Translations under genes and position numbers: made by a program
The notes under the pieces: generated by a model
The model's input: only the letters and a program-made list of their open reading frames with translations
Told to the model about the DNA's origin: nothing
Database searches by the model: none
NCBI GenBank assembly: GCA_029262055.1
Contig: JAJDAD010000063.1
Location: 1 to 64,000, forward strand
Reading direction: 5' to 3'
Source of the DNA: Candidatus Zhuqueibacterota bacterium
GTDB taxonomy: Bacteria; Zhuqueibacterota; Zhuqueibacteria; Oceanimicrobiales; Oceanimicrobiaceae
DNA: 64,000 nucleotides
Shown: one piece after another, positions 1 to 64,000 of the stretch
How the letters are laid out: the number at the start of each line of letters is the position of its first letter
Numbering within the stretch: the stretch's first letter is position 1

Positions 1-1
1 T

Positions 2-3000
2 TGGGCCACAGCGTATATGGACGACGCAGTGCACCCCAATGACACAGGTTACTCAATTATGGCTCAGACATTTTTTGATGTCTTCCTGGTGGCTAACTCC
101 AGTTCGACGACTCTTATTACGGACAACTTCGAGAGAACCAACCTGGGCATCACCTGGGCTGCTGACCCGGAATTTGTTCTGCAGAATGGCGATTTGGTCA
201 ACACTGCTACCACCGGTACCGGAAACTGGGAATACATGGCCACTTATAAGGCGATTAAGAACCCAAGCTCGGTCCGGATAAAGTGGGCAGCGGATGCCGA
301 GGCCATAAACAACAAGGAAGGTGGAATCGCTGTCCTTTTGGATGCGCCAACCGCAAATGCAGACGGCTTTCTTGCCTGGCTGACCGAAAGCGATAACACG
401 ATTCGACTCTGGACCATAAACAACGGTTCGATCGACCAGGATTTGAATCTCGAGAAGGTCAGTGAAGTGTTCCCCGCACCAGGCCCTGGCGATGAATTCC
501 GAGTCGACTTAACCGTCGACGGATCGAACCTGCAGTTCGATTACTATGTTCGTGGTGTTTTTGCAGGTAATATCACTAAAGCAAACGATACAGGAGTCGG
601 TGGTGATCTCTATTCAGGCGTTGTTCTGCGCCATGCCCGCGCAAACGACATTGATGACTTTACGCTCATAAAGACAAGCGACACCGATCCGCCTGCACCT
701 GTTGGAAACCTGGCTGCCGGCAGTGCAACGGCTACATCAATCAGCTTGTCATGGACCGCTTCAGGGGACGATGGCAGTACCGGGCAGGCGACCAGCTATG
801 ATGTAAGATACTCGACTCAGATTATCGACAATTCAAATTTTGCGAACGCGACGCAGGTTACCGGCGCACCAAGCCCAGCTCCCTTTGGCTCGCTGGAGAG
901 TGTCGTCGTTTCCGGCCTCGATCCCGGAACCCAGTACTTCTTCGCCTTGAAGGTCATTGATGAGGCCGGCAACACATCAACTCTTTCCAATGTTGTCACA
1001 TCAACTACCGTTGCCGGTAATTTCTTTGTCGACGATTTTACCCGGGTGGACCTTGGGGCGGACTGGACGACCGCCGCCGACTACGCCATCGTCAATAATG
1101 CGCTGAGCAACACGTCGACTGCGACTACCTGGAATGAAGTGGCGGTGGTGAACAGCCGCAAGAGCCCGGAAGAGGTGTCGTTCACCTGGACCGGAACCGC
1201 CGATGCCGACGGCATTGACCAGGCTGGGTTCGTCCTCGTGTTTGGCTCACCGAGCGCTACTGGGAACGGCTACGCTATCACTCGTAGAAAGAGTGTTGCG
1301 GACGGCGGGGATAATTCCCTGCGGCTCTGGGAGCTGGTGAACGGGACCATCACAAATACAATCGAAATTAACAAGTCAGTCGCCTTGTCACCACCACAGG
1401 CAGGCGACAAAGTAAAGATCCGGATATTCGCCGACGGCTCTGCCAACAGGTTTGATTTTTTCATCAACGATGTTTTGGATGCACAGGTGTCCGATCCAAA
1501 TTTCCTGTTCGATTTGTCCGCCGACAATTGGGCCGGTGTCATCCTGCGAGCCAACACAACTAGCCTCAGTTTGAACAATGACATCGACGACTTCACCATG
1601 TTGCTCAAGATCGGAGCGCCCACCAACCTGAGCAAATTCGCCGGCGATGCCCAACAGGACACGGTCGGGCAGCCGTTGCCGATTCCCCTGACGGTCAAGA
1701 TTGGGGATGAGTCAGGGAGCCCGATTCAGGGCGTCAACGTCAACTTTGCAGTCACTGGCGGCGGTGGAAGTGTGGATGTGGCGCCACCGAAAGACGACAT
1801 CATCATCGAGGCTGAGAGCGGTGTCCTAACCGACCCGATGATCGTCGGAAGCGATGCCGGGGCCTCAAACAGTGCCTTCATTTCAGTTCCTGAGGGCGCA
1901 GGTGGAAATGGTCTTGGCAAGGCGACCTTTACAATAAATATTGAACAGGCCGGGGACTACGTCATGTGGGGTCGTGCCATTTTCCCGAGCGCACAAGCCG
2001 ATGCTTTCAAAGTCTGGATTGACAGTGACTCAGCATCGTGGGATGTTGGGCAGCGTAACCACCAGTCGGACTGGAACTGGGATGAGGTGTCGGACCGAGC
2101 CGGCGGGAACGCTAGCAATCCACAGTTCAACCCCAAGATTTTTAACTTGACCTCCGGCTTGCACTCGATGAGAATTGAGGAAGCCAAAGACGGCACACAG
2201 CTCGACCAGTTTGTTTTGACCCGGGTGGGCTCCGGATTTCAACCACCCGCCGACCAGAGCGCTTTGATTCCGGGCGGCACCTTCAGTGACACACAGGGGC
2301 TGGCTACCGCCAACCTTACCCTTGGACCGGCGCCGGGCTTTAACACGGTCGTAGCGTCGGTGAATGGGCTTGGCTCAGTCACCTTTACTGCTGAAGGGAT
2401 CGCCGGCAAGATTGACTCTATTGTGATCGTCTCTGGCAATGCCCAGGTTGGGACTTCCGGACAGGCGCTTGCGGCTCCTTTTGTGGTCAAGGTTTTCGAC
2501 GAGTTCGGAAACCCGGCGACTAATTCCGAGACGACCTGGACAGTCCTGCCACCTGGCAACGGCACCCTTTCCGGCGGCGGCACGGTCGTTGCAGATTTGC
2601 TTGGCCAGGCCAGTAATATCTTGACTCTGGCGACTGATACAGGCCTCAACCGGGTGCAAGTTAGCGCGGTGGGCTACACAGGTCCTGACATCATCTTCAC
2701 CGCAACTCCGCAGGCCGGGGCGGCGACCAAAATCGCACTTGCCGCCGGAGACAACCAAACCGGCACGGCAGGCACGCCGCTGCAAACTGCATTGCAGGCG
2801 TTAGTGACAGATGCGCTGGATGTACCGGTGGTCGGACATTCTGTTTCATTTAATGTAGTGAGTGGTGGTGGCAATATTGGTGGTAGCTCATCAATCTCCG
2901 TTCTAACCGATCCGACTGGCATCGCGAATGTAACGTTGACTTTAGGCCCCCAGCCGGAACAACAAAATCAGGTTCAGGCGGTTGCAAGTGGCTTGCAGGG

Positions 3001-6000
3001 TAGTCCGATTACTTTTACGGCGACCTCAGCCGCACCCCAGAATCTTGAAACGATTTCATCCCTGACGCAATCCGGTGTGGCGAATCTGCCCTTAGATGAT
3101 TCTATTTCTGTCAGAGTGCGAGATGTGCTTGGCCAATCCTTGCCGTTTTTCCCGGTGACATTTGAGGTAACATTGGGTCAGGGGAAAATTAACGGCAGTG
3201 ATGGCGCCATTCAGGTCAACACCAATAGCGAAGGAATCGCAAAAGTGGAATGGCGCATGGGGCCACAGAGCGGCACCAATAACAACAAGCTGCAGGCGTC
3301 AGCCACCTGGGACAATCAAGCCCTGAGCGGCTCACCCATCGTTTACACTGCTTCGGCGGTCGTGGGTGCTGCACAAGATCTGATTATCGCTGGCGGAAAT
3401 AATCAAACCGGCACCATCGAGCAGGATCTGTCCAGTCCGTTTGCTGTCATTGTAACCGACGCAAATGGCAATCCGGTTGTCAGTTGGCCTGTCACGTTTG
3501 ACGTGATTGCCGGTGGCGGCAATATCGGAGGTCAGGCCTCGGTATTGGTACCGACCAATGCGCAAGGTCGTTCAGAAGTATTGCTAACTCTGGGCAACAC
3601 GGTTGGAAGTCAGAACAACCAGGTGAGCGCGTCTTCGCCGCAAACTAATACGGTGACTTTTTTCGCTTCCGCAAATTCGTCCGGTGCAACCACGCTGGCA
3701 CTGGTGAGCGGCGGTGGCCAAACCGGCCAGGCGGGGGTGGCACTTACCCAGAAAATCCAGGTGCGGGTTACTGATAATATTCCAAATAACATCGTAAGTC
3801 ACGAGGTCTTTTTCAAGGTTCTGCCGGGTAGCGGTGGCGCCACTATCAATGGCCAAGCGATCGGCGACACGGTAGAAACACTATTGACGAACAGCAACGG
3901 CATCGCTGAAGTCACGTGGTACCTCGGAGGGGCTTTGGGCACAAACAGCCAGAGTCTGGAAATCATGGCCAACGACGGGTTGAACCAATTGAGCGGCTCC
4001 CCTCTGACCGTGACCGCGAGCGCAATCGCCGGAACGGTCGATCCTGATGTCTCGACGGTTGTTTCGAATAAATCAGCCCTGCAAGCAGATGGCCAGGATG
4101 AGGCCGGCATAACCGTGACGCTGGTGGACAAATTCGGGAATCCGATCCCGGGCCAGGCCGTTACCATCTTGTCCAGCGGCAACAGCGATATCATCATTCA
4201 ACCGCAAAATCCAACGGATGCCAATGGCGAAGCGCTTGGCACCATTCGTTCATTCCAGGCCGGGGAGAAGACCATTATGGCCAGGATAATCGGCGGCATC
4301 CAATTGAATTCTTCCGCAGCCGTCAATTTTCTCGCCGAGCCGCCCGACCAGGTCGAGCCTAGTTCCGGCGACGGACAAACGACCAATGTGGGTACGAGTC
4401 TGGATAATCCGATCTCGGTGCTTGTCACCGATAATTTCAACAACCCCGTGTCAGGGGTTACTGTTGATTTCCGCGTTACAAGCGGTGGCGGGCGGATCCT
4501 GAACCCACGCTCGGTCGTTACTGATGCCAATGGCCTGGCTGAGGCCTTGTGGGTCCTGGGGAGTGCGCCGGGGTCCAATACCGCGGAAGCACGGGCCTTG
4601 TTTAATAACGAACTGATAAACGGCTCACCGGTTGTCTTTAATGCGACCGGCGTGGCCACGGCTGCTACCGAGATGAGCCTGAGCTCCGGCGCGAACCAGC
4701 AGGGAGTGGCGGCCGGCCAGGACCCGCCGATACCCCTGGGCGTTCTGGTGACCGACGCAAGCGGCGACCCGGTGTTCGATGTCGAGGTTAATTTTGATGT
4801 TAGTCTGGGTGATGGTACGCTGGAAAACGAGACCACAAGAACCAATTTTCAGGGGATCGCATCGACCGGCTTTACACTCGGACCTGTGGTCGGTACTAAC
4901 ATTGTACAAGCGAGCTCCGCAGGCCTGTCCGGTTCACCCATCATCTTTGAATTTGAGAGCGTGGTTGGACAGGCGTCGAAGCTTACCCGGCACGCGGGTA
5001 ATGACGCTGAGGTGCAGGTGAACAACACGCACGTGGTCTCGGTCATGATTACTGACTTTTTTGACAACCTGAAGGCAGGCGTCCATGTCAACTTTGAAGC
5101 CATCTCCGGAGGCGCATCCATCCAAATTCAGGACGGCGGAACCAATGCTTCAGGGATCGCGTCGGCAACCGTTCAAATGCCGACGAATGTAGCCGAAGTT
5201 GTAGTCAAGGCTGCCTCTGACGACTTGCCGGGCTTTTTTGTGAACTTTCAATTGCAGGCGGTGGCCGCACCCGCGACAAATATTGCTGAGTATGCAGGCA
5301 ATAATCAACAGGGTACTGTTGGCCGGCCGCTGGTGCATTCGCTGCAAGTTAAGGTAACGGATGCCTTCGGTAATCCGGTTTCAGGATTCTCCGTTCCCTG
5401 GCTGGCGTTCGGCGGCACGATTGCCACCAGCCCGACCACAACGGACGACGATGGCGTCGCCTCAGCCGAATGGACTTTGGGCGCAAGTACAGGCAACTAT
5501 GAGGCCCGGGCTGTCGTGCCTCTGAGCCCATCGCAGATCTTTTTCCAGGCTACGGCCGTCACCAATTCATTTCCGGAGTTTGTTGGTTTGTCGGATACAG
5601 CGATTGTTGAAGGGAATCTCCTGCAGTTTGAGGTCAACGCGGTAGATAATGACGAAGATCCCATCACCTTTTCTACGGATGGCTTGCCAAGCGGCGCTTC
5701 ATTTGATACTGGAAGCCGCGTCTTTACCTGGATACCGGCAATCACGCAGCAGGGTGAGTTTCAGGTGACGTTTATTGCACAGGACAATCGCGGTGGATTC
5801 GACTCGGAGACGCTGACTATCCAGGTCCTGAACAGCAACAACCCGCCGGTGATCAACGCTTTTGCACCGACTCTGGCCGAGTTTCAGGAAGTCGTCGGCG
5901 GCATCGTCAATTTTTCTGTGACAGTAGAAGATGCTGATGTGAATGACGTCATCACCTATACCTGGCTTGCCATGAGCCCATCGAATCCGGGCGGCCAGTT

Positions 6001-6703
6001 GCTTTCGGTAACCCCGAGTCTGCAGTTTGACACGAGTTTCTTTGAGAAGGGCACCTATGCGATTCGTGTCGAAGTAACCGATGGTCGCGACGAGACGCAC
6101 ATGGAGTGGACCGTACATCTGGTCACAACTATTGAACTTGCCAGCTTTTCGGGCCAGTTTAACGGCTTCGATGGCGTCCTCATCTCCTGGGTAACCAGTC
6201 GGGAGGTCGGGAATACCGGGTTCGATATTCTACGCAGTTTGCGGCAGGACGGCGAGTTTGAAAAGGTCAACTCTGAAGTGATTTCCGTGAGCGAGAATGG
6301 CAACTATGAGTTTTCCGACCAAAGTGTGAAGACCGGCCAGCGCTACTATTACGTCCTGGAAGACATCGATCTGAATGGCGGCCGGAGCCAGCACGGTCCG
6401 ATCATGGTCGATATTGTGGCGCCGCAGTCTTTTGTGCTGAATCAGAATTTTCCGAATCCGTTCAATCCGGATACCAAAATTCAGTACGAACTGCCGGAGG
6501 CGGCACAAGTGGACATTCGGATATTTGATGTGCTTGGCCGCGAAGTAAGAACGCTGGTGAACGAGCGTATTGACCCCGGTTTTCATGAAGTTACCTGGAA
6601 CGGGCGTGACGACTCCGGCGTTCAAGTAAGCTCGGGCGTCTATTACTACCATATCGTTGCCGGCGAAAATCGGCAGACGAAGAAAATGCTGTTGCTCAAA
6701 TAG
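2..6703 (+). CDS. Giant secreted modular protein: SGNH hydrolase remnant, LamG-like, Fn3, Big_1 array, NPFN tail (5' partial)
   Basis: The frame is open from base 2, so the ATG at 17 is probably internal and the real start lies before the window. The first residues carry the DxxH block of an SGNH/GDSL hydrolase (DDAVHPND, then TGYSIM), matching the end of the SGNH domain in the 25629-33095 protein. Counting from the ATG at 17, the order is LamG-like fold (33-220), Fn3 (222-332), second LamG-like fold (336-530), eleven Big_1-type Ig repeats (about 534-1850), cadherin/PKD-like Ig pair (1853-2035), Fn3-like (2039-2138) and the NPFN tail (2140-2228). The first Big_1 repeat is split by a CBM6/35-like module (about 595-745). 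Such architecture is typical of secreted or surface-attached enzymes; the tail suggests export and cell-surface sorting. The substrate is not shown. A rho-independent terminator follows. Confidence 0.8.
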   Translation, partial: WATAYMDDAVHPNDTGYSIMAQTFFDVFLVANSSSTTLITDNFERTNLGITWAADPEFVLQNGDLVNTATTGTGNWEYMATYKAIKNPSSVRIKWAADAEAINNKEGGIAVLLDAPTANADGFLAWLTESDNTIRLWTINNGSIDQDLNLEKVSEVFPAPGPGDEFRVDLTVDGSNLQFDYYVRGVFAGNITKANDTGVGGDLYSGVVLRHARANDIDDFTLIKTSDTDPPAPVGNLAAGSATATSISLSWTASGDDGSTGQATSYDVRYSTQIIDNSNFANATQVTGAPSPAPFGSLESVVVSGLDPGTQYFFALKVIDEAGNTSTLSNVVTSTTVAGNFFVDDFTRVDLGADWTTAADYAIVNNALSNTSTATTWNEVAVVNSRKSPEEVSFTWTGTADADGIDQAGFVLVFGSPSATGNGYAITRRKSVADGGDNSLRLWELVNGTITNTIEINKSVALSPPQAGDKVKIRIFADGSANRFDFFINDVLDAQVSDPNFLFDLSADNWAGVILRANTTSLSLNNDIDDFTMLLKIGAPTNLSKFAGDAQQDTVGQPLPIPLTVKIGDESGSPIQGVNVNFAVTGGGGSVDVAPPKDDIIIEAESGVLTDPMIVGSDAGASNSAFISVPEGAGGNGLGKATFTINIEQAGDYVMWGRAIFPSAQADAFKVWIDSDSASWDVGQRNHQSDWNWDEVSDRAGGNASNPQFNPKIFNLTSGLHSMRIEEAKDGTQLDQFVLTRVGSGFQPPADQSALIPGGTFSDTQGLATANLTLGPAPGFNTVVASVNGLGSVTFTAEGIAGKIDSIVIVSGNAQVGTSGQALAAPFVVKVFDEFGNPATNSETTWTVLPPGNGTLSGGGTVVADLLGQASNILTLATDTGLNRVQVSAVGYTGPDIIFTATPQAGAATKIALAAGDNQTGTAGTPLQTALQALVTDALDVPVVGHSVSFNVVSGGGNIGGSSSISVLTDPTGIANVTLTLGPQPEQQNQVQAVASGLQGSPITFTATSAAPQNLETISSLTQSGVANLPLDDSISVRVRDVLGQSLPFFPVTFEVTLGQGKINGSDGAIQVNTNSEGIAKVEWRMGPQSGTNNNKLQASATWDNQALSGSPIVYTASAVVGAAQDLIIAGGNNQTGTIEQDLSSPFAVIVTDANGNPVVSWPVTFDVIAGGGNIGGQASVLVPTNAQGRSEVLLTLGNTVGSQNNQVSASSPQTNTVTFFASANSSGATTLALVSGGGQTGQAGVALTQKIQVRVTDNIPNNIVSHEVFFKVLPGSGGATINGQAIGDTVETLLTNSNGIAEVTWYLGGALGTNSQSLEIMANDGLNQLSGSPLTVTASAIAGTVDPDVSTVVSNKSALQADGQDEAGITVTLVDKFGNPIPGQAVTILSSGNSDIIIQPQNPTDANGEALGTIRSFQAGEKTIMARIIGGIQLNSSAAVNFLAEPPDQVEPSSGDGQTTNVGTSLDNPISVLVTDNFNNPVSGVTVDFRVTSGGGRILNPRSVVTDANGLAEALWVLGSAPGSNTAEARALFNNELINGSPVVFNATGVATAATEMSLSSGANQQGVAAGQDPPIPLGVLVTDASGDPVFDVEVNFDVSLGDGTLENETTRTNFQGIASTGFTLGPVVGTNIVQASSAGLSGSPIIFEFESVVGQASKLTRHAGNDAEVQVNNTHVVSVMITDFFDNLKAGVHVNFEAISGGASIQIQDGGTNASGIASATVQMPTNVAEVVVKAASDDLPGFFVNFQLQAVAAPATNIAEYAGNNQQGTVGRPLVHSLQVKVTDAFGNPVSGFSVPWLAFGGTIATSPTTTDDDGVASAEWTLGASTGNYEARAVVPLSPSQIFFQATAVTNSFPEFVGLSDTAIVEGNLLQFEVNAVDNDEDPITFSTDGLPSGASFDTGSRVFTWIPAITQQGEFQVTFIAQDNRGGFDSETLTIQVLNSNNPPVINAFAPTLAEFQEVVGGIVNFSVTVEDADVNDVITYTWLAMSPSNPGGQLLSVTPSLQFDTSFFEKGTYAIRVEVTDGRDETHMEWTVHLVTTIELASFSGQFNGFDGVLISWVTSREVGNTGFDILRSLRQDGEFEKVNSEVISVSENGNYEFSDQSVKTGQRYYYVLEDIDLNGGRSQHGPIMVDIVAPQSFVLNQNFPNPFNPDTKIQYELPEAAQVDIRIFDVLGREVRTLVNERIDPGFHEVTWNGRDDSGVQVSSGVYYYHIVAGENRQTKKMLLLK
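1618..5565 (+). repeat. Array of eleven Big_1-type Ig repeats within the first protein
   Basis: Eleven protein-level repeats of about 95-125 residues. Each starts near a G(N/D)xQ(x)G(x)xG motif, followed by a VxVTDxxGNPV block and a TDxxGxAxxxxxLG block. The copies are diverged and no near-identical DNA repeats are visible, so the array looks old. The seventh copy (from about 4040) is closer to the invasin/intimin style, with DKFGNPIPGQAV. Repeats of this kind normally act as rigid stalks that hold a catalytic or binding head away from the cell. Confidence 0.75.
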
Positions 6704-6767
6704 CCGGGTGTGATCTGAGCGAGGTTTGTTGACCTGAAGGGAAAGCGTGGCTATGAGATGAATGTGA

Positions 6768-6799
6768 GGGCCTGGTCGAAACCGGACAGGCCCTTTTTT
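6768..6799 (+). terminator. Rho-independent terminator after the first exoprotein
   Basis: A perfect 7-bp inverted repeat, GGGCCTG (6768-6774) and CAGGCCC (6787-6793), encloses a 12-nt loop and is followed by six T. It lies 65 bp past the stop at 6703 and separates the first exoprotein gene from the next transcription unit. Confidence 0.88.
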
Positions 6800-6895
6800 A
6801 AAAAACAAGGAGGGAGGGGATAAATTGAGAGTCCTGGTTTTGAAGCCAGGGAGCCTCAGGGACAAACATCCTGGATCGTACTTCTAGAGGAGTCT

Positions 6896-9800
6896 ATGCA
6901 CCGAACTGCCGGGACTTTTGGTTTTCTGCTTTCACTTGGCCTCTTTTTGCCTGCCGTTTTTGCTCAGGTTTCATTTGAGCGCCACAATATCAACACCTCA
7001 CTTAAGGCTGCTTATTGGGTTTATCCCGAAGATGTCGACAGCGACGGTGACCTCGATTTGACCACCGCATCGTTCAATGGCATCGATTGGTGGGAGAACG
7101 ACGGCAACCAGAATTTTCAAAAGCATTTTCTGGGGACAGCCACTGCCGCGTGGTCCGTGTTTGCAGCGGACCTGGATGGCGATGGCGACATCGACGTTAT
7201 CGGTGGCTCGACCGCTGACAAAGAAATCGTCTGGTTTGAGAATCGCGGTTCCAGCTTTGTCCGGCATGTGCTCGAATCCAATTTTCAAGATCCGGAATCG
7301 ATTTTTGTGACCGATCTCGATGGCGACGGGGATAACGACGTCATTAGTTGCGCCGTGAACGATGAGGTCGTGGCCTGGTGGGAGAACAAAGGCAATCAGA
7401 ATTTCACCAAGCACATCATAGATAATTTACCGCGGGCGCACGCTGTCTTTGCTGCGGACTTGAACAATGACGGCACAATGGACATCATCGCCAGTGGTTC
7501 TTCCAAGACCAGGTGGTATCAGAATGATGGAACGGGGTCATTTACCAGAAAGACGGTAGGCCCCAGTGGTGCGTGGGGGGTGTCAGCATTTGACCTGGAT
7601 AACGATGGCGATAAGGACGTGCTGCGCACCCAGCGCGATAACGGTGATGTCGACTGGTTCGAAAATGATGGAAACGGCGGGTTTTCCGAGCATGTGATCG
7701 AACCCGGGTATGGCGAGGCCTGGTCTGTGGTGGCTGGTGACGTAGATGGCGATGGCGATCTCGATGTCGCTGCCGCCGGCTTTGCACCCAACAAGATTTC
7801 GCTTTGGTTGAACGGCGGTGGCGGGAGTTTTTCGTCGGCCATCGTCATCGACTCGGTTGATACGCCCCGAGGCGTTTACATTACTGACCTGGATGGAGAT
7901 GGTGACGGCGACATAGCGGCCGCCATCAGGGAGGATCGTGATCTGGTCTGGTACGAAGCCCTGGGCAGCGTGACAGCAAGTATCACGGTGAATTCTCCGG
8001 CTCCGGGTGACACACTTATCACGCAGGAAGCGTTTCAGGTCGGATGGTCCTCAACGGGCCAGATAAGCAATGTAAAACTGGAGTTCTCAGCCGATGACGG
8101 CGTCACCTGGAGCACGGTGACCGATTCGACGCCCAACGACGGGGACTACAGTTGGCTTGTCCCTGACAAGTCTTCAGCGCTGTGCCTGCTGCGCATTTCC
8201 GATACTACTGACTCGACGCTGAAGGGCGCTACACCGGGAAATTTTTCCATCGTAAGGCCTATAGATTTGCCCCAAGGCATAACCGTTCTCACTCCGGACG
8301 GCACTGTCCCGCTCTTTGCTGATTCTGCATTTTCCATAACCTGGGCGACGGAAGGCTTAATCGAAAACGTGTCCATTGACCTGTCATTGGACAACGGTGT
8401 TTCCTGGCAGACAATTACAACCGGGACGCCGAACGACGGCAGCTTTGGCTGGGTCGTGCCTGACACCACCAGTGAGCAATGCCTCATCCGAATATCCGAT
8501 ACAGCCGATGCGGACCCAGTTGCTACAGGCCCGCTGTTTGCTATCATAAGGCAGGCAGATTTGCCGCAAAGCCTGACGGTTCTTGCGCCTAATGGCAATG
8601 AGAGACTGTTGGCGGACTCCACCTTTGTCATTACCTGGTTATCGGAAGGAGTGATTGCCGACGTAGTGATTGAGTGGTCGCCGGACGACGGGCAAACCTG
8701 GCAGACGATCGTTTCGACGACGCCGAATGATGGCAGCCACACTTGGGCTGTTCCCGATACGGTCACAAGCGCTGCACGCCTGCGCATCACGGATGCCGCC
8801 GATGGAACGCCGTCAGATACGAGTGATGCGACTTTTGCCATCGAACGGGTTTTGCCACCCGGGGTTCTGACGGTGCTCAGTCCAAATGGCGGTGAACAGC
8901 TAGCGGTTGATTCCACATACGCCATAACGTGGAGCTCGACCGGTGATGTGGGGATCATTCGCATTGAATTTTCACCAGACGGCGGCAGCAGTTGGTCCCT
9001 GGTCATTGCCGGCACCCAGAATGACGGCAGCTTCGACTGGCTTGTCCCCGGCGTTGAGACCGAAATCGGCCTGCTCCGAATCTCAGACGCAATCAAGAAT
9101 CAACCTGTCGATTTAAGTGATACCACTTTCACAATAATCGACTTCGCGCAGTTCAGGCCCTTTCTCACCGCGTTCGAACCGCCTGCCGGCCCACCTGGAA
9201 CCGAGGTCTTTATATCAGGTGGCAGATTTTCAGATGTGACGAATCTCGCTTTCAATCAGGCTGAGGCAGTTTTTGTGGTTGAATCGGACAGCACGATTCG
9301 GGCAACCGTGCCGCAGTTGGGATCAACCGGCAGAATTTCTGTTGCCAATTTTGCCGGGGTTGCGCTTAGTGCGACCGACTTTCAGGTGCGCGCCGACGGC
9401 GACACAACATCATTCACTTTTCTACCCACCGACGATGGCCAGGTCAAGATCACGGAGCCGGGGCAGAACTACGGCAACAAGATTTCTTTCAAAGTTGAGC
9501 GCGACAAATTTCTCAGCTTTCTCCAGTTCAATGTCTCCGGTATTCCCGGCACGGTCATCGGCGCCGAACTGCGCTTGTACGCCACCGGGGCAAGCGATTT
9601 CGGCGGTGCAGTTAGTACAACATCAATCTTTCGCAAGAACACAACCGAGCGCTGGACCGAGGAGGTATTGACGTTCGTGAATTCGCCTGTCATTGACCCG
9701 GACACACTCAGCGTGGTGCAATCTATCGCCATTGGCGACACAGCGGTGTTTGATTTGGGCCAGGCCGTTACTGGCGATGGGATTCATAGCTTCGCTATCC

Positions 9801-11620
9801 AGAGCACGTCGAACGACCAGGTTCAGTATGCGTCAAAAGAGGCCGCGGAAACACCGGTGCTCGTGGTGCGAGCCCTGACTTTCGGAAATCTGGCTCCGAT
9901 TGCGGTGAATGACGAGATCAGCCTGGCCGAGGATTCGGTTGCCGTGTTTGACGTGGTCAGCAATGATGTCGATCCCGATGGTACCATTGATATTGCGACC
10001 ATCACCATCTTGACCGGCCCGGTGAATGGATCAGCAAGTCTGGCGGGGAGCGAAATCACCTACATCCCGACGGCAGATTTTTCGGGCCTGGATAGTCTAC
10101 GATACAATTTCAGGGATAATGAGGGCGTCTTCTCAAATCCCGGAAAAGTATTTTTCACCATCAATTCCGTAAATGATGTTCCAGTTGCTTTGCCTGACTC
10201 AGGTACGACTTTGGTCGCTGAATCCCTGGTTGTGGCGGTCCTGGAAAACGATTCGGATATCGACGGCCAGCTTGTACCGGCTTCCCTTGTTCTGGTCGAC
10301 CCGGGCGCGGGTGGTGCACAAGCTGAATTTGACACGGTCTTGGGAACCTTGAGCTATTCGCCGGCACCGGGCTTTCTCGGTGTGGATACACTGCTTTACA
10401 CTGTTGCAGATGATTCGGGAGCAGTGTCTGCTTCTGCGGCTATCACTATTACCGTGAACGAGTTTAATCAGCCGCCGTTTGCAGCAGACGATGTGGTTGA
10501 AACAGAACAGGATAAGGCGATAGTGATTGCAGTCCTGGCAAATGATGTGGATCCCGAAGGCGCACTGGACACAACCAGTGTTCAGATTTCCAGATTGCCG
10601 GAGCATGGCACTGCTGCAATCGACAACGCTATCGGCACCATTACATTCAGCCCTGAGCAGGGGTACGTGGGCAGTGATTCACTGACCTATGTCATCGCCG
10701 ACGTCAGCGGCTTGGTATCAAACGTCGCTTTGGTAGCGGTGCGAGTGTCTCGTCCGAATTCTGCGCCGAGTATCCGGACTTTCATCCCGCGGCAACTGCA
10801 ATTACAGTCAAGCTTTGGAGACACAATCAAGTTCTCCGCCGAGGCAGTCGATGACGACGCCGACTCTCTGGTGTTCAATTGGCACGTCACCGATGCTGTC
10901 AGCGGTGTTGTGACTCAGGTAGCAACTTCCGCTTCTTATCGAATGGATACCAATCAATTCCAGCCGTCGGCCTATCATGTGCAGGTTGTTGTCAGTGACG
11001 GTATGGCCAGCGACAGCGTGGAGTGGACGCTGGATGTCATTACATCGGTTGAGCTTAGTAGTTTTGCGGTCAGCTTCTCCGGATTCGGCGGGATCGAGGT
11101 TGCGTGGAACACAAGCAACGAAGTTAATAACCTCGGATTCAATGTTCTGAGAGCGCGGCGGGAGGACGGTCCTTTCATCAAGCTGAATAGCGAGCTGATT
11201 CCTGCAAATGAGAGCGGGAATTATTCTTTCGTGGATCGCGATTTCGAGGTAGGTGTCCAGTACTACTACCTTCTGGAGGACGTGGACTTGACCGGAGATG
11301 TTACGGAATTTGGTCCGGTCCGGCTAGCGATTTCCGCGCCGGAGTCGTTCGAGGTGCAGCAAAACTATCCGAATCCCTTTAACCCGGAAACCCGCATCCG
11401 GTTTCAGTTGCCGGCTTCTGGCACAGTCGCCCTTATCGTGTTTGACGCTCTCGGCCAGGAAGTGAGGCATCTGGTTGCGGGCCACATGAAAACAGGGTTT
11501 CATGAAATTGTCTGGGATGCACGCGATGACGCGGGTGTGCCGGTGGGCTCTGGCCTCTATTTTTACCAGGTCCGGTTCGAGGGATTTCGGCAAGTCCGAA
11601 AGATGCTTTTGATTCGTTAA
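6896..11620 (+). CDS. Secreted FG-GAP propeller protein with Kre9-like, TIG, DNRLRE and tandem-95 modules and NPFN tail
   Basis: 1574 residues. A signal peptide (1-24, ending VFAQ) leads into an FG-GAP/VCBS propeller of Ca-binding DxDGDGDxD loops (25-360). Then come four Kre9/KNH-like Ig modules (363-745; motifs WSSTG, DDGxTW, PNDG), a TIG domain (about 750-835), a DNRLRE/CBM96-like module (838-997), three tandem-95 cadherin-like repeats (1000-1288), a PKD-like domain, an Fn3-like domain (1385-1483) and the NPFN tail (1484-1574). No catalytic domain was recognised; binding or display is more likely than an enzyme role. The propeller is a close paralogue of the one in the next gene. AGAGGAG sits just before the ATG, which supports this start. 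A terminator precedes the gene and another follows, so it is probably transcribed alone. Confidence 0.85.
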   Translation: MHRTAGTFGFLLSLGLFLPAVFAQVSFERHNINTSLKAAYWVYPEDVDSDGDLDLTTASFNGIDWWENDGNQNFQKHFLGTATAAWSVFAADLDGDGDIDVIGGSTADKEIVWFENRGSSFVRHVLESNFQDPESIFVTDLDGDGDNDVISCAVNDEVVAWWENKGNQNFTKHIIDNLPRAHAVFAADLNNDGTMDIIASGSSKTRWYQNDGTGSFTRKTVGPSGAWGVSAFDLDNDGDKDVLRTQRDNGDVDWFENDGNGGFSEHVIEPGYGEAWSVVAGDVDGDGDLDVAAAGFAPNKISLWLNGGGGSFSSAIVIDSVDTPRGVYITDLDGDGDGDIAAAIREDRDLVWYEALGSVTASITVNSPAPGDTLITQEAFQVGWSSTGQISNVKLEFSADDGVTWSTVTDSTPNDGDYSWLVPDKSSALCLLRISDTTDSTLKGATPGNFSIVRPIDLPQGITVLTPDGTVPLFADSAFSITWATEGLIENVSIDLSLDNGVSWQTITTGTPNDGSFGWVVPDTTSEQCLIRISDTADADPVATGPLFAIIRQADLPQSLTVLAPNGNERLLADSTFVITWLSEGVIADVVIEWSPDDGQTWQTIVSTTPNDGSHTWAVPDTVTSAARLRITDAADGTPSDTSDATFAIERVLPPGVLTVLSPNGGEQLAVDSTYAITWSSTGDVGIIRIEFSPDGGSSWSLVIAGTQNDGSFDWLVPGVETEIGLLRISDAIKNQPVDLSDTTFTIIDFAQFRPFLTAFEPPAGPPGTEVFISGGRFSDVTNLAFNQAEAVFVVESDSTIRATVPQLGSTGRISVANFAGVALSATDFQVRADGDTTSFTFLPTDDGQVKITEPGQNYGNKISFKVERDKFLSFLQFNVSGIPGTVIGAELRLYATGASDFGGAVSTTSIFRKNTTERWTEEVLTFVNSPVIDPDTLSVVQSIAIGDTAVFDLGQAVTGDGIHSFAIQSTSNDQVQYASKEAAETPVLVVRALTFGNLAPIAVNDEISLAEDSVAVFDVVSNDVDPDGTIDIATITILTGPVNGSASLAGSEITYIPTADFSGLDSLRYNFRDNEGVFSNPGKVFFTINSVNDVPVALPDSGTTLVAESLVVAVLENDSDIDGQLVPASLVLVDPGAGGAQAEFDTVLGTLSYSPAPGFLGVDTLLYTVADDSGAVSASAAITITVNEFNQPPFAADDVVETEQDKAIVIAVLANDVDPEGALDTTSVQISRLPEHGTAAIDNAIGTITFSPEQGYVGSDSLTYVIADVSGLVSNVALVAVRVSRPNSAPSIRTFIPRQLQLQSSFGDTIKFSAEAVDDDADSLVFNWHVTDAVSGVVTQVATSASYRMDTNQFQPSAYHVQVVVSDGMASDSVEWTLDVITSVELSSFAVSFSGFGGIEVAWNTSNEVNNLGFNVLRARREDGPFIKLNSELIPANESGNYSFVDRDFEVGVQYYYLLEDVDLTGDVTEFGPVRLAISAPESFEVQQNYPNPFNPETRIRFQLPASGTVALIVFDALGQEVRHLVAGHMKTGFHEIVWDARDDAGVPVGSGLYFYQVRFEGFRQVRKMLLIR

Positions 11621-11630
11621 ATGGAAGCCA

Positions 11631-11656
11631 CAACCCCAGCGTGGCGGGGTTGTTTT
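11631..11656 (+). terminator. Rho-independent terminator after the first propeller gene
   Basis: A perfect 7-bp stem, CAACCCC (11631-11637) with GGGGTTG (11646-11652), has an 8-nt loop and is followed by TTTT. It begins 11 bp after the stop at 11620. Confidence 0.85.
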
Positions 11657-11855
11657 GCCGGTTATTCTCTCCACTTGTTAAATTGATGAAAAATATAGGA
11701 ATTACTTTCTGCAAATGAAGGCATCTTCTGGTACTTATATTCGATGGGCATAAACCCTGAATCAGAGCAATCCGAGACCTCCCGATGATCGATTGACGTA
11801 CGGTGGGATTAATCTCGGTCCTCTTCGGCTTTGCACCTTCTGCCTTGACTTCACT

Positions 11856-11860
11856 GGAGG
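11856..11860 (+). promoter_or_regulatory. Ribosome binding site that fixes the start at 11866
   Basis: GGAGG lies 5 bp before the ATG at 11866. The frame is also open from 11803, but the extra 21 residues would put a hydrophilic stretch before the signal peptide and have no such site. Confidence 0.85.
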
Positions 11861-11865
11861 ATTGG

Positions 11866-14800
11866 ATGTCCAGACACTTCATTGTGATTGCTTTTCTTAA
11901 TTTGGTAGCTGCTTCTCTGCTACCGGCTCAAATCAATTTTACCAGACACACCATCACCAATAACCTGCGCGCTGCTTACTGGGTCCATGCCCAAGACATC
12001 GACAAGGATGGCGATTTGGACCTTGCGTCTGCTGCATTTGATGGACTCGACTGGTGGGAAAATAATGGCCAGGGCGGCTTTTCAAAGCACCGGGTCGGAT
12101 CGGCGAAGGCAGCGTGGAGTGTGTTCGCCGAGGACCTGACTGGTGACGGCAAAGTCGACATTGTCGGCGGCTCCACCGCGGACAAAGAAATTATATTATT
12201 CAAGAACAACGGAAACGGTTTTCAACGTCGGCTGGTGGAGACCAATTTTCAAGACCCTGAATCTATTGTTGCGGCGGATTTCGACAAAGATGGAGACAAG
12301 GATCTCCTCAGTTGTGCCGTGAATGATGGCGTCGTGGCCTGGTGGGAAAATAGAGGCGGAGGTTTTGTTAAGCACCATATCGATGACCTGCCACGTGCCC
12401 ACTCAATCTTTGCAGCAGACTTGGACCGCGACGGAAAAATTGATGTTGTCGCCAGTGGCTCATCCAAACTGCGTTGGTACAGGAACGACGGCAGGGGCAA
12501 TTTCGCCAGAAAGAACCTCAGCTCTGACGGCGCCTGGTGCGTCTTTGCCGCTGATGTTGATGGCGATGGCGACAACGATATCTTGCGGACCCAGCGTAAC
12601 AACGGGGATGTAGACTGGTTCGAAAACAGCGGCAACGGAAGGTTTTCAGAACGTAACCTGGCGACCGGTTTCGGGGAGTCGTGGTCCGTGGTTGCAGGAG
12701 ACTTGGACGGTGATGGCGATGCCGACATCGCTGCTGCCGGATTTGAAGGCAATGTGATTCATGCCTGGTTTAACCAGGGTGGGGGCAAATTTGATGCAGG
12801 CGCTGTTGTCGAAAATGTCGATACGCCGCGCGGTGTGTGGATTGCCGATCTCGACCGCGATGGCGATGGTGACATCGCAGCCGCCATCCGCGGCGACCGT
12901 GATTTGGTCTGGTATGAAGCCAAAGGCAAACCCAAAATTTCAGCCAAGATTACAATCGAGTCGCCCAATGGCGGCGAAGTCCTGGCGGCCGGATCAAGCT
13001 CAGACATTCTGTGGAGCTCAAGAGGGAGCATCAACAAAGTGAGTGTTGAACTCTCGACCGATAATGGCAGCTCGTGGTCGCCGATTGTGGCTACCACCGG
13101 CAACGATGGCAAGTATGACTGGCTCGTTCCGGGTCCAGCATCGGATGAATGCCTCGTACGCATAGCAGATGCCTCAGGTGGCGGCACAGTCGATATCAGC
13201 AACAGTGTTTTTGCAATTGTCGCGGATTCGGATCCTGACCCTGGCGGCGCCGGCCCCGGTCTTTCGTTTTCTCCAACAGATGACGCCCGGGTGAGCGCAT
13301 CCAATCCAACCAAGAATTACGGGGACAAAGGCACGCTGCGCGTGGACAAAGAGAAACTGTTTAGCTATTTGAAATTCAACATATCCGGTATCAGCGGAAC
13401 TGTGGCGAAGGCCATGCTCCGTCTGTATGTCGAAAATGGCGGCGATGAGGGCGGTGCGATTTATTCAGTCAGCAATGATTATTCCGATTCCGGTTCACCC
13501 TGGACCGAATCAGGATTGACTTTTAAAAACGCTCCGGGAATTGCCGGCACACCCATCAACACTCTGGGGTTGGTTGAAGTCGATGAGTTTGTTGAGTTCG
13601 ATGTAACCGGCGCTGTCAGCGGCGACGGCGTGGTGAGCTTCGGGATCTCTTCCGATTCACCGGATAGAGTCGAATATACCTCAAAAGAGGGTGCCGTTCC
13701 ACCCACCCTAATCATCGAGACCAAGGCTGGAGACACACCTAAGCCGAAAAAGTTTAGCTTAAATGTTACGGTCGATGGGTCCGGCACTGTGAGCCTTGAT
13801 CCGCCAGACGGTCCTTACCCGGAGGGCGCGCACGTGACTTTGACTGCAAATCCCGCCGCTGGCAATGAGTTCGTCAGTTGGAGCGGTGATGCTAGTGGCT
13901 CGACCACCGAGGTTACCGTAACGATGAACGGCAAACGGGAGGTCACGGCCACATTTCAGCCATCGAGCGGTGATACAGGTGACAGCGGTTCACCGGTATT
14001 CTTTCCGATTGCTGATGCCCACGTGAAATCAAGCAAACCCTCGACTAATTACGGCACGAGCGATAATTTACGGCTCCGCTCGGCCTCTACCAGCTATCGC
14101 GGTTATCTAAAGTTCAATGTAACCGGAATTTCCGGAGGCGTTCAGAAGGCGCTCCTTCGGCTTTATGTCAATGACGCAAGTGCCGACGGCGGTTCCGTGC
14201 ACACGGTGTCGAACTTTCGCAAAGGCTCTTCGTCGCAATGGACCGAAAGAGATTTGACCTGGAACAACGCCCCTGACATCGGTGGCAGCGCGCTGGCTTC
14301 CGCGGGTGAAGTCAAGAACCGGCAGGAAGTAGAGTTTGACGTGACTGCGGCTGTGACCGGTAACGGGACTGTGAGCTTCGGGTTGATCAACAAGTCCAGC
14401 AACAGTGCAAAGTATGACTCGAAAGAAGGCAGTAATCCACCACAACTGGTGGTCATCAGTGGCGGTGGAACCGGTGGCGGCGGCAACCGTGCGCCAATTG
14501 CTTTCGACGACAATGCCAGGACCAGCTCCGGCATTGCGGTGACCATCCATATCTCCGCAAATGATACCGATTCAGACGGGACGGTGGATGTGTCGACCAT
14601 TAAGATTGTCCAGGATCCTGCAAGCGGTGCCGTGTTAGTCAATAAGTTCTCCGGCGTAGCCACCTACACGCCCAACGCCGGCTTCGCTGGTGAGGATTCT
14701 TTCACATATACCGTCAGGGACAATGAGAGTGCGACTTCCAACCAGGCGACTGTTGCCATAACAGTGGCCGGGGCAAGCTCGGCAGGCAAGCTTAGCTTTG

Positions 14801-15612
14801 GCCCAACCGATGACGCCCAGATCAAGTTTAGTTCTCCTACAAAGAATTACGGCAGCAAGGGCACCGCCAAAACTGAAGAGGGTGTATTTGCGACCTATCT
14901 CAAGTTCAAAGTCGCAGGGACAAGCGGCGCCATCACCTCCGCAGTCTTGAGGATGTATGTAGCGGGCGCCAGCAAAGATGCGGGCAGCGTGTATGCTGTA
15001 TCAGACAACTTTTCCGGGTCCGGAGCATCGTGGAACGAGAACGCACTCAACGCGAGCAACGCTCCTGCCGTATCGGGCAGTGAAGTTGCGCGCATCGGCC
15101 GAGCCAGTTCCGGCGAGTACATCGATGTGGACGTTACAAGCGCAGTTCGGGGCAATGGGCTTCACAGCTTTGCCATCGTGAGCGAATCCTCTGACCGGGC
15201 CAAGTTCGAAACCAAAGAGGGAAGTAATAGTCCCGAACTGGTAGTCGAGTTTGGAGGGTCAACGGCGGTTACGTCAGGAGCCATGGCAGGCGCGTTGACA
15301 GAGACCTTGTCGGCGTCCCCGGGGCAGCTTCCGGAGTCCATCGCGCTGGGTGCCAATTATCCCAATCCATTTAACGCCGGGACCAGCATTCAATATGCCC
15401 TGCCGGAAAATGGCCATGTGCGACTCTTTATCTACAATCTGCTCGGACAGATCGTGAGGAAATTAGTGGACAGCGACCAAACTGCCGGTTTCAAGGTTGC
15501 TCGTTGGGACGGCAAGAGTGAAGCCGGCACCGATGTCGGATCCGGCCTTTACTTCGCCAGACTGGAGGTGGCCGGGACTCGCTTGACCCGGCAGATTGCC
15601 TTACAAAAGTAG
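11866..15612 (+). CDS. Secreted FG-GAP propeller protein with three DNRLRE modules, InlB-type repeat and NPFN tail
   Basis: 1248 residues from the ATG at 11866. Signal peptide 1-22 (ending LLPAQ), FG-GAP/VCBS propeller 23-358, Kre9-like Ig 362-460, DNRLRE module 465-622, InlB-type repeat 629-704 (ending VTATF), DNRLRE 710-865, tandem-95 repeat 873-970, DNRLRE 975-1130 and NPFN tail 1145-1248 (NYPNPFNAGT). The propeller aligns over its whole length with the preceding gene's, sharing for example GGSTADKEI and NFQDPESI, but the C-terminal modules differ: one DNRLRE there, three here. This indicates tandem duplication followed by module exchange. No enzyme domain is visible. With three carbohydrate-binding-like modules on one chain, a multivalent polysaccharide-binding surface protein is the best guess. 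Confidence 0.85.
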   Translation: MSRHFIVIAFLNLVAASLLPAQINFTRHTITNNLRAAYWVHAQDIDKDGDLDLASAAFDGLDWWENNGQGGFSKHRVGSAKAAWSVFAEDLTGDGKVDIVGGSTADKEIILFKNNGNGFQRRLVETNFQDPESIVAADFDKDGDKDLLSCAVNDGVVAWWENRGGGFVKHHIDDLPRAHSIFAADLDRDGKIDVVASGSSKLRWYRNDGRGNFARKNLSSDGAWCVFAADVDGDGDNDILRTQRNNGDVDWFENSGNGRFSERNLATGFGESWSVVAGDLDGDGDADIAAAGFEGNVIHAWFNQGGGKFDAGAVVENVDTPRGVWIADLDRDGDGDIAAAIRGDRDLVWYEAKGKPKISAKITIESPNGGEVLAAGSSSDILWSSRGSINKVSVELSTDNGSSWSPIVATTGNDGKYDWLVPGPASDECLVRIADASGGGTVDISNSVFAIVADSDPDPGGAGPGLSFSPTDDARVSASNPTKNYGDKGTLRVDKEKLFSYLKFNISGISGTVAKAMLRLYVENGGDEGGAIYSVSNDYSDSGSPWTESGLTFKNAPGIAGTPINTLGLVEVDEFVEFDVTGAVSGDGVVSFGISSDSPDRVEYTSKEGAVPPTLIIETKAGDTPKPKKFSLNVTVDGSGTVSLDPPDGPYPEGAHVTLTANPAAGNEFVSWSGDASGSTTEVTVTMNGKREVTATFQPSSGDTGDSGSPVFFPIADAHVKSSKPSTNYGTSDNLRLRSASTSYRGYLKFNVTGISGGVQKALLRLYVNDASADGGSVHTVSNFRKGSSSQWTERDLTWNNAPDIGGSALASAGEVKNRQEVEFDVTAAVTGNGTVSFGLINKSSNSAKYDSKEGSNPPQLVVISGGGTGGGGNRAPIAFDDNARTSSGIAVTIHISANDTDSDGTVDVSTIKIVQDPASGAVLVNKFSGVATYTPNAGFAGEDSFTYTVRDNESATSNQATVAITVAGASSAGKLSFGPTDDAQIKFSSPTKNYGSKGTAKTEEGVFATYLKFKVAGTSGAITSAVLRMYVAGASKDAGSVYAVSDNFSGSGASWNENALNASNAPAVSGSEVARIGRASSGEYIDVDVTSAVRGNGLHSFAIVSESSDRAKFETKEGSNSPELVVEFGGSTAVTSGAMAGALTETLSASPGQLPESIALGANYPNPFNAGTSIQYALPENGHVRLFIYNLLGQIVRKLVDSDQTAGFKVARWDGKSEAGTDVGSGLYFARLEVAGTRLTRQIALQK

Positions 15613-15741
15613 CCGCGGGCGGTACAGCGCCCAGGGGCTCATTTCGACAACACTCTTAAACGATTTCATTTATCCCGGATGTTTTTTCAAAAACTACCTG
15701 GTGTGGGTTTCCCTCAATTCGATCGCTGGAGGCATTCTATA

Positions 15742-18700
15742 ATGTTGAGTTCGCTGACAAAAGGTATGGCAGCGGTGGTCTGTGCCATGATGGTACTGGG
15801 CGGAAGCTTTGCGCCAGCCCAGGAAGCAGGCCGCATTCAACCCGGCTTTGTCGTTAATGGCAGCTCGTCCGCTAGTATGTCCGTGTCGACTTCTGAAAGG
15901 ATTGAGGCCTCGTCTGAGCGGACCTTCCTGGCCGCGATTTCTTCCCGACCTGGCGCTCGAGTCACCGCAGTCAGGGGCCTGGGAGCCAACTGGCAACAAG
16001 TGGTTAGGCAATGTTCGGGGCGCAATTCGACTTATGTTGAAATATGGCTGGCTACGGGTGAGCCGGTTTCAAATGAACCCGTCATAGCAGAGTTTTCGGA
16101 AGTTACCGATAATGCAGTGATTTCAGTTTCAGGATACTCTGGTGTACAAGCGGAGACAGTTGTCGGTGCGATGGTGGCGGGCAATTCAAACGGGATTCAG
16201 GGCACCTGCACCGGTGGAGTCGACGGCAACAGTTATGACCTGAGTCTGGAAACAACAGTGGCCGGTGGACTTATCTACTCGGCGGCGGCCATGCGCAGCC
16301 GCAGCCATATCCCCGGAACCGGCTTCACCGAAATTGACGAAATCCATTCCGGAGATCGTGGGAAAGAGGCAAGTATTGCTACTCAAATCAGAGAGGTTGA
16401 CCTGGCCGGGCTGCAGGACATCCGGGGACGGTTCAATCGGAACGTTGACTGGGCCGCTGCCGCATTTGAACTGAAACCTGATTCCACTAACATCGACTCC
16501 TCCGGTGCGACCCAGGTGGCCTTGACGACAAATACGACCGGCATCGGAACCATCAGCGTGGATCCTCCAGGCGGCGTTTATATAGCGGGGCAGGAAATCA
16601 CGATCATGGCCAGCCCGGAGGAGGATTGGCAGTTTACGGCATGGTCCGGAGACCTGTCCGGGACAACCAATCCACTTGTGGTCACCATCACCTCTGACCT
16701 TGACATTACCGCCAACTTCATCGAGATACCCATACGAAAATTCCGCCTGCAAGTTGAAACCGCGGGCCAGGGGCGTGTTGACGTGTTGCCCAATCAGGAA
16801 TTTTTTGATGAGGAGACGGGAGTCACACTTATTGCCGAGGCGGCAACCGGATGGCGATTCGACAGTTGGAGCGGCGACCACGTCAGCTCACGGAATCCTG
16901 ACACAATTATCATGGATGCCGACAAAGTCATCCGCGCCAATTTCATAGACAATTCTGCCGGCGAATCCGTGCGGCATGAGGAGACACAGTCCGGCATTTC
17001 ATCCGGACAAAGTCAGGTGACCACCGCAAGCTCTCTCACCGGCGTCGGCGGGCATCTTTACCTGGCGTCCGTCTCGACGCGTCCGCGCCGTTCGGTCGTA
17101 GCGATCGCCGGGCTTGATCTCAAATGGCGGCGAGTGGTCGAACAGTGTTCCGGTCGTGGCGCCACCGGGGTTGAAATCTGGTACGCGCGAGGGAACGACG
17201 CCTCCACGGAACCGGTGACCGTCACCTTGACGTCGGCCACGGATAATGCTGCCTTTGCTGTCTCCAGATATTCCGGAGTGAGCATTGAGGACCCATTTGT
17301 AAGCATAGTCGCCGGTAATTCGAACGGTCGCGATGGTACCTGCGGACGCGGAACCGATACCGCAACTTATGCGCTGGACCTGGGGCAAATCAGTTCAACT
17401 CACCTCGTTTACGGCGCCACCGCAATCAGAAACAAGATTCATGAACCTGGTCCGGGTTTTTTGGAGCGCAGCGATATCCGCGCCGGCACAACGAGAGTTG
17501 CAGGTTTGGTCGTGCAGGACATCAGGGTTCCCGTAACGTCGAATGTGTCGGTGTCGGGATCTTTTGAAGCCGCAGTCGATTGGGCTACCATCGGAATTGA
17601 GATTCTCCCCGCAGCAGCCAGCGATGAGCAATTCAGGATCACAGCCGAAGTCGATTTACCTCAGGGCGGAAAGATGATTTTTTCTCCGCAGAAAGAGACT
17701 TACAACAGAGGTGAATCTGTTCTTGTTACGTCCGCGCCGTCAGACGGATATGTCTTTGTCGGATGGCAGGGAGATCTGTCCGGATTTGCAGGTCAGGAAA
17801 CCCTGGTCATGACTTCTAACCGTTTTGTCAAGGCCCTCTTCCAGCAGATTCCAACGCCGCGAACTGACTCGGGAATTCTCTTCGGCACAGCGGAACTTGC
17901 AACTTTGCCCGTTTCAGGCCCTGCCTGGACTGTCCTGTTGGCTGAAGCCGACAAGATAACCGGGCCTCCGAACGTTTCCAACAAAGATGATTCGGTTAAC
18001 GTGAGAGTGTTGGCCAAAGCACTGGCGTTCGCCAGAATCGGCGGTGAACGCTACCGTTCCGATGTGATAGCGGCGTGTGTCGCCGCTATCGGCACTGAGG
18101 CAGGCGGCAGAACGTTGGCGTTGGGGCGCGAGCTTCTGGCCTATGTGATCGCTGCTGATATTGTCAAACTGCCAGGGCCGGAGAATACGGCCTTCAAAAA
18201 CTGGTTGCGGCAGGTGCGAGCGAGGGATTTGCAGGGACGCACGCTGCAAACAACGCACGAGGACAGACCGAACAATTGGGGAACAAATGCCGGCGCGACC
18301 CGCGCTGCCATTGCCCTCTACCTGGAGGACTGGCAGGACCTCGCGCGCACAGCCCTTGTTTTTAAAGGCTACCTGGGCGACCGGGCGGCATACGCGGAAT
18401 TTGATTACGGCGAACTGTCGTGGCAGCACGATCCCCTGCAACCTGTTGGGATAAACCCGAAAGGGGCCACGAAAGATGGCTATAGCATCGACGGTGTCAT
18501 GCCCGATGATATGAGAAGGGGAGCGAGCTTCCAGGTGCCGCCGGCGTTCACGGGTTATCCCTGGGGCGCCCTGCAGGGTGTGGTCGTTCTGGCGGAGATC
18601 CTTTATCGTGCCGGGTACGATAGCTGGAGCTGGGAAGAACAGGCTATTCTGCGCTCAGTCCAGTTTTTGCAGGATCTCGGCTGGGAAGCTACAGGAGACG

Positions 18701-20100
18701 ACACCTGGATTCCCTGGATGATCAATTTACGCTACGGCACCAATATCAAGGCAAGGACGCCAACGATATCGGGCAAGAATTTCGGCTGGACGGACTGGCT
18801 TTACGGCGGGGATTTCGGATTAAATGTCACAACCAGCGGACAGGGTAGTGGTAAGATCGATATCTGCTCCCTGGGATTTGACCAGAGTTCACGCGCCCTG
18901 ATGCGATTGCACGCCCTACCGCGCTCAGGTTCGTTGTTTGCAGGCTGGAGCGGCGATTTTACCGGCACGGAAAACCCGGCTGTTCTTGACCTGTCGAAGA
19001 ATATGAATGTAGTGGCCCTTTTCAACGAGCGGGAGGCCGAGCAGGTTGTGCTGACGGTTTCCACCACAGGCCCGGGCACTGTCCAGATTACACCGCCGGC
19101 AGCCGCCTACGATCTCGGTTCAGTGGTACACCTTCTGGCCATTCCGGATAGCGGATTTGTCTTCTCCGGCTGGCGTGACGATGTTCTGGGTAGCGAGAAC
19201 CCGGTACAGATCACCATGAACGGCGACCGGCAGGTAACTGCACTATTTTCCTCACCTCCTGTAGAGAAAACTCTAATTTTCCAGCCGTCGGACGATGCTT
19301 ATGTCAAGTCTGGATTGAATCTTAATTACGGCGATCGGAATGTGCTGAAAGTCCGACTCGGTGGCAGCAAGTTTTACAGCTTTCTGAAATTCCAGGTTAC
19401 TGGTAGTGCCGGCAAGATCACAAGCGCGCGCCTGCGCTTATTCGCGACCGAAAACAGTCCGGATGGTGGTGGATTGTATGTGGTGGCAAACGAGCTCAGA
19501 GATTCCGGTGAAGCCTGGAATGAAACGAATCTGGTTTGGAGTAATGCACCGCTCATTGGAGAAACGCCCTTCCGGTCCGGGACGCCGACTCAGTTCAACA
19601 CATGGGTAGAATTTGATGTGAGCAGTTTGATTTCAGGGGACGGGACTTACAGCTTTGCTTTGAAAAATAACGATGCCGGCGTCGCGCGCTACAGCTCCAA
19701 AGAAGGCGACCAGCCACCGGAACTCGTGCTGGAGACCGCACCGTCAGCTGCTCAGACAGCGCCAGAAGGAGCAACAGCGGCCGGCGCTAAAGTCCGGCTT
19801 ACGGCGAATACCGAACTTCCCGAAATCTTTGCTCTTGGGGCAAATTATCCGAATCCATTTAATGCCGGCACAACAATGGAGTATGCGGTAGCGAGAGAGT
19901 CGCGGATTCAGATAGCAGTGTTCAATATCAGCGGACAGTTGGTGCGCAAACTTGTCGATGAAGTACAGACAGCCGGCTTCAAGTCAATGAAATGGGATGG
20001 CCGTAATCAGCAAAGAGCGGACGTGAGTTCGGGAGTGTACTTCCTTCGCCTCAATGCCGGAGGCAAGGTCATGATTCGCAAGATGCTTTTGCAGAGATAA
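15742..20100 (+). CDS. Secreted alginate-lyase-like protein with InlB-type repeats, DNRLRE module and NPFN tail
   Basis: 1452 residues; the ATG at 15742 has GGAGG 9 bp upstream and opens a signal peptide (1-27, ending FAPAQ). Two copies of an unassigned module of about 215 residues (33-246, 407-622) flank two InlB-type repeats (257-402), and a third InlB repeat follows (630-705). The helical domain at about 710-1020 resembles the alginate lyase alpha/alpha toroid family: NNWGTNAGATRAAIALYLED, a DGVMPDDMRRG stretch and GYPWGALQG are the markers. Two more InlB repeats (1026-1172), one DNRLRE/CBM96-like module (1176-1333) and the NPFN tail (1355-1452) follow. The next gene, a heparinase-like lyase, starts 11 bp downstream, so the two are probably one operon acting on the same uronic-acid polymer. 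Lyase assignment is by motif and fold appearance only; substrate is inferred. Confidence 0.75.
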   Translation: MLSSLTKGMAAVVCAMMVLGGSFAPAQEAGRIQPGFVVNGSSSASMSVSTSERIEASSERTFLAAISSRPGARVTAVRGLGANWQQVVRQCSGRNSTYVEIWLATGEPVSNEPVIAEFSEVTDNAVISVSGYSGVQAETVVGAMVAGNSNGIQGTCTGGVDGNSYDLSLETTVAGGLIYSAAAMRSRSHIPGTGFTEIDEIHSGDRGKEASIATQIREVDLAGLQDIRGRFNRNVDWAAAAFELKPDSTNIDSSGATQVALTTNTTGIGTISVDPPGGVYIAGQEITIMASPEEDWQFTAWSGDLSGTTNPLVVTITSDLDITANFIEIPIRKFRLQVETAGQGRVDVLPNQEFFDEETGVTLIAEAATGWRFDSWSGDHVSSRNPDTIIMDADKVIRANFIDNSAGESVRHEETQSGISSGQSQVTTASSLTGVGGHLYLASVSTRPRRSVVAIAGLDLKWRRVVEQCSGRGATGVEIWYARGNDASTEPVTVTLTSATDNAAFAVSRYSGVSIEDPFVSIVAGNSNGRDGTCGRGTDTATYALDLGQISSTHLVYGATAIRNKIHEPGPGFLERSDIRAGTTRVAGLVVQDIRVPVTSNVSVSGSFEAAVDWATIGIEILPAAASDEQFRITAEVDLPQGGKMIFSPQKETYNRGESVLVTSAPSDGYVFVGWQGDLSGFAGQETLVMTSNRFVKALFQQIPTPRTDSGILFGTAELATLPVSGPAWTVLLAEADKITGPPNVSNKDDSVNVRVLAKALAFARIGGERYRSDVIAACVAAIGTEAGGRTLALGRELLAYVIAADIVKLPGPENTAFKNWLRQVRARDLQGRTLQTTHEDRPNNWGTNAGATRAAIALYLEDWQDLARTALVFKGYLGDRAAYAEFDYGELSWQHDPLQPVGINPKGATKDGYSIDGVMPDDMRRGASFQVPPAFTGYPWGALQGVVVLAEILYRAGYDSWSWEEQAILRSVQFLQDLGWEATGDDTWIPWMINLRYGTNIKARTPTISGKNFGWTDWLYGGDFGLNVTTSGQGSGKIDICSLGFDQSSRALMRLHALPRSGSLFAGWSGDFTGTENPAVLDLSKNMNVVALFNEREAEQVVLTVSTTGPGTVQITPPAAAYDLGSVVHLLAIPDSGFVFSGWRDDVLGSENPVQITMNGDRQVTALFSSPPVEKTLIFQPSDDAYVKSGLNLNYGDRNVLKVRLGGSKFYSFLKFQVTGSAGKITSARLRLFATENSPDGGGLYVVANELRDSGEAWNETNLVWSNAPLIGETPFRSGTPTQFNTWVEFDVSSLISGDGTYSFALKNNDAGVARYSSKEGDQPPELVLETAPSAAQTAPEGATAAGAKVRLTANTELPEIFALGANYPNPFNAGTTMEYAVARESRIQIAVFNISGQLVRKLVDEVQTAGFKSMKWDGRNQQRADVSSGVYFLRLNAGGKVMIRKMLLQR
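15838..16480 (+). repeat. First copy of an unassigned secreted module (about 215 residues)
   Basis: Shares with the copy at 16960-17607 the ordered motifs VxQCSGR, VEIWxAxG, VAGNSNGxxGTC and VDWAxxxxEx. Both copies have two conserved cysteines (CSGR and GTC), possibly a disulfide. The segment looks all-beta with no catalytic signature that I recognise. Confidence 0.7.
16960..17607 (+). repeat. Second copy of the unassigned module
   Basis: Same ordered motifs as the first copy: EQCSGRGATGVEIW, SRYSGV, IVAGNSNGRDGTC and AVDWATIGIEI. The copies are clearly related but diverged, and two InlB-type repeats separate them. Confidence 0.7.
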
Positions 20101-20111
20101 AGAGTCTTTTA

Positions 20112-23100
20112 GTGAAGAGTCTATCAAGATATTTTTGCGGCATTGCCGCCGTTTTTTTACTGCTGGCCGGCACTACTTCGGGCCAGGCTCAAAATGCCCA
20201 GCCACCTGTGCACCCTCATGTCTTTTTCGACAGCCTGGGGGTCGAGGAGCTGCGTACAAAAGTGCTTGGAAATGCCCGTTTGAGCAAGGTTTGGCAGCGC
20301 TTCAAAGTCGAGCGTGTCGATTCTTCATTTTTATTGGAGGTCGGCCCGGGCGAATTACTGGACCTGGATCTCGGGCGCGCTTACGGTGATGCGCTTGCCG
20401 ATTTGACACTTGCCTACATCGTTTTGCAGGATTCGGTCTACCTGACCAAAGTCATCAACATGATGAGCGAACTGTCGGCCAAGTCAGCCTGGGGCAATGC
20501 CTTGATCAAAGGTCACATCAGCATAGGCTTTGCGTTCGCCTGGGACGGTCTGTTCAATCATATACCGGACAGTCTCAAAGCCACGTTTAGGGATGCGATC
20601 TTGCGGCACGGCAATAACAACGTCCCGAACGACGTCTACGGAAATATTAACTGGACTGCCTCGGCTGGAGAGGGCCTGCTCGGGCTTGCTTTCAGGGGCG
20701 ACGGCGATGCCGACTTCAACGGATTTGTCGAAAAACTCCTCATAGACGCAAAGCTCAATTATAAAGAAAAGGACCGCAGCGTTCTTTGGGCACACGGCAG
20801 CGACGGTTTTCCGCACCAGGGTTTGGGCTACTGGCGAAAGTACATTCACGCAGGTTTATTCCTGAGTGCACTGCGACGGCAGGAGCCGCAGAATGATTGG
20901 TTTCATTTGGGCAAAGAGTTCCCGGGCAGCGAGTTCCTGCAGAAAACCGGGTACGCCAGAATATATGCCGATATGCCGCATGAGGACCTGGAGACTCTGA
21001 CCTGGGCAGACAGCAGACAGGTCAGGGCGAAACCCGGACTTGGGCCGTACGGCAACATTGGCCTGGTCAGTATTCTGGCATCTGAGTACAAAGACGGGTA
21101 TCTTCTGGATTTTTTCGATTATCTTGTCGACGAAAGACAAGCGCGGTTTGCGGACGAAGACTGGGCTACTTTTCTCCTGTTCGACGACACCGGGATCGTG
21201 CCGCAGTCGTACCGCGACCTGCCGCTGAGCCGTTACTGGCCTGATATGGAGGCAGCTATCTTCCGCAGCGGTTGGGACCAGGACGATATGGTGTTTTACA
21301 TGCGCTCGGGTTCTCCGGGCGGCCATTCACGATTTCTGAAATCACTCTCTCCGGGGGGGCACGATCATCCGGATGCCAACGGTTTCGTTATTTTTTATGA
21401 TAACGACTATTTAGCAGCAGAGGACGGGGTTTTTCCACACATCGGCCCGGATACCGGCAATAACAAAATTACGTACGGCCATAACACATTTCTGATTGAT
21501 GGCCTCGGTCAGAAGGGCGACAGGACAACGAAGCCTCTCTCCACGACGGCACACATGGACTATCTCGACAGCGAGCACGTCGGTTACCTGATGGGAGACG
21601 CGACCGATGCTTATGAAAGTATCGACAAGTTCCACCGCTATGTCATCTATAAGAAGCACAAATACTTTGTCATGGTCGATGAGCTGAGCGACCCGGCTGG
21701 TCCGCACAAGTATGAATACCTGCTGGGCACGGATAACCGCCATTTTTTGGTACAGAGTTCCCCGGACCAGTTCACCGTCACGCCCCGTAGCGGGAGCGCC
21801 AAGCTGCCCGTCACAGTGGTGGAGCCGCGCGCATTCACAGGAGAGATCCTGCCGGACCGACCGTACTCTATCGATGTCTCTCTCACCGACATGTTGCATC
21901 TGTCCCCGGTTGAAGATGCGCAGGAGGCGACGTTTTTCACGGTGCATTATCCGCAAAAATTATTCGACGCGCCGCCACTGATCACAAAGATCTATGAAGA
22001 TGACCTCGGCATAAGTGGCGTAGTCGTCGATGACGATGAGTTTCATCTGCACAACAAGAACGCCGCACTGTACACTTATGCCGGCCTGACCACTGATGCC
22101 CGGCTTTGTTATTTCAAGGATAATTTGTTTGAGTTTGAGTATCTGACAACGGGCAGCCGCGAGTTTCTCTACCGTGGCCAAATCGGCATTCGATCGAGCG
22201 CTCCCGTCGTGGCTTCCTTTAAGGAGACAGACGGTTCGCTGCGTGTCGATGCGGCCGGCGCCGCCACTGAGATCACTCTTTTCTATCCGGGCATCCTGGA
22301 TGTTGAGGTCGACGGCCAGATTGTTTCGCCAACCGTTCGCGCGGAAAACTCTATCACTTTTACTCTCTCGCCCAAAACGTTTGAGATTGGGCCGTCGCGC
22401 TTCGAGCAGGTGGTAACCGATAACTACTCTGTACGGATTCTGGCGCCGCCAGCATTGCAACTGATCTCACCAAACGGCGGGGAATTGCTGAGCGCCGACA
22501 GTTCACAGGTGATTATGTGGTCTTCTAATGGACTTTTTGCCAGGGCAAACCTGCAATACTCGGTGGATGGCGGCGTGTCCTGGAAGACGATCGCAGACTC
22601 GGTCGACAATTCCGGCACCTACAACTGGCTGGTCCCGGATGAACGTTCCGACAACGCCCTGGTGCGGGTCACTAATGCTGACGGTCCGTTGCCGGTGGAT
22701 GTCAGCGATGGCCAATTCAGCATTGACAGGGCACCGGAGATCAGCGGGATTCAGCCTGCTCTGGGGCCGGTCGGCTCGCAGGTTGCCATCCGCGGCGTTG
22801 GCTTTGCGCGGGTGACAAGGGTCGCGTTTGGGCTGATCCCGGCCACGACTTACATTGTTGTGAGCGACAGTTTGATGAATGCCACGGTACCAGAGGGGGC
22901 CGCTACCAGTCCGGTTCTGGTCACCAATCGCATTGCGACCGGCGCCAGCCCGGGGCTGTTTGAGGTGATTACTTCACCGGTGATCCTCTCTTTCACGCCT
23001 GACAGTGGCCCGGTCGGTACCGAGGTAACAGTAGCGGGGAAAAACTTCATTTCGGTGGGCAACGTCACTTTTAATTCTACCCCGGCGGACAGTTTTCTGC

Positions 23101-25277
23101 TGCTGGCGGATTCATTGCTAACAGTGATCGTGCCGACTGGCGCGCACAGCGGAAGAGTCAAAGTAAGCAGCGCCATCGGTGTCGGGGAAAGTACCTCAGA
23201 TTTTACGGTTAAATTGCCGCCCGTCATCTACTCAGTCGATCCGGCTCAGGGTCCGGTGGGCGCCAGAATTGCAATCAATGGTGAGAGTCTGTCGGAAGTC
23301 TTTAGCGTCACCTTCGGCAGTGTCGCTGCCACAGACATCGAGGTGCTTTCGGATTCTCTCATCAGTGTAGCGGTGCCTGCGGGTGCGGAATCAGGCGGTA
23401 TCCGCGTCGAGAATCCGTTTGGAGCTGCGACGAGTGAAGTACAGTTTCTGGTGACTGTGGCGCCCATAATCGAGACTCTGCTCCCGATGAGCGGTCCGGT
23501 CGGAACCCAGGTGATCATCAGAGGAAGGCACTTTCTGGGCTCGACTACGGTAGCCTTTGGAGATGCAGAGGCAGATTACTTCTCTGTTCAAAGCGATTCG
23601 GTTATCGTGGCAACTGTCCCGCCCGGCGCGGAGACAGGGCGGGTGGCGGTTGTAGGTTCGGGCGAGATCAGCACCAGCCCAATCGCGTTCGTGGTCTACC
23701 TGCCGATTCGTACCACAATCTTCCAGCCGACTCAGGACACCTACTCTCATTTGGTGAATACAACTGAGAACTTCGGTACCCGCACGAAACTGAAAGTGGA
23801 AAGCGGCGGTTTTGTTACCTATTTGAAATTCAATGTCAACAGCATCAGTGGCAGCATTCAGTCAACGCACCTGCGGCTCTTTGCCGAGAGCACCAGCACC
23901 GATGCGGGCTCGATCTACAATGCGTCTAACAGCCTGCTGTTTTCGTCGACGCCATGGACGGAGATAAATCTAACAGCCCAAAACGCACCCGCAGTGTTGG
24001 GTACGGCTCTTGATTCTATTGGTAGTGTCGTTTCTCAGACCAGGGCGCTGCTGGATGTTTCTGCTGAAGTGTTGGCCGAAGGCGAATATAGTTTTGCCAT
24101 CGTGAGCGAATCAAGCGATCTGGCTGAGTTCAGTTCTAGAGAAGGGGCTGCACCACCGGAATTAATCGTTACGGCCATACTGGAGCCGAATCTACTTCCC
24201 ACTATCCAGGGCTTCACTCCGCAATCCGCTGAGCCGGGAGAAGAGGTGGTCATCAGTGGGACCAGGCTCAACGAAGTGACGCGCGTGCGCTTCAACCAGC
24301 GTGCGGCCCGGGATTTTGAGATCGAGTCGTTTACGCGACTGCGGGTACGGGTCCCGGATGATGCCAGATCGGGACCCATTTCAGTTGCGAATTATGCCGG
24401 AACGGTTCGGAGTGCTACGCCGTTCGATTTCATTCGTGTCAACCTGGATACCACGTTTGTTTATTATGCAACAGCGGATGCGTTTGTGCGTTCGGCGGAA
24501 CCGACCCGTAATTTTGGTAATTCGCCAGAGCTGCGCGTCAGCAGTTCCAAGTTTTCACGCGCCGTCAGTTATTTGCTTTTTGAAATCGAAGGTGCACTGG
24601 GAGATATCAAATCAGCAAGAGTCAAGCTCAGAGTAAATGACACAGGCCCTGATGGGGGAACGATCTACCCGGTTTCAAACAATTATAATGACCGGCCATC
24701 CCGTTGGCGCGAGGACAAACTGGTCTGGAAGAATGCTCCGGTCCTGCCTCCTTTTGGGCTGAGTTCGGTCAATGCAATCCAAACCGGCTTCGTTGAATTT
24801 GATGTCACGGAGTCCATCCACGGTGATGGTGTTTATAGCTTTGCGATCAAGAGCGGCTCGCCTGATAAAGTGTTGTTCGGTTCACGGGAGTCACTTCATC
24901 CGCCTGTTCTACTGATAGAAACAACACTGGATCCGGAATCGATAAGTCTCTTAACCGGCGTCGACACGCAGCAAGATGCCACCCCGGAGGTTCTCCCTGA
25001 CAAGCTGGCAATCACTGCAAACTACCCGAACCCGTTTAACCTCGAAACAACGATTCAGTACAGCTTGCCGGTCCAGGGGGACGTGAGTTTGATTGTTTAC
25101 AATCTGGTCGGGCAGGAGGTCAAAGTGTTGGTGGATAAGAACCTGGCGGGAGGCAAGTTCTCGGCGAGATGGGACGGCCGGGATGCTTCAGGCCGGGAAG
25201 TGGCGTCCGGGATTTATTTTGTGCGGCTGCGCGCTGCCGGCAGGAGTGCGCTCAGGAAGATTGCCCTGCAGAAGTAG
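20112..25277 (+). CDS. Secreted heparinase II/III-like polysaccharide lyase with TIG and DNRLRE modules and NPFN tail
   Basis: 1721 residues starting at GTG 11 bp after the previous stop; the frame opens straight into a signal peptide (1-27, ending TSGQAQ). Residues about 35-410 form a helical toroid (NINWTASAGEGLLGLA, HGSDGFPHQGLGYW), followed by the beta-sheet heparinase II/III domain to about 780 with its hallmark GGHDHPDANGF. Then a Kre9-like Ig (780-873), four TIG domains (875-1197), DNRLRE (1199-1358), a fifth TIG (1361-1440), DNRLRE (1445-1605) and the NPFN tail (1625-1721). Families with this catalytic pair (PL15, PL17, PL21, PL39) eliminate uronic-acid polymers such as alginate or heparin. 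The two DNRLRE modules and the neighbouring alginate-lyase-like gene favour an alginate-like substrate, but this is inference. Confidence 0.82.
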   Translation: MKSLSRYFCGIAAVFLLLAGTTSGQAQNAQPPVHPHVFFDSLGVEELRTKVLGNARLSKVWQRFKVERVDSSFLLEVGPGELLDLDLGRAYGDALADLTLAYIVLQDSVYLTKVINMMSELSAKSAWGNALIKGHISIGFAFAWDGLFNHIPDSLKATFRDAILRHGNNNVPNDVYGNINWTASAGEGLLGLAFRGDGDADFNGFVEKLLIDAKLNYKEKDRSVLWAHGSDGFPHQGLGYWRKYIHAGLFLSALRRQEPQNDWFHLGKEFPGSEFLQKTGYARIYADMPHEDLETLTWADSRQVRAKPGLGPYGNIGLVSILASEYKDGYLLDFFDYLVDERQARFADEDWATFLLFDDTGIVPQSYRDLPLSRYWPDMEAAIFRSGWDQDDMVFYMRSGSPGGHSRFLKSLSPGGHDHPDANGFVIFYDNDYLAAEDGVFPHIGPDTGNNKITYGHNTFLIDGLGQKGDRTTKPLSTTAHMDYLDSEHVGYLMGDATDAYESIDKFHRYVIYKKHKYFVMVDELSDPAGPHKYEYLLGTDNRHFLVQSSPDQFTVTPRSGSAKLPVTVVEPRAFTGEILPDRPYSIDVSLTDMLHLSPVEDAQEATFFTVHYPQKLFDAPPLITKIYEDDLGISGVVVDDDEFHLHNKNAALYTYAGLTTDARLCYFKDNLFEFEYLTTGSREFLYRGQIGIRSSAPVVASFKETDGSLRVDAAGAATEITLFYPGILDVEVDGQIVSPTVRAENSITFTLSPKTFEIGPSRFEQVVTDNYSVRILAPPALQLISPNGGELLSADSSQVIMWSSNGLFARANLQYSVDGGVSWKTIADSVDNSGTYNWLVPDERSDNALVRVTNADGPLPVDVSDGQFSIDRAPEISGIQPALGPVGSQVAIRGVGFARVTRVAFGLIPATTYIVVSDSLMNATVPEGAATSPVLVTNRIATGASPGLFEVITSPVILSFTPDSGPVGTEVTVAGKNFISVGNVTFNSTPADSFLLLADSLLTVIVPTGAHSGRVKVSSAIGVGESTSDFTVKLPPVIYSVDPAQGPVGARIAINGESLSEVFSVTFGSVAATDIEVLSDSLISVAVPAGAESGGIRVENPFGAATSEVQFLVTVAPIIETLLPMSGPVGTQVIIRGRHFLGSTTVAFGDAEADYFSVQSDSVIVATVPPGAETGRVAVVGSGEISTSPIAFVVYLPIRTTIFQPTQDTYSHLVNTTENFGTRTKLKVESGGFVTYLKFNVNSISGSIQSTHLRLFAESTSTDAGSIYNASNSLLFSSTPWTEINLTAQNAPAVLGTALDSIGSVVSQTRALLDVSAEVLAEGEYSFAIVSESSDLAEFSSREGAAPPELIVTAILEPNLLPTIQGFTPQSAEPGEEVVISGTRLNEVTRVRFNQRAARDFEIESFTRLRVRVPDDARSGPISVANYAGTVRSATPFDFIRVNLDTTFVYYATADAFVRSAEPTRNFGNSPELRVSSSKFSRAVSYLLFEIEGALGDIKSARVKLRVNDTGPDGGTIYPVSNNYNDRPSRWREDKLVWKNAPVLPPFGLSSVNAIQTGFVEFDVTESIHGDGVYSFAIKSGSPDKVLFGSRESLHPPVLLIETTLDPESISLLTGVDTQQDATPEVLPDKLAITANYPNPFNLETTIQYSLPVQGDVSLIVYNLVGQEVKVLVDKNLAGGKFSARWDGRDASGREVASGIYFVRLRAAGRSALRKIALQK

Positions 25278-25628
25278 GTAGAGTTTCACAAATGTCATGA
25301 CTGTGTCACATGGATCCACTTGAGCGACGAACGATTCAGGCGGATTCCAGGCCCGAACCGCCGGCGGCAGGCATAGATGTGAGGTCTTGCATCATGGAGT
25401 TGCCGACGAGAGAGATGACAGAAATATTTGTTTTTATGTTGTTTAGTGTGAAGTGATGAGGATTGCGGGAGTTGCCCAGGATTTTCGAAATCTGGCGGCT
25501 CGGATTCAATTATTAATAAGAGGTTACGATAATAACTATTATCCCTAGGTCCATGCGTTTGGTACGAATAATGCATGAGTTATCCTGTTTTTTTGAATGA
25601 CAATTAGAACCTCAAGCTAAAGCTGCAC
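25278..25628 (+). other. Intergenic region with a 16-bp palindrome
   Basis: No convincing gene on either strand and no clear terminator after the lyase gene. It is AT-rich toward the 3' end and contains the palindrome GATAATA-AC-TATTATC at 25528-25543. No well-spaced -35/-10 pair was identified. Confidence 0.6.
25528..25543. promoter_or_regulatory. Perfect palindrome, candidate operator
   Basis: GATAATA and TATTATC are exact reverse complements separated by AC. The site lies 85 bp before the ATG at 25629. Its size and symmetry fit a dimeric repressor or activator site; no regulator is identified. Confidence 0.45.
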
Positions 25629-28600
25629 ATGAAAACGAACATCACATCTGCTTGGATACTAGTTTGTTTGCTCGGGATCTTTCACACGCTGGCTGCGCAG
25701 GGCGGAGGCACTGCGTTGCAGTTCGATGGCCAGGGCGGCTATGTTGAGATCTCAAATCATCCCGATTTTCAAGGCGGTTCTGGCAACAGTTTCACCATTG
25801 AGGCATGGGCTAAGGTGACGGACTTGAGTGAAGACAGGCCCATCATCCAGAAGTGGCTGGACAAACGCAACAAAGAATGGGGCATGACCATAAACAGCGG
25901 CTCTGTCAACAACATAGCTGTCGCGATCGAAAACAACGGCAATGATTTTGAGTATGAGGCCGGTGGCGGTATCGTCCAGGATAATGCCTGGCACCACATC
26001 GCTATGACTTACGATGGCAATGCGCACACACTGAAAATCATCATTGACGGGCAGGAGGTCGGGAGTTCTCCGGTTCCGGATGGTATGCCCTCGACCAACG
26101 CGACTGTCCAGATCGGTCATCATCGCTACAAACCGGAAAAGAAGTTCCTCGGGGAGATCGATCAAATCAGGATCTGGAATCTGGTCAGAACACCATCCGC
26201 GATTCAGGCGGACATGTTTGACACGTTGAACGGTGACGAAGCCGGGCTTATCGCTTATTATCAATTTGATGAAGGCAGTGGTTCGACCACGGCCGACCAA
26301 GCCGGCAACGGCCACACGGGTCAGTTTAATCAAGGTCCGAGCAACGACCCGTTTTGGGTCGCATCAACTGCGCCTATTGCGGGGGATGCATTCATAACCG
26401 TGACTTCGCCGAACGGCGGTGAGGTCTTTGAGCAGGGAGATGCGCACACCATCACATGGATTTCTGGTGGTGCCGGTGGACACGTCATGGTGGAGTTGTC
26501 AGAGGACGGTGGCACTACGTGGAGTCTCGTTGACAATTCGACAAACAACGACGGCCGGTTCAACTGGACAGTCCCCGCCATCGTTACTGCGAGTGGGTTG
26601 ATTCGGATTACAGATACTAGCGACACCACGGTGCGGGACGCGAGCAATGCAACTTTTGCCATTGTTGCCGGCGGTGGTGACTTTAATTTTAGTTTTTCCG
26701 ATATTACCACGAGTGCCGGGACCGGCGGTCCGGAAGGGGCGGGGAACACCGGTGGGCATGCCGCTGTATTCGCGGATGTGGACGGCGATGATCGCTCAGA
26801 CTTGTATCACACCATGCTCTTTTCTAGCCAGATCGCAGATCTGTTCTTCAGGAATACCGGTGGGAGCGTTTTTGCCGACGAAGGCGCTGCACGAGGCATT
26901 GATGACCTTGACGGAGGATCGCACGGGGCTGTTTTTGCGGATCTTGACAATGATGGTGACTTCGATCTGTTTAATGGTACGACCGGGCTCGATGGTTCCC
27001 CGGAGATAAACAATGTTTTCAGGAACAACAGCAGCGGCATTTTTACAGACGTAAGTAACTCCGCGGGTATCACACGGCGGGAACCAACCCGGGGTGTTGT
27101 CGCCTTTGACATGGATTCTGATGGCGACCTGGACCTGTTTGCTGTCAGCAATTTTCAGGGATCGGCGGATCCGTCCGGGGAACGCAATGAGGTCTATCGT
27201 AACGACGGCAACCTGCAGTTTACGGAAATCACCACCGGAGGACTGTATACCGCGCCGGCGGGACAGGGCGCGACCGACACCGATTACGACGGGGATGGCG
27301 ACATCGATATCATTGCCGGCAACAGAACCGGGAGTCTAAATGTTCTGAGAAACGACGGCAGCGGCAATTTTACGCTGCTGGGCGCTTCCTCAATCGGCAT
27401 CACACACCAGGGGCGGGAAGGCGTCACGATGGGTGATGTGGATAACGATGGCGACCTGGATATGCTTTTGTCCGACTTCAATGACCCGCAGAACGTTGCG
27501 CTGGAGCACTTGTATCTGAATGACGGCGATGGCACCTTCACGTTCAAGTCAAGCTTTACCGACACGAAGGGATTTATGGGCGGTTTCGCGGATTTGGACA
27601 ACGATGGCGACCTCGATATTGTTTTTTCAGGAGACGACGTTTCTTATGTAAATGACGGATCCGGGAATTTCACCGTAGGGCCATCCGTTCCGGTGAGCGG
27701 AATCGATGATCCGCGAGCCATCGCTTTTAGCGACATCGATGACGACGGCGATCTTGATTTTGCTATTGGGGCAAAACGTTCGCGCAACTGGCTGGTTCGC
27801 AACAATCTTACTTCAGGCAATTGGTTAAAGGTGGGGCTGGTTTCTCCCTCCGGTCAGAAAGGCGCGTTCGGGGCAAAAATCAAGATCTATGCGGCCGGCC
27901 AGCTGGGCGGCCAATTACTTGCTTTTCGTGAAGCGAGAGCCATGAACGGCTACCTTGGCCAGAATGCCCAGAATATCCACTTCGGCCTGGATTCCCGCAG
28001 CCAGGTAGATGTTCAGGTTATTTTTCTGGATGGCACTGTCTCTTCCCAGACTTTCGTATCAGCCAACCAGACGATCATTTTTGACGAGTCTCCGGGCGGT
28101 GGCGCCGGCCCGCAAATCAGCTCATTCACTCCGACCAGCGGTGCGCCCGGTATTACTGTTTCCATCTCCGGGACCGGTTTTACCGGTACGAGCGAGGTGC
28201 TGTTCAATGGCACAGCGGCAACTGGCTTTTCGGTGCTGTCCGACGTGGCCCTGGACGCTACGGTACCGGCGGCAGCAACCACCGGCACTATCACAGTCAC
28301 CACGCCAGCCGGGTCGGCCACCAGCACACAAGTTTTTACGGTCACGGCCGGCAATACTGTAACCTTCGTCACCAGCGATGACGGGCAGGTCAAACTCACG
28401 GAACCATCGAAGAATTATGGTTCAAAGTCGACGACCAAGGTCGAAGAGGACAAGTTTAATACCTATCTGAAGTTCAACGTTAGTGGCCTGAGTGGGGCAG
28501 TTGAAAGCGCCAGGGTCCGGCTGCGCGTCTCCGCCGGAACCAGTGACGGCGGTCCCGACGGCGGTTCCTTGTTCCTGGTATCAAATGACTTTTTGGGATC

Positions 28601-31600
28601 GAGCACACCGTGGGTGGAGAACTCACTCTCGGCCGGTAACGCACCACAAATATCAGGAAATTCTCTTAGCTCCGCAGGCGCTGTGACGCCACTCGCTACC
28701 GTCGACTTTGACGTGAGCGCCGCAGTTTCCGGCAACGGCACCTACAGTTTTGGCCTCAAGAACGGCTCGGGAAACCAGGTCAAATACTACACCAAGGAGG
28801 GCAGCTTTGCCCCGGAACTCATCGTTCAGGTCGGTTCCGGCGGTGGTGGCAACACGGCCCCCACTGCGGTCGATGACAACGCCACAACCACGGAACCCAA
28901 TCCCGTTCAGATCGACGTTGTTGCAAATGATTTTGATTCCGATGGTTCAGTAGACGCAAACTCCGTGGCAATTGTCTCGAACCCCACGAACGGGTCGGTC
29001 TCGGTGGCCGGTGGCGGCCTGGTAACCTACACCCCAACTTCAGGGTTTAGCGGCCAGGATACTTTCACCTACACTGTGGATGATAATGAAGGTGCTGCAT
29101 CCAACAGTGCGACCGTTACCGTAACCGTTGACGCCTCCGGTGGTGGCGGTACAGGGACTTTCACATTCATCGCGACTGATGATGGACAGGTGAAATTAAC
29201 CGAACCCGGAAAGAACTACGGTACCAAAGCGACCATGAAGGTCGAGCAGGATAAATTCGCCAGTTACATGAAGTTCAATGTTACCGGTTTGAGTGGCCAG
29301 GTTGTAAGCGCGAAGGTGCGTCTGTTGGTGTCGGATGGGAGCTTCGACGGCAGTACTGAGGGTGGGTCTATCTATCCGGTTGCCAATAGCTTTCTTGGCG
29401 GCGGCGTTCCGTGGGTGCAATCATCCCTGAATGCTGGGAACGCCCCGGCCATTTCCGGGAGCCCGCTGAGTACGGTTGGGACGGTCCTGAGTAATTCTTT
29501 CGTTGATTTTGACGTGACGGCTGCCTTTGGATCGAACGGAGAGTATAGTTTTGCAATTTCCAACACGTCAACCAACCAGGCCAAATACTACAGCCGGGAA
29601 GGGGCTTCGGAGCCGGAGCTGATCATCGAGGTTTCGGGAGGTACGGGCAATCAACCCCCGACAGCCGTTGACGACAACGTCGCCACAAGTGAAAATATTC
29701 CTGTCGTCATCACTGTGACGCAGAACGATTCCGACCCGGACGGCACGCTGGTTCCTGCAACAGTGGCGATAACCACGGGACCAGGCAACGGCTCCACAGC
29801 AGTCAATCCGGCCAATGGTGTGGTGACATACACGCCCGCTTCGGGTTTTTCCGGCAGCGATTCATTCCGGTATACGGTTGAGGACAACGAAGGCGCAGTC
29901 TCAAACGAGGCGCTTGTGAGCGTTCAGGTCAATGGTACCAACGCGCTCCCGGTTGCAGTTGACGACACCGTTACTGTGAGTGAAGATGTACCGAGCGCCA
30001 TCAGTGTACTCTTAAATGATGACGACTCAGACGGCAGCATTGATCCCACGACAGTAAGTGTCACCAGCGGGCCCGGGCAGGGCACGGCTACTGTGAATCC
30101 GTCCACAGGGGAAGTCACCTATGCACCGGCGCTCAACTTTTTCGGGAATGACACCTTCAGCTACACAGTCAAGGACAACGATGGCGCGGTCTCGAACCAG
30201 GCAACAGTCACGATAAGCGTCACACCGGTCAATGATGCGCCAGTGGCCGCCAACGACTCCGAGACCATTACCGGCTCATCAGTCGTGCTCAATGTCACTG
30301 CTAATGACACGGATATTGACGGCACGATTGACGTTACAACCGTGACGGTGGTTTCATTTCCCTCGTCCGGATCCGTGGTTGTCAATCCCTTCTCGGGGAT
30401 AGTAACCTACACTGCCGGCGGCGGTTTTTCCGAGTCAGACAGTTTTACCTACGAAGTACGCGATGACGGAGGCCAGACCTCCAATGTGGCTACTGTCACT
30501 ATTTTTGAGCCGGGTAGCCAGAAAACCCTGTTTTCATTCGGTGCGGCTGAAGATTCCTACGTAAAAACTACCGAGCCGGGCTCCAATTTCGGTGGCCGCA
30601 ACACCATGAAAGTAGAGTCACCGAAATTCTCTTCCTATGTCAAATTCAATGTCACCGGCCTGAACGGCAATGTGCAAAGCGCGCATATCAAACTGTTCGT
30701 TTCGAGTCCCAGTGTCGATGGTGGAACGATCTATCTGGCCAGTAACACGCAGCAGGGCTCCGGTACACCGTGGACGGAAGAGACGCTTACATTTGCAAAC
30801 GCGCCGGAGATCATTGGTTCGGCTCTGTTTAACCCGGGTGCGGTGCAGGAACTTGATACGGCCAGCTTTGAAGTTACATCGGCCATCGGCGGAAATGGTG
30901 TTTACAGCTTTTGTATCCAGAGCACTTCCCTGGACCAGGCGAAATACGCAGCCAAGGAGAGTAGCAATCCCGACCCCGTGCTGGAAATCATCACCGACGG
31001 TGTGCCTCCTGCCGCGCCGACCGTGTCTGCACTCAACCCCGATAGCGGGCTGCCGGGCAGCGAGATCGTAATCTCGGGGAGCGACTTTATTGCGACCTCT
31101 GGCGGTAATCCTTTTTCCGGCACGATTCAAATCATGCCGCTCGGTAACTCCATCACAAAAGGTGTCGCCGGCGCCACCGACAACGCGGGTTATCGCAACG
31201 ACCTGGCGGAATTGCTCGATCTTGACGGCGTCGCGTATAATTTTGTTGGCACAAATGACAACGGCACCGGTTTTGACAACGACCATGAGGGACACGGTGG
31301 CATCCGTGCCGACCAAATTCTGGTCGATTTGAATAGTTATCTCACGACAAATCCTCCCGATATTGTGCTGGTACATATCGGTACCAACGATATCTCCACG
31401 GGAAACACTCCCGCCAGCACGGCCGACGAGACCGGACAAATCATCGATACGATCGAGCAGTTCGATGCCGAGACAGTAATCATTGTGGCCAGTCTTGTAC
31501 CACGCAAAGACCAAAACAATGATGAAACCACGGACCTGAACAACAGAGTCGAGGACCTGGTTGCTGCTCGTCAGTTAAACGGTGAACCGGTTTACTACGC

Positions 31601-33095
31601 ACCGATTAATGAGGCCTTCATAGCAAACCCGAATTGGCAAGCCGATTATTTTCCCGCCGCCGACCAGGTGCATCCGAACGACACGGGCTACGGCGTCATG
31701 GCGGGGGTCTGGTTTGATTTGATCAAAAATATCATTTCCGGTTCTACCGGAATCACGGTCGCCTTCAACGGTAGCGATGCCACCAGCCTTACAGTCGATT
31801 CGGCCAACCAGATCAGAGCAACCGTGCCGGGCACCGCATCGACGGGACCGGTCACTGTCACAACGCAATACGGCAGCGGCCAAGGCCCGAGTGCTTTCAC
31901 GGTGCTGGATCCGACAATCGCCGCGCTCGAGCTTGAGTATCCGCAGGATGCTGTCGTTTGGCAGGCTGGTAGTACGCACATGTTACAATGGCGCACTCTG
32001 GGCAAGGTTGAGGACGTCCGGATTCAATATTCTTTAGATGATGGTGAGACCTGGCTGTCTGCGGCGGAGCGGGTTCCCAACAACGGAAAATTCGTCTGGC
32101 GTTTGCCTTCAGGAGAAACAGAGCGCATCAAGCTTCGAGTCTCTGATGCCCAGAATCGACACATAGAGAGCATTACCGAGAACGGTGTCAGTGTGCGGCA
32201 ACGCGGCAACACTACTTCGCTGCCCAATTGGGTCGAAATGCGACAGGCGCTTGCCAGCGATCCTGAGCTGGATAACGCCAGCCTGCAGCGTGCCGATCTG
32301 AATGGCGACGAAGCTGTGGACCTGCTCGACTTTTTGAGTTTGCTTGATCTTGACGAATCCAGGTTGGCAGCCATGCGTGACAACAGACACGAGGCCGGCC
32401 CGGCCGAAGAGCAGGGGAATCTCAGTCTGATTCTGCCGGCTATTGAACCTCCGGCGGGCAAGCAGGTCGAAATTCCGATCCTGGCAGAAGGGAATGAGAA
32501 GATTCGTGGCTTCCAGTTCCGATTGAATTATGACAGCGAAGCACTGACCAATATCGAGTCTGTTTCAGCCACCAATGAATTGGGGATGGTGCTCGAGACC
32601 TTCGTTGCAGACGGCTATGTCGATGTCATCGGTTACCTGGAAATGGAAGGAAGCGCGGTGCAAACAAATGGCGAGCTGGTGCGACTCAAAGCTGAACTTT
32701 CGTCTTCAGATGTGAATTTTGAAACCAAGGTCACGAATGTGCTTTTTGTCTCCCAGAACCTTGGACGCCTGACAGATACTGTCGTTGACAATTCTACCGG
32801 CAGCGGTAGTCTACCTTCCGAATTCCGCCTGGCACAAAATTATCCTAATCCGTTTAATCCGACCACACAAATCAATTTTGACCTGCCGCAAAAGTCGAAA
32901 GTCACCATTCAGATCTACAGTATTCGCGGTGAACTGGTCGCCACTCTGCTTGACAAAGAAATCGCACCAGGCCGCCACAAAATAACCTGGGACGGCAGGA
33001 ACAGCAGAGGAGTGCGAGCCGCCTCGGGAATTTACATCTATCGCATTAAGGCCGGTAAGTGGAAAAACTCCAAGCGCATGACCCTGCTAAAGTGA
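25629..33095 (+). CDS. Giant secreted protein: LamG, FG-GAP/UnbV, DNRLRE, tandem-95, SGNH hydrolase, dockerin- and cohesin-like, NPFN tail
   Basis: 2488 residues; signal peptide 1-24 (ending LAAQ). Order: LamG lectin fold (28-235), Kre9-like Ig (252-345), FG-GAP propeller ending in an ASPIC/UnbV domain (353-822; GAFGAKIKIYA, REARAMNGYLGQN), TIG (828-908), DNRLRE (910-1068), tandem-95 (1074-1172), DNRLRE (1176-1337), three tandem-95 repeats (1341-1632), DNRLRE (1632-1793), a TIG domain split by an SGNH hydrolase (1793-2095), Kre9-like Ig (2096-2190), one dockerin-like F-hand (about 2223), a cohesin-like domain (2263-2390) and the NPFN tail (2394-2488). SGNH blocks are visible: GNSITKG, GTNDIS and DQVHPND. 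SGNH enzymes often de-esterify polysaccharides, so this could remove acyl groups before lyase attack; the exact ester is unknown. Confidence 0.82.
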   Translation: MKTNITSAWILVCLLGIFHTLAAQGGGTALQFDGQGGYVEISNHPDFQGGSGNSFTIEAWAKVTDLSEDRPIIQKWLDKRNKEWGMTINSGSVNNIAVAIENNGNDFEYEAGGGIVQDNAWHHIAMTYDGNAHTLKIIIDGQEVGSSPVPDGMPSTNATVQIGHHRYKPEKKFLGEIDQIRIWNLVRTPSAIQADMFDTLNGDEAGLIAYYQFDEGSGSTTADQAGNGHTGQFNQGPSNDPFWVASTAPIAGDAFITVTSPNGGEVFEQGDAHTITWISGGAGGHVMVELSEDGGTTWSLVDNSTNNDGRFNWTVPAIVTASGLIRITDTSDTTVRDASNATFAIVAGGGDFNFSFSDITTSAGTGGPEGAGNTGGHAAVFADVDGDDRSDLYHTMLFSSQIADLFFRNTGGSVFADEGAARGIDDLDGGSHGAVFADLDNDGDFDLFNGTTGLDGSPEINNVFRNNSSGIFTDVSNSAGITRREPTRGVVAFDMDSDGDLDLFAVSNFQGSADPSGERNEVYRNDGNLQFTEITTGGLYTAPAGQGATDTDYDGDGDIDIIAGNRTGSLNVLRNDGSGNFTLLGASSIGITHQGREGVTMGDVDNDGDLDMLLSDFNDPQNVALEHLYLNDGDGTFTFKSSFTDTKGFMGGFADLDNDGDLDIVFSGDDVSYVNDGSGNFTVGPSVPVSGIDDPRAIAFSDIDDDGDLDFAIGAKRSRNWLVRNNLTSGNWLKVGLVSPSGQKGAFGAKIKIYAAGQLGGQLLAFREARAMNGYLGQNAQNIHFGLDSRSQVDVQVIFLDGTVSSQTFVSANQTIIFDESPGGGAGPQISSFTPTSGAPGITVSISGTGFTGTSEVLFNGTAATGFSVLSDVALDATVPAAATTGTITVTTPAGSATSTQVFTVTAGNTVTFVTSDDGQVKLTEPSKNYGSKSTTKVEEDKFNTYLKFNVSGLSGAVESARVRLRVSAGTSDGGPDGGSLFLVSNDFLGSSTPWVENSLSAGNAPQISGNSLSSAGAVTPLATVDFDVSAAVSGNGTYSFGLKNGSGNQVKYYTKEGSFAPELIVQVGSGGGGNTAPTAVDDNATTTEPNPVQIDVVANDFDSDGSVDANSVAIVSNPTNGSVSVAGGGLVTYTPTSGFSGQDTFTYTVDDNEGAASNSATVTVTVDASGGGGTGTFTFIATDDGQVKLTEPGKNYGTKATMKVEQDKFASYMKFNVTGLSGQVVSAKVRLLVSDGSFDGSTEGGSIYPVANSFLGGGVPWVQSSLNAGNAPAISGSPLSTVGTVLSNSFVDFDVTAAFGSNGEYSFAISNTSTNQAKYYSREGASEPELIIEVSGGTGNQPPTAVDDNVATSENIPVVITVTQNDSDPDGTLVPATVAITTGPGNGSTAVNPANGVVTYTPASGFSGSDSFRYTVEDNEGAVSNEALVSVQVNGTNALPVAVDDTVTVSEDVPSAISVLLNDDDSDGSIDPTTVSVTSGPGQGTATVNPSTGEVTYAPALNFFGNDTFSYTVKDNDGAVSNQATVTISVTPVNDAPVAANDSETITGSSVVLNVTANDTDIDGTIDVTTVTVVSFPSSGSVVVNPFSGIVTYTAGGGFSESDSFTYEVRDDGGQTSNVATVTIFEPGSQKTLFSFGAAEDSYVKTTEPGSNFGGRNTMKVESPKFSSYVKFNVTGLNGNVQSAHIKLFVSSPSVDGGTIYLASNTQQGSGTPWTEETLTFANAPEIIGSALFNPGAVQELDTASFEVTSAIGGNGVYSFCIQSTSLDQAKYAAKESSNPDPVLEIITDGVPPAAPTVSALNPDSGLPGSEIVISGSDFIATSGGNPFSGTIQIMPLGNSITKGVAGATDNAGYRNDLAELLDLDGVAYNFVGTNDNGTGFDNDHEGHGGIRADQILVDLNSYLTTNPPDIVLVHIGTNDISTGNTPASTADETGQIIDTIEQFDAETVIIVASLVPRKDQNNDETTDLNNRVEDLVAARQLNGEPVYYAPINEAFIANPNWQADYFPAADQVHPNDTGYGVMAGVWFDLIKNIISGSTGITVAFNGSDATSLTVDSANQIRATVPGTASTGPVTVTTQYGSGQGPSAFTVLDPTIAALELEYPQDAVVWQAGSTHMLQWRTLGKVEDVRIQYSLDDGETWLSAAERVPNNGKFVWRLPSGETERIKLRVSDAQNRHIESITENGVSVRQRGNTTSLPNWVEMRQALASDPELDNASLQRADLNGDEAVDLLDFLSLLDLDESRLAAMRDNRHEAGPAEEQGNLSLILPAIEPPAGKQVEIPILAEGNEKIRGFQFRLNYDSEALTNIESVSATNELGMVLETFVADGYVDVIGYLEMEGSAVQTNGELVRLKAELSSSDVNFETKVTNVLFVSQNLGRLTDTVVDNSTGSGSLPSEFRLAQNYPNPFNPTTQINFDLPQKSKVTIQIYSIRGELVATLLDKEIAPGRHKITWDGRNSRGVRAASGIYIYRIKAGKWKNSKRMTLLK

Positions 33096-33262
33096 ACAAT
33101 AAGCAATAAATCCCTCGCCGAAGACGCAGTGCCCGGTGTGACAACCGCGAGCAGCCTGCGAACAAAAAAACCTTTCAGAAGAACACGAGCAAAGTCTACA
33201 CGAGACTGTATTTAAAAGACTTAAGTTGCCTCACTGTCTGTCTGCTCCCGCCAAAAATTCGC

Positions 33263-33290
33263 TTGACTTTTGTCGGCAGAATCTTATACT
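33263..33290 (+). promoter_or_regulatory. Sigma-70-like promoter for the antiporter-nuo operon
   Basis: TTGACT (33263-33268) and TATACT (33285-33290) are separated by 16 bp. Transcription would start near 33297 and give a leader of about 147 nt. Confidence 0.65.
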
Positions 33291-33381
33291 ATCTGTCGGC
33301 TTTTACTTGCCTATCACTCTGTCTCCTATTTTCGGGATTCCAATTTGGATTTTGTTGACACCATTCGTCATGCGAAGTTAC

Positions 33382-33411
33382 GCCGTAGTAAGGGACTACG
33401 GCTTTGTCCCT
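33382..33411 (+). promoter_or_regulatory. Candidate pseudoknot in the antiporter leader
   Basis: GCCGTAGT (33382-33389) pairs perfectly with ACTACGGC (33395-33402) around loop AAGGG. AGGG at 33391-33394 can also pair with CCCT at 33408-33411, giving an H-type pseudoknot; the competing hairpin AGGGAC/GTCCCT would break the first stem. It lies about 30 bp before the translation start. Confidence 0.4.
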
Positions 33412-33443
33412 GAGTCTGTCGCGCCCCTAAACTGAGGAAGAAC

Positions 33444-34961
33444 ATGCGGAACTTCACGGTCATTCTGGTTGCTTTCCTGATACTCGTTTCGTTTTCGTCT
33501 CTGTTTGCAAATAATCCCGAAGAGGTAACTGGAGAAGGCGGATTAGGCAGTGCGCTTCCGCTGTGGAGTGTGATTCCCTTTGTTGGCATCTTGCTGTCGA
33601 TTGCCCTTCTTCCCCTGCTGGCCGAATCGTTCTGGCACCACAATTTTGGTAAAATAGCGCTTTTCTGGGCGCTCCTGTTTGTCGTGCCCTTTCTTTTCGT
33701 ATACGGTAGTGACGCGATCCACGAGATCTTGCACACTTACTTTCTGGAATACTTCCCCTTCATTATATTACTATGGGCCTTGTACACCATCTCCGGCGGC
33801 ATCCTGCTGGTGGGGGCGCCTGTTGGCTTACCCATTAACAATCTGGTGCTGTTGCTGATAGGGACGGTACTTGCCTCCTGGATCGGGACCACGGGAGCAG
33901 CGATGGTTCTTATCCGGCCCCTGATCCGGATGAACAGTTACCGCAAGTCGAAGATCCACCTTATACTGTTTTTTATATTCCTGGTTGCGAACATTGGCGG
34001 TTCCTTGACGCCCCTTGGTGACCCGCCGCTTTTTCTGGGCTTCCTGCAAGGGGTAGATTTCTTTTGGACTTTCCAGATTTTTCCACAAATGGCGGTGGTC
34101 GCGGGCCTACTGCTAGTGATGTTCTTCATCTGGGATAATTACATGTTCCGGAAAGAAGGCTGGCATGAGAAGATGCACCTGAAGGCGGTTCATTTCCAGT
34201 TGCACAAGGAAGGTCCGGAAGAGATGGTGGTGGAAGAAGACATCGTGATAGAAGATCCTGAAACGCACAAGAAACATGAAGAGTCGTACAAGATGCACGT
34301 GAAGGGCTTTTTCAATTTCATGTTTCTCGGTGGTGTTGTGGTCGGCGTCCTGTTCAGCGGAAAGGTCCACCTGGGCGAAGTAACGGTCCTGGGTATCCAC
34401 ATGGAGATTCAGAACATCGTCCGGGATGTTTGGTTGATCATAATGGGATTGCTGTCATTGAAGCTTACCCCGATTGCATACCGCAAGGCCAACGATTTCA
34501 ATTGGTTCCCGATTGTCGAAGTAGCAAAGTTGTTTGCTGCGATTTTCATCACAATCATTCCCGCACTGGCCATGCTCCGCGCCGGACAAGATGGCGCCTT
34601 GCGTTTTGTCATTGACTTTGTCGAAAACCCGAGCGATTATTTCTGGATGACCGGTGTGCTCTCCAGTTTCCTGGATAACGCGCCGACCTATCTTGTGTTC
34701 TTTAACACGGCACTAGGAAAGTTTGGTGAAACTGTCACCTGGCTGATGGCCGAAGACGGAGGTGGCTTATTTCTGCAGGCGATCAGTTGCGGTGCAGTCT
34801 TTTTCGGTGCTAACACCTATATTGGCAATGCACCGAATTTCATGGTTAAATCTATTTCGGAGCAATCCGACATCAAGATGCCCAGCTTCTTTGGGTACAT
34901 GGGATACTCCGTGATTATTCTGGTTCCGTTGTTTGTGCTGACTACCTGGATTTTCTTTTAA
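33444..34961 (+). CDS. Na+/H+ antiporter-like ion transporter (CitMHS_2/NhaD-like)
   Basis: 505 residues with many hydrophobic helices. It resembles the putative sodium:proton antiporter / citrate-transport family of the ion transporter superfamily; markers are SWIGTTGAAMVLIRP, GGSLTPLGDPPLF and SSFLDNAPTYLVF, the discontinuous-helix motifs of this superfamily. The N-terminus looks like a signal or first helix. A highly charged cytoplasmic loop (about 252-285) divides the protein in two halves. GAGGAAG precedes the ATG. The stop TAA shares its last A with the ATG of nuoJ (TAATG), so translation of nuoJ is probably coupled to it. It likely exchanges Na+ and H+ across the inner membrane. The transported ion is inferred from the family and the complex I neighbours; a carboxylate substrate is not excluded. 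Confidence 0.75.
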   Translation: MRNFTVILVAFLILVSFSSLFANNPEEVTGEGGLGSALPLWSVIPFVGILLSIALLPLLAESFWHHNFGKIALFWALLFVVPFLFVYGSDAIHEILHTYFLEYFPFIILLWALYTISGGILLVGAPVGLPINNLVLLLIGTVLASWIGTTGAAMVLIRPLIRMNSYRKSKIHLILFFIFLVANIGGSLTPLGDPPLFLGFLQGVDFFWTFQIFPQMAVVAGLLLVMFFIWDNYMFRKEGWHEKMHLKAVHFQLHKEGPEEMVVEEDIVIEDPETHKKHEESYKMHVKGFFNFMFLGGVVVGVLFSGKVHLGEVTVLGIHMEIQNIVRDVWLIIMGLLSLKLTPIAYRKANDFNWFPIVEVAKLFAAIFITIIPALAMLRAGQDGALRFVIDFVENPSDYFWMTGVLSSFLDNAPTYLVFFNTALGKFGETVTWLMAEDGGGLFLQAISCGAVFFGANTYIGNAPNFMVKSISEQSDIKMPSFFGYMGYSVIILVPLFVLTTWIFF

Positions 34962-35476
34962 TGATTCTCGTTTTATTTTTTGTATTTGCCTGCGTGGCAA
35001 CTGCATCGGCAATCATGATGGTTGTGCACAGGAATCCCATCTACAGCGCGTTGTTCCTGATAGTCTCTCTGTTCGCACTTGCAGGTCTGTACGTGCTGCA
35101 GAATGCACCATTCATCGCTGCTATCCACGTTATCGTTTACACCGGGGCGATAATGGTGCTGTTTTTGTTTGTCCTGATGTTGTTAGACCTGAAACAGGAC
35201 GAGACAAGAGAAAAAACATCCCGGCCGGCACAATTGCTCGGCTGGCTTACCGCCGCGGTGTTGGTAGTAGAGTTGGCCATCTTTGCGATGTCGGACAAGT
35301 ACTCAGTCGCAGGTCCATCGCCGGAGTCTGCAGCCATGGGCCTCCAGATTGGCGATACTGCTACCATCGGCAAGCTTCTCTTTACCAAATATTTGTTTCC
35401 TTTTGAAATAGCTTCCATTCTCCTGCTCTCGGCCATCATCGGTTCTGTTCTTCTTGCCAAGTTGAAACTCAGATGA
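34961..35476 (+). CDS. nuoJ: NADH-quinone oxidoreductase subunit J
   Basis: 171 residues with five predicted helices, the usual size. The conserved stretch [20 protein letters not shown], containing the pi-bulge helix of the J subunit, is at about 52-71. It is an inner-membrane subunit of the complex I membrane arm linking the quinone site to the proton pathways. It begins in the stop codon of the antiporter gene (TAATG) and ends in the start of nuoK (ATGA), so it is tightly coupled on both sides. Confidence 0.95.
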
Positions 35477-35775
35477 TTCAACCATCCTACTATCTGGTCC
35501 TCAGTGCGATTCTCTTTACAATAGGAGTTGTCGGTGTGCTCACCCGCCGCAACGCCATCGTTATTTTTATGTCGATCGAACTGATGTTGAATGCCGTTAA
35601 CCTGACCTTGGTTACTTTTTCGAGACAGCTTAATTCTCTGGACGGCCAAATCCTGGTGTTTTTTGCCATGGTGGTTGCAGCAGCGGAAGTGGCCGTTGGC
35701 CTGGCGCTGATTGTGGCTATCTTCAGACAGAAAGAATCGGTGAATGTGAACGAGATTAACCTGATGAAGTGGTGA
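35473..35775 (+). CDS. nuoK: NADH-quinone oxidoreductase subunit K
   Basis: 100 residues and three helices, the standard length. The two glutamates needed for proton transfer are in place: [11 protein letters not shown] and [11 protein letters not shown]. It overlaps nuoJ by 4 bp. It is a small antiporter-like (MrpC-type) subunit of the complex I membrane arm. Confidence 0.96.
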
Positions 35776-35800
35776 TTAAGAATATGATGAGTAGAAAGCA

Positions 35801-37717
35801 ATGATCGATCTCCTCTGGCTAGTGCCTCTGTTTCCTCTGCTCGGTTTCCTGGTCAACGGTATCGGGGGACATCGGATAAGCGAGCGGCAGGCTGGTGTGA
35901 TCGGCAGCGCCGCCATCGCAGCCTCTTTCCTGACGGCGGTCGTGATTTTTTGGCAGTTCCTTGGTCTGCCCGAATCGGAACGTTACATTTCTAATACCGT
36001 TTACACCTGGATAGAGACGGGCGATTTTTCGGTCAACATCGGCTTTTTGGCCGACCCCTTATCGATGGTGATGCTTCTGGTCGTTACGGGTGTGGGAACG
36101 CTCATCCACATCTATTCCATCGGCTACATGCACGGTGATGCCGGAATATCGCGCTACTTTGCCTACCTGAACTTGTTTACTTTTTCGATGCTGCTCCTGA
36201 TTCTGGCCGACAATTTTCTCCTCATGTTTGTCGGTTGGGAGGGCGTCGGCCTGTGTTCCTATCTGCTGATCGGATTCTGGTTTGAAAACGATGATTACGC
36301 TTATGCCGGTAGAAAAGCTTTTGTCGTAAACCGTGTGGGGGACTTCGGTTTCCTGCTCGGCATGTTCTTGATTTTCACCCACTTTGGTTCGCTCAATTTT
36401 GATTCTGTATTTGGCCAGGCCGCGCTGGTGCTTAATCCTGGCCTCGCTACCGCAATCTGTTTGCTGCTGTTTGTCGGTGCCACCGGTAAGTCGGCACAGA
36501 TACCGCTCTATGTCTGGCTTCCGGATGCGATGGCGGGACCGACGCCGGTTTCCGCCCTGATCCACGCGGCCACGATGGTCACGGCAGGGGTCTACATGGT
36601 CGCCCGTTGTCATGCGCTGTTCCTGCAGTCGGCGGTTGCCATGAATGTGGTCACCATCATCGGCATTGCGACGGCCTTCCTTGCAGCGACAATTGCTCTG
36701 GTAAGTAATGATATTAAAAAAGTCCTGGCATACTCCACCATCAGCCAGCTCGGGTATATGTTTGTGGCCTGCGGTGTCGGCGCTTTCGGCGCCGGCATTT
36801 TTCATGTGAACACCCACGCCTATTTTAAGGCGCTGCTGTTTCTGAGTGCCGGCAGTGTGATGCACTCATTGCAGAACGAAACCGACATGAGAAAAATGGG
36901 CGGGTTGCGCAGTAAGCTGCCGACGACCTACAGAGTGTTTCTCACCGGCGCTTTAGCCCTGGCGGGTATTCCTTTCCTGTCGGGCTTCTTCTCCAAGGAT
37001 GAGATCCTGTGGAAGGCATTGAACAGCCCTTATGGCGGTTTCTGGCTCTGGTTGCTAGGCGCGGCGGTCGCAGGACTGACTGCGTTCTATACTTTTAGAT
37101 TGATTTTCATGACCTTCTTTGGCGAGTCCCGGGTTGATGAGGAAGTAGCGGCCCACATCCATGAGTCGCCCAGGGTGATGACCGTGCCGCTGATTGTTCT
37201 TGCGGTCCTGTCGGCGCTTGGTGGTTTGATCGGGATTCCGCATCTCTTCAACCAGTTCGAACATTTTCTCGATCCCGTATTCACGCGTTACACCCACATC
37301 GATTACTTTGAAAATGCCCACCACCTCGTGGGCACCGAGGTTATTTTCATGGCGATTTCGGCGCTTATCGCTGTGTTAGGTGTCGGTTTTGCGTATCTTT
37401 TCTATGTTGCGCGACCGGCTTTGCCGGGACAGATCAGTACCCGTTTCCGGGCGATTTATGCTTTCATGTCGAATAAGTGGTATGTGGATGAACTCTACAA
37501 CACACTGATCGTCAGGCCGCTGCAGGTGCTTGCCGATGTCGTCCTGTGGCGTTGGGTGGACATAAAGATGATCGACGGCTTTGTCAATCAGACGGCGCAG
37601 AGTATCGGTCGTTTCAGTGAGCTGCTGCGCAAATCCGAAACCGGCATCGTACAAAATTATGCGCTGTCCGTGGCTTTGGGAGTCGTGGTTTTGTTCGGAT
37701 ACTTTCTACTGAGCTAG
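35801..37717 (+). CDS. nuoL: NADH-quinone oxidoreductase subunit L
   Basis: 638 residues. It has the proton-pumping core of MrpA/NuoL: the helix-5 glutamate in GWEGVGLCSYLLIGFW, the helix-7 lysine in ATGKSAQIPLYVWLPDAM, and HAATMVTAGVYMVAR. The C-terminal part contains the long amphipathic lateral helix expected of NuoL and ends in a last hydrophobic helix. It starts 25 bp after nuoK. It is the distal pump of the membrane arm. Confidence 0.95.
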   Translation: MIDLLWLVPLFPLLGFLVNGIGGHRISERQAGVIGSAAIAASFLTAVVIFWQFLGLPESERYISNTVYTWIETGDFSVNIGFLADPLSMVMLLVVTGVGTLIHIYSIGYMHGDAGISRYFAYLNLFTFSMLLLILADNFLLMFVGWEGVGLCSYLLIGFWFENDDYAYAGRKAFVVNRVGDFGFLLGMFLIFTHFGSLNFDSVFGQAALVLNPGLATAICLLLFVGATGKSAQIPLYVWLPDAMAGPTPVSALIHAATMVTAGVYMVARCHALFLQSAVAMNVVTIIGIATAFLAATIALVSNDIKKVLAYSTISQLGYMFVACGVGAFGAGIFHVNTHAYFKALLFLSAGSVMHSLQNETDMRKMGGLRSKLPTTYRVFLTGALALAGIPFLSGFFSKDEILWKALNSPYGGFWLWLLGAAVAGLTAFYTFRLIFMTFFGESRVDEEVAAHIHESPRVMTVPLIVLAVLSALGGLIGIPHLFNQFEHFLDPVFTRYTHIDYFENAHHLVGTEVIFMAISALIAVLGVGFAYLFYVARPALPGQISTRFRAIYAFMSNKWYVDELYNTLIVRPLQVLADVVLWRWVDIKMIDGFVNQTAQSIGRFSELLRKSETGIVQNYALSVALGVVVLFGYFLLS

Positions 37718-37728
37718 GACTTTTTTAG

Positions 37729-39270
37729 ATGGAATTGCCTCTCCTGTCAATTGTGCTTTTTCTTCCGCTGGTTGCGGCTGTCTTGCTGGCCTTCATAAAC
37801 CGGGCGAACGAGAGCCTGATCCGGTATTTCGCCTTCTTTTCTAGTTTGGCAGGGTTCATTGTTTCCCTCCCGCTGTTCTTCAGATTTCAAGACAGCGCAC
37901 AAATGCAGTTCGTTGAATACCATTCCTGGATCCCCACTATCGGCGTAGGCTACCACGTGGGGATAGACGGGATCAGCCTGTTCATGGTTCTCCTCACGAC
38001 CTTCCTGACGCCCATCGTCGTGCTGTCATCATGGAATTCGGTGGCGCGCAACATCAAAGGGTACATGATTTCAATGCTGGTGCTGGAGAGCGGTATTCTG
38101 GGCGTATTTGTCTCCCTGGACCTGTTTATGTTCTATGTCTTTTGGGAGGTCATGCTGGTTCCGATGTGTTTTATCATCGGAATCTGGGGTGGGGAGAATC
38201 GCATCTACGCTGCGGTTAAGTTTTTCGTATATACCGTGGTTGGCAGTTTGCTGATGCTGGTCGCCATCCTGGTCGTCTACTTCTACCATGGCGGCGTAAC
38301 CGGCGAATACACGTTTGACCTGCTCAAGTTGCAGCAGATACTATTTCCCCTCGACTATGAAACTTGGCTCTTCCTGGCTTTTGGACTGAGTTTTGCCATC
38401 AAGGTGCCTGTCTTTCCCTTTCACACCTGGTTGCCCGATGCGCACGTTGAAGCGCCTACTGGCGGCAGTGTGATTCTTGCCGGCGTACTTTTAAAGTTGG
38501 GCACATACGGCTTTCTACGTTTTTGCCTGCCGTTTTTTCCGAACGCGGTTGAGCAGTTTACGCCGCTTATGTTGACCCTGGCAGTCATCGGCATTATTTA
38601 CGGGGCGCTGGTTGCCATGGTGCAGCCAGACATAAAAAAACTTGTGGCCTACTCCAGCGTCAGTCACCTGGGCTTTGTCTTGCTCGGAATTTTTGCCTTG
38701 AACAACCAGGGCATCCAGGGCGGGTTGTTGCAGATGGTGAATCACGGACTGTCTACCGGGGCACTCTTCCTAATCGTAGGTATGCTCTATGAACGCAGAC
38801 ACACGCGGCTCATTTCAGAGTTTGGCGGCCTTGCCAGGCAGATACCGATATTTGCCGTATTTTTTATGATAGCAACTTTGTCGTCCATCGGACTGCCCGG
38901 ATTAAACGGGTTCGTGGGTGAATACCTGGTGCTGCTGGCCGCCTTCCTCACCCACAAGACGTTTGCTGTTTTTGCCGCGTCCGGAGTTATTCTTGCCGCC
39001 GTCTACATGCTCCTGATGTTTCAGCGCACCATGTTCGGAAAGCTGAGCAACGATGAAAATCGTTCCCTGCACGATTTGAGCCCACGGGAGATTGCCTTGT
39101 TGGTTCCCATCGTCGTCTTTATCGTTTTAATCGGTGTTTACCCGAATATCTTTCTGAAAAAGATGGAGCCATCGGTCAATCAACTACTGCAACAAGTTGA
39201 AGTAAAACAAGCGATGTATGAACCGGATCAGCGACCGGTACTGGCAAATCACAGGATGCCGCAGCAGTGA
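37729..39270 (+). CDS. nuoM: NADH-quinone oxidoreductase subunit M
   Basis: 513 residues, normal length. Key features are the glutamate in FYVFWEVMLVPMCFIIGIWG and the lysine in AIKVPVFPFHTWLPDAHVEA, plus VNHGLSTGALFL. AGGAC precedes the ATG, 11 bp after the nuoL stop. It is a proton-pumping antiporter-like subunit of complex I. Confidence 0.95.
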   Translation: MELPLLSIVLFLPLVAAVLLAFINRANESLIRYFAFFSSLAGFIVSLPLFFRFQDSAQMQFVEYHSWIPTIGVGYHVGIDGISLFMVLLTTFLTPIVVLSSWNSVARNIKGYMISMLVLESGILGVFVSLDLFMFYVFWEVMLVPMCFIIGIWGGENRIYAAVKFFVYTVVGSLLMLVAILVVYFYHGGVTGEYTFDLLKLQQILFPLDYETWLFLAFGLSFAIKVPVFPFHTWLPDAHVEAPTGGSVILAGVLLKLGTYGFLRFCLPFFPNAVEQFTPLMLTLAVIGIIYGALVAMVQPDIKKLVAYSSVSHLGFVLLGIFALNNQGIQGGLLQMVNHGLSTGALFLIVGMLYERRHTRLISEFGGLARQIPIFAVFFMIATLSSIGLPGLNGFVGEYLVLLAAFLTHKTFAVFAASGVILAAVYMLLMFQRTMFGKLSNDENRSLHDLSPREIALLVPIVVFIVLIGVYPNIFLKKMEPSVNQLLQQVEVKQAMYEPDQRPVLANHRMPQQ

Positions 39271-39298
39271 GTACTTTACTAAAAATCAGGCATACAGC

Positions 39299-40756
39299 AT
39301 GAATCAGGCAGGCAACATCGGTGCGGATCTGTTCGTCATTTCTCCTGAGATCGCCCTGGCCTCGGCTGGGTTCGTAGCTGTCATCCTGGGATTGCTCTCA
39401 TCGAGGGTATCGCGCCACGTCGTTTTGGCGGTGGCCCTGGCAGGTCTGGCAAGTTGTCTCATGTTTGCCTGGCAGCTCTGGGATTCGAATACCGCAGCTT
39501 TCGGCAGCATGATCAAGAGTGACAACTTTGCTTTGGCGTTCCTTGTGATTTTTGTCGTGGGAGCTGCACTCAGCATAATGCTTGCGTTTAATCATCGCGA
39601 AGAAAGCTATCTGCTTTATCCCGAGTTCGTTGCCATTGCTCTGTTCGCCACCATCGGTATGATCCTGATGGCGGCCAGCAGCAACCTCCTGGTGTTGTTC
39701 CTGGGTTTGGAAACACTATCCATTTCGCTTTACGTTCTGGCCGGGATCAATCGAACAGACGAGCATTCGCTTGAGAGCGCTTTTAAGTACTTCTTGCTGG
39801 GAGCTTTCGCGAGTGCTTTTTTGCTGTACGGCATCGCTTTGATCTTTGGCGCCACCGGCAGTCTCGATCTTGGTGCCTTGCTTAAGAGCGGAACCGGCTT
39901 CCGGACAGAAAACGCGCCATTGTTGTTTATTGGGAGTTTGCTGGTCGTGGTCGGCCTGGGGTTTAAGGTAGCGATGTTTCCGTTCCATATGTGGGCTCCA
40001 GATGTTTATCAGGGAGCGCCCGCTCCAATCGCCGCGTTTATGTCTACTGGCTCAAAGGCGGCAGGTTTTGCAGCAATGCTACGTGTCATGTTTGCATTGA
40101 CTGATGCGGCAACTTCGCAATTGCTGCAGGTGTTCTGGGTGCTGGCGGTTTTGACCATGTTCTTTGGCAACATCACTGCCATCGCGCAAAAGAACGTTAA
40201 GCGCATGCTAGCCTATTCATCTATTGCGCACGCGGGCTACATTCTGGTAGGGATAGTCGCCTGGAATCAGGTAGGACTTTCGAGTGTGCTGTTCTATCTT
40301 CTGTCCTATACGTTCATGAACATAGGCGCATTTGGTATCATTGCCTATCTCGGTTCGAAGGATAAAGAGTTTTGCGATTTCTCGGATTTCAAAGGCTTGG
40401 GACATGAGCGGCCATGGCTGGCGATCGCGATGGCTTTGTTTATGTTTTCATTGGCAGGATTGCCGCCGACCTCTGGTTTTTTGGGCAAGTTTTATCTTTT
40501 CTCAGCCGCGGTGAAAGCCGGACATATTCCGCTCGTGATTATCGGTGTGATAAATTCCATGATCTCACTTTACTATTACCTCGGTGTTGTCGTTGTTATG
40601 TTTATGAAAGAGTCAGACGGCACTTCCCGCCCGAAGCTGAAGGCACCGGTTGTTGCGGTTAGCCTGGCGGCAGCGGCTATCGGGGTTTTAGGAATCGGGT
40701 TCTTCCCCTCAAGACTCATGGCAACGCTCGAGACCTTGATTTCCCATGTTCTGTAG
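39299..40756 (+). CDS. nuoN: NADH-quinone oxidoreductase subunit N
   Basis: 485 residues from the ATG at 39299. The frame is open from 39218, but that start would overlap nuoM and add a non-homologous hydrophilic tail, so MNQAGNIGADLF is preferred. Family markers are FLGLETLSISLYVLAGI, FKVAMFPFHMWAPDVYQGAP and AYSSIAHAGYILVGIVAWN. It lies 28 bp after nuoM and is the last gene of the operon; no terminator was seen in the following 79 bp. It is the proton-pumping subunit next to the J/K module. Confidence 0.94.
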   Translation: MNQAGNIGADLFVISPEIALASAGFVAVILGLLSSRVSRHVVLAVALAGLASCLMFAWQLWDSNTAAFGSMIKSDNFALAFLVIFVVGAALSIMLAFNHREESYLLYPEFVAIALFATIGMILMAASSNLLVLFLGLETLSISLYVLAGINRTDEHSLESAFKYFLLGAFASAFLLYGIALIFGATGSLDLGALLKSGTGFRTENAPLLFIGSLLVVVGLGFKVAMFPFHMWAPDVYQGAPAPIAAFMSTGSKAAGFAAMLRVMFALTDAATSQLLQVFWVLAVLTMFFGNITAIAQKNVKRMLAYSSIAHAGYILVGIVAWNQVGLSSVLFYLLSYTFMNIGAFGIIAYLGSKDKEFCDFSDFKGLGHERPWLAIAMALFMFSLAGLPPTSGFLGKFYLFSAAVKAGHIPLVIIGVINSMISLYYYLGVVVVMFMKESDGTSRPKLKAPVVAVSLAAAAIGVLGIGFFPSRLMATLETLISHVL

Positions 40757-40835
40757 CATTTCTCTCCAGCTCTGCCTACGCAACTCCCAATCCTGGTGAC
40801 ATCGACACTAAAAGCAGCAACCTCTTAATCTATTT

Positions 40836-41759
40836 ATGGAAAGATATCGCGAAATTCTTCTTGATATTAAGGGCGACCGCAGTTCCGGCGCCGGCCTGAT
40901 CACCCAGAAGACCATCGCTTGTCTCGATGCGCTCTTGGACGAAGTCAAAAGTGGCACTGGCCCGGAACTGATATCGAGCATCCACGCCACAGCCGCAGAC
41001 ATCTTGAAAGAACAACCCGGAATGGCGCAATTGGTCAACCTTTTCAACATCGTCTTTGTGACAATCGAAGAGAAGGCGAATGAGGATCCTGTCTGTCGAA
41101 GACGTCGCATCCGTGGAGTGTTGCGGCGTTTCAAGGAATGTTCGAGAAATGCGGTGGCCCAAATAGCTAGCCTCGGTGCCCAGCTCATCGTAGATGACTG
41201 TGTGGTTCTGTTACACAGTAACAGCAGCACCATCCTGGAGATTGTAAAGAAAGCCCACGCAGACGGACGGACGTTTCAAGTGATACTTGCAGAGTCCCGG
41301 CCAATTGGCGAGGGCCGTGCTTGCGCTCAGGAATTGTCCGGGCTTGGTATACCGACGACCTATTTTGTGGATGCCGCCATTTCGAAGGGGTTGGTTCGTT
41401 CGGATTTGGTTTTGCTGGGGGCCGATAGCTTGTCGGAAAAGACACTTATCAACAAAGTCGGAACTCAGGCCATTTGCCTGCTGGCGCGTGAGGCGATTGT
41501 ACCGTGTTATGCAGCCTGTGAGTCCACGAAGTTCATTTCAAGCAGATTGAGCCCCAAAAAGGAAATGCCGCGTGCCCCGTCCGAAGTCTGGGATTCGCCG
41601 CCGACTGACGTGACAGTGGAGAATTACTACTTTGATGAAGTAGGGCTGGACCTGTTTAGTGGGATTCTTACAGAAGACGGGATCGCCACTGCCAGTGAAA
41701 TTGCGCAGCAAGTCTGCTCACAAAGACTGAGCACCAGGCTGCTGGAAATAGTCAAATAG
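40836..41759 (+). CDS. eIF-2B alpha/beta/delta-family protein, R15P-isomerase-like but lacking the catalytic Cys
   Basis: 307 residues. The Rossmann-type C-terminal half fits the family of eIF-2B regulatory subunits, MtnA and ribose-1,5-bisphosphate isomerase: VVLLHSNSSTIL, ESRPIGEGRACAQEL, VLLGADSLSEKTLINKVGT and ESTKFIS. The catalytic Asp is kept (Asp197), but the position of the isomerase Cys (HCN in R15P isomerase) is Ser128 here (HSNS), as in regulatory eIF-2B relatives. It may therefore be a phosphosugar or nucleotide sensor, or an enzyme with changed chemistry. pepA starts 10 bp downstream with its ribosome binding site abutting this stop, so the two are probably cotranscribed. Function in bacteria is unclear. 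Confidence 0.75.
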   Translation: MERYREILLDIKGDRSSGAGLITQKTIACLDALLDEVKSGTGPELISSIHATAADILKEQPGMAQLVNLFNIVFVTIEEKANEDPVCRRRRIRGVLRRFKECSRNAVAQIASLGAQLIVDDCVVLLHSNSSTILEIVKKAHADGRTFQVILAESRPIGEGRACAQELSGLGIPTTYFVDAAISKGLVRSDLVLLGADSLSEKTLINKVGTQAICLLAREAIVPCYAACESTKFISSRLSPKKEMPRAPSEVWDSPPTDVTVENYYFDEVGLDLFSGILTEDGIATASEIAQQVCSQRLSTRLLEIVK

Positions 41760-41769
41760 AGGGTTCGGT

Positions 41770-43275
41770 ATGAAAATAATAGCGAAATGCACCGCCATCG
41801 CAAGTGTGCAGGTCGATACCCTCGTCATCGGGGTTTTCTCTGATGATGTGCAGGGAGATGTGACCGGCGACGCAGAGTTAAACCGGGTTTGCTCCAGTGT
41901 AGTTGCGGCCAGGGACTTTTGTGGCGGCCCTGGGGAGTCGGCTCTGCTCTATGTAGAGGGGGCCGGGATAACACGATTGCTTCTGGTCGGACTTGGCGAT
42001 AGGAAGGACTGGTCGGTTTCGGTCTTGCGCCGGTCTGTGTCCGACACGGTTGTCGCCCTAAAGCAGTACAAAACGAAGAAGCTTGCTGTCTCGGTCAGCA
42101 GCTTCGTGGAACAAGAAGTTGGGTCGGGTGAAGTTGCGCGGACTGTGGTGGAAACGACCACGTTGGGTTTTTACACGTTCTCTACCTTGTCCGATTCCGT
42201 GAAGAAATATGGTTTACCACGCGAGTTGATCTTCGTTTGCCGTGAAAAAAGTGATATCAAGGAGATTCGGTCCGCCGGCAAGGTCGGGCAGATCATCGCG
42301 AATGCGACGAATTTTGCCCGGGATCTTCAGAATACGCCCGGCAATATGCTGACGCCGGCCAAACTTGCCCGCCAGGCCAGGACGCTGGCGAAAGAAGCTC
42401 GCCTCGAATGCAAGGTACTGAATGAGCGTGAGATTCTCGCCGCGAAAATGGGCGGTGTCCTTGCCGTGGCCAAAGGCAGCAAAGAACCACCACGCTTCAT
42501 CATACTGCAATATAAATCAGGCAAGCGCAACGCGCAAAAGATAGCTCTCGTGGGGAAGGGTGTTACTTTTGACAGTGGCGGTATTTCCATCAAGCCTGGT
42601 GACAGGATGGAAGAAATGAAGTTTGACATGTCGGGCGCTGCCGCTGTACTCGGCGCCATCAAGGCAGTCTCGGAGCTTTCCTTGCCCGTCGATGTGGTTG
42701 CACTGGTACCGGCAGTTGAAAATCTTCCGGATGCGAACGCGCTCAAACCCGGTGACGTCATCACAGCACGGTCCGGTAAGACCATCGAAGTGATCAACAC
42801 CGACGCTGAGGGCCGGATTATTCTGGCAGATGCGCTTACCTATGCGCGCAAGTTCAAGCCGGATGTGGTGATTGATCTGGCGACACTCACCGGCGCCTGT
42901 GTTATCGCGCTCGGGCATCATGCAACGGGACTGATGGGGACAGATCAGGGTATTATGGATGCGCTCCGGGAGGCGGGTGAGCAAAGCGGTGAACGGGTGT
43001 GGCAACTCCCTCTGTGGCAGGATTACTTTGATGACATCAAGGGGGATTATGCTGATATCAAGAATTCAGGCGGTCGGGCAGGAGGGACCATTACGGCTGC
43101 TGCATTTCTCGGTCAATTCACTCGCGACATGCCGTGGGCGCACCTGGATATTGCCGGGACAGCCTGGATCAACAAAGCAAAAGGATGTCAGGAAACGGGT
43201 GGAACAGGTGTAGGCGTTCGGCTACTCACGCAGCTTTTGCTCAACCGGGTGCAGAGAAAGGGCAGCAAGAGTTAA
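41770..43275 (+). CDS. pepA: Leucyl aminopeptidase (M17 family)
   Basis: 501 residues, typical length. The N-terminal macrodomain-like part is variable. The C-terminal catalytic domain has the metal-binding and active-site motifs VGKGVTFDSGGISIKPGDRM, MKFDMSGAAAV and, at about 343-349, NTDAEGR followed by LADALTYA. It releases N-terminal amino acids from peptides in the cytoplasm, using two divalent metals in a hexamer. GAGGG directly after the previous stop serves as the ribosome binding site. It ends 22 bp before the convergent gene at 43298. Confidence 0.96.
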   Translation: MKIIAKCTAIASVQVDTLVIGVFSDDVQGDVTGDAELNRVCSSVVAARDFCGGPGESALLYVEGAGITRLLLVGLGDRKDWSVSVLRRSVSDTVVALKQYKTKKLAVSVSSFVEQEVGSGEVARTVVETTTLGFYTFSTLSDSVKKYGLPRELIFVCREKSDIKEIRSAGKVGQIIANATNFARDLQNTPGNMLTPAKLARQARTLAKEARLECKVLNEREILAAKMGGVLAVAKGSKEPPRFIILQYKSGKRNAQKIALVGKGVTFDSGGISIKPGDRMEEMKFDMSGAAAVLGAIKAVSELSLPVDVVALVPAVENLPDANALKPGDVITARSGKTIEVINTDAEGRIILADALTYARKFKPDVVIDLATLTGACVIALGHHATGLMGTDQGIMDALREAGEQSGERVWQLPLWQDYFDDIKGDYADIKNSGGRAGGTITAAAFLGQFTRDMPWAHLDIAGTAWINKAKGCQETGGTGVGVRLLTQLLLNRVQRKGSKS

Positions 43276-43297
43276 CAGGTAGGCGGATTTCCAGTCT

Positions 43298-43708
43298 TCA
43301 ACTATAGCCTCCGACCAGGCCCATCACGTTTCTGCTATGGGCTTTTTCAACCATCAAAACCTCAACCGGGCGCGTGGTGGCGCAGTAGATCTCCTTAATG
43401 CTGTCAACATCTTTTAAGGCCTTCATCACCACTTTTGCATAGGAATTGTCGGTGAACAGAATAAAGGTTTCGTTCGCGCCTATCTTGCCGGCATTTTGCC
43501 GCGCCAATTGAATCAGCACATCGTCAGTACCAGTGTGTGTTACGGCATTCTGCTGGGTGCCAGGGGTGTAAGCCAACCCGAAACCGGCATCAGGCACAGT
43601 CCGGGTAAGCGCTTCGTAGATGTCGTTCAGGGTCCCGTCAACAGGTACCTGTCCCATCACCACGTTAAAAGACTTAGGATTGTCGACTTTTACGGTCAGC
43701 AGTGCCAT
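43298..43708 (-). CDS. Adenosine-specific kinase-like protein (PF04008-like)
   Basis: 136 residues. It resembles the adenosine-specific kinase family first described in archaea: VKVDNPKSFNVVMGQ near the N-terminus, then DIYEALTRTVPDAGFGLAY, KIGANETFILF and IYCATTRPVEVLMVE. Members are usually about 160 residues; this one stops at GLVGGYS and lacks about 25 C-terminal residues, with nothing similar visible after the stop. It may be a shorter subfamily or a slightly truncated gene. GGGAG lies 10 bp before the ATG and a strong promoter lies upstream, so it is probably expressed. It would phosphorylate adenosine or a related nucleoside; this is by family likeness only. Confidence 0.7.
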   Translation of the reverse strand: MALLTVKVDNPKSFNVVMGQVPVDGTLNDIYEALTRTVPDAGFGLAYTPGTQQNAVTHTGTDDVLIQLARQNAGKIGANETFILFTDNSYAKVVMKALKDVDSIKEIYCATTRPVEVLMVEKAHSRNVMGLVGGYS

Positions 43709-43771
43709 GGCGTAAGAACTCCCGCAGAATGGAGGTTGTATTGTTACAGAAGTGGGGAAGTGAGTCTTTGT

Positions 43772-43800
43772 AGAATAAGCAAATCTGCGCGGAAAGTCAA
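43772..43800 (-). promoter_or_regulatory. Sigma-70-like promoter of the adenosine-kinase-like gene
   Basis: On the minus strand TTGACT (43800-43795) and TATTCT (43777-43772) are spaced by exactly 17 bp. The start would be near 43765, giving a leader of about 57 nt. Confidence 0.65.
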
Positions 43801-43830
43801 GATGTCATTCGGAATACCGGGTGCAAAATG

Positions 43831-43855
43831 AAAAAAGGCAGGAAATAACCTGCCT
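43831..43855 (-). terminator. Rho-independent terminator of the ffh-rplS cluster
   Basis: A perfect 7-bp stem (AGGCAGG / CCTGCCT) with a 6-nt loop is followed on the minus strand by six T (43836-43831). It lies 43 bp after the rplS stop. Confidence 0.9.
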
Positions 43856-43898
43856 CAAATCGTGGACGTCTTATTGAAGGGCGCTCGCGCCGGGCGTG

Positions 43899-44240
43899 CT
43901 ACCGTTTTTCTGTAATGCGGGCGGCCTTACCTTTGAGTCCCCGGAGGTAGTAGAGTTTGGCCCTGCGCACCTTACCGGCGCGGACTTTGACAACCTTGGC
44001 TATGTTAGGGGAATGAATCGGAAAAACCCTTTCAACGCCGATACCGTTTGAGATCTTTCTTACCGTAAAGCTGGCATTAATGCCGGAACCTTTTCGTTTG
44101 ATAACGACACCCTCAAATATCTGAATACGCTCTTTGTCGCCTTCTCGGACCTTTGTGTGCACCGCAAGCGTGTCACCTGATGCAAATTCCGGCACATCGG
44201 TCTTCAACTGTCCGGCTACGACTGCGTCTAACTTGTTCAT
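43899..44240 (-). CDS. rplS: 50S ribosomal protein L19
   Basis: 113 residues from ATG at 44240, where GGAGG stands 8 bp upstream; the frame also allows a TTG five codons earlier, but that codon lies in the ribosome binding site. Family motifs [21 protein letters not shown] and [12 protein letters not shown] are present. L19 sits at the 30S-50S interface. It is the last gene of the cluster, 23 bp after trmD. Confidence 0.96.
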
Positions 44241-44263
44241 CTGATTTGCCTCCAATCTTCCTT

Positions 44264-44959
44264 TTAGTCAACTTGTTCCTGGATACTTTGAATGAGATCT
44301 TGACGGCGTTCACGGGTTCTCCTCAGAGCGTTTTCCGTTCGCCACTTCTTAATCTCAGCATGGTTGCCCGATAGCAAGACCTGTGGTACTTTCAAGCCGC
44401 GGTAGTCTTCCGGGCGAGTGTAGTACGCACAATCTAACCCGGGAGCTTCAAACGAGTCAGACATGGCTGAATCATAGTCGCTAATAACCCCTGGCTGCAA
44501 GCGAGTAACAGAATCTATAATGACCAATGCGGCCAACTCACCACCGGTTAAGACGTAGTCTCCAATTGAGATTTCCTGAGTTGCCAATTCACGGACTCTC
44601 TCATCAACACCTTTATAATGACCGCACAAAAATATTAGCCGTTCAGTCCCGGCAAGTTCTTTGGCTTTGGATTGATCGTAGCGGCTGCCCTGCGGTGTTA
44701 ATAAAATTACTTCCTGGCCAGGTACCGAGTCTTTGCCGATAGCATCCATTACCCTAAAAAACGGTTCCGGTTTTAGAATCATGCCGGGACCGCCGCCGTA
44801 CGGATAATCGTCAACCTGGCGGTGCTTGTCTGTGGTGTATTCCCGCAGATCAATCACTTTTATGTCAACAATCCCCTTGTCCTGCGCCCGTTTGATTATG
44901 CTGGTGTTGAGCGGACTCTGAACCAGATCGGGAAACGGCGTAACTATAATAAGTTCCAT
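44264..44959 (-). CDS. trmD: tRNA (guanine37-N1)-methyltransferase
   Basis: 231 residues, usual size. SPOUT-class motifs are visible: [31 protein letters not shown] and [15 protein letters not shown], which form the SAM-binding trefoil knot. It methylates N1 of G37 in tRNAs that read CNN codons and prevents frameshifting. Only 3 bp separate it from the upstream rimM stop. Confidence 0.97.
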
Positions 44960-44962
44960 AGA

Positions 44963-45484
44963 CTAATCAAACAAGCCCGCAATGGGCTCGATCAGGATTT
45001 CTTTGTTTGGCCAATCTATTTTCTTTACGACATCCTTAATGACCGGAACCAGGTATTCATCGTCGCTGGACTTAACGGTCAACACGGCATTAGACGTAAC
45101 ATCCATCACACTATCCACCAACCCGATAGTGTCTCCAGCAAGTGTCTTGACTTTAAAGCCAAGAATCTGGAAGTAATAAAACTCATCCTCCTGCAAAGGC
45201 AAAAGGTAATCGGGCGTGATGCTTAAATATGCGCCCCTGAGCTTTTCTGCCGCTTCCCTGGAGTTTATGCCCTGTAGTCGCAGGTAGACACTGCCGTTGC
45301 GCTCAGAGAAGTCCTCAATTGCAAGCTCGAAGATACTCTGGTCCGGCATTTCAATATAAAGCGAGGGGAGCAGGCTGAACCGGGACGGATGATCGGTTAG
45401 AGGCCTAACTTTGATTTCGCCTTTTATTCCCTGCGGCTTTTCTACAAAACCAACCGCTATGTATCTAGGCGATTGATTGGGCAT
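44963..45484 (-). CDS. rimM: 16S rRNA maturation factor RimM
   Basis: 173 residues: N-terminal RimM barrel (VGFVEKPQGIKGEIKVRPL, LRLQGINSREAAEKLRGAYL) and C-terminal PRC-barrel (YYFQILGFKV, VPVIKDVVKKID). It binds S19 and assists assembly of the 30S head. It begins 13 bp after khpA and has only a weak ribosome binding site, so translation may be coupled. Confidence 0.95.
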   Translation of the reverse strand: MPNQSPRYIAVGFVEKPQGIKGEIKVRPLTDHPSRFSLLPSLYIEMPDQSIFELAIEDFSERNGSVYLRLQGINSREAAEKLRGAYLSITPDYLLPLQEDEFYYFQILGFKVKTLAGDTIGLVDSVMDVTSNAVLTVKSSDDEYLVPVIKDVVKKIDWPNKEILIEPIAGLFD

Positions 45485-45497
45485 CAGCTCTGTGCAA

Positions 45498-45728
45498 CTA
45501 TTCGAGGATCTCCAAAACTGCTCGTTTGCCCTCTTTGGCAGATGCTGCTGATAGCAAGGTTCTTAGTGATTTTGCGGTCTGCCCTCTCCGCCCGATCACC
45601 TTTCCCATGTCCCCTTGGCCGACACGCAATTCAAGAACAATTGTCCGTTCTCCGTCTATTTCCGTAATCTGAATAGCGTTAGGATTGTCGACTAAGTGTG
45701 TCACGATAAACTCAATAAACTCTTTCAT
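45498..45728 (-). CDS. khpA: KH-domain RNA-binding protein KhpA
   Basis: 76 residues with one KH domain; the GxxG loop is GRRG within [17 protein letters not shown]. KhpA works with KhpB/Jag in many bacteria as an RNA chaperone affecting division and translation. GGAGG is 8 bp before the ATG. It sits between rpsP and rimM as in most genomes. Confidence 0.93.
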
Positions 45729-45869
45729 TTGGTAACCTCCGTTTGAAAGGTCGTCTTCCTTTTTAACACTTAGAAGATTTTGAGAACATCTGAGCTAGCT
45801 TACTTAATCGCGTTCACTGATTTGTAAAACTACTTTTGTCATCCCTGTACTACGGATGAACCTTTTGCG

Positions 45870-46769
45870 TCATTCTGCTTCTTTTGGTTTTGAGTCGCTT
45901 TCGCTTTTAGTCTCTTCGCTAGTTGTGTCTACATCATCAGCATCTTCCTTTGCGGGAGCCGCTTCAGCCACTGCCGCTTTTTTGTCATCGGTCTTCTTTG
46001 CCGCAGCCTTCTTCTCGGAAGGGGCAGTCGCCTCTGCAGGCGGCGCTTCATCCTTCTTTGTTTTAGCTGTGGTTTTCTCTGCGGTGGGTTCAGCACTCTT
46101 TTCCTGAGCCGCTACTTCCGGATCGTCCTTTGCCGCAAGTTTCTCCTGAGCCGCAACCTTCGCTTCGGGTTCAGGCTCAGCCTTTGCCACCGCCTCCTTG
46201 TCGGCGTTCTCGGCCGGAGTTTTTGCCTCCACGCTTGGGGTTTCAGGCTCTGGAGATTCCTTTGCTGGCGCTACTTCCAGCGCTTCGGTGGGCTCTTCAG
46301 ATTGTGACTCTTCCACTGCCCCACTTTCCGGTGCTGGGCTACCAGCTTCTGCTGCCGCCTCCGCGGCTGCTTTCTCGTCCTTCACTTTCTTCTTCTCATC
46401 CGCTCTTTTCTTCTGTTCGGTGAGCGCTTCCTGTCTTTTCAGGCGGTCCGCCTGCTGGGTTTGCCACTTCTGTAATTCTTCAACAATTGTCGCATCGTCT
46501 GCACCATTTCGCATCAGATGCCACTTCAGCAGAATCCCCTCACCACGCAGAAAATTCTTCACGGTCGAGGAGGGAATAGCTCCCTGGCCCAACCAGTAGA
46601 GAATCCTATCCTCCTGTACCTGAATCTTGGCAGGATCCTGCAGTGGATCGTAAGTACCTACTTTTTCGATGTAGCGGCCGTCACGTGCCGCCCGGGAGTC
46701 AATCGCCACAATTCTATAGAAAGGTTGCTTTTTCTTTCCCATTCTTCGTAAACGCAGCCTAACAGACAA
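45870..46769 (-). CDS. rpsP: 30S ribosomal protein S16 with a long acidic-basic C-terminal extension
   Basis: 299 residues against the usual 80-100. Residues 1-100 are a normal S16 (LRRMGKKKQPFYRIVAIDSR, GTYDPLQDPAKIQV). The remaining 200 are low complexity, rich in Ala, Glu, Lys, Pro and Ser, probably unstructured. The start is TTG, not ATG: GGAGG lies 6 bp upstream and SVRLRLRRMG matches the S16 N-terminus. Extended S16 proteins are known in Bacteroidetes-like lineages, though their role is unclear. It lies 75 bp downstream of ffh and 141 bp before khpA. Confidence 0.93.
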   Translation of the reverse strand: MSVRLRLRRMGKKKQPFYRIVAIDSRAARDGRYIEKVGTYDPLQDPAKIQVQEDRILYWLGQGAIPSSTVKNFLRGEGILLKWHLMRNGADDATIVEELQKWQTQQADRLKRQEALTEQKKRADEKKKVKDEKAAAEAAAEAGSPAPESGAVEESQSEEPTEALEVAPAKESPEPETPSVEAKTPAENADKEAVAKAEPEPEAKVAAQEKLAAKDDPEVAAQEKSAEPTAEKTTAKTKKDEAPPAEATAPSEKKAAAKKTDDKKAAVAEAAPAKEDADDVDTTSEETKSESDSKPKEAE

Positions 46770-46775
46770 TCTGTA

Positions 46776-46780
46776 CCTCC
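46776..46780 (-). promoter_or_regulatory. Ribosome binding site that fixes the TTG start of rpsP
   Basis: On the minus strand GGAGG ends 6 bp before TTG (46769-46767). The next ATG, ten codons in, would remove conserved S16 residues. Confidence 0.85.
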
Positions 46781-46844
46781 TTTTACCTTTTTTATTCTAA
46801 CACCTAAATGTATAATAATTGTGCTCTCAACACAATGATATTCT

Positions 46845-48164
46845 TCAGAAACTCAACCTCGGCATGCCCCTGAGACCCTGTTTGTTCATTTTTTTCATCA
46901 TTTTCTGCATCATGTTGAACTGGTTGAGCAGTTTATTCACTTCCTGTACGCTAGTGCCGCTTCCGTTTGCGATTCTTTTCCGTCGGCTGCCGTTCAGGAT
47001 GTTGGGCCGTCTTCGTTCTTCAATGGTCATGGAATTGATGATGGCTTCAACATATACCAGAGCTTTTTCATCCACCTGCATCCCCTTCATGGCTTTGCCA
47101 CCGGCGCCTGGAATCATTTTGAGCAGTTCTTCCATGGGACCCATGTTTTTGATTTGTTGCAGTTGATCATAAAAATCTTCGAGGGTAAACTCTTGCCGCC
47201 GGAGTTTCTTTTCCAGCTTTCGCGCTTTTTCCTCATCGACGGCCCCTTGCGCCCGCTCTACCAGGGTGACTATGTCGCCCATGCCGAGGATTCGGGATGC
47301 CATTCGGTCCGGATGGAATTTCTCCAGAGCATCCAGCTTTTCACCGTTACTGATGAACTTAATGGGTTTGCCGGTGATTGCGCGAATAGAAAGGGCGGCG
47401 CCTCCTCTTGCGTCGCCGTCCAATTTGGTCAGAACGATTCCGGTGAAGTCGAGCCGGTTCTGGAATTCCTTCGCAGTATTGACCGCATCTTGTCCTGTCA
47501 TGCCGTCCGCAACAAAGAGGATTTCGTCCGGGTTGGTTGTTTCCTTGATGGAGGTGAGTTCCTGCATCAGCTCGTCGTCCACATGCAGCCTGCCCGCCGT
47601 GTCGAAGATGACGATATCGTTCATGGACTTGCGGGCCACGTCGAGCGCCTGTCGGCAGACGTTGACAGGCGTGCTTGCCAATTCCGCGAGTACGGATACG
47701 CCAACCTGTTCGCCGACCACTTTGAGCTGCTCAACTGCGGCGGGTCTCTGTAAATCTGCCGCCACCAGGAGCGGGCTTTGACCGCGGGCCTTGAAGTGTT
47801 TGGCGAGTTTGCCGGCCAGCGTGGTTTTGCCAGATCCCTGCAGCCCAGTCAGCATAATGATCGTTGGCCCGGAGCCGGATTCATTGATTTGTGAATCCGT
47901 CGTGCCCATCAGACGGGCCAACTCGTCGTGCAGTATTTTTATGACCTGCTGCGCCGGCGTGATGCTCTTCAGGACGTCGTGCCCCATGGCCTTGTCCTGT
48001 ACACCGGCAACAAAATCTTTGGCGACTTTGAAGTTGACATCGGCCTCCAGAAGCACACGCCGAACCAGCCGCATCGTCTCGCTTACATTGGCTTCAGTAA
48101 GCTTGCCATGGCCCTTTAACTTCTTGAAAACGCCATCAAATTTTTCAGTTATATCTTGAAACAT
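46845..48164 (-). CDS. ffh: Signal recognition particle GTPase Ffh
   Basis: 439 residues. The NG domain carries the P-loop GLQGSGKTTLAGKLAKHFKA, DTAGRLHVDDELM and TKLDGDARGGAALS. The methionine-rich M domain (from about 320; PGAGGKAMKGM, and a Met-rich tail ending LRGMPRLSF) binds SRP RNA and signal sequences. It targets membrane and secreted proteins to FtsY and SecYEG. It is the first gene of the minus-strand translation cluster, with a promoter and a leader hairpin upstream. The SRP RNA gene was not found in this window. Confidence 0.97.
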   Translation of the reverse strand: MFQDITEKFDGVFKKLKGHGKLTEANVSETMRLVRRVLLEADVNFKVAKDFVAGVQDKAMGHDVLKSITPAQQVIKILHDELARLMGTTDSQINESGSGPTIIMLTGLQGSGKTTLAGKLAKHFKARGQSPLLVAADLQRPAAVEQLKVVGEQVGVSVLAELASTPVNVCRQALDVARKSMNDIVIFDTAGRLHVDDELMQELTSIKETTNPDEILFVADGMTGQDAVNTAKEFQNRLDFTGIVLTKLDGDARGGAALSIRAITGKPIKFISNGEKLDALEKFHPDRMASRILGMGDIVTLVERAQGAVDEEKARKLEKKLRRQEFTLEDFYDQLQQIKNMGPMEELLKMIPGAGGKAMKGMQVDEKALVYVEAIINSMTIEERRRPNILNGSRRKRIANGSGTSVQEVNKLLNQFNMMQKMMKKMNKQGLRGMPRLSF

Positions 48165-48190
48165 AAATCTATGATTCGTACTAATAGAAA

Positions 48191-48210
48191 ATCACAGGAA
48201 CACCTGTGAT
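48191..48210 (-). promoter_or_regulatory. Hairpin in the ffh leader
   Basis: ATCACAGG and CCTGTGAT form a perfect 8-bp inverted repeat around 4 nt. On the minus strand it is followed by TTTCTATT, a weak terminator-like run, 27 bp before the ffh ATG. It may be an attenuator or a protein-binding site. Confidence 0.4.
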
Positions 48211-48245
48211 CAAAAAATCTACGATTCAGAAGTGTACAGCAAAGA

Positions 48246-48274
48246 AATATATCTAACGAGCGGTCAAAACGCAA
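48246..48274 (-). promoter_or_regulatory. Possible promoter of the ffh cluster
   Basis: On the minus strand TTGCGT (48274-48269) and TATATT (48251-48246) are 17 bp apart. The -10 is good and the -35 is weak. The leader would be about 75 nt and include the hairpin. Confidence 0.45.
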
Positions 48275-48426
48275 GATATTTTTTGGGATTAATTGCGCTG
48301 TGTAAGCAGTTGTAGTGGACGTGCACCTTCTACTTTGGTCGTCTCTTGTGCGTTAGGATTCCCCCTTTTGATGGTTAGCAAGCAGTGATTTATGGCCGTT
48401 TATCCACCCATGACCAATAGCGCACA

Positions 48427-48993
48427 ATGCAAAGTTCTGATTACCGGATAACGGAAAAAGATGTCGCGGCGTTGCGTGCCGGCGACACGGCTGCCCTTGA
48501 ACGCATTTTCATAGCGCTGCAACCTCGCGTCTTCCGATTCTTGTGGGTCAGGACGCGCTCCCTGGAAATGTCAGAGGACCTGGTTCAGGAGACATTCTTG
48601 CGCCTTTGGGACGGTCGGGATCGGCTGCGACCGACCGATCGACTTGAGACCTATGTCTTTCGAACTGCAAGCAATCTCCTGACGGATACTTTGCGCCGGG
48701 ATGAACGCCACCGCGAATTACAAGCCGCAAATGTGAAGCCGGAGGTTTCTGCTACAACATCGTCGGATTCTGCCGAGAGCAAAAGGCTTGCACAGATAGT
48801 TGACCATATCGTCGCCACCTTACCCGATGCGTCACGGACCGCCTTCGCGTTGAGCCGCTACGAAGAGCTCACGCATAAGGAGATAGCTGAGGTAATGGAC
48901 ATTTCCGTGAAAACCGTCGAAAAACATATCAGCAAAGCGCTGCAAGTTTTGAAGACAGAGCTGGAGAAGTTTGATGTCGGCCGGGGGCTGTGA
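48427..48993 (+). CDS. ECF-type RNA polymerase sigma factor (FecI-like)
   Basis: 188 residues. Region 2 includes SEDLVQETFLRLWDGRD and the helix with YVFRTASNLLTDTLRR; region 4 holds the helix-turn-helix LTHKEIAEVMDISVKTVEKH. There is no region 3, as expected for ECF factors. A FecR anti-sigma and a TonB receptor with an STN domain follow on the same strand, so it most likely drives genes that answer a ligand sensed at the outer membrane. The ribosome binding site is poor. Confidence 0.9.
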   Translation: MQSSDYRITEKDVAALRAGDTAALERIFIALQPRVFRFLWVRTRSLEMSEDLVQETFLRLWDGRDRLRPTDRLETYVFRTASNLLTDTLRRDERHRELQAANVKPEVSATTSSDSAESKRLAQIVDHIVATLPDASRTAFALSRYEELTHKEIAEVMDISVKTVEKHISKALQVLKTELEKFDVGRGL

Positions 48994-49380
48994 GGTGGAC
49001 CTTTTCGCGATTTCTGTCAGACCGGCTCCTGCAACGCTCTGATTGCTGCCGGCGTTCCCCTCTTGCGATAAGGGATACCACGTTAGGTACATCCGCAATA
49101 AAGCTGTCCGACTTTCCAATAAGGAAGGCTGCTCTTCATCTGTCTACCAGTTCATTTCCAAAGATGAGTTTTTCGCAGGCCTCACCTTTATTGTCTGATT
49201 GCGCAATTGTTTCTTCACCGACCGCGAAAAAAAGAAATCTCTGTAATTGTGTGATTGATATGGACTTAGGATAGATATTGCCGCAACAGATATAAAAAAA
49301 ATCAAAAAAAATCAATTTTCGTATGGGGGTTGGGCGCGTCTTATTCGTATATCAATATAAAACGTGTCCGAGTTTTGATT
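48994..49380 (+). other. Intergenic region between sigma factor and fecR-like gene
   Basis: No gene is supported. A 94-codon frame beginning with a GTG that overlaps the sigma factor stop has no recognisable features and is rejected. An A-rich run lies at 49285-49316. No clear promoter or terminator. Confidence 0.5.
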
Positions 49381-50400
49381 ATGAAAACCAACAATCACAA
49401 GAATTTTGACATAAACGAGTACTTCGTGCGCTGGCTGGACGGACGACTCAATGCTGCGGAGCAGCACAGACTCGATGCCTGGCTGGCCGCAGAGGAGAAC
49501 CGGAAAGCCTGGGACCGTCTGCAGGCCGTCTGGCGTGTTTCCGAACCCCCAGTGGTTCCGGAAGGGACGCCGGTTGCGGCGCAATGGCGACATTTAGCGA
49601 ATCGTTTGCCAAAAGTCACAAAGGCCGGACGCGCGCTTGCGAGCCCTTCAATTCTCGACCAGGTGCTCGATCGTATCCGCGCCCCGCGAGTGCGTGCCGC
49701 TTTTGCAGGTAGCCTGATGCTGGCCGCATTTGCGCTGGTCTACTCGTTCTATTCTTCCGCGCCGCAACTCCGGGAAGTAACAGTGCCTTTTGGCCAGCAA
49801 ATGGAAATCGTGTTGTCTGATGGTTCAGAAGTGCTCCTTAACGCAGGTTCCTCCATCAAATATCCCGACAAGTTTACCGGCGACATCCGGTTGGTCGAGA
49901 TGGAGGGAGAGGCCTATTTCAAGATTGAATCAGATGAGATACCTTTTGTCGTCGCAACCGAGCGAGTCAGCACGCGCGTTCTCGGTACTGAGTTCAATGT
50001 CCGAACCTGGGACTCGGCGACCAAAGTGTTTGTCTACTCTGGAAGAGTGGCAGTTCATTCCAATATCGCTGTGCAAGCGACGGAAGTTGAGATACTTCCG
50101 AACCAATTGGCCATCTGTAAAGATGAGTCGATTACCGTACAACCCACCGAAAGGCCAGGCGATCTGCTTTCATGGCGGCATGGTCGTCTGGTTTTTTCTA
50201 ACCAACCCCTCCCCGAAATACTTGCGGAAGTAAGGCGTATCTACGGCGTTGAAGTCACCGCCGACAACCGGCTGCTCGGTCAACGCCTGTCTGCCACTTT
50301 TGACAAGGAGCCTTTTCTAAAGGTTGTCGAAAGTCTGGCGGCTACGCTGAATGCGCAGGTCGTCCAGGGAGAAACTGCCGTTTCGTTGCGCTCCCGGTAG
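49381..50400 (+). CDS. FecR-family anti-sigma factor
   Basis: 339 residues from the ATG at 49381; the frame is open from a TTG at 49330, but the FecR family begins with this short N-terminal anti-sigma segment (YFVRWLDGRLNAAEQHRLDAWL). One transmembrane helix lies at about 104-127. The periplasmic FecR domain follows (VPFGQQMEIVLSDGSEVLLN, EGEAYFKIES, VLGTEFNVRTW), then a DUF4974-like end. It would hold the preceding ECF sigma factor at the inner membrane and release it when the TonB receptor signals. Confidence 0.9.
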   Translation: MKTNNHKNFDINEYFVRWLDGRLNAAEQHRLDAWLAAEENRKAWDRLQAVWRVSEPPVVPEGTPVAAQWRHLANRLPKVTKAGRALASPSILDQVLDRIRAPRVRAAFAGSLMLAAFALVYSFYSSAPQLREVTVPFGQQMEIVLSDGSEVLLNAGSSIKYPDKFTGDIRLVEMEGEAYFKIESDEIPFVVATERVSTRVLGTEFNVRTWDSATKVFVYSGRVAVHSNIAVQATEVEILPNQLAICKDESITVQPTERPGDLLSWRHGRLVFSNQPLPEILAEVRRIYGVEVTADNRLLGQRLSATFDKEPFLKVVESLAATLNAQVVQGETAVSLRSR

Positions 50401-51373
50401 TTTCTGCGGCAGGTTGCTGCTCAACATTCAACTCTACGAAGAACCAGTCTCAAATCCTGCCTTTTTGTACGGGTTCAACTTAGAGAAAATCAATAATATC
50501 GCGAGTTTCCAGACGGGAGCTGATCAGTTTATTCTGAGGTGGATGGTGTTGCGACGCTTGGTTAGTCTGCTTGTTCTCGTTCCTATCATATTTTCATTAA
50601 GCGATGATTGTTAGGAAGCAATTGGCGCAGAGGCCGGCGACAAGCACAGTCAATCCGGAGAGGTTGCGGCAACTGTCGTCAACATCAACAGGCTGGCCAT
50701 GTGGGTGGTTCGGGCTGATAGAATATCTGCACACAATCCTAATTGATGGGTGTTGGGAACGGCTATTCCCTGGGGTGCTGTCTATCCCCGGGGAATGCCA
50801 GTGGGTGTGGTTTTTGAAGGATGGGTTCGTCCGGGGAGGTTTGGAGCAAGATAGGTGGCCATGGTCGTGTGTGGGAGGGTAAAGTTGGCTGGAGCCTGCA
50901 TTATCATGAAACTGAGGCCGGTAGATTTCTCATAGCCCGGAAGGTGGTATTTTTGAGATAGTGCCAAATAACTACGTGAAGTTTTAAGTACCCCCAAAGG
51001 TGTGTTTCAATAGCCTTTTGTTGAAAAGAACCCGCCCAGTGTTTCTCCGCAGTTTATGGCATATCCCCCGTGGTATCACGAAAAGACCTCGATAGGCCAG
51101 GCATCCTCGCTTAAAATCCCCCGGTTTTAATGAAAATAATTGAATATGACATGAAATATGTTGTATATTTCCCAGTTACCTTGACCTGCGGATGACTGCT
51201 GGCTCAAGATTGCGTTGAATCTGTGCAACGCGTTTTTCCGGCACGGGTCGTGTTTAACTGTCTCGACCTTGTTCCTTTAGATCAGTTTTTTCTGCGGGTC
51301 TGTGAAATACGTCGCTCAAAAGTAATCCAGCTAACCGTCCGGGCAAGAGCCAACCTCGGAAAGTGGAGGGTAA
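50401..51373 (+). other. 973-bp gap between the fecR-like gene and its TonB receptor
   Basis: No convincing gene. Short open frames (50604-50882 on +, 50782-50997 on -) have no ribosome binding site or recognisable motif. A palindrome CCCCGGGG occurs near 50788. A possible promoter lies at 51140-51169. The gap could hold a decayed gene. Confidence 0.55.
51140..51169 (+). promoter_or_regulatory. Possible promoter of the TonB receptor gene
   Basis: TTGAAT (51140-51145) and TATATT (51164-51169) are spaced by 18 bp in a strongly AT-rich patch. The leader would be about 200 nt. A separate ECF-type promoter cannot be excluded. Confidence 0.4.
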
Positions 51374-53809
51374 ATGCTTCAGAGAATTCTGATGAAAGCA
51401 TTCCTCGGACTTCTGCTAGTCCTGGTCAGGTTTAGCCAGTCCGCCTACTGCGAAGGCGACCTCATCAACTTCACCGCCCAGTACGATAATCTTGGGGCTG
51501 TCCTGCAGAGGATTCAACAGGACAGCGGAATCCGGCTGGTTTATGTCAATTCAGTTGTAGATTCATTCCGGGTTTTCAGGAAGTTCCAGGATACGCCATA
51601 CGAAGCGGTCCGTAAGTCCCTGATCGGGACCCCGCTTGATTTTATCCGCAAATCGTCGGACCTCTGGGTCATCGTTCCTAAGGAGCAAACCAAAAGCCTG
51701 CCTGCCGTTGTTACGGGCCGGGTGGTAGATATTCATCTGGAGCAAGGAATTGCGGGTGCGAACGTCTTTGTTGAAGATTCGCAGCTTGGTACGGCAACTG
51801 ACGGGCAGGGTTTTTTCGAGTTGTCGGGGATTCCTCCGGGGCGCGTCAATCTTTCGTTGCGCAGGATTGGCTACCATGACCAGGATCTCGAAATCTCCAT
51901 TCGCGGGAACAGCCACAGGCGTGTGAATGTGGCGCTCGAGCCTAAACCAATATCTACTCGTGAAGTTGTGGTCGAGGAAACCGTTTATCCGAAGCAAAGC
52001 ACTGCCCTGCTTGCATATCAGGAGATTGACCGGAGCCAGCTACGGACACCGCCACTCGCCAACGATGGCGAGGTCTTTGAAGTCCTGCACCGACAGCCGG
52101 GGGTGTCCCGGCGCGACCTGGACGATGTGTTTCCGCACGTCGAAGGTGGCAGCGCCACTGAAGTCATGGTGGAGTTGGATGGAATGCCGATCTACGTTCC
52201 CACCTTTGGACAAAATCGGCGCAGTGTGTTTGCCGCACCGGCACTGGAGTCAGTCACGCTGCGACGCGCGGGTTACGACGCCGAATATGGCGATGCCATG
52301 TCCGGTATCGTATCCTTGAAAACAGTGGGGTTCGAAGATCAGTCGATGCTCACTCAGGGCAGCGCCAGTCTGACGGGCTTGTTCTTCAATTTCAATAAGA
52401 ACACAAAGAAGTTAGGTGTCGCTGGCATTTGGCGGAATGGCAAGGACCGCGGTGACATCCGGTTTGATCGCTGGCAGGGTTTGGATTTGTACAACAAGAT
52501 AGAGTACAGGCCTGCGCAAAACCACACCATCACTGGACTTTCACTCTTGACCCGAGGCTCGTTTATTGAGAGCAACAGTCAGACCACCGCAGAGTTGGTG
52601 AGCCAGAATCTCGGCGTGCGCTATGACTATCAACCGCGCGGTGGTACTTCCAGTGCATCCGCGTTGGTATACCATTCGGCCTTATCGGATCTGCAGTCGG
52701 AGTCGGGCTTCAAGCTGTCCCGCACGAGCAAGTTCGGCGGTGCTTTGCAGACAAAGGCGGGCCTGGATTTTTACACCCTAAGAAGCAAAGGCACGGTTTT
52801 TCTGGACAGCCTGGGAACTTACAAGGTTGCGCGCGACATCGTCTTGCCTCGGGACGATGCGGGCAATTTCTTTCTCCCGATTGATGTCGATCCGGCCGAT
52901 GTTTTTACTCAGGAAGGAACGGTTTTGTCAGGCTACATCCAGAGCAAGTATACCAGTAAATATTGGCGGTTGTCCGGTGGTGCCCGGTTGCCAAAGGATG
53001 TGCGCAATGGTCGAATTCACGTTGAGCCCAGGGCACGTTTGACCCTGACGCCGACGAACAGAATACATGTTTCCCTGGCAGCGGGGCGATACTATCAATT
53101 CACCGATCGTAGCTACGCATCCGAGGCCAAATCCGGGGACTATGAAGGGCGGGGAGAATTTGTGGTCAAACTGGGAGACGATCTGTCTTCGCGGGCGGAC
53201 CACTTCCGGCTGGAATCCAGCTTCATGGTGTCACGTGATGTCAGTTTGTCGGTAGCCTACTTTGACAAACGTTATCTCTTCGATGACCGCGTCTATCTGG
53301 CCCGGATCAATCGTTGGTTTTGGAGCGTGCCATTGAAACGAGGCTACAGTTATGGCTTCGAGTACTGGCTCGCTAAGACCAGAGGCCCATTGCGCGGTTG
53401 GTTGAGCTTTACATCAAATCGACAAATCTACGAGAGCAAAGCCGGCACGCTCTTCAGACCCTATTTTAACCGTGATAGGATCTTGAATCTCTCCGTGAGC
53501 TATGCCATTACAAATACATGGGAAGTTAAAGGCAACTATTTCAAGTCGTCGGGCGCGCCGATGAGAGACTGGGAGCCTGATAAAGTCGTGATCAGTTCTT
53601 CGATGACTCCGGAGGTATTTGCCGCGCGTTTTCTTGCCGGGGACCAGAGGTTCGGCTCAGCGCGCCAGTATTCTCTCGGCCTGGCGTGGAGATTTGCAGC
53701 GTTTGCCAAGGAGAATGTTTTGAATCTGGTGGCGAGCCAAACCCTGGACGAAAGCCAAACGGGACTAAACGGGTTCAGGTTCTGGGCTTCGGTGTCATTC
53801 TCAAACTGA
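51374..53809 (+). CDS. TonB-dependent outer-membrane receptor with STN signalling domain
   Basis: 811 residues; GGAGG is 4 bp before the ATG. Signal peptide about 1-26, STN domain 28-102 (YDNLGAVLQRIQQDSGIRLVY), carboxypeptidase-regulatory-like domain 110-195 (DIHLEQGIAGANVFVEDS), plug 205-320 (RSVFAAPALESVTLRRAGYD), then the beta barrel to the C-terminus, which ends in an aromatic-rich strand. An STN domain allows the receptor to touch FecR in the periplasm, so this protein probably both imports a ligand and starts the signal through the upstream FecR and sigma factor. No SusD/RagB gene follows. The ligand could be a siderophore or an oligosaccharide; the sequence does not tell. Confidence 0.88.
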   Translation: MLQRILMKAFLGLLLVLVRFSQSAYCEGDLINFTAQYDNLGAVLQRIQQDSGIRLVYVNSVVDSFRVFRKFQDTPYEAVRKSLIGTPLDFIRKSSDLWVIVPKEQTKSLPAVVTGRVVDIHLEQGIAGANVFVEDSQLGTATDGQGFFELSGIPPGRVNLSLRRIGYHDQDLEISIRGNSHRRVNVALEPKPISTREVVVEETVYPKQSTALLAYQEIDRSQLRTPPLANDGEVFEVLHRQPGVSRRDLDDVFPHVEGGSATEVMVELDGMPIYVPTFGQNRRSVFAAPALESVTLRRAGYDAEYGDAMSGIVSLKTVGFEDQSMLTQGSASLTGLFFNFNKNTKKLGVAGIWRNGKDRGDIRFDRWQGLDLYNKIEYRPAQNHTITGLSLLTRGSFIESNSQTTAELVSQNLGVRYDYQPRGGTSSASALVYHSALSDLQSESGFKLSRTSKFGGALQTKAGLDFYTLRSKGTVFLDSLGTYKVARDIVLPRDDAGNFFLPIDVDPADVFTQEGTVLSGYIQSKYTSKYWRLSGGARLPKDVRNGRIHVEPRARLTLTPTNRIHVSLAAGRYYQFTDRSYASEAKSGDYEGRGEFVVKLGDDLSSRADHFRLESSFMVSRDVSLSVAYFDKRYLFDDRVYLARINRWFWSVPLKRGYSYGFEYWLAKTRGPLRGWLSFTSNRQIYESKAGTLFRPYFNRDRILNLSVSYAITNTWEVKGNYFKSSGAPMRDWEPDKVVISSSMTPEVFAARFLAGDQRFGSARQYSLGLAWRFAAFAKENVLNLVASQTLDESQTGLNGFRFWASVSFSN

Positions 53810-53818
53810 TTTGCCGCT

Positions 53819-54760
53819 TCAATCGGATTGGATCTTTCCCAACTTGATTTCCCAATCCGTTCCTGCCGAAATCTGAAAAATCTCCGCAAAACTGCCACCA
53901 TTCACAGCCAGTCCCATTTGTTGCACTGAGTCTACGTACAGCAGCGGCTTGCCCATCGGGACATGACCAAAACTCTTTACGTACGGGAGCCTTTGGTTCA
54001 GTACGCGCTTGCCCTTGTTGCTGAGCTCTACCTTAAGGACCGGAAGGTTGTCTGGGTCGAGCTTAAACGCATCGAACAGTGCGCGCGGGATGTTCGTGAC
54101 GATGTTGCCGTACGGCTTTTCGATTCTTGTGACCGTACCGGTGATGGTGCTTGCATCGAGTAGCCGCGCGTTTTTTTGCGGCAATTGTACTACCTGCGGA
54201 TGCAGCGACGGGCCTGTTTGGGAAAACGAAATCACGCCGCCGGCCAGACGAGCCCCGGTGTAGGAATAAACATCCCGCCCGTGAAATGTGTGCGCAGCCT
54301 CACTGCCGGGTAGGCGATTTTTTGTTTCATCAATTTCTCTGAGTTCAGCGATCCCGAATTGTTCCGCTACGCTGCTTAGCACGCCGTTGTCCGGCGCTAC
54401 CACAAACTGGCCGGTTTTGGTCTTTAACACCACTGATTTTCTCGCGGTGCCGACGCCGGGATCGACCACCACGACAAACACTGTTCCCCTCGGCCAGTAG
54501 TTGATGGTGCCGGCGAGAGTTTGGGCTGCCTCCGCGATATTGAAGGGTTCAACCTGGTGGGTCAAGTCGTGGACCTGCAAGCGCGGATCGACCGTAAGCG
54601 CCACGCCCTTCATGCTGGCTACGAAGCGCTCCGACAAGCCGAAGTCGGACATCAGGACGAGTATCCTGTTGGTTTCTGCGGGATATCCCGGCTTTTCGCA
54701 TCCTGAAAATGTCAGGGTCAGAATTAATGCAGCCATCAGTTTCAGCAACTTATCGATCAT
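53819..54760 (-). CDS. Lipoprotein SAM hydrolase (SAM hydroxide adenosyltransferase family)
   Basis: 314 residues from ATG at 54760. The frame is open 33 codons further up, but this start has AGGA upstream and opens a lipoprotein signal (hydrophobic run, then TFSGC). Family motifs of the DUF62/SAM hydroxide adenosyltransferase group are clear: LMSDFGLSERFVASMKGV, VVVVDPGVGTARKSVVL, APDNGVLS and YGNIVTNI. Characterised members split SAM with water into adenosine and methionine. Most are cytoplasmic, so a lipid-anchored, probably periplasmic form is unusual. It starts 5 bp after the stop of an amino-acid permease, which hints at use of the released methionine, but that is speculative. It converges with the TonB receptor gene, 9 bp apart. 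Confidence 0.85.
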   Translation of the reverse strand: MIDKLLKLMAALILTLTFSGCEKPGYPAETNRILVLMSDFGLSERFVASMKGVALTVDPRLQVHDLTHQVEPFNIAEAAQTLAGTINYWPRGTVFVVVVDPGVGTARKSVVLKTKTGQFVVAPDNGVLSSVAEQFGIAELREIDETKNRLPGSEAAHTFHGRDVYSYTGARLAGGVISFSQTGPSLHPQVVQLPQKNARLLDASTITGTVTRIEKPYGNIVTNIPRALFDAFKLDPDNLPVLKVELSNKGKRVLNQRLPYVKSFGHVPMGKPLLYVDSVQQMGLAVNGGSFAEIFQISAGTDWEIKLGKIQSD

Positions 54761-54765
54761 TGCTT

Positions 54766-56085
54766 TTATCCTGTTGAGATTACTTGCTTTCTTGTTACCA
54801 GCCACTGATTGAGAAAATAGACTGCCAGGCCCAGCAGGACGATACCGAAACCGGTGCACGACTCTACCGGTTTGTCCAGCATCACAAAGGTCAATGTCCA
54901 GGCGCTCATGACCAAAAAAATAATCGGGATGACTGGATAGCCCCAGGTTTTGTAAGGGCGGGGCAGGTCCGGCCGCTTTCTGCGCAGGACAAAGACGCCG
55001 GCGACCGTCATCGTGGTCACCAGGTTGAGAGTAAATCCTGCGTAAATCATGAGCTGCTCGAATGTGGCTGAATAGATGAGGATAAGGATCAGGACCAACT
55101 GAAAGATAAACGAGTTGACCGGGATGCCGTCAGAATTTTTCTTTCGTAATAGTCGCAAGGCGTGATAATCCTCGCCCATGACTTGCGTGATTCGCGGCCC
55201 CACAAATACGTGACCGCTGATACTTGAGATCAGGAGTAGCGATATGACCAGCGACATGATTTTTCCGCCTGTTTCTCCGAAAATATTTTGGCCGGCAAGA
55301 TAGCCCACCTGAATCTGGCCGGCAAGTTCGGTGGTCGAAACCGAGTACAGAAAGACCAGGTTGAGAAAGAAATAGAGTATCGTGACCAGCAGTGTTCCTG
55401 CGAACAGTGCTTTCGGCAAATTCTGCTGCGGGTCTTTTACATCCCCGGCGACGTAAACAGCGGCGTTCCAGCCGGCGTAGGCAAAAGAAACATAGATGAG
55501 CGAGACCGCAAAGCCGGGGCTGGTGATTAGTTCTGGATCGCCGCCAGCCGGTAAAATGCTGATGGGTTGCGGCTGGTCGAGCAAGAAGACTGAAAAGATA
55601 AAGCCCACAATAAGCGCAATTTTCAGGGAGGTGAAGAGATTGTGAGAGTAAGCGCCGAAGCGCAGGCTGGCCGCATGAATGATCGTGAATACGACGACGG
55701 CCGTGGCAGCGGTGTGCTGCATCGGGATCCCGGGCAGCAGCGTTTTCAGGTAAGTTGCGAAGGCGATAGCCGCGAGCGCCGCCGGTGCGGCGAATCCCAC
55801 GGTGACCGAGACCCAGCCCGCGAGAAAACCGAACGCCGGGTGGTAGATAACGCCCAGTAGATTGTATTCTCCGCCAGAGCGCGGCAGAGCGGCGCTAAGT
55901 TCACCATAGGTCAGCGCCCCGCAAAGCGCGACGATGCCACCTATCACCCAGAGCAGCAACAATGGGAATACGGATGGGATACTGACAACCTGGAAGCCCA
56001 GGCTGGTGAACACGCCAGTCCCTACCATGTTTGCGACCACGATTGATGTTGTTGTTATCAAGCCGATCTTGTTGAGATCTTTCAT
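54766..56085 (-). CDS. APC-family amino acid permease
   Basis: 439 residues with about twelve hydrophobic helices. The N-terminus has the APC signature TSIVVANMVGTGVFTSLGF, with the substrate-binding unwound helix, and ELSAALPRSGGEYNLL follows. It moves amino acids or polyamines across the inner membrane, usually by proton coupling. Its ATG overlaps the stop of the upstream amidohydrolase (ATGA), and the SAM hydrolase gene follows after 5 bp, so these are one transcription unit. Substrate is not predictable. Confidence 0.9.
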   Translation of the reverse strand: MKDLNKIGLITTTSIVVANMVGTGVFTSLGFQVVSIPSVFPLLLLWVIGGIVALCGALTYGELSAALPRSGGEYNLLGVIYHPAFGFLAGWVSVTVGFAAPAALAAIAFATYLKTLLPGIPMQHTAATAVVVFTIIHAASLRFGAYSHNLFTSLKIALIVGFIFSVFLLDQPQPISILPAGGDPELITSPGFAVSLIYVSFAYAGWNAAVYVAGDVKDPQQNLPKALFAGTLLVTILYFFLNLVFLYSVSTTELAGQIQVGYLAGQNIFGETGGKIMSLVISLLLISSISGHVFVGPRITQVMGEDYHALRLLRKKNSDGIPVNSFIFQLVLILILIYSATFEQLMIYAGFTLNLVTTMTVAGVFVLRRKRPDLPRPYKTWGYPVIPIIFLVMSAWTLTFVMLDKPVESCTGFGIVLLGLAVYFLNQWLVTRKQVISTG

Positions 56086-57212
56086 TCGGGAAACAGTGTC
56101 CTATCAATACCCGGGATGATTCTGAGGGCATTTTTGTAGTAGAGTTTTTTCAGAACATCGTCGGGAAGGTCGAGACCGTACATTTTCCAGAAGGCATGGC
56201 GCTTACGATAGTAGTCAAAGTATTCGTCACTCGTTTCCAGCACCCGGAAGTAGACATGAAATTCTTTCGGAACCCACAGGTCTTTGCCGAACAGAACCCG
56301 GTCCTGATACTTGACCAACCATTCGCGCGCGAAACGCGGCTGGCGGCCCAGTTCAGCCAGGACGGCGCCGATTTCAGTGTACATGTTGGGGTGCTCATCC
56401 AGAAGTTTGCCGAGACTGGCCAGGTCGTTTGCGCGCCATCCCAGATGCGCACTGATAAAGGTTGTCCCGGGGTGTTTCTTGAAAACATTGTGATGTTCGC
56501 CCATGACTTGTTCCCACGACGCCACCAGCTTGGGATCGCGGTAGCGGTTTGGCTTTTGTTTTAGTTCAAGCCAACGTTCGTTGTACCTGTCTTTGGGCTT
56601 CCAGAAGTTGGCCGGTTCACCGGAATGGATGAGGACCGGGATACCCAACTCACCGCATTTCGCTCAGATGGGGTCGAGCTTGGGGTCATCGACCGGGACG
56701 CGGCGGCCGTCTTTGTATTTCAGAGTCAGGCCCAGATCTTTGTATATTTTCAGTCCTTTTGCACCGCGCCGGACATCGGTCTCGATCTGTTTTACCGTCT
56801 CCCGGGTCCAGTCCGGGTCATCAATTCCGACATAACTGATGTTGGTGAACATGAGCATTCTGCCCGGGCAGACCTTGTCGACATTGTCAAGGCCAGTCTC
56901 GAAGAAGGCATCCTCGGCGCTCAGGTCCCTCTTCTCGGGATTCATGATCAATGCAAATCCACGCCCACTCAAGTTGACCGAGACCGCCACATTCAATTTG
57001 TCCATGTCGCTCACCACTGAGTCGAGGTAGGACGGATTCATGCGCCAGTGGTGGCTGTGGACATCGATGATGGGGAATCGGGCACGGCTCACCTTGTGTT
57101 CAGGCACGACCAGCGTGGACTTCGGTTCGTATTCCTCGAAGGACATGGTCTGACCGTTCGCAAGTCCACAAGAAATCAGGCTGAATAAAATCAGGAGAGA
57201 GGGTTTTCGCAT
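56082..57212 (-). pseudogene. Secreted amidohydrolase interrupted by an in-frame TGA
   Basis: A single frame from ATG at 57212 (AGGAAG upstream) to the stop at 56082 encodes an amidohydrolase_2-type TIM barrel of about 376 codons, with signal peptide (ISCGLANGQ), the metal motif IIDVHSHHW, LIHSGEP, FISAHLGW and VLFGKDLWVPKE. It is split by one TGA at 56666-56664 between DPKLDPI and AKCGELGIPVLI. Sequence on both sides aligns without a gap, and TGA falls where I expect a Trp (TGG), so a single transition would explain it. It is a recent nonsense mutation, a sequencing error, or readthrough. The second half has no proper start of its own. It overlaps the permease gene by 4 bp, as expected for an intact operon gene. 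Confidence 0.8.
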
Positions 57213-57258
57213 AGCTTCCTCATAGGTGGTCATTAGTTACTCACGAATCCAGTCGTGG

Positions 57259-58440
57259 TCAATACGACCCGCCTGCTCCGGCGCCGCCTGACTCACCGCC
57301 GCCGGGATCTGTGCTTCCCGGCCCTGGCGTCGATGGCTGTGCAGCCGTCTCAGCCATTAGATAAGCTTCTGCATTCTTGAAATGATCGCTGTCAGGCAAC
57401 AACTTTTTCGCCGTGAAGCAAGTGGAAGATTTTTTTAGAATCTGCACCAGCGCGACTGCCGCAAGAAGAAGTGCAGTCCCCCCAGCCAGGAGCCTGAACT
57501 CCGGCTGCAGGATCGAATAATAGTGCGAGAATGTGAATCCAGAAAAGCAGGCGGCGAGCAATCCGGCGCGGATGAACGCGATGTCCTTTGCCCTAATACC
57601 AACCAGAAGATAGCACAAAGGCACCAGGGCAGTCAGGAACTTGAAGGCCATTGCAAAGGGGATATCCTCTCCGGCTGCCGACGTCTGGCCCAGGACCGAC
57701 ACGCTCACCTCGCGCACTACCAGGTAGTTGCAGGCAGCGTAAAAGGCCACAATGCCAAGAAATCTGAGCAATTCAAGAATCCGGTGCCAGTTTTGATACC
57801 TTACCTGGCGCCGATTCCTATTTGAAAAAGAATAGATGAGGGTGCTGGTCAACATGAGAAGAAAGGGTAACCCGGCCCTGGACCAGGGACTGATTGCAGC
57901 GGCCTGAGTGAAGACATAGACGACTAGGGCACAGAACAGGGCGACGGCCAGCATTGTATCGGCAAAACGGATCGCGCCCCAGGCTAGCAGGGGAAGTGCC
58001 ATACCCAGCGCCAGGGGTGCAGAAACCTGAATTCCGCCTGAGTCAAGCAGATACAGTAGCCCCGCCAGGAGAAAGCCCAACGAGAGATAGAGCAGGGCGT
58101 CATCCACTCCTGCTTTAAAGAACTTCCTTTGCCGCACAGCATAGGATTCCAACAGCCAGTAAAGGGTGCAGCCGTACGCGAGTGCACTTAGTCCCCAATA
58201 CGTTTCGCCCCAGCCTGTTGAAAATACGAGAGTAAGCAAGCCAAATGCCGCTGCCGCCGCCAACAAGGTAGCAAGAAACAGAGTTACGCGCACAAAGAAG
58301 CCCGGCGAGTAAAAGTCGCTTGGATGCGACTCCAGGATTTGCGCAAATTGGGACTCAGAAATGAATCGGCTCACTTGCCATCGATGTGCTTCTCGCTGGA
58401 TCCGGAAGTTCCGGTAGGCTTCTTGTTCGTAAATCAACAT
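57259..58440 (-). CDS. Multi-pass membrane protein with Gly-rich tail (DUF4401-like)
   Basis: 393 residues. A cytoplasmic-looking N-terminus of about 50 residues precedes ten or more hydrophobic helices (LLTLVFSTGWGETYW, LLYLSLGFLLAGLLYLLDSG). The C-terminus is Gly/Ser/Pro-rich and ends GGAGAGGSY. It looks like the DUF4401/DUF2157 group of paired membrane proteins of unknown role; no catalytic residues are evident. It starts 3 bp after its partner gene, so translation is coupled. Identification to family is tentative. Confidence 0.6.
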   Translation of the reverse strand: MLIYEQEAYRNFRIQREAHRWQVSRFISESQFAQILESHPSDFYSPGFFVRVTLFLATLLAAAAAFGLLTLVFSTGWGETYWGLSALAYGCTLYWLLESYAVRQRKFFKAGVDDALLYLSLGFLLAGLLYLLDSGGIQVSAPLALGMALPLLAWGAIRFADTMLAVALFCALVVYVFTQAAAISPWSRAGLPFLLMLTSTLIYSFSNRNRRQVRYQNWHRILELLRFLGIVAFYAACNYLVVREVSVSVLGQTSAAGEDIPFAMAFKFLTALVPLCYLLVGIRAKDIAFIRAGLLAACFSGFTFSHYYSILQPEFRLLAGGTALLLAAVALVQILKKSSTCFTAKKLLPDSDHFKNAEAYLMAETAAQPSTPGPGSTDPGGGESGGAGAGGSY

Positions 58441-58443
58441 AGC

Positions 58444-59412
58444 CTAAGAAGAAGCCCTTCCGGCCGCGAATGTCTTGATCGACACAATGATGAAGATGAT
58501 TAGCCCGAGACACGAAACAATGAAGTAAACAAACCAAAACAGGCTGCCGAACCGGCCGATTTGTGATACCAGGTAAGTCGTGGTAATGTAGCCAAACACG
58601 GCGCCGTAAAGTAGGAAAACAAAGTGATCGGTTCTCTGTGCGTATCGGACCGACGTCGCGCTTAGTGCCAGGAGAACAGCCGCAAAGAACAGCATCGGTT
58701 CAAATTTGAATAAGGCCGCCAGCAGGCTGGTGAACACAAGCGTGGCGCTCCACAGCAGGTAAGTAAATGTGAAGTGCTGCTTCAATTTGAGCCGGTCGAG
58801 CGCGAGACCGGCAGCCCAGATGCCGGTCCCTAAAAGCGTTGCCGGATAAATCAGATCCGTTTCCTTGAAGATATTGCTCGCCATCCATTTATAGGCTGAA
58901 ATCTGCAGACCGATGGCAGTGGTCGCGGAAACGATCGCAACCGAAAGGACGCCGCGGTGGTCGTAGAGGTAAGCGAGCGGCCAGAAGACAAGGGCGGGGA
59001 TAGCCGCTGCCAGTCCCCACTGATTGCCAAAAAGTGAGTAAACCGCCTGCAGGTAACCCTCCAACGCAATGAAGAGAAGCGCCCCGAGAAGCACGACGTA
59101 GTCGTAGTAGGACGATGGGCTTTCGACCTGCGCTTTGCTGAAAGTCGGTCTGTTCTTCCCCGCATACCAGAAACACGCCATCATGATGATCGCGAGGGCG
59201 GTGTTGTTCAGCAGGTGCCCGATCGTACCGGCATTTTTGTAGATGAGGATTCCTGCCCCGCCCGTGAACATGAGTACGCCGAAGTACAATAGTGTGCGGA
59301 TTTCATGGTAAATTGAAATGATTTCCCGGGAGTAGATTCTGGATAGAAAGCGGTGTTGCTCAGGGCCAAGGAGTCCTTTTTCAAGCAGCCGGTTGAGTTC
59401 AGATGTTGTCAT
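58444..59412 (-). CDS. DUF2157-like multi-pass membrane protein
   Basis: 322 residues. A short N-terminal helical part (LNRLLEKGLLGPEQHRFLS) is followed by about ten helices. The arrangement resembles DUF2157 membrane proteins, whose function is unknown. It is the first gene of the minus-strand run leading through the membrane partner, amidohydrolase, permease and SAM hydrolase. The ribosome binding site is weak (GGAG about 14 bp away). No confident promoter was found in the 287 bp upstream, which hold no supported gene. Confidence 0.6.
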   Translation of the reverse strand: MTTSELNRLLEKGLLGPEQHRFLSRIYSREIISIYHEIRTLLYFGVLMFTGGAGILIYKNAGTIGHLLNNTALAIIMMACFWYAGKNRPTFSKAQVESPSSYYDYVVLLGALLFIALEGYLQAVYSLFGNQWGLAAAIPALVFWPLAYLYDHRGVLSVAIVSATTAIGLQISAYKWMASNIFKETDLIYPATLLGTGIWAAGLALDRLKLKQHFTFTYLLWSATLVFTSLLAALFKFEPMLFFAAVLLALSATSVRYAQRTDHFVFLLYGAVFGYITTTYLVSQIGRFGSLFWFVYFIVSCLGLIIFIIVSIKTFAAGRASS

Positions 59413-59699
59413 CGCGCGGGCTTTTCTCCGGAAAAGTCATGACGTAATGCGCTGTTTTGCACGTTCGAGATATCCTTTTTGGCGTTGACTTGGCTGTAAT
59501 GCATGTCTGCATGCCCAAGGCTCCACCGGTCGTGATTGCGCCCCCGACAAATGCAGCGTGGTTTATTTCTGAGTTCCTTGCCCGGCATATTGGGCAAAGC
59601 CCGGACTCTCAGGATCCCAGGTACATTGGCATTTCAAAAGCCAGGGTTTGTTTGCGGGCCGCGGAAATGAACTTGACAGTTGTACTTTTCCTGGGTGGC

Positions 59700-61472
59700 T
59701 TATTGCTCACCGAAAAGCAGTTTGTAATCTCGCTCTTTCGCTACTTGCCACCATTTCTCCGGTACAACGGTCCAGTTGCCGAACGCTTTCGGCGTTATCA
59801 CTTCTGTCTTTTCAATCCATTTCATGAGGAAGTAGCGCAGATCCTTCTGGGTTGAGGACACGATACGCCCGGTTAGCTGCTCGCGCGGGATTCCTGCTCC
59901 CGTGGTCAGGTGATCTCCGCCGCCGGCTCCGCGGTACGAGTTAATCGCGACCTTATAGGTAGCTTGCGGATCGAACGGCCTGCCGCCGGAGAGCGCTTTT
60001 ATGGTGATTCGCCGGTCCGGCGGTTTTGACACGTCAACTACATAATCAATTCCCGCCATGGAGTCAAAATTGTATGAAGGGTTCCTGAGCAAGTATGATT
60101 GCCACTGGTCAGACCAGACCAGTGCGCCATTGTCATCCTTTTGAAAGTTCAGGAGGTGATCGTCTGCGTTTTGCATTTTATTAAACCAGCCGCCGTAAGA
60201 GAACTCGAGGAAGCCCTTGATTTCGGTGCCGGACAGATGCATGGTGTACAGCAGGTTTTCGAACTTGTACAGGTTGAACATATCGCGTACGTAAACAGGA
60301 CCTTTTTCTATGTTCGCATTGGGAGACAGAGGCGCTGAAATGGAGATGTCCGCCCCTGTCAGCTCCAATTGTATGCGATGAACGATATCGACGAACGCTG
60401 AGCTTCCGAACAGCGCGTCTCTGGTGCTGATTTTTTCGGTGAAAGTGCCGATGGGGCGTGAGACATACTCCCGGACCTCGTCAAATTCCGGCTTGAATTT
60501 TTGCAGAAAGGCGCCGTCCGGTTGCACCCCGGCCATGTCTACCAGCTTCCCTGTAATTGATTTGTCCCACTTGTCGGCGGCTTCATCATAGTCGAGTGTA
60601 ACGGTGGCGACGGCCACATTTTTTGCATGGCTGTCGGCGCCAAGCACTACCACTGGGTTTCCGTCGGGTCCGGTTGTGGTCAGGTTCCAACCACGATGAT
60701 CATGGCCGACAAAGACAACATCAAAGCCGGCCACCTGCTCAGCCACGGCTCGCGATGCGTTTTCGAGCATATTGGTCGCCTGCTCTGGAGCCGCTGCGGC
60801 GCCAGAATGGAACAGGCCTACCAGCAGGTCAGGCCGTTCCTTGCGTAAAATAACAGGCACCCAGTGGCGGGCTGTTTGCACCAGATCTTTAAACGCCATA
60901 CCGCTCCAGATTTGCGGTGGCAGCCAATTCGGAATTCCTGGCGTCACCATTCCCAGTACTGCGATCTTGATGCCTGCCCTCTCAACTACCGTATACGGTT
61001 GAAAATACGGCTGTTGTTTCTCCGTGCTCACTGCGTTGGCAGAAAGCCAAGGGAAATCCAGATCATCGGCGAACTTGTCATACACGGCGTGACTGGTCTC
61101 AATGTCGTGATTGCCTACGGCGGCAGCGTCGTAACCCATGTAGTTCATGACGCGCGCGTACAGGTGCGGTACGTCCGTGCGTTCGAAGTTGTAATAGTAG
61201 ACCGGCGGTTGTCCCTGCAGAATGTCGCCGGCGTCCAGCAAGATCACCTGTTGGCCTTTTACGGCTTTCTGATCTTGCACGTAAGCGTGGACCTGGGCAA
61301 GGGAGCCTTTGGTCTTCGAGTCGTTGATGAAATCGTACGGATAAATCGTGCCGTGTACATCAGTGGTTTCGATGATTTTGAGCGTGATTGTTTGGGCGTG
61401 AACAAAACCTGTACAGGCGGGCAGGTAGAGAAGAACGGACCAGGACAGGAGAAGGAGAGAGAGTTTTTTCAT
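59700..61472 (-). CDS. Secreted bifunctional 2',3'-cyclic-nucleotide phosphodiesterase / 5'-nucleotidase-type protein
   Basis: 590 residues from ATG at 61472, which opens a signal peptide with a possible lipobox (YLPAC) or cleavage after VHA. The frame is open 36 codons further but those are hydrophilic. The N-terminal metallophosphatase domain has IIETTDVHGTIYPYDF, AVGNHDIE and VGHDHRGWN; the C-terminal 5'-nucleotidase domain has YKVAINSYRGAGGGDHL. Together they fit the UshA/CpdB family, which dephosphorylates nucleotides in the periplasm so that nucleosides can be imported. A strong promoter lies upstream. With the SAM hydrolase and adenosine-kinase-like gene nearby, nucleoside salvage is a recurring theme, though there is no shared operon. 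Confidence 0.9.
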   Translation of the reverse strand: MKKLSLLLLSWSVLLYLPACTGFVHAQTITLKIIETTDVHGTIYPYDFINDSKTKGSLAQVHAYVQDQKAVKGQQVILLDAGDILQGQPPVYYYNFERTDVPHLYARVMNYMGYDAAAVGNHDIETSHAVYDKFADDLDFPWLSANAVSTEKQQPYFQPYTVVERAGIKIAVLGMVTPGIPNWLPPQIWSGMAFKDLVQTARHWVPVILRKERPDLLVGLFHSGAAAAPEQATNMLENASRAVAEQVAGFDVVFVGHDHRGWNLTTTGPDGNPVVVLGADSHAKNVAVATVTLDYDEAADKWDKSITGKLVDMAGVQPDGAFLQKFKPEFDEVREYVSRPIGTFTEKISTRDALFGSSAFVDIVHRIQLELTGADISISAPLSPNANIEKGPVYVRDMFNLYKFENLLYTMHLSGTEIKGFLEFSYGGWFNKMQNADDHLLNFQKDDNGALVWSDQWQSYLLRNPSYNFDSMAGIDYVVDVSKPPDRRITIKALSGGRPFDPQATYKVAINSYRGAGGGDHLTTGAGIPREQLTGRIVSSTQKDLRYFLMKWIEKTEVITPKAFGNWTVVPEKWWQVAKERDYKLLFGEQ

Positions 61473-61775
61473 TTTATCAGCTCTTTGAATAAGAATTGCC
61501 GGCTCAACATCAATGAGTTTTAACCAGGTGGTCCAGCTTCTACGACATTTGCCCATAGTTCTCTGAAATATAGCGGGCAAATCCTCAAAAAATGGCTCTC
61601 ACAAATATACACGCCAGGAGTTCATTGTCAATGATTGGAATATGCTAATGACGTCGACAGCGTTGCGGATTTTGGGCGGAAGATTCGTGTTTCTGTTCTG
61701 TATCAAATTCAAGCTCCCCAGCCTCAAAACCGATACTTACACTTAGCGATCTTCCCACACCCAAAAAGGTAAGGC
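61473..61775. other. Divergent intergenic region
   Basis: Contains the promoter and leader of the minus-strand 5'-nucleotidase gene. No gene or clear plus-strand promoter for the kinase was recognised. Confidence 0.55.
61604..61631 (-). promoter_or_regulatory. Sigma-70-like promoter of the 5'-nucleotidase gene
   Basis: On the minus strand a perfect TTGACA (61631-61626) and TATATT (61609-61604) are spaced by 16 bp. The leader to the ATG at 61472 would be about 125 nt. Confidence 0.7.

Positions 61776-64000
<2,225 letters not shown>

Follow-up and report, generated by a model that had tools for sequence, protein, structure and literature searches.

Six adjacent giant genes at the start of a contig from what we take to be a KSB1-group bacterium may encode a surface array acting on acidic polysaccharide, assembled from locally duplicated and shuffled T9SS cargo genes. 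This is the explanation that we favor, with moderate confidence. The six proteins, P1 to P6, would be exported through the SprA translocon and fixed to the outer surface, where their DNRLRE, FG-GAP, and Ig-like modules would hold an acidic, probably acetylated polysaccharide. CE3-like SGNH domains in P6, and perhaps in P1, would take off acetyl groups, and P5 (and probably P4) would cleave the chain by beta-elimination. The unsaturated products would then pass to GH88-type enzymes and a KduI/PfkB/Eda pathway, with TRAP uptake, all encoded elsewhere in the genome. Alginate is less likely to be the polymer than an acidic glycan of the glucuronate or glycosaminoglycan type. We infer the lyase and esterase activities of the array, its substrate, its surface location, and the cooperation of the six proteins from sequence. 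No close characterized homologue of the array enzymes was found, which counts against this explanation, as do the weak fold statistics of P4, the His missing from P5, the separation of the six genes in relatives, and the lack of enzyme domains in most of the CBM96 proteins scanned in the genome.

The window analyzed here comprises the opening 64 kb of contig C74, from a host genome of 5.74 Mb that is 97% complete. Six long co-directional open reading frames fill positions 2 to 33095, bearing out the sequence-only reading of six adjacent same-strand giant genes. The gaps from P1 to P6 are, in order, 192, 182, 66, 11, and 351 bases, and the 11-base gap between P4 and P5 counts in favor of joint degradation. 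P1 (2..6703, +) is open at its 5' end because the window starts at base 1 of the contig; what remains encodes an SGNH hydrolase remnant (amino acids 1-35), an fn3 domain, seven Big_1 domains, He_PIG, and a T9SS type A tail. The N-termini of P2 to P6, read directly from the sequence, are signal-peptide-like. P2 (6896..11620, +) continues with an FG-GAP propeller, SPNGGE-type Ig modules, one CBM96, three Big_9/cadherin modules, and a T9SS tail. P3 (11803..15612, +), whose true start is likely the ATG near 11866, has an FG-GAP propeller, three CBM96 modules, and the tail. The propellers at the N-termini of P2 and P3 are 58% identical, which indicates a tandem duplication. In P4 (15679..20100, +), a PL5/PL38-like toroid lyase domain is accompanied by InlB-type repeats, one CBM96, and the tail, while P5 (20112..25277, +) combines a heparinase II/III-type lyase with four TIG domains, two CBM96 modules, and the tail. 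P6 (25629..33095, +) is built from LamG, FG-GAP/ASPIC, TIG, three CBM96, four Big_9, SGNH, and cohesin modules, again ending in a T9SS tail.

The surroundings bear on the earlier statement that no SusCD pair or transporter lies nearby, of which only the first half stands. No SusD was found in the window, and SusD_RagB matches in the genome occur only on contigs C112 and C83. A permease gene (PF16980, CitMHS_2, NhaD-type; 33444..34961, +) starts 349 bases downstream of the array, in front of genes recognized by eye that we take to be nuoJ-N. An ECF sigma factor, FecR, and a TonB plug-domain receptor, a FecIRA-like set without SusD, follow in a row at 48427-53809 (+). Two further genes in the window drew our attention. 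An amidohydrolase-like frame of about 383 codons (56082-57233, -) carries one in-frame TGA (56666-56664) and could be a pseudogene, a sequencing error, or a case of recoding. Ribosomal protein bS16 (45870-46769, -) is 299 amino acids long, with PF00886 covering residues 9-67 and a long, low-complexity, Ala/Glu/Lys-rich C-terminal extension.

All six proteins pass the NCBIfam model TIGR04183 (28.5-41.8 bits; cut-off 23), so that the common NPFN tail noticed earlier is a predicted T9SS type A sorting domain. The same genome has a SprA_N match (E 1.1e-25) in a 2113-amino-acid frame, and the presence of the translocon was judged from SprA alone. Neither the tail nor the module set is special to this locus: genome-wide there are 116 places with PF18962 tail matches and 44 CBM96 copies in about 19 frames. 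The module set is thus a genome-wide style of T9SS cargo and not a locus-specific kit. Same-strand runs of tails occur elsewhere too: C43 has six in 12.5 kb, and C74 has four between 108 and 116 kb. The P1-P6 cluster is thus real, but it has counterparts in the same genome. The C43 run (G000:C43:29694-42254, -), with six T9SS-tailed genes, is denser than the array itself. Our literature search found no paper combining T9SS and KSB1.

Profile searches with PF24517 return exactly the ten DNRLRE modules counted in the sequence-only reading, at 76-123 bits against a cut-off of 26. They are distributed as one in P2 (9413-9871), three in P3 (13264-13722, 13999-14454, and 14797-15249), one in P4 (19279-19737), two in P5 (23715-24173 and 24459-24923), and three in P6 (28356-28829, 29157-29630, and 30534-30992), all on the plus strand, and share 31-60% identity with one another. 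In the alginate-binding structure 7vbo, Arg36 is essential, and the R36E change abolishes binding (PMC9971899). Aligned to 7vbo, all ten array modules have Phe, Leu, or Tyr in place of Arg36 and lack Lys10, Lys22, and Lys31, while Lys25 is kept as Lys or Arg. On present evidence from this alignment, the array modules cannot be called alginate-binding. Ten CBM96 proteins from elsewhere in the genome were scanned as well. Nine had no recognized enzyme domain, and the remaining one joins a sulfatase, GH88, and CBM96 to a FlgD-like (T9SS-type) tail. The nearest precedent for P5, in that a toroid lyase is joined to CBM96-type modules, is Dp0100, a multidomain PL39 alginate lyase with the founding CBM96 (PMC9971899; 6jp4 and 7vbo). 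However, besides the residues missing from the ten modules, P5 lacks the His beside Asn that is listed for PL39, and it has a T9SS tail.

The sequence-only reading had made its case depend on the two toroid domains matching some lyase family, and both do so above curated cut-offs, P4 with PF05426 and P5 with PF07940. The lyase region of P5 (20190..22450, +), to which the residue numbers below refer, scores 30.8 bits with Hepar_II_III_C (PF07940; cut-off 24). A profile of six close P5 homologues matched the PL15 structure 3a0o (Atu3025; E 1.7e-10), PL35, and other lyases in the PDB. A broader profile, A2, gave very strong PDB matches but takes in distant stand-alone lyases, and the narrower profile A3 was therefore used for family placement. 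Antibody matches from a single-sequence search were spurious, and a single-sequence structure prediction with a mean pLDDT of 33.9 was not used. In the broader alignment, whose register we counted off manually, Tyr214 and His391 of P5 align with Tyr365 and His531 of Atu3025. Asn152 is kept in 13 of 14 aligned sequences, and Ile153 stands at the place of His311, a position that is Ile or Val in three of the five closest relatives and His in two.

Tyr, His, and Asn are the core catalytic residues of such lyases; alginate lyases conserve a further His, where other PL35 enzymes have Asn (PMC12088678). In a PL15 enzyme, the His at this place is reportedly not strictly needed (PMC11921355). With Tyr, His, and Asn kept and the alginate-lyase His lost, P5 is probably a polysaccharide lyase but unlikely to be an alginate lyase of the typical kind, and an acidic polymer other than alginate becomes more likely. 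Because P5 lacks the His beside Asn that PL15, PL17, and PL39 use, its mechanism or activity may be altered. P5 thus shares a profile match and the Tyr/His/Asn set with the PL15/PL35 heparinase II/III-like lyases (3a0o, 8khv, and 9o3q), but its identity to them is low and it differs at Ile153. Two T9SS-tailed paralogues of P5 are encoded on C104 (58%) and C106 (52%).

The SGNH hydrolase domain of P6 (31140..31691, +) is CE3-like, with all four sequence blocks readable; its best solved relative is 2vpt (E 1.1e-20), which we take to be a CE3 structure, followed by acetyl esterases. Because the contig begins within P1, only the tail of a second SGNH domain is left there, its last ~35 residues with the DxxH block; the earlier reading had expected one and probably two such hydrolases. 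New to the module list of P6 are a cohesin (32433..32786, +), above its cut-off, and a subthreshold dockerin-like stretch that precedes it. A cellulosome-like reading of this cohesin was rejected, as the genome holds too few partners (five cohesin and two dockerin matches).

In relatives the six genes do not travel as one unit; only fragments of the array are kept. Four relatives (G004, G002, G003, and G006) have a P6-type gene upstream of the nhaD-type permease, close to nhaD/nuo; of these, G002 and G004 belong to the same family as the host genome. Three opposite-strand genes separate the two in G004 and a second tailed gene in G003, and at the permease site of G002 stand four large genes in a row, three of them NPFN-tailed. 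In G004 a P3 homologue stands directly before a P5 homologue, and this P5 homologue has P6-like FG-GAP/ASPIC in its later part. The P4-type domains of relatives are located elsewhere. The site is partly conserved, and the array is a variable expansion there, not a conserved unit of six genes.

Genes for using the presumed products lie on another contig, C34 (L122-L123), which encodes GH28, GH20, two GH88-type proteins, Eda, a PfkB kinase, KduI, an SDR, and TRAP DctP/DctM. From this gene set, the organism can probably use unsaturated uronates, which are probably imported by the TRAP system. That the import and catabolic genes are unlinked to the exoproteins counts against our explanation. On C9 (L119 2228-6370), a single protein combines a sulfatase, InlB-type repeats, GH88, CBM96, and a FlgD-like/T9SS-type tail and is a candidate degrader of a sulfated uronate polymer. 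Together, the C34 pathway and this protein make uronate use plausible.

The most interesting part of the locus is the family of P4. Its 300-amino-acid lyase-like domain (17905..18804, +), with the motif HEDRPNNWGT, is assigned from PF05426 (34.7 bits; cut-off 22.2), a family alignment, a structural model, and fold matches. The predicted model (mean pLDDT 92.4) is mostly helical and toroid-type, and its best fold matches are all polysaccharide lyases (PL38, PL17, and PL5), with modest to weak statistics (11-17% identity, best E 2e-3, TM ~0.6). Neither sequence nor profile searches with P4 matched the PDB. The predicted alpha/alpha toroid fold and the PF05426 match are in common with the PL5/PL38 lyases Smlt1473, PanPL, and BoPL38, but the low identity, the missing PDB profile match, and an invariant motif of its own set P4 apart. 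A module of ~200 amino acids occurs twice in P4, at about residues 75-270 and 440-640, the first copy having no Pfam match at E values up to 1.

We collected 35 relatives of P4 with 43-65% identity from about nine phyla, their record titles naming KSB1, Calditrichaceae, Chloroflexi, Deltaproteobacteria, Myxococcota, Planctomycetota, Acidobacteriota, Acidimicrobiia, Gottesmanbacteria, and Gammaproteobacteria. The alignment of 36 sequences has 34 invariant columns, and His118, Glu119, Arg121, Asn123, Asn124, Trp125, Arg133, Arg205, and Tyr218 are kept in every one; position 128, a variable column, is Asn in the window copy and His in most relatives. The PL5 lyase Smlt1473 has an Asn-His pair (N167 and H168), an Arg (R215), and a Tyr (Y222); the family alignment of P4 shows invariant Asn, Arg, and Tyr, which may or may not be their equivalents. 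We found no solved or assayed member of the P4 family, and a literature search linking PF05426 with exopolysaccharide brought up one paper, on cyanobacterial EPS. In phmmer searches, Wzx, Wzy, or glycosyltransferase genes lie within 6 kb in 10 of the 35 loci, all from other genomes, and five have a Wzx homologue (L077, L078, L080, L083, and L084, in genomes of several phyla). A Pseudomonadaceae locus, for example, has glycosyltransferase, Wzy, and Wzx genes followed by the P4-type gene, and in a KSB1 relative (L060) the P4-type gene occurs with Wzy and glycosyltransferase genes. The same queries gave no match in 238 kb of control loci, a contrast that is indicative only because these come mostly from the window's own genome. 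We tentatively suggest that P4 represents an uncharacterized polysaccharide lyase family, which would normally trim polymers in Wzx/Wzy export systems and which in KSB1 would have been turned into a T9SS-displayed enzyme beside a second lyase and an esterase.

The frequent position of stand-alone P4 members in exopolysaccharide export clusters makes own-matrix processing a serious rival to our explanation. The lyase and esterase proteins would then remodel or release the cell's own exopolysaccharide or biofilm matrix, and no food polymer would be involved. AlgL does such matrix processing in alginate producers. The ten export-type loci, one of them in a KSB1 relative, and the empty controls speak for this reading, but the controls are mostly the window's own genome, P4 in the window lies outside any such cluster, is T9SS-tailed, and has a lyase from a different family as its neighbor, and the genome has a uronate catabolic locus. 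We consider own-matrix processing unlikely, though it is the main rival.

If the catalytic-type domains were degenerate or lectin-like, the array would mainly serve in adhesion or as a surface layer. Enzyme domains are absent from P2 and P3, as from nine of the ten outside CBM96 proteins, and one catalytic His is missing from P5; yet catalytic-type residues are otherwise kept (Tyr, His, and Asn in P5, the SGNH blocks of P6, and the invariants of P4), and this reading seems to us improbable. The capture and degradation of an alginate-type polyuronate, the target first suggested for the locus, is very improbable. The Pfam names CBM96 and Alginate_lyase and the PL15 alginate lyase among the P5 profile matches point to alginate, but the replacement of Arg36 in all ten CBM96 modules, and of the alginate-lyase His by Ile in P5, points away from it.

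As a proposed surface array acting on acidic polysaccharide, the locus belongs to the known T9SS-exported multimodular polysaccharide-active proteins. CelAly, a Bacteroidota T9SS multimodular CAZyme with a cellulase, an alginate lyase, Big domains, and a Por sorting tail (PMC13235733), resembles the array proteins in its large size, lyase domain, Ig-like modules, and T9SS tail. In contrast, the array consists of six adjacent proteins with other lyase families and DNRLRE modules, in a KSB1 host, with no SusCD pair nearby. SusCD-type polysaccharide utilization loci would have extracellular lyases for an acidic polymer in common with the array, which differs from them in having no SusCD pair.

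These observations have consequences for annotation, as the Pfam name CBM96 should not be taken to mean alginate binding. The array also points to a widespread lyase-like family, that of P4. If our explanation is true, an uncultured phylum would join those known for surface-displayed, T9SS-exported degradation of acidic polysaccharide, and its genes for uptake and catabolism would lie apart from those of the exoproteins.

Follow-up and report, generated by a model that had tools for sequence, protein, structure and literature searches.

A predicted CE3-type esterase nested within a TIG domain of a giant secreted protein from Candidatus Zhuqueibacterota

Can a complete enzyme sit inside a single Ig-like domain of a bacterial surface protein, or do the two merely lie next to each other in the chain? 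A locus of a Candidatus Zhuqueibacterota bacterium (assembly GCA_029262055.1, contig JAJDAD010000063.1) raises this question. All positions below refer to the window, which is the whole 64,000-nucleotide stretch that was analysed. The open reading frame at 25629-33095 (plus strand, as are all its features given below) encodes a protein of 2,488 aa whose N-terminus, MKTNITSAWILVCLLGIFHTLAAQ, resembles a signal peptide by eye. According to Pfam and NCBIfam, this secreted multidomain protein is composed of LamG, FG-GAP, ASPIC/UnbV, TIG, three CBM96, four Big_9/cadherin-like domains, the TIG-CE3-TIG unit discussed here and a T9SS-type C-terminal sorting domain. The latter, a type A sorting/FlgD-like domain (residues 2405-2483, 32841-33077), scored 30.3 bits against TIGR04183 (cut-off 23) and likewise 30.3 bits against PF18962 (cut-off 27). 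SprA is encoded in the same genome (757.6 bits combined), and export via the T9SS appears likely from these features.

The nested unit lies in frame at 31008-31913 (residues 1794-2095). It opens with strands A and B of a TIG domain (residues 1796-1820, 31014-31088, APTVSALNPDSGLPGSEIVISGSDF), which match positions 1-29 of the Pfam TIG profile. A Gly/Ser-rich linker, IATSGGNPFSG (residues 1821-1831, 31089-31121), leads into an SGNH hydrolase of the CE3 type (residues 1832-2035, 31122-31733), and after a second linker, ISGSTG (residues 2036-2041, 31734-31751), the remaining TIG strands follow (residues 2042-2092, ITVAFNG...SAFTV, 31752-31904; profile positions 31-82). Taken alone, the two halves scored 19.2 and 17.4 bits, without overlap on the profile. 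When they were joined without the insert, a single match of 35.5 bits spanned profile positions 1-81 (PF01833, curated cut-off 20.9), while the protein's intact TIG (28104-28346) scored 31.0 bits. The joined halves from five relatives gave 28.5-45.2 bits, all over the same cut-off. A profile built from the TIGs of the window splits the nested domain alike (2-30 and 28-81); since the joined window copy is among the seven seeds of this profile, the Pfam model is the independent test for that copy. In an alignment of intact TIGs from the window and its relatives, the insert is spanned by a single clean gap. The original prediction, that a TIG domain starts, gives way to about 215 residues of SGNH hydrolase and then resumes, is confirmed by the complementary halves and the joined score, with 221 residues between F1820 and I2042. 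Its claim that both halves make up one domain, by comparison with the intact TIG, is borne out by the profile complementarity and the single-gap alignment. The host sequence is interrupted by a complete second domain, which is an A1-B-A2 domain insertion: judged by sequence profiles, TIG-CE3-TIG is one host TIG split by a complete CE3-type esterase. Unsplit TIGs also occur elsewhere in the window as references, namely four in tandem in a heparinase-like protein (22728-23699) and a fifth at 24192-24434.

Structure prediction depended on the alignment supplied. A first AlphaFold2 model, made with CE3-only rows, was largely confident in the CE3 part, but most of the TIG N-half had a pLDDT below 50. 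Its CE3 domain matched 2VPT in Foldseek with an E-value of 9e-14 and a TM-score of 0.88 by target length; the best 50 Foldseek matches were all SGNH proteins and hence uninformative on the TIG part. With rows of intact TIGs added, a second model reached pLDDT values of 95-97 for strands A and B and 89-96 for the C-half, and lower values in the N-terminal linker (about 58 in the block) and in some CE3 loops. As the intact TIG rows themselves supply the fold, this model lends support, rather than proof, to the presumed contact between the TIG halves in one Ig sandwich. A further alignment (A3), in which CE3-only and intact-TIG rows were used together, was discarded because it misplaced the TIG N-halves onto MPLGNSIT.

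The search for similar TIG insertions in related genomes that had been proposed with the original prediction found the full TIG-CE3-TIG unit in 6 of 82 genomes of the phylum: five of the eight genomes in the window's family (its own included) and one from another family of the same class. The best-named relatives carry the labels candidate division KSB1 or Caldithrix. There was no other full-length TIG-CE3-TIG match in the 388 genomes searched, about 300 of which lie outside the phylum. The conservation in six genomes, together with kin nested in fibronectin-III (FN3) domains (see below), indicates that one domain within another is a genuine design that recurs here, and no accident of sequence. 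One could instead imagine that nothing is nested and that the enzyme lies, as on a string of beads, between a truncated or degenerate TIG and part of some unrelated Ig-like domain. This would be in line with the poor N-half of the first AlphaFold2 model and with the Pfam scan of the uncut 2,488-aa protein, in which the split TIG was absent at E<1. However, two independent remnants should overlap, leave a gap or decay, whereas the TIG pieces are complementary in all six homologues, consist of exactly 25 and 51 residues without any indel and retain 50-54% mean identity, so that we consider such an arrangement very improbable. A fusion of different genes by misassembly or a frameshift might be suspected, given that the relatives were assembled from metagenomes and that the window comes from a draft genome of 114 contigs; the single open frame, free of stops in six independent genomes and with 44-57% identity at both junctions, already refutes it, and we give it practically no weight.

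The segments of the unit differ in how well they are conserved. Among the six homologues, mean pairwise identity is 54% for the TIG N-half, 50% for the C-half and 59% for the enzyme, but 22% and 14% for the N- and C-terminal linkers, which measure 6-14 and 5-6 residues, respectively. An indel-free host with divergent linkers is the pattern to be expected if a guest is loosely tethered to a host that folds. The idea that the enzyme is rigidly fixed on a stalk is thus unsupported, since both linkers are short and variable and the pLDDT drops in the N-terminal linker block. The double attachment restricts the reach of the enzyme without making the joint rigid. That the TIG belongs to a stalk at all is suggested by its neighbours, the CBM96, Big_9, TIG and FG-GAP repeats.

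The guest itself can be assigned to a family. Pfam Lipase_GDSL_2 matched residues 1838-2021 (E 1.3e-17), a phmmer search found 2VPT (4e-20), and by sequence and by fold alike the top three matches were 2VPT, 5B5S and 5B5L, all of them CE3 enzymes. CE3 is defined by the Block I motif GxSxT and further block motifs (PMC9487903). Comparison with these motifs indicates a complete catalytic set in the window copy: Ser1841 (31149-31151) as predicted nucleophile in Block I (GNSIT, residues 1839-1843), GHGG as Block II, Asn1920 (31386-31388) as predicted oxyanion-hole residue in Block III (GTND) and Asp2012-x-x-His2015 (DQVH, 31662-31673) as predicted acid/base of Block V. The CE3 acetyl xylan esterases CtCes3 (2VPT) and that of Talaromyces (5B5S/5B5L) have the same fold and the same residues in Blocks I, II, III and V, but their solved structures are single-domain chains, whereas the present CE3 is nested in a TIG. 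Because of this family membership, deacetylation of acetylated polysaccharide is most likely the activity of the nested enzyme.

TIG is not the only host. Six further genomes carry a related CE3 within an FN3 domain, always at one site between strand C (SQVEYG...) and strands C'/E (...LVTAHSVTFNSL). Two of them belong to the window's family (L040, G005:C26; L125, G001:C335) and four to another family of the class (L128, G017:C4; L135, G030:C19; L136, G036:C651; L137, G039:C130). For five of the six FN3 hosts, the joined halves were run against Pfam. Each gave a near-full-length Pur_ac_phosph_N match over its cut-off; with the fn3 profile, four were over the cut-off and one reached 24.8 against 25. 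Counting both kinds of host, seven of the eight genomes of the window's family contain a nested CE3. A scan for any split TIG or FN3 in 522 ORFs returned solely the CE3-containing cases; each split TIG held a CE3 in its gap, and the halves were complementary every time. As these ORFs stem from the window and from loci centred on CE3, guests other than CE3 would be under-sampled in this set.

The majority of the other CE3 copies in the phylum start soon after a signal-peptide-like N-terminus. In the CE3 phylogeny, the five TIG-nested copies of the window's family form a clade (support 100/99) that sits within a clade (98/90) of the family's secreted N-terminal CE3s, including the C19 copy of the window's own genome. 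The sixth TIG-nested copy (genome G061) was placed elsewhere, weakly, and a single clade for all six is compatible with the data (p-AU 0.47). The FN3-nested copies fall into two supported clades, and a single origin is again allowed (p-AU 0.52). Forcing all 12 nested CE3s into one clade was 31.5 log units worse, with a p-AU of 0.064 that does not formally reject it. Two kinds of host can only be accounted for by a minimum of two insertions, or by a single insertion combined with an exchange of host. The original prediction of an insertion at the level of whole domains is supported by this phylogeny as well as by the profile complementarity and the conservation in six genomes. In a broader version, CE3 would serve this phylum as a portable module for insertion: it would have entered TIG (between strands 2 and 3) and FN3 (between C and C'/E) independently, perhaps on three or four occasions, and would offer a general means of attaching an enzyme laterally to a secreted domain chain that itself stays unbroken; we see about even odds for this generalization. 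On the contigs of two N-terminal CE3 paralogues (G000:C19 and G004:C158), Alginate_lyase-family genes occur at a distance of about 14-22 kb from them.

Is the nested enzyme active, and does the nesting matter? A catalytically dead SGNH fold could serve as a binding or spacer module, and two deviations might be read in this way: Block I has GNS in place of GDS in the window and three relatives, and the G061 copy (L006/L035, G061:C140) has Asn for the Block V Asp (NYLHPN), a change that could reduce the catalytic set to a Ser-His dyad. Yet the CE3 motif GxSxT (PMC9487903) is retained in all six TIG-nested and all six FN3-nested copies. The Ser, Gly, Asn and His blocks are kept in 6/6 TIG-nested copies and the Asp in 5/6, and no other segment of the unit is as well conserved as the enzyme core, making a loss of activity unlikely. 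More weight should be given to the view that the nesting is a neutral accident, kept by descent and of no functional advantage, because a single origin is allowed for the six TIG cases and for the six FN3 cases. The two unrelated hosts, the recurrent insertion site and the presence of a nested CE3 in nearly every genome of the family argue against it; we find neutrality somewhat doubtful, though it deserves serious consideration.

We favour, with a probability of roughly 85%, a family-derived CE3 O-acetylesterase inserted in a TIG loop, hung on the side of the chain by two linkers, which deacylates polysaccharide held by CBM96 and is displayed by a type IX-like route. Its ancestor would have been one of the lineage's own secreted N-terminal CE3 enzymes, which entered the loop joining the second and third TIG strands of a giant secreted surface protein. 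The host TIG would close around the insert, so that the chain runs on through the TIG and the enzyme is suspended laterally on two short, probably flexible linkers. There, Ser1841, assisted by His2015/Asp2012 and by an oxyanion hole to which Asn1920 contributes, would remove acyl groups, most likely acetyl, from a polysaccharide that the three CBM96 modules keep near the enzyme, and a type IX-like route would export and display the whole protein.

Comparable arrangements exist in other systems. The hybrid domain of integrins is Ig-like. In integrin beta, the betaI domain is inserted into this hybrid domain (PMC9856412), and as in TIG-CE3-TIG, an alpha/beta domain bigger than its host occupies a loop of an Ig-like domain; however, the integrin domain binds ligands and is not enzymatic, the protein is from animals and the families are unrelated. 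The pilus tip adhesins RrgA and GBS104 carry the vWA domain D3 between two parts of the Ig-type domains D1/D2 (PMC7893114). They too are bacterial surface proteins with split Ig-like domains flanking a large alpha/beta domain, but that domain is a non-catalytic adhesin module, the proteins belong to sortase pili and the Ig types are different. A survey of A1-B-A2 insertions in ECOD found them in about 20% of multidomain proteins, with the insert commonly smaller than the host (medians 115 vs 199 residues, 77% of events); its main text does not mention SGNH or immunoglobulin (PMC13114784). TIG-CE3-TIG belongs to the same architecture class but runs against this trend, with a 204-residue insert in a 76-residue host (about 2.7 times). 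In the open-access literature searched, we came across no TIG or FN3 domain with an enzyme inside; a large alpha/beta domain in an Ig-like host is thus known already, whereas an esterase in this position, in two host types, did not turn up there. What makes the case significant, beside the size ratio, is that an enzyme is nested in domains commonly taken as passive spacers. With un-nested paralogues in the same genomes and two kinds of host, what domain insertion costs and gains can be tested directly, by setting nested against end-to-end versions with related sequences. The whole-protein Pfam scan missed the split TIG, so annotation of giant secreted proteins probably tends to overlook nests of this kind.

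As to the substrate, the founding module of the CBM96 family binds alginate (PMC9971899). Two neighbouring genes, at 15679-20100 and 20112-25277, encode giant CBM96 proteins with Alginate_lyase-family and Hepar_II_III_C matches, respectively, and may form, next to the gene studied here, a cluster for the degradation of acidic polysaccharide. The CBM96 founder and these lyase-like and heparinase-like neighbours make an acidic polysaccharide a reasonable, though unproven, target. A uronan as substrate is a guess, and a weak one, as no Alginate_lyase-family match was found on the contig of the nested gene in the five relatives examined. Another large protein of the window (17-6703, 2,228 aa) combines an fn3 and a T9SS-type tail with four domains of the Big_1/invasin type. 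The surface-protein cluster is immediately followed, at 33444-43275, by a run of ORFs whose translations resemble, by eye, an antiporter and then NuoJ/L/M/N-like membrane subunits of complex I.
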